From Acidobacteriota bacterium (GTDB lineage Bacteria; Acidobacteriota; Terriglobia; Bryobacterales; Bryobacteraceae), in assembly GCA_016213775.1 (NCBI GenBank), contig JACQZR010000297.1, positions 1 to 34,054 on the forward strand: a stretch of 34,054 nt of DNA. Direction: 5' to 3'. The notes below the pieces were generated by a model, which was given only the letters and a program-made list of their open reading frames with translations, did not search any database and had not been told where the DNA came from. Position numbers and translations under genes: made by a program. This document shows, piece by piece, positions 1 to 34,054 of this stretch. Each line of letters opens with the position of its first letter. Position 1 is the first letter of the stretch.

Positions 1-54
1 ACAGTGGTATACAAAAACCAGCAGGCTGCCAAACAGCTTTGTGAACGATTCCAT
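1..54 (-). CDS. 5' end of a gene running off the left edge; unknown product
   Basis: An ATG at 54 reading leftward is preceded by a strong AAGGAG ribosome-binding site (66-61 on the minus strand, 6 nt spacing). Only 18 codons are inside the window, reading MESFTKLFGSLLVFVYHC, that is a lysine near the N-terminus followed by a hydrophobic stretch, as at the beginning of a signal peptide or membrane anchor. It starts 57 bp downstream of the stop of the receptor remnant on the same strand. The product cannot be named from this fragment. The call rests on the ribosome-binding site and the leader-like composition only. Confidence 0.5.
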   Translation of the reverse strand, partial: MESFTKLFGSLLVFVYHC

Positions 55-111
55 CGGCTTCTCCTTCGGTCCAGTCTTGACAACCAGACCATCGGCAGAA
101 TGCCGGTGGAA

Positions 112-510
112 TCAAAATTTCAAATATCTTTGGCTAGGATTATTGAAGTTCGGATGGTTGAGGAAATTAGTCGACGTCATTTCCAGTCTCATCCTGACTT
201 TCTCGAAAAGCGGGACCTCCTTGTTCAGCCCCGCGTGGATTGGTGTTGGACGGGTCCACGCCCGAAAAGGCAGGTGTGAAGCGACGGGCCTGTACCAACC
301 GGCGCCGAACCGCTTCCCGCGGCCGAAGGGTAGATCGTAAATAGCAATGGCGACGGCGCGGACGTGTGGAATCTCGCCGCCCTGCGAATAGTCGCGCGAT
401 TCTCCGCGTGCGGTCGTTTCGTAGGTGGAGCGCGGCAACACCGGGAGAAGCTCATTGTAACGGTCGGTCTGGCTGTTCGGCAGCGGATAGTAGGTGTTCT
501 GAAGATAGCG
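112..510 (-). pseudogene. TonB-dependent receptor C-terminal remnant
   Basis: The minus-strand reading frame contains two blocks typical of the C-terminal barrel of Oar-like receptors: IPHVRAVAIAIYDLPFGRGKRFG-type sequence (around 330-260), then LNKEVPLFEKVRMRLEM followed by NFLNHPNFNNPS (around 225-135). In intact receptors of this family, including the four further right, these blocks are separated by roughly 100 residues; here only about 25 unrelated-looking residues lie between them. The frame also stops a few residues after NNPS, short of the usual terminal strand, and has no N-terminal plug or barrel. It is therefore a collapsed fragment, joined upstream to the hicB remnant. Seen: the two motifs and their abnormal spacing. 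Inferred: internal deletion of a former receptor gene. Confidence 0.6.
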
Positions 511-673
511 TGAGACCGCGCTTGGACAAACCGCTTTGAAGATTTTTGGACGAATTCCGTCGCGTCTCTTCCGCTGTGTCGCCCGCGGCAACACATCCGA
601 GTACATCGGGGGAATAGGCCGAGAAGCCGGTATCGGTTCTTTCAATCACAACCGGATGGCGTTTCGAGCTCAT
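452..673 (-). pseudogene. hicB: HicB-type antitoxin remnant, C-terminus lost
   Basis: Starting at the ATG at 673 the frame encodes 73 residues. The first ~36 match the N-terminal HicB fold: VVIERTDTGFSAYSPDVLG followed by CVAAGDTAEET, the partly degraded RNase-H-like fold that covers the HicA toxin. After TAEET the sequence no longer looks like HicB; the expected helix and DNA-binding tail are missing and the region merges in another frame with the TonB-receptor remnant (junction near 510-560). Its ATG overlaps the TGA of the upstream hicA remnant (ATGA), the coupling usual for hicAB operons. A functional antitoxin is unlikely. Confidence 0.65.
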
Positions 674-741
674 TTCAGGTCTGCCTTTTTTTCGATCCAT
701 CCGTGTTTCTCAAGGAGCCGAATCACCTCTCGAACCTTCAT
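670..741 (-). pseudogene. hicA: HicA-type toxin remnant, internally deleted to 23 codons
   Basis: The frame from the ATG at 741 reads MKVREVIRLLEKHGWIEKK then ADLK and stop. The first 19 residues are the canonical start of HicA mRNA interferases (first helix and the HGW turn). The segment that normally follows, including the GSH motif with the catalytic histidine, is absent, and the final ADLK resembles the extreme C-terminus of the family. An in-frame internal deletion of about 35-40 codons would give this. The stop overlaps the hicB start, so the operon arrangement survived although the toxin cannot be active. An in-frame ATG two codons upstream (747) is an alternative start. Confidence 0.6.
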
Positions 742-794
742 TGTCATCAAGTCATCGCACTCGATTGAACGGAGCCCGCGAGTCTGGAGCGAGT

Positions 795-2594
795 CTACAG
801 CCTGCGTGCGATCACGTAGTAGGCGCCGCAGATCTCGGCGCCTTCACCGTCGTAGAACCAGGTCTTGAGTTCGGTCCGACCCCGAGCGAGGCGAAGACGG
901 AATGTGGCGGCGGAATCGTTCTCATCGACGGTACGGGACATCTCACGCCCGCCGATGCGCAGGCGCGCCCGAGCAATAGGCAGAGCGACGCCTGCGGGGT
1001 ATTCCCCGACCTCGCCCTTATGTGGCGGTAGGCCTTGGCGCATTGGGATCGTCACACTCTCCGGCCAGCGGCGCAGCGAGAACTCGTAGTCGCCTGGCCG
1101 CTCTACATGAATGTGCCACACACCGTTCCTGTGATCGCCGCGGCGGACCTGGAGGCATTGGTCCATCCAGACGTCGGCCCATTCGCATGCCGATACCAGA
1201 ACCGGGTTCTCGACGCTCGACCCGATGTGAGTGGGCTGCAAGTCGAGAGCATAGGGTTGAGTTCGCTCCCACCAACTCTCGTAATGCGTCCGCAGCCGGG
1301 CGGCGATCTCCTGGTGGTCGCCGATGACGTTCCGCTTCTGCGCGGGATCGGCGCGAAGGTCGTAGAGCGCGGAGCCATCGATCAATCGCCAGTGCCGCCA
1401 CATCACGGCGGCGTGACCCTTTCGCGGCCCACCGGGCAATACGGGAGTGTCTCTTCCGATCACGCCCGCCTGCACCTGCACCGGGCTGTACTGGACCACC
1501 AGCCTGCGATCGGGCGGACGCTCGGTTTCGCCGCGCAGCACCGGAGCGAGGCTCACACCGTCGAATTCCACACCGGCTGGCCTCTTGAGATTGCATAGGT
1601 CGATCAGAGTCGGCAGCAGGTCCTGACATTGGGTGAGCCCGTCGACATCCCGCCCGCCTGCAAGCCCGCCCGCTGGCCAGCCCACGAAACACGGCACGCG
1701 ATGGCCTCCCTCCCAGAGTTGGACCTTGCGCCCGCGCATGCCGGTGTTGAAGATGCGATCTCCGCCGATCGTGCCGTTGTCGGTGGCAAAGATCAGGATC
1801 GTGTTGTCGCGAAGCCCCGTCTGGCGCAGCATGGCTTCCAGCCGCCCCATGTTCTCGTCCAGATTGGCGATCATGCCGAAAAAACTCGCCACATCCGTCG
1901 GCAAGTCGCGGTAAGGCTCCCGGTACTTCTCAGGAACAAAGAATGGACTATGTGGGGTGTTGGTCGGAATGTAAGTGAAGAATGGCTCTCGTCGCGAGTG
2001 CCGCTCGCGCATCCACTCGATCGCCTCATTGAAGAACACGTCCGCACAGTAGCCCGAGTAGCGCTGAAGCTTGTTCCCGTGCCGGTATTGGTCGTTGTAG
2101 TAGTCGTTGTTCCAGGAGTCCGGCAAGGACCCGATGTGGGTCGACGGAAACCAAACCACCTCCTCGAAGCCGCGGTCCGTCGGGCGATAGGGATACGTAT
2201 CACCCAGGTTCCATTTGCCAAACAGCCCGGTCCGGTAGCCGCTGGCAGCGAAAATGTCCGCCATGGTCGGCAGACCGGTTCGCAACAGTCCGCGTCCGCT
2301 GGACGGATTTGTCGCGCCGGTCGCCAGCGCGTCGCGCCCTGTCAGCAGTTGCGCACGGGTGGGCGCGCACATCGGCGTAACGTGGAAGTCGCGCAGGCGC
2401 ACGCTGCCGGCATGAAGGCGATCGAGGTTCGGAGTCCTGAGGCGTGGATTACCGTGACACGAAAGATCGCCGTAACCCTGATCGTCGCTTAGTACGAGGA
2501 TCACGTTCGGCTTGGCCGCGCCACGGGCCGCGGGCTGCGACAGTCCGCCAGCTAAGCATCCAATTGCGTCTCTACGTGTAAGGTTTCCGCACAC
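795..2594 (-). CDS. Exported type I sulfatase with C-terminal accessory domain
   Basis: A sulfatase of the alkaline-phosphatase superfamily, predicted to hydrolyse sulfate esters, probably on a sugar. The N-terminal metal site VILVLSDDQGYGDLSCHG is followed by the formylglycine motif C76-A-P-T-R with AQLLTGR, then FGKWNLG, NTPHSP and FATDNG. After the sulfatase core (about 450 residues) comes a C-terminal extension of about 130 residues (WHIHVERPGDYEFSLRRW) of the beta-sandwich kind common in planctomycete and acidobacterial sulfatases. The leader has a Tat-like TRRDAIGCLAGG. I chose the GTG at 2594: the ATG at 2699 would add about 35 residues of no leader character and overlap the upstream sulfatase by 58 bp. 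No good ribosome-binding site decides it. It lies 47 bp after the neighbouring sulfatase on the same strand, so the two are probably co-transcribed. Substrate unknown. Confidence 0.9.
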   Translation of the reverse strand: MCGNLTRRDAIGCLAGGLSQPAARGAAKPNVILVLSDDQGYGDLSCHGNPRLRTPNLDRLHAGSVRLRDFHVTPMCAPTRAQLLTGRDALATGATNPSSGRGLLRTGLPTMADIFAASGYRTGLFGKWNLGDTYPYRPTDRGFEEVVWFPSTHIGSLPDSWNNDYYNDQYRHGNKLQRYSGYCADVFFNEAIEWMRERHSRREPFFTYIPTNTPHSPFFVPEKYREPYRDLPTDVASFFGMIANLDENMGRLEAMLRQTGLRDNTILIFATDNGTIGGDRIFNTGMRGRKVQLWEGGHRVPCFVGWPAGGLAGGRDVDGLTQCQDLLPTLIDLCNLKRPAGVEFDGVSLAPVLRGETERPPDRRLVVQYSPVQVQAGVIGRDTPVLPGGPRKGHAAVMWRHWRLIDGSALYDLRADPAQKRNVIGDHQEIAARLRTHYESWWERTQPYALDLQPTHIGSSVENPVLVSACEWADVWMDQCLQVRRGDHRNGVWHIHVERPGDYEFSLRRWPESVTIPMRQGLPPHKGEVGEYPAGVALPIARARLRIGGREMSRTVDENDSAATFRLRLARGRTELKTWFYDGEGAEICGAYYVIARRL

Positions 2595-2641
2595 CTCGTA
2601 AAGTGGCTCTGCCGTCAAACTTCGGGGGACAGACGCACCGT

Positions 2642-4027
2642 CTATGCCGCGTCCGGTTTGAAAAGCCGCAGCCGCGGAGCGCGCACTTCCTGTTCCCAAG
2701 CTTGCAGCTTGGCCTTGAGATCTCGCGCAACCTGGCTCCTGCTCGCCAGCAGATCCTGTTGCTCGCGGCCATCCTGGCTCAAGTCGTGCAATTCCTCGCT
2801 ACCAGAGTCGAAGACATACTTCATATCGCCGTCGCGAATCGCCTTGCGGATCGCCTTGCCGCGCCGGTACCTCCAGAACAGCCGGCGTGCTTGCGGCGCA
2901 CGCTCAGCAGTCAGCGTGGGCAACAGGTTGATACCGTCGAGGCGGTGTCCTTTCGGAACCTCCGTTCTGGCAGCGGCCAGAATCGTGGGCAGCAGGTCGA
3001 TTGCCGCGCCGACTTGGGAGACCGTTCTTCCGCCCGGCAACACGCTGGGCCAGCGCATCAGGCACGGGACGCGGATCCCGCCCTCCCACAGCGAACTCTT
3101 GCGCCCGCGGAGCGGCACATTCGAACCGTTGGCGTCGGCGCCGTTATCGCTCAAGAAAATGACGAGTGTATTGGCAGCCGCACCCATGCTCTCGAGTTGT
3201 GCCAGGATGTCCCCGACTCGCTGGTCCATCCGCTCTGCCATCTTGCGGTACGTCGCCCGGTGTCCCTGCCTCACCGGGGCGGTGCCCGCCGCGGCGTCGA
3301 AACCGTCGGGATCCTGAATCGGCGCGTGTGGTGCGTTGAAGGGCAGATAGAGAAGGAAAGGCTTCTCCCGTTTCCGCTTGAGCCAGTCCAGGGCGGCGCC
3401 GGCAAACAGATCCGTGAGGTAGCCCTCGCGCTTCACCTTAGTCGAGTTGTGATACAGGTACGACTGCCCAGCGCCCTCGTTGGTCTCTTCGTGTTTGAAG
3501 TAGTCAGCGCCTCCGCCCAGGATTCCGAAGTACTCGTCGAACCCGTGCCGGTTTGCCGAGAATTGCTCCCGGTATCCAAGGTGCCACTTGCCGAAGCAGC
3601 CGGTTTCATACCCGCTGCGCTTCAGAAGCTGGGCGAGTGTGAGCTCTGAAGCAGGTAGCCCCAACTCGCCGCGCTTCTGGAGCCAGATGGCCTCGTCATA
3701 GCGGCCGTTTTCGCCAACTCCTATGGCGCACTCCAAGCCTCCGACGCGCTGCGGATAGCGTCCGGTCAGCAGAGAACAGCGGGTTGGCGTACATTCCGCC
3801 GTAGCATAGAACTGCGTGAAGCGCACACCCTTGGCGCCAATGGAATCGATATTGGGCGTGCGAATATCCGCAGAGCCATAGCAGCTCAAATCCGCTGAAC
3901 CAAGGTCGTCGGCAAGGATTAATACTACGTTGGGCCGCTGTCCGCGTGTCTGTCCGACGCCGCTCGCCCCTGCTCCCAACCCCGCAAGTAAGTGTCTTCG
4001 CGTCACGTCAAGCAAACCTCTCATCAT
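2642..4027 (-). CDS. Exported type I sulfatase
   Basis: A second formylglycine sulfatase, about 461 residues. Motifs in order: Tat-like leader TRRHLLAGLGAGASG, metal-binding VVLILADDLGSADLSCYG, active site C79-T-P-T-R with CSLLTGRYP, FGKWHLG, FNAPHAP and FLSDNGAD, then the C-terminal WEGGIRVPCLMRWP. Length is normal for the family and there is no extra domain, unlike its downstream partner. The start is placed at the ATG at 4027; an ATG at 4024 follows immediately. A longer frame to 4135 exists, but its extra part is the 4073-4115 inverted repeat, so it is probably non-coding. Threonine replaces the commoner serine in CxPSR; CxPxR is still compatible with formylglycine formation. It is first of a two-gene minus-strand unit, divergent from the sigma factor. 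Substrate unknown. Confidence 0.92.
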   Translation of the reverse strand: MMRGLLDVTRRHLLAGLGAGASGVGQTRGQRPNVVLILADDLGSADLSCYGSADIRTPNIDSIGAKGVRFTQFYATAECTPTRCSLLTGRYPQRVGGLECAIGVGENGRYDEAIWLQKRGELGLPASELTLAQLLKRSGYETGCFGKWHLGYREQFSANRHGFDEYFGILGGGADYFKHEETNEGAGQSYLYHNSTKVKREGYLTDLFAGAALDWLKRKREKPFLLYLPFNAPHAPIQDPDGFDAAAGTAPVRQGHRATYRKMAERMDQRVGDILAQLESMGAAANTLVIFLSDNGADANGSNVPLRGRKSSLWEGGIRVPCLMRWPSVLPGGRTVSQVGAAIDLLPTILAAARTEVPKGHRLDGINLLPTLTAERAPQARRLFWRYRRGKAIRKAIRDGDMKYVFDSGSEELHDLSQDGREQQDLLASRSQVARDLKAKLQAWEQEVRAPRLRLFKPDAA

Positions 4028-4072
4028 GGAATCACATCCCGCGCGCAGAGGTAAAGTGCGCTGTTGGCGGGC

Positions 4073-4115
4073 TTTGGGGGACACGGTGTGCCGGATGCGT
4101 GTCCTGTCCCCCAAA
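4073..4115. repeat. Perfect 11-bp-arm inverted repeat in divergent intergenic region
   Basis: TTTGGGGGACA (4073-4083) and its exact reverse complement TGTCCCCCAAA (4105-4115) flank 21 bp that also contain GACAC and GTGTC. The element sits between the divergent sulfatase and sigma-factor starts. It could be a REP-type palindrome, a transcript hairpin, or an operator; the sequence alone does not decide. It lies in a region with no convincing coding potential and argues against the long N-terminus of the neighbouring sulfatase frame. Confidence 0.7.
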
Positions 4116-4173
4116 ACCGGAGCGCCGCTGCACATGCTACATGTAGGATGACTGTTCGATCCGAGGCGCCAGA

Positions 4174-4728
4174 GTGCAAGAAGATGAAATCCGCGCCGTG
4201 TTTACGGATTTTTACGAGAGTTGGTATTCCTCTCTCGTCCGCTACGTAGCTCACTCGATTGGAAGTGTGGAACTCGCCAAAGACCTGGTGCAGGATTCCT
4301 TCTACGCACTGTGCGTCGAGTTGCGGCAGGGCAAGCAGATCGACAACCCGAAAGGTTGGACGTTCCGTGTGCTGCGGCGCCAGATCAGTAAGCAGATCGC
4401 TTCTTCGCGCTACAGCGGTGTGCGGTTCGAGTCCGTGGACAGCCATCCCGATTGGAGCCGTGATGACTTCGTTCATGAGGGCCTTCGAGTGGAACCGCAG
4501 CAGGGCCGCGACACCCTATCAGAGATGACCGCGCACCTCAGCGCCCGGGAACACGAGGTGCTTCTGCTCCGCTTGGAGGGATTTAAGTATAAGGAGATTG
4601 CCACGCAGCTTGGAATTGGCTCCGAAACCGTCAAAACGCTGCTGGCCAGGGCAATGGAGAAAATGCAGGCAAGATTCGGAGGCGGGCGGCCCAGCCTGAG
4701 AGTGAACCATGTCGAAGACAACGCCTGA
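4174..4728 (+). CDS. ECF-type RNA polymerase sigma factor
   Basis: A sigma-70 family factor of about 184 residues with only regions 2 and 4. Region 2 (about residues 8-75) shows YESWYSSLVRYVAHSIGSV, then the LAKDLVQDSFYAL core-binding/-10 helix and the NPKGWTFRVLRRQI segment; region 4 (about 118-170) shows LSAREHEVLLLRL then YKEIATQLGIGSETVKTLLARAM, the -35-recognition HTH. The start is taken as GTG 4174, with GAGG 7 nt upstream; no in-frame ATG fits. Its last 20 bp overlap the start of the anti-sigma gene, so the pair is translationally coupled. It is divergent from the sulfatase pair and heads the plus-strand genes, which makes it a plausible regulator of the locus (inference). Confidence 0.9.
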   Translation: MQEDEIRAVFTDFYESWYSSLVRYVAHSIGSVELAKDLVQDSFYALCVELRQGKQIDNPKGWTFRVLRRQISKQIASSRYSGVRFESVDSHPDWSRDDFVHEGLRVEPQQGRDTLSEMTAHLSAREHEVLLLRLEGFKYKEIATQLGIGSETVKTLLARAMEKMQARFGGGRPSLRVNHVEDNA

Positions 4729-6727
4729 AAAGCACCTGCCCACCGAGGCCCTCGTCGCTCACCTGGATGGCGAGTTGAGCCGGCGGGAGCACGAGCGGGT
4801 GGAGCAGCACCTCAAAGAGTGCTGGCAGTGCCGGTCGCGCGCGGCGGGCATCGAAGAGCACATCCGCAAGCTCACGGAAGCGCGCGCCTCACAAGCATAT
4901 CCCAGCGCCGGAGAAGTGGACCAGGCCCGGCGCGAGTTCTTTGCGCGCTTCGACCAGCCTGGGAAGCAGACCATCTCGCAGCGCCCGGCGCCTGCGCAAG
5001 TGGTGACCATCGGAGGCCGCCTGTGGAAACCCGCCGCTGCCATTGTAGCCGTAGCGGCGGGTGTGGCGGCCATGTTCGTCATAACCGATCGGCTCCGCCA
5101 TCCGGCCCTGGAGGCTTCGCGGATCTTGGCGGCGGCGCAGACCTTCGAGGACCAGTTCCGCCAATCGACGGGCATCGTGCATCAGAACATCGCGGTCGAA
5201 GTGACCGAGAGCAGCCCGGTACGGCTCCAGCGCCGTAGTGAACTCGAGGTGTGGTCGGACGGCCGGCGCTACGCTTCCCGCTGGCGCGACGCCTCGGGGA
5301 GCTTGCGGCATGCGGTTTGGCGTCCTGATACGAGTCGCGAGTGGGTCTACGATCCGGCCCTCGCCCCTCGTGTCGTTCCGGCGGTTCACCGCCCCGCTGA
5401 TCCGCAAGCTCTGGCTGACCTGTGGCACTCCGGATTCGATGCGGAGTCGATCGAGACAGCCTTTCTCCAGTGGCTTCGCCAGCGTGAGTGGCGTTTGGTT
5501 TCCTTCGCCGCCGATCTGCGCACCTTCGCAAACCGGGAAGGCGCCTCTCTCCGAGTCGAGCGCGCGCGATCGGAAGGAGGTGGCCCGGCACTCCGCCTCA
5601 CTGCTGAACGGCATGTGGATGGCGTATTGGTGAGGCTCGTCCTCGAGGTCGACTCGACCTCCCATCGCCCCCGCCTCATTTCGGTGGTTTTCGAGAGGGG
5701 CTCCCAGAAAGCGGAGCTGCGCCTGGCGGCCCGGCAGATGGAACATGTTTCCGAGACCCAGCGTGCAACCAGCCCGTTCGAGCCGGATCCTGCACTTCCG
5801 AAGCGAGATACCATTGCCCGGAGTCCAGACCCGGCCGCAGCGTCCCCAGACATGTCACTTGTGCCTCCGCCCGTCGAAGCCGAGCTCGATGCCGCGGAGG
5901 TGGCGGCTCGCTTTGCGTTGCATCGCTTGCGCGCCTGTCTCGGCGAACCCATTCGTGTTGAGCGCAGTGCCTCCGCCATCCGCGTGGTTGGGATCGCCGA
6001 AACTCCGGAACGGAAACAGCAGATTCTGGCTGCCCTCACTGATGTCGATGGCCGCTCGCACATCACCGTGCAGGTCACTACCATCGACGAGGCTCCCCGC
6101 CACCGGCCGCTCACCGTCTCTGCGCCTCCGGAAAGCGCGGGCGCCATCCGCTTCTCCTCCGCACAGCTTCCAACCCAGGGTCTGTTGCTCGAGTACTTCC
6201 AGCGAAGCGCCAGCGGTCAAAACGCGGCTGCAGGGATTACCCAATTCACCAACTCGGCCCTGGAGACCTCCGCCGGCTCGCTCGAACAGGCTTGGGCGCT
6301 CCGCAGGCTCGCCGAGCGTTACGCTCCTGATTCCGTGCATAGGCTGCGGCCCAACTCCCGTTGGCTGCTGGAGATCATGATTCGTGATCACCTGGAGGCT
6401 CTACGGGAGAAAACTGACGCCGCCAGGGCTCTCCTGGAGCCCTTCCTTTCGTCTACCCTGGGATCCGGCGGCGAGCCTTCCGCCGCCCAGCCCGACAATC
6501 GCCTCTGGAGCCAGTCCGTGCCAGCTCTGTTTGCTACCGTAGCCCGCACCCACGGTCTGATTCATGGTCTTCTTGGCGGCGGCCCTCCAGCGGCTCCCCC
6601 CGGGCAGGTCCAGCAGCGCCTCCGCGAGCTGCGGGCCGCGCTGCCCAATCTGAGCGCTGAAGTGCGCGATCTGGAGGTGAGAGTCGCAGCGCAGTTCTCC
6701 GCTTTCGCGGAATCTGTCCGCCAATGA
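4709..6727 (+). CDS. Large membrane anti-sigma factor (zf-HC2 plus long periplasmic region)
   Basis: Residues 1-45 are a zinc-binding anti-sigma domain, with H34-x3-C38-x2-C41 following AHLDGELSRREHERVEQ; this part binds the cognate ECF sigma in the cytoplasm. One transmembrane segment spans about 108-126. The rest, about 545 residues, would be periplasmic: a first part (about 135-355) with beta-rich sequence that could resemble the LolA/RseB fold, a proline-rich linker, a short BON-like alpha/beta segment (about 388-457), and a helical C-terminus. Most zf-HC2 anti-sigma factors are far shorter (about 80-250 residues). The gene overlaps the sigma gene by 20 bp. The zinc finger, membrane segment and pairing are clear; assignments of the periplasmic folds are tentative. 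It presumably senses an envelope signal, perhaps from receptor or glycan state (inference). Confidence 0.85.
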   Translation: MSKTTPEKHLPTEALVAHLDGELSRREHERVEQHLKECWQCRSRAAGIEEHIRKLTEARASQAYPSAGEVDQARREFFARFDQPGKQTISQRPAPAQVVTIGGRLWKPAAAIVAVAAGVAAMFVITDRLRHPALEASRILAAAQTFEDQFRQSTGIVHQNIAVEVTESSPVRLQRRSELEVWSDGRRYASRWRDASGSLRHAVWRPDTSREWVYDPALAPRVVPAVHRPADPQALADLWHSGFDAESIETAFLQWLRQREWRLVSFAADLRTFANREGASLRVERARSEGGGPALRLTAERHVDGVLVRLVLEVDSTSHRPRLISVVFERGSQKAELRLAARQMEHVSETQRATSPFEPDPALPKRDTIARSPDPAAASPDMSLVPPPVEAELDAAEVAARFALHRLRACLGEPIRVERSASAIRVVGIAETPERKQQILAALTDVDGRSHITVQVTTIDEAPRHRPLTVSAPPESAGAIRFSSAQLPTQGLLLEYFQRSASGQNAAAGITQFTNSALETSAGSLEQAWALRRLAERYAPDSVHRLRPNSRWLLEIMIRDHLEALREKTDAARALLEPFLSSTLGSGGEPSAAQPDNRLWSQSVPALFATVARTHGLIHGLLGGGPPAAPPGQVQQRLRELRAALPNLSAEVRDLEVRVAAQFSAFAESVRQ

Positions 6728-6734
6728 CCCTTCG

Positions 6735-6960
6735 GTTGTTTGGTAAGTGAGACTTTCAGCACAGCGCCGCAAGGATCTTGTGGGGTGCGTCCCCTGACCC
6801 CATGACTGAGTACCGCGACCGAATGCCGGTCGTCTGAAGGCCCGATTATCCGCCCCATCAGAAAGAACGAACCCGAAACCAGGTGTGCCTGGGCCCGCTC
6901 GGCGCCTGCGCCGGCATTCACCACGACTCGTGACGGGGAGATCGCGAAAACGTCCTCCTC
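6735..6960 (-). pseudogene. MacB/ADOP-type permease periplasmic-domain remnant
   Basis: On the minus strand a single open frame reads DVFAISPSRVVVNAGAG, then AERAQAHLVSGSFF, GRIIGPSDDR, HSVAVLSHG and PQDPCGAVLKVS. This order matches the periplasmic core domain of MacB-like permeases, particularly the family called acidobacterial duplicated orphan permeases: VSGxFF, (I)GRxxxPxDDR, PVAVLSHxFW, DPxxxGxxLxxN. The pieces are closer together than in intact proteins (residues missing after SGSFF and after VLSHG), there are no membrane segments, and the frame runs into the 3' end of the anti-sigma gene. Family assignment is from memory of the motif pattern. It marks a decayed gene within the 470-bp gap between the anti-sigma and GH26 genes. 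Confidence 0.5.
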
Positions 6961-6975
6961 GCGGTGTCGTGAAAA

Positions 6976-7005
6976 GTGTTGCGTTCTGTTGCGTTGTGTT
7001 GTGAT
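6976..7005 (+). repeat. Three 10-bp direct repeats, cluster A (GTGTTGCGTT type)
   Basis: Three consecutive decamers GTGTTGCGTT, CTGTTGCGTT and GTGTTGTGAT (6976-6985, 6986-6995, 6996-7005) share a TGTTG core at an exact 10-bp period, close to one helical turn. They lie about 195-220 bp before the GH26 start in non-coding DNA. A second, differently worded triplet follows 65 bp later. The regular phasing suggests a binding site for a protein that reads one face of the helix (inference); simple slippage is the alternative. Confidence 0.6.
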
Positions 7006-7070
7006 GTGGCGAATTGGCTTCGTTCCGAATTGCGCGGGGCGCGGAGAACAGTGGATTCGACTTCGGGATT

Positions 7071-7100
7071 TGTGTTCAGAAGTGTTCAGTTTTGTTCAGT
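7071..7100 (+). repeat. Three 10-bp direct repeats, cluster B (TGTTCAG type)
   Basis: TGTGTTCAGA, AGTGTTCAGT and TTTGTTCAGT (7071-7080, 7081-7090, 7091-7100) carry TGTTCAG at a strict 10-bp period. They end 97 bp before the GH26 start codon. The flanks of each copy vary while the core is kept, which fits a maintained binding array better than a recent tandem duplication. Together with cluster A they are the clearest regulatory-looking sequence ahead of the long plus-strand gene series. Confidence 0.62.
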
Positions 7101-7197
7101 GCGGCGAAGACAAAGACGCCAACCGGCAGTTTCGCGAGAATCAACTGCGGCGCTGTCCCCCTCGAAGCGAGCTGATCGCCACATCATCGTTGAAATC

Positions 7198-8310
7198 ATG
7201 CGCAGCCCATACTTATCTGCTCTGTTCCTGACAGTCGCCGCCGGCAGTGGCAACGCTATTGAACCGGCCAATCCGAATGCCTCGCAAAGTGCGCGCAAGG
7301 TGCTGAAGTATCTTTATGACCTCCCCAACCGCAAGGACAACCGGCTGATCTCGGGTCACCTGGCGGGCGGCTCCACCGGTCCCGGCGTGCAGGATGGAGG
7401 CTACCGGTTCAGGATGAGTGAGATCAACTACCTGCACGAGGTCTCCGGCCAGTGGGTCGGGTTGATCGGCGCCGACTACTGCGTGGGCTGGATCGACTAT
7501 CCGAATCCGCTCGAAAGCCAGATGTACTACAAGGACGTCAACCGGGGGTTGATCGACTATTGGAACAAAGGCGGCTTGGTCGCGATCACCCACCATCAGT
7601 TCGATCCGCGCGAGTTGTACACCGACGGCGGCCAGGCTTTCTTCCGCCAGGCGAAGACGCGACTGGATATCAGCCTCGTCTACACGCCCGGCACCACCGA
7701 GTACGACAACTTTCGCGTCATCATGGACCGCTGGGCGGAGGGTCTGCAGGAGCTGGAAGACCACGGCGTCGTGGTACTGTGGAGGCCCTTCAACGAGGCG
7801 ACCCACGACGGCAAATGGTGGGGTGTTGCTCCACCCGAATCTTTCAAGAAGCTCTACCGCTACACGTTCGATTACATGACCCGCGTCAAGGGACTCGACA
7901 ACCTCCTTTGGGTCTATGATGGGCATGCGCTCAAAGGCGTCAACGCGTTTACGCTCTCCCACTACCCCGGCGACGAGTTTGTGGACGTCGTCGGTCTCAC
8001 CATGAATTGGGATTCAGGGGAGCCTCTCCAGCCAACTCACCCCTATCCCAACAAGGTGTTCGCTTGTGTCGAGTTCAACGTGCGCACGCAACTGCCAGGC
8101 CACACGATCCAGCGGGAATACGACTATATGAAGAAGCTGGAGACAGTGAAGACGCACTTGCCGTACGCCTCGTATTTCATGAGCTGGGACCGGATCTGGG
8201 GCCCGTACGGCCGCGGAACACCCGAGAGCGTCCGCCAGCTCTACAACGATCCTTGGGTCGCCAATCGCGGAGAGATCCCCTGGCAGAAGGTTGACCTCAA
8301 GCGCCGGTAG
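7198..8310 (+). CDS. Secreted GH26-like glycoside hydrolase (beta-mannanase type)
   Basis: About 370 residues, a (beta/alpha)8 enzyme of the GH26 kind, most of whose members are endo-beta-1,4-mannanases, with some xylanases and lichenases. The leader MRSPYLSALFLTVAAGSGNA is a short Sec signal peptide. Evidence for GH26: an early NRLISGHLAGG, GLIGADYC, the LVAITHHQFDP strand, the acid/base motif VVLWRPFNE with E200 followed by KWWG, and a candidate nucleophile E292 in FACVEFN; the 92-residue spacing fits the family. The ATG at 7198 is preferred over an upstream ATG at 6976, since the extra 74 residues would be translated from the repeat-rich promoter region. The M14 peptidase gene follows after 24 bp. 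The precise substrate is not shown by sequence. Confidence 0.82.
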   Translation: MRSPYLSALFLTVAAGSGNAIEPANPNASQSARKVLKYLYDLPNRKDNRLISGHLAGGSTGPGVQDGGYRFRMSEINYLHEVSGQWVGLIGADYCVGWIDYPNPLESQMYYKDVNRGLIDYWNKGGLVAITHHQFDPRELYTDGGQAFFRQAKTRLDISLVYTPGTTEYDNFRVIMDRWAEGLQELEDHGVVVLWRPFNEATHDGKWWGVAPPESFKKLYRYTFDYMTRVKGLDNLLWVYDGHALKGVNAFTLSHYPGDEFVDVVGLTMNWDSGEPLQPTHPYPNKVFACVEFNVRTQLPGHTIQREYDYMKKLETVKTHLPYASYFMSWDRIWGPYGRGTPESVRQLYNDPWVANRGEIPWQKVDLKRR

Positions 8311-8334
8311 GCAGCAGCCTTTAAACTGGCGTCT

Positions 8335-9516
8335 ATGAAGCGAAGAGCCTTCGTCACAGCCGCCGCCGTCGCAGCAGCGCCCGCACAGGTGCAACCCCGG
8401 CGCGATTTTAAGGATATTCCCGAGGATTTTCTGCGCGAGCCCGACACCATCCCGCCCTTCTGGGTGGGCTCAGTGCAGGAGGTTACCGGGTTCCTGGACG
8501 CGAGGGTGCGCAAAGGCAAGGTCGCGGCAATCGGCAAAACCGCCGGTGGGCGTCCCATCCGCGCAGTCTTCTACGGCACTCCACGGGCGCGACGGGGCAG
8601 CACCACCTTCTCCGGATCGCTCGGCTTCCGGGACGTGAAGGCTTACCTCGGGCCCGATTCCGCTAAGAAAGTGTACTGGGGGATGTCCTCCGTGCACGGC
8701 GGCGAGTTTGAAGGAATCGTGGGCACGGTGAACCTGCTGGCGGTGATCGAGACCGGAAAGGATCTGCGCGGGCGTGAATGGCCTGAGATCACCGCCGCGG
8801 CAGAGAAGATCGACCGGCTGATCCTGATTCCAATCGCTAACGTGGATGGCCGCGCCCGCGTGCCGCTCCGCATGATCCGCCATCAAGGCACGTCGGACCG
8901 GGTTCACGAGTACTTCAACACGGGCGCCAAAGCGGACGGGTCCAATCTCGGCTGGCCCCAATGCAAGGAGTTCATCCCCCTCGATTTCACCAAGGTTCAG
9001 TTTCCCGGCGGCTATCCCAACGATGCCGGAGTCAACATCCAGCACGACGACTTCTTCGGTGTTCGGCAGCCCGAAACGGACGCACTGCTGGCGCTGGCGG
9101 CTCGCGAACGCCCGGACTTGACGATGAACATGCATACGGGAGCGCAGTTCATCCACCCGTTGCGATCATTCATCGAACCCGCACTCATGCCGTGGTTTGA
9201 AACGCTCTACCGCAGGATGATGAAGCGCTTCGCAATGGCCGGCTTGCAGCCGACTCGTGATGGCGAGCGCGAGTCGGATCCTGCGCGGGAGCGCATGAGC
9301 ACCTTCAACCTCGATACCGCCATCAACCTGCACTGCGGGGCGCTGGCGGTGCTGGTGGAGTCACCGGCTCATAATCACTCCAACGCCAAAAGAGACGGCA
9401 AGCTGGTCAACTTCACGCCGGAGGAACTGTTGGATGCTCAGCTCATCTGCCACCAGGAGGCCATGAAGTTCCTGGTGGAAACCGGTGGCCGGGTGAAATG
9501 GACCCCTCGCGCGTAG
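8335..9516 (+). CDS. Exported M14-family zinc metallopeptidase
   Basis: About 393 residues of the zinc carboxypeptidase (M14) family. Zinc ligands H121 and E124 are in VHGGEFEG, the third ligand H267 is in NMHTGAQF, and a late catalytic-type glutamate E342 is in VLVESPAHNH; these are in the order and spacing expected. The N-terminus MKRRAFVTAAAVAAAPAQ begins with a twin-arginine pair and an alanine-rich stretch, suggesting Tat export. M14 enzymes remove C-terminal residues from peptides, and some relatives cut amide bonds in cell-wall or side-chain substrates. Placed 24 bp after the GH26-like gene and 72 bp before the first receptor, it is probably co-transcribed with them. In this setting it may trim peptide parts of a glycoconjugate (inference). 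Confidence 0.85.
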   Translation: MKRRAFVTAAAVAAAPAQVQPRRDFKDIPEDFLREPDTIPPFWVGSVQEVTGFLDARVRKGKVAAIGKTAGGRPIRAVFYGTPRARRGSTTFSGSLGFRDVKAYLGPDSAKKVYWGMSSVHGGEFEGIVGTVNLLAVIETGKDLRGREWPEITAAAEKIDRLILIPIANVDGRARVPLRMIRHQGTSDRVHEYFNTGAKADGSNLGWPQCKEFIPLDFTKVQFPGGYPNDAGVNIQHDDFFGVRQPETDALLALAARERPDLTMNMHTGAQFIHPLRSFIEPALMPWFETLYRRMMKRFAMAGLQPTRDGERESDPARERMSTFNLDTAINLHCGALAVLVESPAHNHSNAKRDGKLVNFTPEELLDAQLICHQEAMKFLVETGGRVKWTPRA

Positions 9517-9588
9517 CCCCAAAAAACAGGCAACTCTCCGCGCGTAATCGTCTAGAATGAATGCAGCGTGTAAGGGGGTCGCGCCGAA

Positions 9589-12500
9589 TTGCGTCTGGTG
9601 TTGGGCTGCCTCGGGGTTGCTCTGCTGGCGATTGGTGCAGGCGGTACTTTGTCCGCGCAGACGCGAGCCGCACGCCTCACCGGCATCATTACGGATTCAT
9701 CGGGAGCCGTCGTGATTGCGGCCCGCATTGTCGCCACCAATCCCGACACCGGCATCAAGCGCACCGCCCAATCCAATAATCAGGGCGTTTATGTTCTGCC
9801 GTTGCTTGACCCGGGCAACTACGGTCTTCTGGTTAGCAAAGAAGGCTTCCGCTCGGTCAGCCGGACCGGAGTCGCTTTGCACGTGAACGACTCGGTGCAA
9901 GTCGACTTCACCTTGGAAGTCGGCATTCTGGCGGAGGTTGTCACGGTAAACGCCGGCACACCTGTGCTGGAGGCCACTGGAGCCAGCCAGAGCGTGGTGA
10001 TCGGAAATGTCAGGATCGCCAACCTGCCGTTGAACGGCCGCAACGCCTACCAGCTTTCGGCGCTCGCGCCAGGTGTGATTCCGGGCAGCGGATTCGAGGA
10101 AGCGGTCACCATCAACCGCATGAACAACATCAACGTGAATGGCGGGGCCAGCTTCAACAATGAGGTGCTGCTCGATGGCGCCTCCAATGTCATCGCCGGT
10201 CATAACCAGATTGCGCTGACTCCTTCGGCCGACACGGTTCAGGAATTCCGCGTGCAGACCACACAGTATTCGGCTGAGTTCGGCCGCACCGGTGGAGGGG
10301 TGGTCAATGTGGCCACCAAGTCCGGCACTAACGAATTCCACGGGACTGCCTATCACTACCTGCGCAACAAGGTTCTCAAGGCCAACAACTTCTTCAACAA
10401 CCGCGCCAGCGTCGCGCGTGCGCCTTTCGTACACAACCAGTTTGGCGCCACTGCGGGCGGACCGGTCGTCCGCAACCGCTCATTCGTGTTCCTGGGATAT
10501 GAGGGCTACCGCGTCCGTCAAGCGCAGAACTTCACCGGCAGTGTGCCAACTGAAGCGCAGCGGCGCGGGGACTTCAGCCGGACCTTCACCAGCGACGGCC
10601 AACCAGTCGTGATCTACGATCCCTACACCACGCGCCTGATCAATGGGGCCTGGCGGCGGGATTCCTTTCCCGCCCATCTTATTCCCGCTTCGAGATTCGA
10701 TCCGGTGGCGGTGAAGGCGACGCCCTACTATCCGCTGCCGAACCAGCCGGGCATCGGAGCGTCGGCTGCGGGGAACTTCCTCTCCAACGCCTCGGCGACA
10801 GACGATCTGAATATGTTGACCGGCCGGGTGGATCACGCCTTCAGCCAGGGCAACCGGCTCTTCGTAAGGGCCAGCCGCAACGGCCGCCTGCAGGGTCCGC
10901 CGAATTTCTTCGGCAACCTCGCCACGTCCAACTCCTTCGGGCCGACCAGCGGCGTGGACTGGCACGTGACTGCCAACGATACGCACACATTCAACGCCCA
11001 AACTGTCCTCGAACTCCGGGCTGGCTACGCCCTCAATGCCGAGGAGCGCGAACCGGAAAGCCTGGGATTCGATCTGACCTCCCTGGGGCTGCCTGCGGCC
11101 TTCCAAGCGCAGGCACAGGCGCGCTACTTCCCAACCATTTCCACCGGCTACAGCATCCTCGGTCCTAGCTCTTTCAGCTATTGGGGGCAAGGCAGCCAGA
11201 CACGCTCGCTCGCAGGCAGCCTCACTCACGTGCGCGGCCGGCACACCCTGAAGGCGGGCGGTGAGGCGCGCATCCTGAACCACAACTCGTGGCAGGCGCC
11301 CTCGGCTTCAGGTGTCTTCAATGCGACGGCTCTGATGACGAGGGGACCCGACCCGGACCTCGCGTCTCGCTCCGCCGGAGACGGTTACGCCTCATTCCTG
11401 CTCGGCACATTGAGCGGAGCACAAGCGCGCAAGACTGCGGACACGGCCTACTGGAACACCTATTGGGCCGTCTATCTCCAAAACGACATCCGCGTCCTGT
11501 CGAACCTCGTGTTGAACCTGGGGCTCCGTTACGGCTATGAGACGCCGCGTGCAGAGCGCTGGAACCGTCTGGCCTGGTTCAACCCTTCCATTGCGAACCC
11601 GGTTGCGAACGACATCGCCTGGAGCGGCAGTCCGATCCGGGGTGGGCTGCAATTCGCCGGCGTGGACGGCCCGCGCGGGTGGTCGGAACCGGATCGCAAC
11701 AACGTTGAGCCGCGTTTCGGCTTTGCCTGGCAGGCGGTCCGGAACATGGTGCTCCGCGGCGGTTATGGGATCAGCTACCTCAGCAATGGTACGTCGCACA
11801 ATGGCTACGGCGCCGGCCAGGAAGGATTTAGCAGAGCCACGAGCGAAGTCTTCACGCCAGACGGGCGCACGGCGATAAAGCGGCTGCACGAGGCATTTGC
11901 CGGCGGCCTGCTCGAGCCAACCGGATCAAGCCTCGGCCCGTACACGCTATTGGGATCGTCCATCAACGCCAACCTGCGAAACCTGCGAGTCGGCTACAGC
12001 CAGCAGTGGAGCCTCAACGTTCAGCGCGAGCTTCCTGGCGGCTGGCTGCTCGAAGCAGGCTATGCCGGCAGCCGGGGCGTGAAGATCCCTACGACGTTCG
12101 CTATGAACCAGCTCAGTGCGGAGCAAATGCAGTTGGGAGATGCGCTTCTGGAGAATGTCTCCAACCCGTTCTTCGGCCACCCCGCGGTAAGCGGCGCCCT
12201 GGCCGGGAGAACCATCCAACGGCGTCAGCTTCTGCGTCCCTATCCGCAGTTCGAGAACGTCTCATTCCCATTTCGCGAGGCTGGCAGTTCCACTTTTCAC
12301 TCCTTCCAGGCACGCGTGGAGAGACGGTCGGCGCATGGCCTGGACCTCTTGGCGTCCTACACCAATTCCAAGCTGATTTCCGACAGCACCAGCGGCAAGC
12401 CGTTTGTCGGTGATGACCAGCCGGGCGCACAGAACGCCTACAACCTCCGGGCGGAACGGTCCGTAGCGCCGCAGGACGTATCGCAACGGCTCAGCGCTTC

Positions 12501-12987
12501 CGCGCTTTACGAGCTTCCGTTCGATAGGGGCGGGCGCCTGCTGGGAGGCTGGCAGTTGAACGCGATCGCCACTCTCTCCACAGGGCAAGTGATCTCGGTC
12601 GGCACTGCCAACGAGTCGTTCGCCTACAACCAGGGTGCGCGCCCGCATTCGACGGGGCGTAGCGCCGCCTCTTCCACACCCTCGATCGATCGCTGGTTCG
12701 ATACATCGGCTTTCGTGCAGCCGGCACGCTTCACCTTCGGCAACCTCGGCCGCACGCTGCCCGATGTCCGTACAGACGGGATTGCCAACCTCGATTTCGG
12801 GATTCTCAAACACTTTCAGCTTGTCGAGCGCCTGAAGCTACAGTTCCGCGCGGAATTCTTCAATGCGCTCAACAGCCCTCGCTTCGGGCGCCCGGGAGAG
12901 AACCACTTCGCCAATAACTTCGGCGTAGTAAGCGCCCAGGCCAACGCTCCACGCGAGATTCAGTTCGGGCTCAGGCTGATTTTCTAG
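9589..12987 (+). CDS. Oar-like TonB-dependent receptor, copy 1 (paralogue of copy 3)
   Basis: A 1132-residue outer-membrane receptor. A signal peptide ends in GAGGTLSAQ. Residues about 22-105 form a carboxypeptidase-regulatory-like beta-sandwich (ITDSSGAVVIAARIVATNPDTG, then YGLLVSKEGFRS). The plug domain follows with NLPLNGRNAYQLSALAPG, GGASFNNEVLLDGA, and QYSAEFGRTGGGVVN. The remainder is a 22-stranded-barrel-type region (LNLGLRYGYETPR, ELPFDRGGRLLGG, LQFRAEFFNALNSPRFG) ending in LRLIF with a terminal aromatic, as needed for barrel insertion. The start is TTG 9589 with AAGGGGG about 10 nt upstream; no ATG gives a complete leader. These receptors take up large substrates with TonB energy. 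It closely resembles copy 3 over its whole length. Confidence 0.92.
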   Translation: MRLVLGCLGVALLAIGAGGTLSAQTRAARLTGIITDSSGAVVIAARIVATNPDTGIKRTAQSNNQGVYVLPLLDPGNYGLLVSKEGFRSVSRTGVALHVNDSVQVDFTLEVGILAEVVTVNAGTPVLEATGASQSVVIGNVRIANLPLNGRNAYQLSALAPGVIPGSGFEEAVTINRMNNINVNGGASFNNEVLLDGASNVIAGHNQIALTPSADTVQEFRVQTTQYSAEFGRTGGGVVNVATKSGTNEFHGTAYHYLRNKVLKANNFFNNRASVARAPFVHNQFGATAGGPVVRNRSFVFLGYEGYRVRQAQNFTGSVPTEAQRRGDFSRTFTSDGQPVVIYDPYTTRLINGAWRRDSFPAHLIPASRFDPVAVKATPYYPLPNQPGIGASAAGNFLSNASATDDLNMLTGRVDHAFSQGNRLFVRASRNGRLQGPPNFFGNLATSNSFGPTSGVDWHVTANDTHTFNAQTVLELRAGYALNAEEREPESLGFDLTSLGLPAAFQAQAQARYFPTISTGYSILGPSSFSYWGQGSQTRSLAGSLTHVRGRHTLKAGGEARILNHNSWQAPSASGVFNATALMTRGPDPDLASRSAGDGYASFLLGTLSGAQARKTADTAYWNTYWAVYLQNDIRVLSNLVLNLGLRYGYETPRAERWNRLAWFNPSIANPVANDIAWSGSPIRGGLQFAGVDGPRGWSEPDRNNVEPRFGFAWQAVRNMVLRGGYGISYLSNGTSHNGYGAGQEGFSRATSEVFTPDGRTAIKRLHEAFAGGLLEPTGSSLGPYTLLGSSINANLRNLRVGYSQQWSLNVQRELPGGWLLEAGYAGSRGVKIPTTFAMNQLSAEQMQLGDALLENVSNPFFGHPAVSGALAGRTIQRRQLLRPYPQFENVSFPFREAGSSTFHSFQARVERRSAHGLDLLASYTNSKLISDSTSGKPFVGDDQPGAQNAYNLRAERSVAPQDVSQRLSASALYELPFDRGGRLLGGWQLNAIATLSTGQVISVGTANESFAYNQGARPHSTGRSAASSTPSIDRWFDTSAFVQPARFTFGNLGRTLPDVRTDGIANLDFGILKHFQLVERLKLQFRAEFFNALNSPRFGRPGENHFANNFGVVSAQANAPREIQFGLRLIF

Positions 12988-13038
12988 CCACGCACTTCTT
13001 GTCCCCCGCCCCATCGCCAAAGTAGCACATGCATACAC

Positions 13039-16000
13039 ATGCAGAGTTGTATCATTGCGGTTCTGTTGCTCGGCTTGGCGCTGCACACGGCCGGAGCCCA
13101 GCCGTCCGCCGGAACGATCACGGGGATCGTCGCGGACTCCTCCGGCGCGTCTATCGCCGGTTGTGAGGTTCTCATTACCAACAGCGATACCGGTGTCGCG
13201 CGGCGCACGCGAACGAACGCCGAGGGTGTCTTCGTAGCGCCAGGTCTCATCTCCGGTCCGTACCAGGTGGAGATGCAGGCGTCGGGGTTTCGCAGGAAAC
13301 TGTTCCGGCGCGTCGTATTGCAGCTCGGCCAGGAACTGCGGCTGGATACTACACTGGAACTCGGTCCTGTCGCCGAGTCGGTGGATGTCACCGCCGAGAT
13401 CTCCCCACTGCAGCAGGAAACGGCCGAGGTCAGCGATACGTTTACCACGGACCAGGTTCGCGACATGCCGCTCAACAGCCGGAATCCGCTGGGCATTCTC
13501 GATCTGGCAGCGGGTGTGACAGCCGCTGGCGACGATCCCAGCAAACTGGGCTACGACTCCTATGCCACGTTCAACGGCAGCCAGGCGCTGGGGAATTCCT
13601 TCCAAATCGACGGCGCCTCTGTGCAGCATGTGACTGGCTGGGTGGAATCGGTCGGGTCCATCGAATCCATTTCCGAGTTCAAGGTCTTGTCCCATACCTA
13701 CTCAGCCGAATTCGGGCGCACCTCCGGCGGTGTGGTGACCTTCGCGGTGCGCAGTGGGACGAACAAACTGCACGGCAGCGCTTACGAGTACCAGCGCAAC
13801 ACCAGGTTCAACGCCAACAACTGGGCCAGCAATGCCCGAGGTATCGAGGAGCCAACCCGCAGCCGCAACGAGTTTGGGGCCACGCTGGGCGGCCCCGTGC
13901 CCGGCATGAAGCGCAAACTGTTCTACTTCGCGAGCTACGAAGGCCAGGTCGACAATGCACCTGTCACCTTCACCCGTACCATTCCCGAACTTACGTTACG
14001 CGGCGGCGACTTCAGCGCTACGCCCGTGGTTGTCAAGGATCCCCTGTCGGGGCAACCCTTCGCCGGAAACGCGATTCCTGCCAGCCGTCTGGACCCCGCT
14101 GCCGTCAAGCTGATGAGTCTGTTCCCGGCGCCAAACACAGAGGGCACGCTGGCCGCGCGCTATGGCATCCACACGAGCAATTGGGTACGTGCCGCCGCCA
14201 ACCGCCTCTTCTTCAATTACGGCATCATGCGGCTGGACTACAACGCCACCAACAAGGACAAACTGTTCCTGACGTTTTCGCACATCAACGAAGACCGGGA
14301 CTGGGCGCAGGACTTCGAGAGTCCCATCAACTCGCAAGCGAGCCCGGCTTGGCGGAATATGCGCCGCGCCACCTTCAGCTACTCCCGCTTTGTGCGCCCG
14401 CACCTGATGAACGAACTCATCTTGACTGCACAGCGGGACCCGTTAAAGGATCTGCCGCGATACGCCGGCTACGATGTCACCAAAGAACTGGGCATTCAGC
14501 GAAGGGTCGGGGATTCAATCCCCAACATCACTCTCTCCGGAGGCTATGGCACTTACGGCAATAGCAAGGAGCGGCGCCACATCAACCAGCCCATCGGGTT
14601 GAGCGACGCCGTCACCTGGGTGCGCGGACGCCACACCATGAAGTTCGGAGCACAGATCTATCAGACCCAATACTGGTATCACGGCACGGAGCTGAGCGAC
14701 AACAGCGGGTCCTACACCTTCACGGGCGAGGTCACCGGCGGACTGAACAACCCCGTCAATTCGCTCGCGGATCTGTTGTCGGGAAACGTCAAGACCGCGC
14801 TCGTCCGCGTCCTCCAGATCCCCGTGAACCGCATGAACTATGCGGCCGGCGTGTTCTTCAATGACACCTGGAAGGTCACGCGCCGGCTGACCCTGAACCT
14901 CGGGTTGCGGCAGGACATGGAGACACGTCAGATCATCAAGAACGATGTCTACTCACGAGTGGATCCTGGGACCGGAGACTTGCTCGTTCCCGGACGCAAC
15001 GCCAGCCGCAATCTCAACCTATCCACGCATTGGAACAGCGTGGCGCCTCGTTTCGGCACGGCCTATTCGCTCGGCGACAAGACCGTCATCCGCACGGGCG
15101 TGGCGCTTTTTTATTCAACCTTCTGGGTGAATAACGGCACTCTGGTCACCTACCCTGGCTGGACCGTAAGCCAGGCGTTTCCCGACCAGGGACTGGGCAA
15201 GGCGCAGCCATTCACGTTCTCGCAGGGTTTCCCAGTGGAGTCGGTGACTGGGGTTAGCGATCCGCTCGAGGTGTTTCGCAGCGCCACCCCGCAAAAACCC
15301 CTGACGGTGGAGAGCGTCACCTATCGGCAGTCCGAAGGCTTGCCGCGCAGCCTGCAGTGGAATTTCGGCATCCAGCGAAAGCTGCCTTTTCGGAGCGTCA
15401 TCGAGACGGCCTACGTCGCCAGCCGCGCTGATCGCCTGGCACGCTCGACGCCAGGCAACAGCCCGACGCTCGACCGCGCGCCCGAGGCCGTGATTCAACG
15501 AAAGCCCATCCAGCAACTGCGGCCATTTTCGAACGTCGGCGCCTTCAATGTAGTCAGCTACGACGGCACGGCCGACTACCACTCGCTTCAAATCAAGGTC
15601 AACCGCCGCTTCAGCGGCGGCTTCAGTGTGAATGCCAACTTCACCTTCTCGAAGAACATGGACAGCTTCTCCAACTATCAGGGGTCGTACCAGATTCCGT
15701 GGCAGTTCCCCGAGATCGAGCACGCTCTCTCGACGTTGGACCGGACGCGCATGCTGACCATCGGGTGGCTGTGGCGCCTGCCGTTCGGTAAAGGCCAACC
15801 ACTGTTCGGCGGCAATCGCCTGTTCTCGGCTGTTCTCGGCGGTTTCCAGTTCAACGGCATCATGAAGGCGAACGACGGCATGCCTCTGACGATTCGCCAG
15901 AGCAACACGAACACGATCCTGTCGGCGCAAAGGCCCGATGTCATCGATCCCAGCAACCTGAGCGGCAGAGTGGCCGAACCGGCGTTCCTCGGCGCCAACC

Positions 16001-16305
16001 GCGTCTGGCTGATCGAACCCGGGAGTCCCGGCTTTCCGTTCCAGCCGTCGAGCAACGTGGGAATCGGCAACCTGGGACGCAACACTACGCGAGCGCCGGG
16101 TTCGCTCAATTTCAATCTCTCCCTGTTCCGCGAGTTCCGGGCCACCGACACAGTCAAGCTCCAACTTCGCGTCGAAGCATTCAACGCCATGAACCACGTC
16201 AATTTCCTGAGGCCCGATGTGAACATCTCGAACGCCGCATTCGGACGCATCTCGAACGCCTCCCCGGCCCGCCAGTTGCAGCTCGGCCTGCGGATGTCGT
16301 TTTAG
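13039..16305 (+). CDS. Oar-like TonB-dependent receptor, copy 2 (divergent)
   Basis: 1088 residues with the same layout: signal peptide MQSCIIAVLLLGLALHTAGA, a regulatory-like beta-sandwich (ITGIVADSSGASIAGCEV, then GPYQVEMQASGFRRK), a plug with DMPLNSRNPLGILDLAAG and TYSAEFGRTSGGVV, and a long barrel with GAQIYQTQYWY, LTLNLGLRQDMETR, LPFGKGQPLFGG and LRVEAFNAMNHVNF, ending in LGLRMSF. It differs clearly from its two neighbours: NSRN replaces NGRN and barrel sequences diverge throughout, so it probably binds another ligand or another part of the same ligand. ATG 13039 has no strong ribosome-binding site; ACATGCA is repeated at 13027 and 13037, the second copy covering the start codon. Gaps of 51 and 69 bp to the flanking receptors suggest one transcript. 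Confidence 0.92.
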   Translation: MQSCIIAVLLLGLALHTAGAQPSAGTITGIVADSSGASIAGCEVLITNSDTGVARRTRTNAEGVFVAPGLISGPYQVEMQASGFRRKLFRRVVLQLGQELRLDTTLELGPVAESVDVTAEISPLQQETAEVSDTFTTDQVRDMPLNSRNPLGILDLAAGVTAAGDDPSKLGYDSYATFNGSQALGNSFQIDGASVQHVTGWVESVGSIESISEFKVLSHTYSAEFGRTSGGVVTFAVRSGTNKLHGSAYEYQRNTRFNANNWASNARGIEEPTRSRNEFGATLGGPVPGMKRKLFYFASYEGQVDNAPVTFTRTIPELTLRGGDFSATPVVVKDPLSGQPFAGNAIPASRLDPAAVKLMSLFPAPNTEGTLAARYGIHTSNWVRAAANRLFFNYGIMRLDYNATNKDKLFLTFSHINEDRDWAQDFESPINSQASPAWRNMRRATFSYSRFVRPHLMNELILTAQRDPLKDLPRYAGYDVTKELGIQRRVGDSIPNITLSGGYGTYGNSKERRHINQPIGLSDAVTWVRGRHTMKFGAQIYQTQYWYHGTELSDNSGSYTFTGEVTGGLNNPVNSLADLLSGNVKTALVRVLQIPVNRMNYAAGVFFNDTWKVTRRLTLNLGLRQDMETRQIIKNDVYSRVDPGTGDLLVPGRNASRNLNLSTHWNSVAPRFGTAYSLGDKTVIRTGVALFYSTFWVNNGTLVTYPGWTVSQAFPDQGLGKAQPFTFSQGFPVESVTGVSDPLEVFRSATPQKPLTVESVTYRQSEGLPRSLQWNFGIQRKLPFRSVIETAYVASRADRLARSTPGNSPTLDRAPEAVIQRKPIQQLRPFSNVGAFNVVSYDGTADYHSLQIKVNRRFSGGFSVNANFTFSKNMDSFSNYQGSYQIPWQFPEIEHALSTLDRTRMLTIGWLWRLPFGKGQPLFGGNRLFSAVLGGFQFNGIMKANDGMPLTIRQSNTNTILSAQRPDVIDPSNLSGRVAEPAFLGANRVWLIEPGSPGFPFQPSSNVGIGNLGRNTTRAPGSLNFNLSLFREFRATDTVKLQLRVEAFNAMNHVNFLRPDVNISNAAFGRISNASPARQLQLGLRMSF

Positions 16306-16374
16306 GTTTCGCACTCCGCTTGTCCCCCGGGGCGCCTCGCCGCCGCCACATTCGCCTCAGAAGGAGAATGTCCA

Positions 16375-19300
16375 ATGAGGTCGGCGACTCGCATCGCGTG
16401 GGTTCTTCTATTGAGCGTCGCTACAGTGTACGGCCAGGGACGTACCGCCCAACTGACCGGTCGTATCACCGATTCGACTGGCGCCGTGGTTCCCGGCGCG
16501 CAGATGACAATCACGAACGTGGACACTGGCGTCGCCAGAATCGCTCAGTCCGACGGGAGCGGCAATTACGCGTTTCCGCTGCTCGAACCGGGGAAATACT
16601 CCGTGTCGGTCCAGCAAACCGGGTTCCGGCCGATCACTCGCGCCGGTATCACGCTGCATGTCAACGACTCGGTACAGATCGACTTCGCTCTGGAAGTTGG
16701 CGCGCTCAGCGAGAGCATCACTGTAGATTCGGCAGCCCCGCTGCTCCAGACCGCTGAAGCCAGCCAGAGCGTGGTGGTGGACAACCTCAAGATCATGAAC
16801 CTGCCGCTCAACGGACGTAACGCATACCAGTTGTCGGCGCTCACCCCGGGAGTGATTCCGGGATCCGGGTTCGAGGACTCCACTACTGTCAACCGGATGA
16901 ACAACATCAATGTCAACGGCGGAGCCAGCTTCAACACCGAGATCCTGCTGGACGGGGCATCCAACTCCATCCCCGGACACGGCCAGTTCGCGCTCACACC
17001 GTCCGTGGATACTGTGCAGGAATTCCGCGTGCAGACCACGCAATACTCGGCCGAGTTCGGTCGCACCAGCGGCGGCGTGGTGAACGTAGCCACCAAGTCC
17101 GGCACAAACGAATACCACGGGACCGCCTATCACTTTCTGCGAAACAAGGTTCTGAAGGCGAACAGCTTTGCCAATAACTGGTCCGGGCAGGAGCGCGGAC
17201 AGTTCGTCTACAACCAGTTCGGCGCCACTCTCGGCGGCCCGGTGATCAGGAACAAGACCTTCGTGTTCGGCGGCTACGAAGGATACCGGGTTCGCGAGGC
17301 GGGCGGCGGCGGCGGGACGGTGCCCACCGAGGCGATGCGCCGCGGCGATTTCAGCCAGCTTTCCACCAGCGACGGATTGCCGGTCGTCATTTACGATCCC
17401 TACACGTCGCGCCAGGTTGGGAATGCCTGGGTGCGGAATCCCTTCCCGGGAAATCAGATCTCCTCCTCCAGGTTCGATCCTGTGGCGGTGAAAGTCACAC
17501 CGAACTACCCCCTGCCGAACCGGGCGGGAATCGGCGCATCCATATCAGGTAACTTCACCTCCAACGCCTCGAGCGCGAATGACCTGAACATGATCACCGG
17601 GAGGCTTGATCACAACTTCAGCACAGCCAACCGGTTCTTTCTGCGGGCGAGCCGGAACAACAGCACCAACGTCCCACCCAACATCCTCGGCACCATCGCC
17701 ACATCGAATTCTTTCGGGCCGAGCTTCGGAAGAGACTGGCACGTCACTGCGAACGACACCCACACACTCACACCGTCGACTGTGCTCGAGATCCGTCTCG
17801 GTTATGCGCTGAACTGGGAAGACCGGCATCCGGAAAGCCTTGGCCTCGATCTGACCACGATTGGGCTCCCAGCCGCTCTCAATGCGCAGGCCCAGGCGCA
17901 TTATTATCCGAACTTCGCAGTGGGCGGCTACATGACCGTCGGCCCGAACACCTTTTCCTATTGGGGGCAGGGCAGTCAGACGCGGTCTCTGGTGGCCAGC
18001 CTGACGCACATGCGGGGCAAGCACCTGCTGAAGACAGGCGTCGAGGTGCGGATACTGAATCACAACTCGCGCCAGGTGGTGGCTGCCGCGGGGCAGTTTG
18101 CGTCGAATGGGAACATGACTCGCGGGCCCGATCCGGATCGCGTCTATCGGAACGCCGGCGACGGCTACGCTTCCTTCCTGCTGGGTACGTTGGCGTCCGG
18201 GTCAGCCCGCAAGACCGCCGATACTTCTTACCGGAACATCTACTACGCGGGCTACCTTCAGGACGACATCAAGGTAACGCCCGCACTGACCTTGAATCTG
18301 GGTGTCCGGTACAGCTACGAGACTCCGCGGACCGAGCGTTGGAACCGCCTGACGTGGTTCAACCCGGCCGTTGCGAACCCGATTCAGAAGGACATCACAT
18401 GGACTGGAGCTCCACTTGTGGGCGGCCTCGAGTTCGCCGGGGTGAACGGCCCGCGCGGCTGGTCGGATCCGGATTGGAATAACGTCGAGCCGCGTTTCGG
18501 TTTCGCCTACAAGGCGTTCGGAAAGCTTGTCCTGCGTGGCGGCTACGGCCTCAGCTACCTCGGTAACAGCACCTCGCACAACGGCTACGGCGCCGGGCAG
18601 GAGGGTTTCAGCGTCTTTACCCGCGAGGTCTACTCGGTGGATGGGCGAACCCCCGTGAAGCGCCTGAGCGAGTCCTTCTCCGGTGGGCTGCTGGAACCTA
18701 CCGGCGCCGCCGATGGGCTGTACACTCTGCTGGGCAACGCAGTGGTCGCCAACTTGCGCGACATCCGCGCTGGTTACAGCCAGCAGTGGAGCCTGGATCT
18801 CCAGCGCGAGTTCGGTGGTTGGCTGCTCGAAGCAGGCTACGTGGGCAGCCGCGGTGTAGGTGTCCCCATCAGCTACCCGATGAACCAACTCACCGAGGAG
18901 CAGTTGAAGCTGGGCAGCACGCTGCTGCAAAGCGTTTCGAATCCCTTCTACGGCCATCCCGCCGCCACCGGCACGCTGGCCAACAGGACCGTGCAGCGCG
19001 GCCAACTGCTGCGGCCATACCCTCACTTCACCGGTGTGAGCCTCCAATGGCGCGAGCGCGGCCAATCGACCTTCCACTCCTTTCAGGCGCGTGCCGAGAA
19101 ACGCTTCGCGAAGGGGTTCAGCCTGCTCGCATCCTATACCAACTCGAAGCTGCTTTCCGATACCAGCAGCGGAAAGTCGTTTGTGGGAGACGCGCAACCG
19201 GGTCCGCAGAACGCCTACGACATGCGGGCCGAGCGTTCCATCGCGCCGCAGGACATTTCCCAGCGTCTGGTTACCTCCTTTCTCTACGACCTGCCTTTGG

Positions 19301-19803
19301 GGCGCGGAAAGCGCCTGCTCGGCAGCGCCGGTCGTGTCGCGAACACCCTGTTCGGCGGGTGGCAGGTGAACGGGATCGTCACCTTCTCAATGGGGCACGT
19401 GCTCACCATCACCACGCCCAATCAGAGCAATTCCTACAACGGCGCTTCGCGGCCCCACTCGACGGGACAAAGCGCGAAGCTGCCCACTTCCGAGCAGACT
19501 ATCGACCGGTGGTTCAACACTGCCGTCTTTCTCCAGCCGGAACCCTACACTTTCGGCAATCTGGCCCGCACGCTGCCGGATGTCCGCGCCGACGGGAACC
19601 GGAACTTCGACATCGGCGTGCTGAAGCATTTCAACCTGACCGAACGTTTCCGCTTGCAGTTCCGCTCGGAGTTCTTCAACGCCTTCAACAGCCCGAGCAT
19701 GGGTGTACCCGGAACGGCCTTTCTGGGGAACGGCTTTGGCCTGACCCGCGGGCAATCGAACTCGCCGCGCGAGATCCAGTTCGGACTGAAGCTGCTGTTC
19801 TGA
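16375..19803 (+). CDS. Oar-like TonB-dependent receptor, copy 3 (paralogue of copy 1)
   Basis: 1142 residues. The ATG at 16375 has AAGGAG 8 nt upstream. Signal peptide MRSATRIAWVLLLSVATVYG, then the regulatory-like fold (LTGRITDSTGAVVPGAQM), plug motifs NLPLNGRNAYQLSALTPG, GGASFNTEILLDGA and QYSAEFGRTSGGVVN, barrel motifs including LGVRYSYETPRTERWN, DLPLGRGKRLLG and LQFRSEFFNAFNSPSMG, and the C-terminal LKLLF. Large parts align with copy 1 almost residue for residue, including loops such as SHNGYGAGQEGFS and YWGQGSQTRSL, so the pair arose by duplication. The most visible differences are in short surface-loop-like stretches, which would tune ligand choice (inference). The sulfatase follows after 18 bp. 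Confidence 0.93.
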   Translation: MRSATRIAWVLLLSVATVYGQGRTAQLTGRITDSTGAVVPGAQMTITNVDTGVARIAQSDGSGNYAFPLLEPGKYSVSVQQTGFRPITRAGITLHVNDSVQIDFALEVGALSESITVDSAAPLLQTAEASQSVVVDNLKIMNLPLNGRNAYQLSALTPGVIPGSGFEDSTTVNRMNNINVNGGASFNTEILLDGASNSIPGHGQFALTPSVDTVQEFRVQTTQYSAEFGRTSGGVVNVATKSGTNEYHGTAYHFLRNKVLKANSFANNWSGQERGQFVYNQFGATLGGPVIRNKTFVFGGYEGYRVREAGGGGGTVPTEAMRRGDFSQLSTSDGLPVVIYDPYTSRQVGNAWVRNPFPGNQISSSRFDPVAVKVTPNYPLPNRAGIGASISGNFTSNASSANDLNMITGRLDHNFSTANRFFLRASRNNSTNVPPNILGTIATSNSFGPSFGRDWHVTANDTHTLTPSTVLEIRLGYALNWEDRHPESLGLDLTTIGLPAALNAQAQAHYYPNFAVGGYMTVGPNTFSYWGQGSQTRSLVASLTHMRGKHLLKTGVEVRILNHNSRQVVAAAGQFASNGNMTRGPDPDRVYRNAGDGYASFLLGTLASGSARKTADTSYRNIYYAGYLQDDIKVTPALTLNLGVRYSYETPRTERWNRLTWFNPAVANPIQKDITWTGAPLVGGLEFAGVNGPRGWSDPDWNNVEPRFGFAYKAFGKLVLRGGYGLSYLGNSTSHNGYGAGQEGFSVFTREVYSVDGRTPVKRLSESFSGGLLEPTGAADGLYTLLGNAVVANLRDIRAGYSQQWSLDLQREFGGWLLEAGYVGSRGVGVPISYPMNQLTEEQLKLGSTLLQSVSNPFYGHPAATGTLANRTVQRGQLLRPYPHFTGVSLQWRERGQSTFHSFQARAEKRFAKGFSLLASYTNSKLLSDTSSGKSFVGDAQPGPQNAYDMRAERSIAPQDISQRLVTSFLYDLPLGRGKRLLGSAGRVANTLFGGWQVNGIVTFSMGHVLTITTPNQSNSYNGASRPHSTGQSAKLPTSEQTIDRWFNTAVFLQPEPYTFGNLARTLPDVRADGNRNFDIGVLKHFNLTERFRLQFRSEFFNAFNSPSMGVPGTAFLGNGFGLTRGQSNSPREIQFGLKLLF

Positions 19804-19821
19804 GACAGGAGAATACTCGCG

Positions 19822-21498
19822 ATGCGAATTACCCCGACCCTTTGGAACCGGAACAGGAGCGCAGCCATGGATGAGTTAGCGCCAAACAGGCGGGATGTGC
19901 TCAAGGTCCTGGCGAGCCAGGGCTCGGCTGCAGCGCTGGCCGCGCAAGGCGAGCCGAATCGGCCACCAAACATCGTTTTCATCTATGCCGACGACCTCGA
20001 TTTCGACGAGCTCGGCTGCTACGACGCGACTCGGTATCCCTGCTACACCAGTGCCCGCAACGCCGGATGTACAGGCCTACGCAACCTTGGCTACGCTGAC
20101 CCGCGAATGCTCACTCCCCAGATCGATTCGCTGGCGCGCGGCGGTGTCACCTTCTCGCGCTTCTATGTCACCAGCGCCCTCTGCACCCCAAGCCGCTACT
20201 CGGCTCTCACCGGGCGCTACGCCAGCCGTAGCGAGCCCTTGCGTCGCACCTATCCTGCGGGCGCGCCGGCGCGCATCCTCTGGAATACGGACCTCGGCCC
20301 TGGAGAGACCAATATCGCCCGCGAGCTGAAACGCGCTGGTTATGCAACGGGGATGGTCGGCAAGTGGCACCTCGGAATGGGCACGGAGGACTTCCTGGTG
20401 AAGGGCTTGAACGAGGAAACGGACCCGTTTGACCCGAAGGTCACCGCGCGCATTCGCACCACCTACTAGCATCACCTTCGCTACATCCAGGACAACTTTG
20501 GCTGGGACTACGCCGAGCGGATCTACTTCAGCAACAAGGAATGGCTTGGGTTGCCCCGCAAGATGACCCCGCACAATCTGGAGTGGATCACCGAAGGCGC
20601 GCTCGAGTTCATCCAGCAGAATCACCGGAAGCCGTTCTTCTTGTACATGCCGCTCACTCTGCCTCATGGGCAATACAGCGCGGCTTTCCTGCGCGGCGAC
20701 CCCCGCTTTACTGCCGCCGGTGCGCTGGCCAAGGCCCCCGAGGTCATGCCCCCTCGCGAAAGCGTCTTCGAGAGGTTGCGCAAGGAGGGCATCGACGAGC
20801 GCAACGCCGTTGCAACCTGGATCGACGACAGCGTCGGCGCGATCCTGAAGAGGCTCGAGAATCTTGGCGTCGCGGACAACACTCTCGTACTATTCGCCAG
20901 TGATCACGGGAGCCGCGGCAAAGGGACCTGTTATGAGGCGAGCCGGGTTCCCTGTGTCGCCCGCTGGCCCCGGCGCATTGCGCCCGGCTCACGGATAGAC
21001 GCCATCTGCGCCAACATCGACCTGGCGCCCACCTGCCTCAACCTGGCTGGCGCAACCCCGCCGGACAACACCACCATAGACGGCACCAGTTTCTCGCCAA
21101 TGTTGAGCGGCACCCCCGCGCCCCCGGACTGGCGGGGGAGCCTCTACCTCGAGTGTCTGCATATCCGCGCGGTCGTCACCGGGAAATGGAAGTACATCGC
21201 CAACCGTCCCCCTGAGCAGATCAGCGACAGAATCCGGGCTGACGGGCTGGAGTCAGCTCGAACCGGGAAGCCCCGAACAATCGGCCTGGACGGAGAGAGA
21301 CTGCGTTACGGCGCCAATATCGACTTCCCCCACTACTTCGATCACGATCAGCTCTATGACCTCGAGCATGACATGCTCGAACAGCGCAACCTGGCCGGCG
21401 ACCGCTCATTCGGCCCGGTGCTGAACGAGATGAAGGGCCGGCTGAAGCGACACATGGCATCGCTCCCGCACACGTTCGGGGAGTTCAAAACAGCATGA
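19822..21498 (+). pseudogene. Tat-type sulfatase interrupted by one in-frame amber codon
   Basis: A type I sulfatase of about 558 codons broken only by TAG at 20467-20469. The upstream part has the leader NRRDVLKVLASQGSAA, metal site NIVFIYADDLDFDELGCYD, active site C-T-P-S-R (cysteine codon at 20182) with YSALTGRYASR, and MVGKWHLGMG. After the stop the same frame goes on without further stops: HHLRYIQDNFGWDYAERIYF, FFLYMPLTLPHG, VLFASDHGSRGKG, ASRVPCVARWP, and a normal C-terminus. The codon was probably CAG (Gln) changed by one C-to-T transition. The start may be 19822 (AGGAG 10 nt upstream) or 19867 (AGGAG 7 nt upstream, giving a more usual Tat leader). The next gene's ATG overlaps the TGA at 21498. 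Possible explanations are a young pseudogene, a sequencing error, or readthrough. Without readthrough the second half, which carries part of the active site, is lost. Confidence 0.9.
20467..20469 (+). other. In-frame TAG codon within the sulfatase
   Basis: TAG follows ARIRTTY and precedes HHLRYIQ in the single frame shared by both halves of the sulfatase. Frame and codon usage are undisturbed on both sides, so it is a point change rather than an indel. No strong stem-loop was noticed directly after it, and nothing in the window encodes pyrrolysine machinery or a suppressor tRNA. Confidence 0.9.
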
Positions 21499-23357
21499 AA
21501 ACTCTCTTGAAATACCTGGCCCCGGTAGTCCTCACCGGCTGCGTCTGTCTCGACGCGGCTCCTCCTTCGGACAGGGCGGACAGATCGATCTTCCGGTATT
21601 CGCACGTCCCTATCTGGTTCGATGCCCCGGACGACCACACGAAATACGAAGCCGACGTGCTGGTGCAGGACATGGACTTGGTGGACGAACGCGACGTCAA
21701 GCAGTGGAAGGCGTTCGTCGATCGGATGCATGCGCAGGGGAAGATCGTCGCTGCCGAGATGCGGCCGCTCACCCACCTGGGCAAACAGCAGGAGTACCTG
21801 ATGAACGACCCCGGCATGCAGCAGGCCGCGTGCGTCGACTTCAACCTCAACCGGATCAAGACGCCGTGGATGGCCGGACGTGCCTACCAGGACCTTCCGG
21901 TGCACTTCTACTGCTCCAATCATCCTCGCTATCGAGCGTATCTGCGGCACCAGATCTTCATGTACGTCGAAACCGGCGCCGACGCCATCATGGTTGACGA
22001 CGGTGGCGGGGGTTTGCTGGCTTCTTCCCAAGGGGGGTGCTTCTGCCAATACTGCCGGATTGGATTTCGCGACTATCTGGCGAACAAGTACTCCGCCACG
22101 CAACTCGCAAAGCTCGGCATCAAGGATTTGTCCACGTTCGACTATCGCGACGTGGTGTTGCGCCACGCAGATGATCCAAACTCGTTCCGGCTGGCCAGGG
22201 CCAAAGGCGAGATCCCGTTGTTCGCCGACTTCGCGGACTTCCAGACACGATCTGACGCCGACCTGTTCCGAAGCCTGCAGGCAATGTCGAGCAAGCTGGC
22301 CGGCAGGCACGTCCCCATGGGCTGGGACAACGTCGATTTCGCCGGCAGCCGCTCGCTCTACTACGATTTCCTCGACGTGTTCTACTCCGAAATCAACTAT
22401 CAGCGCTTCGCGGTGGATGGGAAGGGCTCCGACGAGCAGTTCCCGCCCGGCATCGTAATGCTGAACAAGCTGTCGGATGCGCTCGGCAAGTGGCACACGC
22501 CGACCCCGGCACCTTCTTCCTGGGGCGCGATCAAGACCAAAAACCTGACCGGGCTGTTGAAGCAATGGGCCGCCTTCTCGTATGCCAATGGCGGGCCTTT
22601 ACGATACCCGCGCAGAGGCTGGTGTTTCGGCGAGACCTCTCGTTGGTACTACCCGCCGAAAGACGAGTTCGAGCCGCTCTACGATTTCGTGCGCAAGAAC
22701 CGGGTTCTGCTGGACGACTATCGCGCTGTCGAGCAGGTGGGTGTGCTGTTCACGCAAAGTCGGGGCGGAGGCGGTGACCGCTACTACCGCCCACTGAAAC
22801 ACGTGGCCGCTTCATTGGTGAATCTCAATATCCCGTTCGGCATGGCCGTGGCCGGCGACGATCAGTTGCGAAACCGCCTCAAAGGCAACGAGGCCGACAG
22901 CTTCGAGCTGATGCTCGTTCCCGAGCCCGCGAGACTGGTGGACGGCCAGCAGGACATCGTGAAGGGATGGCTGGATCGCAAACGCGCCATCGCGGTCAAG
23001 GCGTCCGACGACGTGGCCGCGGTGGTCAACGGCAGAATCAAGCCCTGGGCCTCGCTGGACAGCGGCAGCGGCCTGTGGCTTTTTCCGCGCCGCATCCCCG
23101 GCAGAAAAGATGCATCGGTGGTCTGCCATCTGGTCAACTCCAATTACGATTCGCGGTTGAATCGGATCGTGCCGCAACGCGCTGTTACTGTCAGCCTCCG
23201 CAACGCGCTTTGGAACGGAGCCGCGGCGCGCAAGGTTACTTACTACACGATCGGTGCCGCGCCGGTTGATCTTCCATTCGAAAAATCCGCGGACGGAGTT
23301 CGGGTGAGCATTCCTGAGGTAGATCTATGGGGAATTTTGCAGGTTACGTCGCGGTAA
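21495..23357 (+). CDS. Lipoprotein, putative TIM-barrel glycoside hydrolase of unassigned family
   Basis: 620 residues. The leader MKTLLKYLAPVVLTGC has a lipobox (LTGC, C16), so the protein is probably membrane-anchored. The middle has a barrel-like pattern resembling unclassified hydrolases related to the beta-galactosidase/amylase-type clans: GADAIMVDDGGGG (D168, D169 near a strand end), then the cysteine motif C182-F-C184-Q-Y-C187 with RIGFRDYLANKY, and YYDFLDVFYSEINYQ. The C-terminal ~200 residues look like a flavodoxin-like trimerisation segment followed by a small beta-domain. Assignment to a numbered GH family is not possible by eye. Its ATG overlaps the sulfatase stop by 4 bp and its own end overlaps the next gene by 31 bp, so all three are tightly coupled. 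A role in cleaving the glycan of this locus is inferred. Confidence 0.75.
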   Translation: MKTLLKYLAPVVLTGCVCLDAAPPSDRADRSIFRYSHVPIWFDAPDDHTKYEADVLVQDMDLVDERDVKQWKAFVDRMHAQGKIVAAEMRPLTHLGKQQEYLMNDPGMQQAACVDFNLNRIKTPWMAGRAYQDLPVHFYCSNHPRYRAYLRHQIFMYVETGADAIMVDDGGGGLLASSQGGCFCQYCRIGFRDYLANKYSATQLAKLGIKDLSTFDYRDVVLRHADDPNSFRLARAKGEIPLFADFADFQTRSDADLFRSLQAMSSKLAGRHVPMGWDNVDFAGSRSLYYDFLDVFYSEINYQRFAVDGKGSDEQFPPGIVMLNKLSDALGKWHTPTPAPSSWGAIKTKNLTGLLKQWAAFSYANGGPLRYPRRGWCFGETSRWYYPPKDEFEPLYDFVRKNRVLLDDYRAVEQVGVLFTQSRGGGGDRYYRPLKHVAASLVNLNIPFGMAVAGDDQLRNRLKGNEADSFELMLVPEPARLVDGQQDIVKGWLDRKRAIAVKASDDVAAVVNGRIKPWASLDSGSGLWLFPRRIPGRKDASVVCHLVNSNYDSRLNRIVPQRAVTVSLRNALWNGAAARKVTYYTIGAAPVDLPFEKSADGVRVSIPEVDLWGILQVTSR

Positions 23358-24985
23358 TCATCGGGCTGCTTGCCGCCGCGCCAGCGAGCGCCACAGCCGT
23401 CTGGGCCCGTTGGGAACACACTTTCACCAGCACCGCGAGCTACCCGAATCCTTACCGCGACGTTACTCTTCGAGTGACCTTCACTCACACCAGCGGTACG
23501 GCGGTTTCCGGCTACGGTTTTTGGGATGGAGGCGAAACTTTCAAAATACGATTCCTATTTCCAAAAACAGGTAAGTGGACATGGAAAACCTCATGCTCAG
23601 ATATTAAGAACACGGATCTTAATAACCAGAGTGGAACAGTCGACGTAACTGCCTACAAAGAAACGAATCCTCTGTACAGGAATGGCTATCCGGTAATTAG
23701 CGCTAACAAGCGATACCTGACTTATAGTAACGGCGAGCCATTTCTGTGGATTGGCGACACCGCGTGGGGAGCTTTCATTGCCGCCAGCCAGCCTTCATGG
23801 GAGCGGTACATTCAGGACCGGGCGGCCAAGCGGTTTACGGTGACCCAGCTTCATGCGGGACGGGCGTGGCTGCGGAGGGCTGAGGACACCGATGGAAACC
23901 CGCCCTTTCTCGGAGAGGGCGCCGCGCTGCGCTGGAATCCGGCTTACTGGCAAGGCGCGGAGCGGAAAGTCCAGTACGCCAACGAAGCGCGCTTGTTGGT
24001 GTGCCTGACAGCACTGCGCGATGTCGGCCCCGGGTTTCCGATTCAGGATCCCGCGGAAGTGAGGCTGTTCGCTAGAAACCTCGCGGCCCGGCTCATGGGC
24101 AACTTCGTGGTGTTCTCGCCCGTGGCCGACGACCTTCCAACCGATCTTGCCGATGCCGCCGCGGCCGGGGTCAGGGATGCGACCTCAGTACATCTGATCA
24201 CGGCGCACCCGCGCTTTCTCTGGGAGCCGGCCATCGCCTTTCACGCAAAGCCCTACACCGATTTTGCGGGCACGCAATCCGGCGCCGGCTGGACCTACGA
24301 GCCGTACAGAAAAGAGAAGCGCAAGCCATTCTCGCCCGCCCTGTCGGCTCAATACGCCTTCGAGTTCAACCTCGGCCTGTACAATGCGCGGCCAATCAAG
24401 CCAGTGCTCAATCTGGAAGGTCCCTATGACAGCCTCAGGCTCCAATCGGAGGATGCGCTTCACTACGGGCAGCCGTATCCGAAGCGGTTGCCCAGAAGCG
24501 CCGCCTACGTGAGCTTCCTTTCCGGAGCCAAGGGATACACCTATGGCTGCGGTGGAATTTGGAACTGGGGTCTGCCGCACGCGGAATCCACGGCTGGCTG
24601 GCCGTTCGATGTGGCGCTCAACCAGCCGTCGTCCACGCACATGCGATATCTGGCGGAGTTTCTCAGCCGGATCGAGTGGTGGCGGCTGGAGCCTGCGCAC
24701 GCATTGATCCGGAACCAGCCCGAGGAATGGACGCGCAGAATGGCGCTTGCCATAAGCGCGTCGGGGGATCTGGCGGTAGCATACCTGCCCGAGAACTCCC
24801 GCATCGTGATCGATCTGCGTGCGTTCCCGCAAGGGTTGCAGGCGGTGTGGTTTGAGCCGTCCACAAACCGTTACTTGCCGGCCGTGGGCACCCAGGCCAA
24901 TCGCGCCGAATCAGCCTGGGAAAAACCCTCGTCGTGGGAAGACGCCGTTCTCCTGCTAACCAAATCCAAGGAGGCAATCAAGTGA
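23327..24985 (+). CDS. Secreted DUF5060-DUF4038 apiosidase-like glycoside hydrolase
   Basis: 552 residues. Signal peptide up to PASATA. Residues about 25-105 look like DUF5060, a beta-sandwich (ARWEHTFTSTASYPNPYRDV, FPKTGKWTWKT). Residues about 120-450 match the DUF4038 apiosidase-like catalytic domain (family GH140 includes apiosidases acting on rhamnogalacturonan II): RYLTYSNGEPFLWIGDTAWG, ERYIQDRAAKRFTVTQLHA, and a likely catalytic E364 in VLNLEGPYD. The acid/base region usually reads GGDR; here it is FSPVADD, so that residue may differ. The C-terminal ~90 residues (IEWWRLEPAHALI) fit the small beta-domain annotated as putative collagen-binding. It overlaps the upstream gene by 31 bp and the receptor start by 4 bp. 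The DUF5060 part is distinctly AT-richer than its surroundings. Apiose specificity is not proven. Confidence 0.83.
   Translation: MGNFAGYVAVIIGLLAAAPASATAVWARWEHTFTSTASYPNPYRDVTLRVTFTHTSGTAVSGYGFWDGGETFKIRFLFPKTGKWTWKTSCSDIKNTDLNNQSGTVDVTAYKETNPLYRNGYPVISANKRYLTYSNGEPFLWIGDTAWGAFIAASQPSWERYIQDRAAKRFTVTQLHAGRAWLRRAEDTDGNPPFLGEGAALRWNPAYWQGAERKVQYANEARLLVCLTALRDVGPGFPIQDPAEVRLFARNLAARLMGNFVVFSPVADDLPTDLADAAAAGVRDATSVHLITAHPRFLWEPAIAFHAKPYTDFAGTQSGAGWTYEPYRKEKRKPFSPALSAQYAFEFNLGLYNARPIKPVLNLEGPYDSLRLQSEDALHYGQPYPKRLPRSAAYVSFLSGAKGYTYGCGGIWNWGLPHAESTAGWPFDVALNQPSSTHMRYLAEFLSRIEWWRLEPAHALIRNQPEEWTRRMALAISASGDLAVAYLPENSRIVIDLRAFPQGLQAVWFEPSTNRYLPAVGTQANRAESAWEKPSSWEDAVLLLTKSKEAIK
23521..23700. other. 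Low-GC patch inside the DUF5060 domain
   Basis: Direct counting gives 74 G or C in 180 bases (41%), against 37 of 60 (62%) in 23401-23460; 23701-23760 is intermediate (30 of 60). The patch lies wholly within the coding frame. It may reflect domain acquisition or recombination from a lower-GC source, or composition dictated by Lys/Asn/Ile-rich sequence. Confidence 0.75.
24968..24974 (+). promoter_or_regulatory. Ribosome-binding site fixing the GTG start of receptor copy 4
   Basis: AAGGAGG at 24968-24974 stands 7 nt before GTG 24982. The GTG overlaps the TGA of the apiosidase-like gene (24983-24985), a 4-bp coupling. An in-frame ATG at 24934 would place 16 charged residues before the signal peptide and is less likely. 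Confidence 0.8.
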
Positions 24986-27900
24986 ACAGGTGTCATTATT
25001 CGATTCTGCTCTTTGCACTGCTTGCGACGCTGAGCATCCCGGCGTTGCCTCAATCGAGCACAGGCAAAGTTTCGGGCACCGTTCTGGATCAGAGCGGAGC
25101 CCTCGTTCCGGGCGCTCGGATCAGCTTGACCAACACGGCCACGAACGTGGCTTTCTGGACGGCTTCCAACGAAGCCGGAGTGTACGTGTTCCCGGGCGTG
25201 ACGCCCGGACCGTACCGGCTTGCAGCGGAAGCTCCGGGCATGGAGAAGTTCGAGGCCACCCTGACCGTCCAAGTGCAATCAGCAGTCACCGTCAATCCCG
25301 AGCTACGCGTGGGCCAGGCGGCCACAACCGTGAACGTGGTGGACGTGAATCCGCTGGTGAACGCCGAGACACCCGCCCTCGGGCACGTGCTGGAGCGCGC
25401 CCGCCTCGAGCAATTGCCGCAGAACGGCCGCGCCTTGTGGGTCCTCGGCCAGACGGTTCCCGGTGTCTCCGGATTCTACCCCCGATCCTACGGCCTACGC
25501 ATCGCGGCCAACGAGACGCTGATCGACGGGGCGGTCACAACTGACCGGCAGTGGAACCGCTATGGAACCAACGTCGGCCTGGACGCGGTGGAGGAATTCA
25601 AGGTGGAAACCAACAACTCCTCGGCCAAGTTTTCGCGCCCGCTGAACATGGTGATCTCCACGCGCGGCGGCACCAACCAGTTCCACGGCTCGGTGTTCGA
25701 AACCCACCGCAACAGCGCCTTCGGAACTGCCCGCCGGCGGCAGGACATCTGGCAGAAGGCGCCCTTCCTGAACCGCGCCGAGTATGGCGCATCAGCCGGC
25801 GGCCCTGTCGAGATCCCGAGAGTCTACCATGGCAAGGACCGCACGTTCTGGTTCTTCGCCTGGGAAGGCGGCCGCCAGCGAGAACCTACCACAGCCACCT
25901 GGCGCGTTCCCACTCCGGCCATGCGGCAAGGGGACTTCTCCGAGTTGCGGGATGGATTGGGCCGCCCGATCATCCTCTACGATCCCTGGACAACCGACTC
26001 GAAAACCTGGAATCGGCAGCCATTCGCCTATGGCGGAAAAGCCAATGGGATCGACCCCGCGCGGCTCAGCCCCGTAGCGAAGTACTTCTTCTCGATCACC
26101 CCGGAGCCGACATATCCGGAAATCAATCCGCTGGTGGACGACAATCTGTTCCTTGCTTCGCCGAGATCGGTGGATAGCTACACCGTAACCGCGCGCATCG
26201 ACCACAAGTTCAGCGACTCGGACCGTATCTTCGGCCGGTACACCAAAGGCTACCGGATCAATATGGTTCCAGTCAGCGGCACGCTCGGAGGGGCGCTGGC
26301 GGAGCCGAACATCGGCAGGCAAGCCCAAACGGATCCGACGCAGAGTCTGGCGATCTCCTACACCCGCGTCTTCTCCCCGACGCTCTTCAACGAGCTGCTA
26401 CTCACCGGGAGCAGAAACAACTACGAGAACCCCTACGGAACGATCGGCGACTGGACCGGCAAGCTCGGGCTACCGAACCCCTTCGGCCGGCCGCTCTTTC
26501 CGGCATTAAACGGAGTGGGCCTGGGCGACTACGGAACCGGCGGCGGCAACCTCTATGTCGGCCATCAGTCCGCCGTGACAGTGAATGACAACGCCACCAA
26601 AGTGGTAGGCAAGCACGAGATCCAGTTCGGTGGCCAGTTGCGATTGGACCAGCAGAACCAGCGTGGGAATTCGGCAGGCACGGCCGGAGCAGCGAACTTC
26701 GGAACCTTTGCCACCTCGCTCTACGATCCCCGGACGCCGGTAACCAACCCCGGTGCAACGCCCCAAACCGGGTTCGAGCTCGCCAACTTCTATCTCGGAG
26801 TGGCGAACTACTCCGTCAACTTCCGTCCGGAGACCTTCTACCCGCGCTGGCGCGAATACGCCCTGTACCTTCAGGACAATCTCAAGCTGACTCCTCGCCT
26901 GACGCTCAATCTCGGTCTGCGCTGGGAGTACTTCTCCAACATGCGCGACAAGGCTCACATGCTGAGCTCCTTCGACCCCACGCAGCGAGCCGGCGTGCTC
27001 GAAACCGGCATGGAGGATTACTACCGGCGCGGTTACACGCTTCCTGCCATCGTCAACACGCTCGAGGCGCAGGGCGCGAAATGGATTTCCTCGCAGCAGG
27101 CCGGGCTTCCTGCGTCAATGGTCGATACTAACCGGCTGAACTTCGGGCCGCGCCTGGGAGCGGCTTACCGCGCGGGCCACGGCGCGCGGGCAATGATCGT
27201 ACGGGGAGGGTACCGCATCTCCTACGCCGGGTCCCTCAACAACTACTTCATTGGGCAATGGCTGAACAACGCACCGCTCTCGGCCACCTTCTCGAATTCC
27301 CTGAACGACGCCGCCCGCTCCCCGGACGGAATTGCCAACTACGGAATGCGCTCAGTTCCGCGAATCATCGCCGGAGTGAACAGTAAGGACGCCATCACCC
27401 TGACCGATGCCCAGGGCTTGGCGCGCGGCTCGGCCGTGTTCTGGTACTACAACCGGAAGCAGCCGAACATCCAGGTGCAGGACTGGAACATGACCCTCGA
27501 GAAGGAGTTCATCAGGAACATGGTTGCCCGGGCCGGCTACGTCGGCAACCACAGTGAGAACCTGCCGCAATGGTACACCTACAATGACGCCACACCGGCC
27601 TACGTGTGGTTCGCCACTACCGGTCAGCGCCTGCCCACCGGAGCCTACGCCAATGTGGCCCGGCGCAACTACGACCAGCAGGCCTATGGGGCTATCAACG
27701 AGCTGCGCCGCACCGGCTGGAGCAACTACAACGGCATCCTGCTGGAAATGGAGCGGCGCTATTCGCATGGCGTGGCCTTCCACATCTTCTACCACATGAA
27801 CAACGCGCTTTCGGTGGGCAATCAGGGTACACCGGCGGCTTCCCCTGTAGTTCCGGAAACCAACGTGTACCTCCCCAGCCTCGGCGTGCCGTCCGACTAC

Positions 27901-28665
27901 GATCAGCGCAACCGCCTGCTCCACTACCAGCGCGACATCAGCATTCCCAAGCATGAGGTGCGTTGGAACTGGATCGCGGACCTGCCCATCGGGAAAGGCA
28001 AATTGCTCGGCCGCAACGCCGGCAAAATGCTCGACCGGCTGATCGGTGGTTGGCAGGTTGCCGGCCTTGGCACGTTGTCGAGTACATACTTCACCCTGCC
28101 CACCGGAACCTTTCCGACTGGCGAGAAAATCGAGCTGTACGGCTACAAATATCCGATCCAGGATTGCCGGGGCGGACGCTGCTATCCCGGCTATCTTTGG
28201 TGGAACGGCTACATTCCCGCCAACCAGATCAACAGCGTGGACCCGAAGACCGGCCAGCCCAACGGAGTGATGGGCGTGCCCGCCAACTACAAGCCGGCGG
28301 CACAGCCGCTGCTCCCCTGGCCCGCCAATCCCGACCCCAGCGACCCGCTGTATCAGTTCTACGGCACCAACACCGTGTGGCTCAAGCTGAAGGACGGCAG
28401 CGAGCAGCGGACTGCGTACGATCCGGGGCTTCACCCGTGGCAGAACCAGTTCCTTCCGTCTGTGCGCCAATGGGGGATGGATGCCAGCCTGTTCAAGCGC
28501 GTTGCCATCACGGAGCGGGTCTTCGTGCGGTTCAACATGGACGTTTTCAACGTCTTCAATCACCCCAACAACCCGAGCGGCGTGGGCGGAGACGGCATTC
28601 TCGGCACCCGCAACTCGGGGTCGGGAGCCCGGCAGGTGCAGTTTACATTGCGTGTGACTTGGTGA
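24982..28665 (+). CDS. Oar-like TonB-dependent receptor, copy 4
   Basis: About 1227 residues, the longest receptor here. From GTG 24982 the leader NRCHYSILLFALLATLSIPALPQ is a good signal peptide. Then come the regulatory-like fold (GTVLDQSGALVPGARISL, YRLAAEAPGMEKFEA), a plug with LEQLPQNGRALWVLGQTVPG and AVEEFKVETNNSSAKFSRP, and a barrel including LTLNLGLRWEYFSNM, GRLGAAYRAG-like strands, LPIGKGKLLGRN, and VRFNMDVFNVFNHPNNP. It ends in TLRVTW, whose last residue is an aromatic tryptophan. QNGR replaces NGRN and SAKFSRP replaces SAEFGRT, so it belongs to a different subgroup from copies 1-3. It also carries a long Pro/Asn/Tyr-rich insertion around 28130-28440 including a CRGGRCYPGYLWWNG segment. 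Translational coupling to the apiosidase-like gene suggests it imports that enzyme's products (inference). Confidence 0.92.
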   Translation: MNRCHYSILLFALLATLSIPALPQSSTGKVSGTVLDQSGALVPGARISLTNTATNVAFWTASNEAGVYVFPGVTPGPYRLAAEAPGMEKFEATLTVQVQSAVTVNPELRVGQAATTVNVVDVNPLVNAETPALGHVLERARLEQLPQNGRALWVLGQTVPGVSGFYPRSYGLRIAANETLIDGAVTTDRQWNRYGTNVGLDAVEEFKVETNNSSAKFSRPLNMVISTRGGTNQFHGSVFETHRNSAFGTARRRQDIWQKAPFLNRAEYGASAGGPVEIPRVYHGKDRTFWFFAWEGGRQREPTTATWRVPTPAMRQGDFSELRDGLGRPIILYDPWTTDSKTWNRQPFAYGGKANGIDPARLSPVAKYFFSITPEPTYPEINPLVDDNLFLASPRSVDSYTVTARIDHKFSDSDRIFGRYTKGYRINMVPVSGTLGGALAEPNIGRQAQTDPTQSLAISYTRVFSPTLFNELLLTGSRNNYENPYGTIGDWTGKLGLPNPFGRPLFPALNGVGLGDYGTGGGNLYVGHQSAVTVNDNATKVVGKHEIQFGGQLRLDQQNQRGNSAGTAGAANFGTFATSLYDPRTPVTNPGATPQTGFELANFYLGVANYSVNFRPETFYPRWREYALYLQDNLKLTPRLTLNLGLRWEYFSNMRDKAHMLSSFDPTQRAGVLETGMEDYYRRGYTLPAIVNTLEAQGAKWISSQQAGLPASMVDTNRLNFGPRLGAAYRAGHGARAMIVRGGYRISYAGSLNNYFIGQWLNNAPLSATFSNSLNDAARSPDGIANYGMRSVPRIIAGVNSKDAITLTDAQGLARGSAVFWYYNRKQPNIQVQDWNMTLEKEFIRNMVARAGYVGNHSENLPQWYTYNDATPAYVWFATTGQRLPTGAYANVARRNYDQQAYGAINELRRTGWSNYNGILLEMERRYSHGVAFHIFYHMNNALSVGNQGTPAASPVVPETNVYLPSLGVPSDYDQRNRLLHYQRDISIPKHEVRWNWIADLPIGKGKLLGRNAGKMLDRLIGGWQVAGLGTLSSTYFTLPTGTFPTGEKIELYGYKYPIQDCRGGRCYPGYLWWNGYIPANQINSVDPKTGQPNGVMGVPANYKPAAQPLLPWPANPDPSDPLYQFYGTNTVWLKLKDGSEQRTAYDPGLHPWQNQFLPSVRQWGMDASLFKRVAITERVFVRFNMDVFNVFNHPNNPSGVGGDGILGTRNSGSGARQVQFTLRVTW

Positions 28666-28680
28666 AAGAGGAGGATTACT

Positions 28681-29682
28681 ATGAACAAATTCGTATCGCG
28701 AAGGGGCTTCCTCGGGGCCCCCGCTGCGATGGGCCTGGCTTCCGCTTCAGCCGCGGAACGCTTGCCGAGGGAAGTCTGGATCGCAGCCATCGGCCAGATG
28801 GGACTTACCGCCCGAAACCCCGAGGAGATGAGTGGGAAGATGCTCCAGCGCATGGAGGAAGTCTTGCCGATGCGCCCGGACATCGTCTGTACCCCAGAGG
28901 TGTTTCCCTTCGCAGGTCTGACCGTGAAGCACCCTCCGCTGTCCGAGTGCGCAGAGGAGAAGACCGGACCGATCCTGGACCGCTACGCGGAGTTCGCGCG
29001 TCGTAACCGCTGCTATGTGATCTGCTCCACCTACACCAAGGAGAAGGGACGCTGCTACAACGCCGCGGTGCTCTTCGACCGGCAAGGCCGCTACGTGGGC
29101 GAGTACCGCAAGATCAACCCCACCGAAGGCGAACTGGACATAGGCGTCACTCCCGGCCCGCGGGTGCCACCGACATTCACCACGGACTTCGGCAAGATCG
29201 GGGTCCAAATCTGTTACGACATCAACTGGTACGAGAACTGGACTCGTCTCGGCGCCGCGGGAGCCGAGATCGTATTCTGGCCGTCGGCCTTCGGCGGAGG
29301 CATGATGCTCAACAGCCTGGCGTGGATGAACAAATGCCATGTCGTGTCGAGCACGCGCTTCCAGCATCCCACCAAAATCATCGACCCGCTTGGCACCGAC
29401 GTGATTGAGACCGGGCGCGCCGGGAACTGGATCTGTGGACCGGTCAACCTGGACATTGCGGTGATTCAAGGCGTGTACAACTTCGTCAAATTCCGTGAAA
29501 TCCGCAAGAAATACGGCCGCCGTTTCCGCTTCCGCATCCTTCACGTGGAGGCGCTGGCGACGATCGAAGGATGCAGTCCGGACGTGTCGGTCCCCGCAGT
29601 TCTGAAAGAGTTCGGCATCCCGACATCGCGGGAGATGATTGCGGCTTCAACAAAGGCTCAGGACGCGCGCCGCCCTTCGTGA
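28681..29682 (+). CDS. Exported nitrilase-superfamily amidohydrolase
   Basis: 333 residues of the carbon-nitrogen hydrolase superfamily, enzymes that split C-N bonds of amides, carbamoyl compounds or nitriles. The catalytic triad is complete: E73 in CTPEVFPF, K144 in EYRKINPT, and C178 in VQICYDINW, in the right order and spacing. The leader MNKFVSRRGFLGAPAAMGLASASA carries a clear twin-arginine motif, so the enzyme is probably exported folded by Tat; most members of this superfamily are cytoplasmic. GAGGAGG stands just upstream of ATG 28681, and the receptor gene ends 15 bp before. In a glycan-degrading locus it might remove an amide or carbamoyl substituent (inference). The exact branch of the superfamily cannot be settled by eye. 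Confidence 0.87.
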   Translation: MNKFVSRRGFLGAPAAMGLASASAAERLPREVWIAAIGQMGLTARNPEEMSGKMLQRMEEVLPMRPDIVCTPEVFPFAGLTVKHPPLSECAEEKTGPILDRYAEFARRNRCYVICSTYTKEKGRCYNAAVLFDRQGRYVGEYRKINPTEGELDIGVTPGPRVPPTFTTDFGKIGVQICYDINWYENWTRLGAAGAEIVFWPSAFGGGMMLNSLAWMNKCHVVSSTRFQHPTKIIDPLGTDVIETGRAGNWICGPVNLDIAVIQGVYNFVKFREIRKKYGRRFRFRILHVEALATIEGCSPDVSVPAVLKEFGIPTSREMIAASTKAQDARRPS

Positions 29683-29791
29683 GGGCCGCTCACAATGAAA
29701 GAATGTGATTTCCCGATGACCGCGATTGCGACGCGGCGGGCCAGGAGATCGGCAGAGCGTACGTCGTCTCGCGGGAGCGTAAGGAGGTACA
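29683..29791 (+). other. 109-bp intergenic region before the GH127-like gene
   Basis: No gene is seen here. It ends with AAGGAGG (29781-29787), 4 nt before GTG 29792, which sets the start of the next gene. It is among the longer gaps in the plus-strand series, so an internal promoter is possible, but no convincing -35/-10 pair was recognised. Confidence 0.5.
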
Positions 29792-31630
29792 GTGAATCCA
29801 ACTTCGCGGCGCGCCTTTCTACAGGCAGCCGGAGCGGCGCCGGTGGCGAACCGGCTTGCCGCCCAAACTCGCGTGCCCGCCGCGGGCGTTTGGCAGGGCC
29901 TGCCGCCCTCGCAGGTCGGCGGCATCCTCGGCGATCGGCTCGCGTTGTGGCGCGGTAAACGACTCTGGCATGCGGTGAAGAGCCCGTTTCTTCTCGAAGG
30001 ATTCGAATCGCCGCCGGGCAGCCACCCGTGGCAGGGCGAGCATTCCGGCAAGTGGCTTCACGCCGCTACGCTGGCATTTGAGCAGACCCGGGACCGGGCG
30101 ATCCTGCGCGCCCTGGAGAATACCGTCCGGCGCCTGATTGCGTCTCAGCAATCCAACGGCTACATCGGGACATACGCGCCGGCGCTTCGTTTCTGTGCTC
30201 CTCCGGGCAGGCACAGCCGCTCCTCATGGGACGTCTGGACCGCGCGCTACGTACTATACGGCCTGCTCTCTTATGAGCAATTTCATCCCGATGAGACGAT
30301 CGTCCGCGCGTGTGTTCGCCTGGGCGAATTGCTGCTGAACACGTACGGTCCGGGCAAGGCAGATTTGACGAGTGTCGGCACGCGGCACGGCCTATCGTCG
30401 ACCGTGCTGCTGGAATCGATCCTGATGTTGTACGAGCGCAGCAGAGAGCGGCGTTTCCTGGAGTTCGCGCAGCAGATTCACGAGTCGATGGAGGCGAATC
30501 CACACCTGCGACTCGTGGCCACCCTCACTTCGACTCAGGACGTCTCGGCGCCGGGCGATGGCAAAGCGTACCAGCTCATGGCGGTCCTCCTGGGTTACGT
30601 CCGGCTGTTCCGTCACACCGGACAAACGGACTACCTCAGCGCCGTGACCCGCGCTTGGGAGCGCATCCGCAACGAACATACCTTCGTGACCGGCGGGCCA
30701 TGGGCGTACAAGTCCGACGCCGTCAAGAATCACGAGTGCTTTGCGCGGCCCGAATATTTCCATCCGGCCAACCTGGTGGAAACCTGTTCCACCACTACCT
30801 GGGTGCAGCTTTCGCTCGAGCTCCTGAAGCTCACTGGAGAAGCGAAATACGGAGAAGAAGCCGAGCGCGCGCTGCTGAATCACCTGATCGGCGCGCAAGC
30901 GCCGAACGGGCGCGACTGGGCCTATTACAGCGCTGCCAATACAACCAAGCGGGACTACAACGATGTGCTCCACTGCTGTGGATCGAGCGGTCCGCGCGCG
31001 CTGGAGGTCTATGCATGTCACCTCATTGGGGCCGCAGGGGACGCTCTGTCCCTCAACACCTATCTGCCGCTCAGCGCCAGAATCGACCTGCCGCAGATCC
31101 CCGTGCGCGGTGTCAGGATCGAGGGGCGCTACCCCTTCGAGAGCCGGGCAATCGTTCGCTTCGAAATGGATCGGCCGGCCCGGTTCGCCGTCGATTTCCG
31201 GCTGCCGTCAGGCGGCATGCAGATGCGAGTGAAGATCGGTGGCGTCGAGCAGAAGCCAGACCCGCAGGCCTCCGGATTCCTGCGGCTGACGCGCACATGG
31301 AAACCCAACGACGTCGTGGAGGTGCAGTTCGAATTCCCGCTCCGCGCAACCATCCAGCGCGGGCGTGATGGAAGGGACTGGGCCGCCTTCACTCTGGGAC
31401 CGATTGCGCTTGCGCAGGGTTCACCGACGCCATCTGACGATTCACCGATCGTCAGGCCGGCGGCTTCCGACCCCACCGCCGGCCAGGCGTGGTTGGAACT
31501 ACTCCAGACGGCAGAGCCCGGATTCCGAATCAAGGGCACCCAGTACACCTTGATGCCGTATTCCCGAGCGGGAAGCGACGGCAGTTCAGTGCGGACCTAC
31601 TTCCCGTTGGAGCCGGAACGGAGAAAATGA
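29792..31630 (+). CDS. Exported GH127-like (DUF1680) beta-L-arabinofuranosidase
   Basis: 612 residues. The leader SRRAFLQAAGAAPVANRLAAQ is Tat-type. The body is an (alpha/alpha)6 barrel (EHSGKWLHAATLAFEQT, QQSNGYIGTYAP, WDVWTARYVLYGLLS) followed by beta-sandwich domains. The zinc/catalytic constellation known from Bifidobacterium HypBA1 (E338, C340, C417, C418) is matched by E330 and C332 in NLVETCSTTTW and C395-C396 in HCCGSSG; one of the cysteines is the nucleophile in that family. E315, in NHECF, is a candidate acid/base. The usual CCPPN motif reads CCGSS, so this is a divergent member and GH146-like relatives or another sugar specificity are possible. GTG 29792 is supported by AAGGAGG. 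It probably removes beta-linked arabinofuranose or a similar sugar from the glycan. Confidence 0.85.
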   Translation: MNPTSRRAFLQAAGAAPVANRLAAQTRVPAAGVWQGLPPSQVGGILGDRLALWRGKRLWHAVKSPFLLEGFESPPGSHPWQGEHSGKWLHAATLAFEQTRDRAILRALENTVRRLIASQQSNGYIGTYAPALRFCAPPGRHSRSSWDVWTARYVLYGLLSYEQFHPDETIVRACVRLGELLLNTYGPGKADLTSVGTRHGLSSTVLLESILMLYERSRERRFLEFAQQIHESMEANPHLRLVATLTSTQDVSAPGDGKAYQLMAVLLGYVRLFRHTGQTDYLSAVTRAWERIRNEHTFVTGGPWAYKSDAVKNHECFARPEYFHPANLVETCSTTTWVQLSLELLKLTGEAKYGEEAERALLNHLIGAQAPNGRDWAYYSAANTTKRDYNDVLHCCGSSGPRALEVYACHLIGAAGDALSLNTYLPLSARIDLPQIPVRGVRIEGRYPFESRAIVRFEMDRPARFAVDFRLPSGGMQMRVKIGGVEQKPDPQASGFLRLTRTWKPNDVVEVQFEFPLRATIQRGRDGRDWAAFTLGPIALAQGSPTPSDDSPIVRPAASDPTAGQAWLELLQTAEPGFRIKGTQYTLMPYSRAGSDGSSVRTYFPLEPERRK

Positions 31631-31693
31631 GGCACGCGCATCCGGGTCGAGCAGTCGTTTCTCCTTCAACGGCACTTGAAGGATAATTGACTC

Positions 31694-32980
31694 ATGCGCT
31701 GGACGCGTCGTGAATTGCTCCGTGTATCGACCGCCCTGCTGACGGGCGACCTGACATACGCCGGAGAGACACATCCGGTCTGGACATCACGGCCCACCGT
31801 TACGGTTGGGCCGAAAGATGCCGACATTACCGGCACAGGTGACAAGGCGATCCAGGCGGCTGTGGACCATATGGCGGCCAGTGGAGGCGGCACGGTTCGA
31901 CTCCTTCCCGGCGCCTACCACCTGCGCAACGCAGTCGATCTGCGGCGGGGAGTGCGGATCCTGGGGAGCGGGGCGGAGTCCGTGTTGCGGAAAGGCCCGC
32001 TGGCGAAAGCTATGCTCGCCGAAGATGCCGAGCCGTGGGACGAGGAGATCGTGCTGGCAGGAACGAGCGATCTCCGCGCCGGCGATGGCGTGGCGATTCG
32101 TGTGGACGATCCGTCGCAGGGCGGACGCCGCATCGTTCTGCGCACTCTGGTGGCACGAGACGGTAACCGCCTCAAACTCGACCAGGCTATGGACGTTGCC
32201 CGTTTCACACTGCGCGGAAATGCGCACGTCCTGACTCAGTATCCGCTGATTCGCGGCATTGGCGCGAGCAACGCGTCCGTAGAGAATCTCCTGCTCGATG
32301 GGAACAAGCAAAACAACGGCACGCTCGACCACTACTGGGGCAATCATCTCGGCTGCGTCTGGCTCGAGCGCAGCCATCGTGTGGCGCTGAAGTCGATTGT
32401 TGCGCGCAACTGCGCTTCAGACGGCCTCAGTTGGCAAACCTCTCATGACGTGTTGGTTGAGGACTGCCACTGCCTCGACAACGCCGGTTTCGGGATGCAC
32501 GCCGGCAGCGGGTCGCTGCGCCCGTTGGTGCGGAAGAACAGAATCGAGCGCAACTACATTGGTTTTTACTTTTGTTGGGGCGCCCGGCACGGAATCGTGG
32601 AACACAACACCATTACAGACAGCCAGACCTCGGGCGTTTCGATCGGGCAGAAGGATACTGACAACCTCGTCCATCACAACGAAATTCTCCGTAGTGGCGA
32701 GGCCGGCGTTCTATTCCGCTCCGTCGAACGCGCGCTCTGGCCGGATCGGAATCGTGTCGAAGCGAACCGTATCGTGGATAGCGGAAGTGAGAACGGCGTG
32801 GCCATCGATGTTCAGGCGGGTGCCGATGGCGTCGTGACTGGAAACGAGCTTCTGGAGACCCGCGGTGCGATGCGCCGAATCGGGCTGAAGATCGCTGCTG
32901 GCATCCGCAGCCTGAACGTGGCGGGTAATCGCTTCCGCGGGTTCGCCACTGAAATCGCCGATTCGCGCGAGCAGGCCTAA
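31694..32980 (+). CDS. Exported right-handed beta-helix protein (polysaccharide lyase/hydrolase-like)
   Basis: 428 residues. The N-terminus TRRELLRVSTALLTGDL is Tat-like. The mature part begins with a pectate-lyase-superfamily entry (KAIQAAVDHMAASGGGTVRLLPGAYHL) and goes on with repeated ~22-residue beta-helix rungs: VENLLLDGN, HDVLVEDCHCLDNAGFGMH, RKNRIERNYIGFYF, VEHNTITDSQTSGVSIG, VHHNEILRSGEAGVLF, VEANRIVDSGSENGVAI, VTGNELLETRG. Such folds occur in pectate lyases, polygalacturonases, alginate epimerases and several other polysaccharide-active families; no family-specific catalytic motif was recognised. AAGGA precedes ATG 31694. It is last of the plus-strand series, 63 bp after the GH127-like gene, and no clear terminator follows. 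Confidence 0.8.
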   Translation: MRWTRRELLRVSTALLTGDLTYAGETHPVWTSRPTVTVGPKDADITGTGDKAIQAAVDHMAASGGGTVRLLPGAYHLRNAVDLRRGVRILGSGAESVLRKGPLAKAMLAEDAEPWDEEIVLAGTSDLRAGDGVAIRVDDPSQGGRRIVLRTLVARDGNRLKLDQAMDVARFTLRGNAHVLTQYPLIRGIGASNASVENLLLDGNKQNNGTLDHYWGNHLGCVWLERSHRVALKSIVARNCASDGLSWQTSHDVLVEDCHCLDNAGFGMHAGSGSLRPLVRKNRIERNYIGFYFCWGARHGIVEHNTITDSQTSGVSIGQKDTDNLVHHNEILRSGEAGVLFRSVERALWPDRNRVEANRIVDSGSENGVAIDVQAGADGVVTGNELLETRGAMRRIGLKIAAGIRSLNVAGNRFRGFATEIADSREQA

Positions 32981-33025
32981 TAGAACCTGCGAGTCATTGT
33001 TGGCAGTTCCTGGCGATACAGATCC

Positions 33026-33400
33026 TCACCATCGCGCCTCCCGCTTCAGCCAGCGCTCGAAGAAGGCCCTCCAGGCCGGGTCGATTTCGGGCCCATTCGC
33101 CTTGTGGCCGTCGTCGGTGAGCACAAACTCGATCCGCTCGGGGATTCCCAGGAGCTTGTAGACCTCTCGCGCGCGGTTGAAATAGCCCCAGCTTTGGAGG
33201 TCGTCAGAATCGCCGAAATGATGCCCGCCTGGTACATCGGTGTCGACAACCTCAGCCATCGAGAACGACGCTTTGGTAAACGTCACCTCGATCGAATTGT
33301 TCGCGTCGTAGGTGAGGGTGTGGTCAGTTCGCCCGATCCGTTCACGAAGCGGGCGACAAACTTCAGGTTGAACCGATCCGGCCGCGGATCGCGCCGCTCG
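33026..33400 (-). pseudogene. Alpha/beta-hydrolase C-terminal remnant
   Basis: The minus-strand frame from 33286 to 33026 encodes the end of an alpha/beta-hydrolase-like protein: TDVPGGHHFGDSDDLQ, FNRAREVYKLLGIPERIEFV, then LTDDGHKANGPE with the likely catalytic histidine, and AWRAFFERWLKRE. The nucleophile elbow (GxSxG) and the rest of the fold are absent. Further upstream, in another frame, PDRFNLKFVARFVNGSG is followed after a one-frame shift near 33315-33320 by TLTYDANNSIEVTFTKASF, which suggests the coding sequence once reached about 33400 and has since frameshifted. It abuts the head-to-head LysR remnant. Relatives would include acetylxylan-esterase- or dienelactone-hydrolase-type enzymes, but the exact family is uncertain. 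Confidence 0.6.
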
Positions 33401-33790
33401 TGGAAAGCTTGCTGTGCCGGACTACCCGCAATGTAGCGCCGACCGAAGCCGGGCAGGAGATCCTTGTCTCGCTGCGCCCGGCATTCACGGATATCGAGGA
33501 TGCGCTCGACAAGATCTCGAGGTTGCGAGATAAGCCGATCGGTCGCGTCCGTCTGGTGACGCCCCGACTTGCCGCGATGACGGTGCTCGCACCCCTGCTG
33601 AAGAGATTTGCACACGACTACCCAGACATCGTGCTCGATGTCACGACGGATGAGAGTCCGATGGATATCGCCGCGGGAGGATGTGACGCGGCATTCACTT
33701 CGGGGAATACGGGTCTCCGGCGACCAGCGCGCGGCGATCGTGGGTTCTGCGACGTATTTCAAATCCAAGATGAAGACGCCCGCGCGCAAG
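33400..33790 (+). pseudogene. LysR-type regulator remnant lacking its DNA-binding HTH
   Basis: The frame starts inside the linker that follows the HTH in LysR regulators: LLCRTTRNVAPTEAGQEIL, then IGRVRLVTPRLAAMTVLAPLL and FAHDYPDIVLDVTTDE, the start of the effector-binding domain, up to DIAAGGCDAAF. Near 33710 the reading frame changes: the next block, VSGDQRAAIVGSATYFKS, also typical of LysR domains, is in another frame, and about nine residues normally between them are missing. After about 33790 similarity is lost. The first ~45 residues (winged helix-turn-helix) are absent. It is therefore a dead gene, lying head-to-head with the hydrolase remnant. Confidence 0.75.
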
Positions 33791-33929
33791 CCGTCGAGCA
33801 AGCGCAGTCCAACCGGCCAGCACTCGATGCGTGAAAACAACGTAAGCCCTTTTGGGACGCTGGTTCACCCCTTGTCTGGATGTCGCCGCTTTCCTGGAAA
33901 CCGTAGTTTGGGAGTAACGCTTCGCTTAT

Positions 33930-33948
33930 CCCCCGGCAAAGCCGGGGG
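33930..33948 (+). terminator. Perfect 8-bp GC stem with AAA loop followed by T-rich run
   Basis: CCCCCGGC (33930-33937), loop AAA, GCCGGGGG (33941-33948), then CTTTAATTT. The shape fits a factor-independent terminator. No live gene ends directly before it, only the LysR remnant, so it may instead be part of the repeat-like hairpin cluster that continues to the right. Confidence 0.5.
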
Positions 33949-33961
33949 CTTTAATTTCGTG

Positions 33962-34000
33962 AGCCGCTCAAAGCGGCTTGCGGGCGCTGTCGCGCTCCGG
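33962..34000 (+). repeat. Continuation of a clustered hairpin element
   Basis: AGCCGCT (33962-33968), loop CAA, AGCGGCT (33972-33978) is a perfect 7-bp stem. It is followed by an imperfect GGGCGC-TGTC-GCGCTCC stem. Three closely spaced GC-rich hairpins from 33930 to 34000 resemble REP-type or mobile-element-end sequence. No transposase is visible before the window ends. Confidence 0.45.
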
Positions 34001-34054
34001 GTTTGACAAAGAGGAGCATTCCTGGTTCCGTGCCGTCGATTCTGGGACTCCCGT
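34001..34054. other. Right edge, no feature recognised
   Basis: The last 54 bases contain AGAGGAG, which could be a ribosome-binding site, but no convincing start codon or coding frame follows before the window ends. Confidence 0.3.

What the first reader, a model, noticed from the sequence alone, without database searches (positions are those of the whole stretch)
7198..32980. SusCD-less polysaccharide utilisation locus with four Oar-like receptors, sulfatase and amidohydrolase
Twelve plus-strand genes with short gaps or overlaps combine GH26-like, GH127-like, DUF4038 apiosidase-like, an unassigned TIM-barrel hydrolase and a beta-helix enzyme with a sulfatase, an M14 peptidase, a secreted nitrilase-family enzyme and four 1.1-1.2 kDa-residue-class receptors (1088-1227 residues). 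Two more sulfatases lie just upstream on the other strand. Acidobacterial loci of this kind are poorly described compared with Bacteroidota PULs. The enzyme set suggests a sulfated, arabinose- or apiose-bearing glycan, possibly with amide or peptide parts; the substrate is inference.
Basis: partly seen in the sequence, partly recalled or inferred. Interest (0 to 1): 0.8.

Follow-up and report, generated by a model that had tools for sequence, protein, structure and literature searches.

The report
Self-regulated sulfated-sugar uptake locus
This bacterium carries a cluster of sugar-cutting, sulfate-removing and import genes that appears to be switched on as one unit by its own dedicated regulator, probably to feed on a sulfate-bearing polysaccharide whose identity is still unknown.

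Summary
The gene cluster is real and larger than described. The twelve plus-strand genes (7198-32980) are there, but the sulfatase at 19822-21498 is interrupted by an in-frame TAG; a relative has it intact. An ECF sigma factor, a zf-HC2 anti-sigma protein and two divergent sulfatases (795-6727) belong to the same unit. The main new result is a promoter-like motif, TGTCCSCC-N17/18-YACWT. It stands six times in this contig, each time just ahead of a gene and pointing at it (Sulf1, Sulf2, ECF, GH26, R2, R3), against 0.03 expected. The other 10.9 Mb of the genome holds nine matches, all within open frames. A Solibacteraceae MAG shares receptors, ECF, anti-sigma, sulfatases, barrel enzyme and GH26, with four such sites. 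I read it as a SusD-less glycan locus under a private ECF switch. The unassigned TIM barrel is a relative of GH96 alpha-agarase. The sulfatases resemble carrageenan and mannan sulfatases. The set is rare: 2 of 257 genomes of the order have full-length TIM.

The parts
795..2699 (-). S1 sulfatase Sulf1 (ORF; true start probably the GTG near 2594, because the promoter motif lies at 2601-2631), CAPTR active-site motif, twin-arginine leader TRRDAI
   Evidence: PF00884 E 3.6e-52; 67% to the L023 sulfatase; motifs; best solved 6prm exo-4S-kappa-carrageenan sulfatase E 1.4e-46
2601..2631 (-). promoter-like motif ahead of Sulf1
2642..4135 (-). S1 sulfatase Sulf2 (start probably ATG at 4027), CTPTR motif, twin-arginine leader TRRHLL
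   Evidence: PF00884 E 2.9e-63; best solved 6prm E 8.2e-79; start
4054..4083 (-). promoter-like motif ahead of Sulf2
4070..4118 (.). inverted repeat formed by the two divergent -35-like arms (14 nt, 93%, 21 nt apart); L023 has one at the same place (11 nt, 91%, 20 nt apart), with a G/C exchange in both arms
4105..4135 (+). promoter-like motif ahead of the ECF gene (autoregulation)
4174..4728 (+). ECF-type sigma factor
   Evidence: TIGR02937 E 2.8e-20; 60% to L023
4709..6727 (+). zf-HC2 anti-sigma protein with a long C-terminal part after a hydrophobic segment
   Evidence: PF13490 E 4.2e-7; NCBIfam anti-sigma models matched but below cut-off; 44% to L023; segment read from the sequence
7154..7184 (+). 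promoter-like motif ahead of GH26
7198..8310 (+). GH26-family glycoside hydrolase, RPFNE motif
   Evidence: PF02156 E 1.4e-47; solved beta-1,4-mannanase 2qha E 7.6e-44; 66% in G139
8335..9516 (+). M14-type zinc carboxypeptidase-like protein, twin-arginine leader
   Evidence: PF00246 22.8 bits, cut-off 21.6; 59-70% relatives in 14 other genomes
9589..12987 (+). receptor R1 (CarboxypepD_reg + OMP_b-brl_4)
   Evidence: 67% to the L023 receptor
13000..13030 (+). promoter-like motif ahead of R2
13039..16305 (+). receptor R2
   Evidence: 28-29% to R1/R3
16321..16351 (+). promoter-like motif ahead of R3 and the genes behind it
16375..19803 (+). receptor R3, 66% to R1
   Evidence: 69% over 737 aa to the second receptor of G139
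19822..21498 (+). S1 sulfatase S3, CTPSR motif, twin-arginine leader; broken by an in-frame TAG after residue 215; intact copy in L023
   Evidence: intact relative's best solved match 9fvt E 4e-72
21495..23357 (+). TIM-barrel enzyme related to GH96 alpha-agarase; start overlaps the S3 stop by 4 bp
   Evidence: 62% L023, 53% L024
23327..24985 (+). DUF5060 + Apiosidase-like (DUF4038) enzyme
   Evidence: PF13204 172.5 bits
24982..28665 (+). receptor R4 (divergent)
   Evidence: start from AAGGAGG and GTG
28681..29682 (+). nitrilase-family amidase (CYD site), twin-arginine leader
   Evidence: PF00795 E 5.2e-29; 50% to a G139 gene in another receptor cluster
29792..31630 (+). GH127-like enzyme, ETC and HCC motifs, twin-arginine leader
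   Evidence: PF07944 E 7.6e-37; motifs
31694..32980 (+). right-handed beta-helix protein, twin-arginine leader
   Evidence: PF13229 E 3.6e-27

Best explanation
The contig carries one regulon for the capture and breakdown of a sulfated glycan, run by its own ECF sigma / anti-sigma pair. Shown: the genes, the six copies of one bipartite promoter-like motif directly ahead of Sulf1, Sulf2, ECF, GH26, R2 and R3, and the same motif ahead of the matching ECF, sulfatase, GH26 and second-receptor genes in a relative. Inferred: the zf-HC2 protein holds the ECF sigma factor at the inner membrane; when substrate fragments arrive, the sigma factor is freed and starts the six units, the last of which (R3-S3-TIM-Apiosidase-R4-nitrilase-GH127-beta-helix) is a 16.6 kb run of genes. 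Seven of the ten non-receptor enzymes bear twin-arginine motifs near the start and are probably folded before export; GH26, TIM and the Apiosidase-like enzyme lack them. The four SusD-less receptors would import oligosaccharides, the sulfatases would remove sulfate, and the GHs would cut the chain. Substrate: most likely a sulfated hexan (galactan- or mannan-like), because the TIM enzyme is a GH96 relative, Sulf1/Sulf2 resemble carrageenan sulfatases and S3 resembles an S1_51 mannan sulfatase; this step is weak (about 0.35).
For: Six motif places in the 34,054-base contig, 0.03 expected (100 shuffles, largest 1); four in L023, 0.01 expected. Whole genome: 15 places, 6 of them here; the backward-read control gives 2; the other 9 places lie in open frames of 170-928 codons on one strand or the other. 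In G139, 4 of 5 places are in the homologous contig, control 3. The sites at 13000 and 16321 were not used to make the pattern. Weights from the four L023 sites alone rank the six window sites 1-6 (16.1-20.7, next 14.7). Shared gene set with L023: receptor 67%, anti-sigma 44%, ECF 60%, Sulf1 67%, TIM 62%, GH26 65%, S3 74/67%. A paralogous ECF, zf-HC2, receptor, sulfatase run lies elsewhere in this genome.
Against: No expression data. M14, Apiosidase-like, nitrilase, GH127 and beta-helix have no counterpart in the 21,845 bases of L023, and R2 and R4 match its receptor only at 27-30%. No high-scoring site stands ahead of R1, R4, nitrilase, GH127 or beta-helix. The first, looser form of the motif (TGTCCSCCRAA with one mismatch) was not clearly above chance: 6 against 2.7 in the window, 6 of 100 shuffles reaching it, and 5 against 1.7 in L023. 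The nine places elsewhere exceed the backward control of 2, so some might be real. One sulfatase is broken here. None of the four receptors shows an STN signalling domain at E 0.001, so how the signal reaches the anti-sigma protein is open. The pattern was made partly from the sites it then finds, and the spacer penalties were chosen after seeing window sites.
Confidence: 0.77

Rival explanations
1. The cluster is a loose neighbourhood: a 10.96 Mb genome with some 80 sulfatase places and a great many Oar-like receptors will bring such genes together, and only part of them work together.
For: 82 sulfatase places and 65 scored receptors of 258 first-look candidates. Within 5 kb in any orientation there are 8 receptor-sulfatase pairs among these (no null was run for that count). 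M14 has 59-70% relatives in 14 other genomes, in none of which a GH26 or TIM match lies on the same contig except G167:C57, 130 kb apart.
Against: Six promoter motifs in the locus; tight same-strand spacing; receptor-sulfatase tandems 4 against 0.09; gene set shared with L023.
Confidence: 0.12
2. The regulon serves sulfate scavenging or remodelling of the cell's own sulfated exopolysaccharide rather than use of a foreign glycan as food.
For: Three sulfatases under one switch, an amidase and a peptidase with export motifs; no sugar catabolism gene and no inner-membrane sugar transporter among the 16 window proteins scanned with Pfam.
Against: Four outer-membrane receptors and several GH families point to import of fragments; the relative's locus adds a sodium:solute symporter.
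Confidence: 0.1
3. The substrate is an arabinose- or apiose-bearing plant glycan such as RG-II.
For: Apiosidase Pfam 172.5 bits and GH127 Pfam 127.6 bits, both over cut-off; a weak aceric-acid-hydrolase match.
Against: Closest solved relatives are distant; neither gene is in the L023 stretch; the shared core is sulfatases, GH26 and a GH96 relative; sulfatases are not expected for RG-II (recalled).
Confidence: 0.12

Closest known systems
Carrageenan PUL of Zobellia galactanivorans and its relatives in other phyla (PMC5698469; passages and figure legends seen)
   Same: Sulfatases (S1_19 among them) with GH127 enzymes in one gene run without a susCD pair; the legend of its Fig. 9 also lists AA3 and fumarate reductase/succinate dehydrogenase genes; a GMC oxidoreductase and a fumarate-reductase-like flavoprotein occur in the L021/L023 locus
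   Different: The paper names four phyla with such PULs, Acidobacteriota not among them (0 hits for 'acidobacteri' in the main text); regulators named in the passages seen are cgr, GntR-like and LuxR-like, not an ECF pair; here receptors lie inside the cluster
GH96 alpha-agarase (9m0b; Cm-AGA, PMC11311870, abstract and passages seen)
   Same: Barrel and C-terminal part align over 500 positions, E 8.4e-39, the only solved sequence at E <= 1e-5; catalytic Asp994 (KLMFDTQTNSTR) falls on D168
   Different: 620 aa without the CBM6 modules the paper describes, low identity, and the second catalytic residue Glu1129 is not placed by the alignment
ECF/anti-sigma controlled glycan loci of Bacteroides (recalled; PMC3878776 seen in search listings only)
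   Same: A dedicated ECF/anti-sigma pair beside outer-membrane receptors and glycan enzymes
   Different: No SusD, CarboxypepD_reg receptors without a detected STN domain, zf-HC2 anti-sigma protein, several promoters of one motif inside one locus
S1_51 sulfatase OpSulf1 of the diatom sulfated-mannan PUL (9fvt, PMC13063451, passages seen)
   Same: Nearest solved relative of the intact S3 counterpart, E 4e-72 over 480 aa
   Different: That PUL is in marine Bacteroidota and the paper's main text has no 'GH26' (0 hits); the window copy is broken

Membership tests
Bacteroidota-type PUL | tandem SusC/SusD pair | tested here: not met
   PF07980 absent from the whole genome, 0 of 1
Bacteroidota-type PUL | contiguous, co-regulated glycan enzymes and outer-membrane transporter | tested here: inconclusive
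   contiguity shown; shared promoter motif; no expression data
ECF sigma / anti-sigma pair | sigma-70 ECF domain and adjacent anti-sigma with zinc-finger | tested here: met
   TIGR02937, PF13490, overlapping genes; membrane segment only read by eye
FecI/FecR-type cell-surface signalling | receptor with N-terminal STN signalling domain (recalled) | tested here: not met
   no STN family in R1-R4 at E 0.001; CarboxypepD_reg instead
GH96 alpha-agarase | sequence relation over the catalytic domain | tested here: met
   E 2.9e-23 single sequence, 8.4e-39 profile
GH96 alpha-agarase | catalytic Asp and Glu (Asp994/Glu1129 of Cm-AGA) | tested here: inconclusive
   Asp on D168, invariant in three sequences; Glu falls beside an alignment insert, E299 nearby
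GH96 alpha-agarase | hydrolysis of alpha-1,3 linkages of agarose | not testable with these tools
   needs an enzyme assay; predicted fold too poor to compare, pLDDT 47.5
S1 sulfatase | C-x-[PA]-x-R formylglycine motif (recalled) and PF00884 | tested here: met
   all three genes; S3 broken by TAG
S1_19 subfamily (Sulf1, Sulf2) | SulfAtlas subfamily assignment | tested here: inconclusive
   best solved matches are carrageenan sulfatases; a chain labelled S1-19 (9hh3) at E 3.9e-42 and 4.2e-73; SulfAtlas not available
GH127 beta-L-arabinofuranosidase | close relation to characterised enzymes | tested here: not met
   best solved E about 2e-12, partial; nearest relative in the order 35%
GH140 apiosidase | close relation to characterised apiosidases | tested here: inconclusive
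   8t9w E 7.4e-17 over 411 aa

The most novel reading that the evidence does not exclude
An acidobacterial glycan locus with a private ECF switch: one sigma factor whose promoter motif is confined to its own locus, firing six divergent and tandem units, with CarboxypepD_reg receptors (no STN domain) relaying substrate arrival to a large zf-HC2 anti-sigma protein, and acting on a sulfated glycan with an enzyme of a GH96-related family that no Pfam model recognises in this protein.
Probability: 0.35. Interest if true: 0.75.

Novelty: new variant of a known kind. Interest (0 to 1): 0.6.

Why it matters
This receptor-rich genome lacks the SusD mark by which glycan loci are usually found, so such loci are hard to delimit. 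A promoter motif concentrated in one locus gives a way to draw its borders from sequence alone and to predict co-regulation. The GH96 relative and the sulfatase mix also point to use of a sulfated glycan in a lineage known from soil (recalled), which can be tested with purified substrates.

Tried and rejected
Structure of the TIM enzyme: AlphaFold2 with three sequences gave pLDDT 47.5, so no fold search was made. Pfam at E up to 10 gave nothing for the window's TIM protein; among the two relatives one matched GH31 at 0.002 and one GH42 at 0.17. Sigma-70-type promoter scan: 2 found against 2.7 expected in 4000-19999 and 2 against 2.8 in 19700-34054 (bases 1-3999 not scanned). Terminator scan: 15 against 13.4 and 5 against 12.0 in the same stretches. 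Plasmid collection: no TIM relative. The genome-contig scan with two peptide patterns found two relatives, L023 and L024, among 107 pattern matches. The beta-helix proteins of the window and of G139:C28 are not clearly related (E 0.010). PADLOC scan of the nitrilase: nothing. None of the contigs of L037-L041 is among the 15 motif places; for L024 only the exact form TGTCCSCCRAA was looked for, with no match, and three of the six window sites would not match that form either. A site at 6715 first taken for the GH26 promoter lacks the -10-like part and was dropped for 7154. Paper searches for acidobacterial loci of this kind and for ECF with sulfatases in planctomycetes listed no report of one, judged from listings and abstract starts; the library lacks most subscription papers.


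Full report
What is there. The window is a whole contig (C225, 34,054 bases) of a 10.96 Mb, 314-contig genome that the tool rates 98.48% complete and 4.6% contaminated. Between 7198 and 32980 lie twelve plus-strand genes with gaps of at most 109 bp, three pairs overlapping. Pfam gives GH26, M14, three receptors, sulfatase, no family, Apiosidase with DUF5060, a fourth receptor, nitrilase, GH127 and beta-helix. The receptors have an N-terminal CarboxypepD_reg domain and an OMP_b-brl_4 barrel. SusD is absent from the genome. The sulfatase at 19822-21498 is broken by an in-frame TAG after residue 215; L023 holds an intact 552-residue counterpart. The next gene starts in the last bases of the sulfatase frame, so the stop may also weaken its translation (inference).

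The unit is larger. Upstream lie an ECF sigma gene, an overlapping zf-HC2 anti-sigma gene and two divergent sulfatases. Aligning 280 bases around the divergent sulfatase and ECF starts with the same stretch of L023 showed a conserved inverted repeat whose arms carry a G/C exchange on both sides. Each arm is the first half of a bipartite motif, TGTCCSCC-N17/18-YACWT. The pattern was written down from three window sites and four L023 sites and one more read by eye at 7154. The earlier single-box form with one mismatch allowed was only weakly above chance.

Test of the motif. The pattern matches six places in the window (0.03 expected) and four in L023 (0.01 expected). Two window sites, 13000 and 16321, were not used to make it; they lie between R1 and R2 and between R2 and R3 and point at R2 and R3. 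From the end of the YACWT element to the start codon there are 38 (ECF), 13 (GH26), 8 (R2), 23 (R3) and 26 (Sulf2, ATG at 4027) bases; Sulf1 would start at a GTG 6 bases on (read). In the whole genome there are 15 matches, six of them in this contig; the backward-read control gives 2. The nine others lie in open frames of 170 to 928 codons, 8 of 9 at 294 or more (stop to stop, either strand, and long open frames are common by chance at this G+C). Nine is more than the control's two, so a few outside targets are not excluded. In G139, 4 of 5 matches are in the homologous contig, control 3. Weights trained on the four L023 sites alone rank the six window sites first to sixth; I had seen window sites when I set the spacer penalties. 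With all ten sites as training set the six score 21.9-24.2 and the next place 14.6. No such site precedes R1, R4, nitrilase, GH127 or beta-helix, which would have to be transcribed from the GH26 and R3 promoters.

Relatives. In 257 genomes of the order (own included), 18 match the TIM protein, but only two over its full length: the window's own and G139, at 62%; the other 16 have only short matches of 28-40% identity. GH26: 35 of 257 match; G139 66% over nearly the full length, G123 and G124 35% and 33%, all others partial at 26-37%. Of the eleven other genomes of the genus, none matches GH26 or M14 and two have a short weak TIM match. G139:C56 is taken to be the named record JALSRK010000056.1, a Solibacteraceae MAG, from equal length, genes and motif places. 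Its locus holds: a second receptor (69% to R3 over 737 aa), receptor 67%, anti-sigma 44%, ECF 60%, Sulf1 67%, a DUF6298 protein, TIM 62%, GH26 65%, sodium:solute symporter, a fumarate-reductase-like flavoprotein, RraA-like, S3 74/67% and a further sulfatase. So a core is shared and the rest differs. M14 matches 18 of 257 genomes, 14 others at 59-70%, none on the contig of a TIM or GH26 match except G167:C57, 130 kb apart. The nitrilase matches 249 of 257; its best relative (50%) is in G139 on another contig, behind a receptor, an amidohydrolase, a GH109-like, an unassigned and a GH120-like gene. GH127 matches 153 of 257, the best at 35%.

The TIM enzyme. One solved sequence of 177,635 matches it well: alpha-agarase 9m0b, E 2.9e-23 alone and 8.4e-39 with a three-sequence profile. 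The catalytic Asp of Cm-AGA (Asp994, located through the primer table of PMC11311870) falls on D168, invariant in the three sequences; the Glu is not placed. A planctomycete MAG (L024, Sedimentisphaerales) carries a 53% relative in one frame with a beta-lactamase-type and a LamG domain, next to DUF6298 and an Apiosidase gene. In 397 genomes of that class 28 match the profile, L024's own genome included; the best of the others has E 2.5e-71.

Substrate. Sulf1 and Sulf2 are nearest to solved carrageenan sulfatases (6prm; S1_19 for that entry is recalled, 9hh3 is labelled S1-19), the intact S3 counterpart to OpSulf1, an S1_51 sulfatase of a diatom mannan PUL, GH26 to beta-mannanases. Solved structures are a biased sample (my judgement, not computed), so this is a lead. 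Galactan- or mannan-type sulfated glycan: about 0.35; arabinose or apiose glycan: about 0.12; the rest open.

Export. Seven of ten non-receptor enzymes (Sulf1, Sulf2, M14, S3, nitrilase, GH127, beta-helix) have a twin-arginine motif near the start; TIM and the Apiosidase-like enzyme do not, and the one match in the long GH26 frame lies ahead of the start at 7198 (motif recalled, no signal-peptide program run).

Generality. Elsewhere in the genome, C179 has ECF, zf-HC2, receptor and sulfatase in the same order, and receptor-sulfatase tandems occur four times against 0.09 expected. Only 65 of 258 receptor candidates were scored, so the count is a lower bound; the null model ignores operons and contig ends.

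Verdict. A real glycan regulon, a new variant of a known kind, with the co-regulation predicted rather than measured and the substrate open.

Noticed in passing
19822-21498: Sulfatase S3 broken by an in-frame TAG; one of two sulfatase matches listed for the genome with a stop inside (the other at C215, TGA). Real or assembly error unknown.
   Followed up: partly
L024:8657-12700: Planctomycete 1347-aa frame with a beta-lactamase-type domain, the GH96-related barrel and a LamG domain, next to DUF6298 and Apiosidase genes.
   Followed up: partly
L039 (G000:C179), 3327-10815: Second ECF, zf-HC2, receptor, sulfatase run in the same genome; C179 is not among the 15 motif places.
   Followed up: partly
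L050:7232-18547 (G139:C28): Another receptor cluster: receptor, amidohydrolase, GH109-like, unassigned, GH120-like, nitrilase; nitrilases may be a regular part of such loci.
   Followed up: partly
window 295-490, minus strand: Short pieces resembling parts of R1/R3 (54% over 22 aa, E 0.001): perhaps a decayed receptor at the contig edge, weak evidence.
   Followed up: partly
L021/L023: The relative's contig adds a sodium:solute symporter, a fumarate-reductase-like flavoprotein, an RraA-like protein and a GMC oxidoreductase; AA3 and FR/SR genes are listed in a figure legend for carrageenan PULs.
   Followed up: partly
whole genome G000: 82 sulfatase places and 258 first-look receptor candidates (65 scored, all over cut-off) in one genome.
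   Followed up: partly
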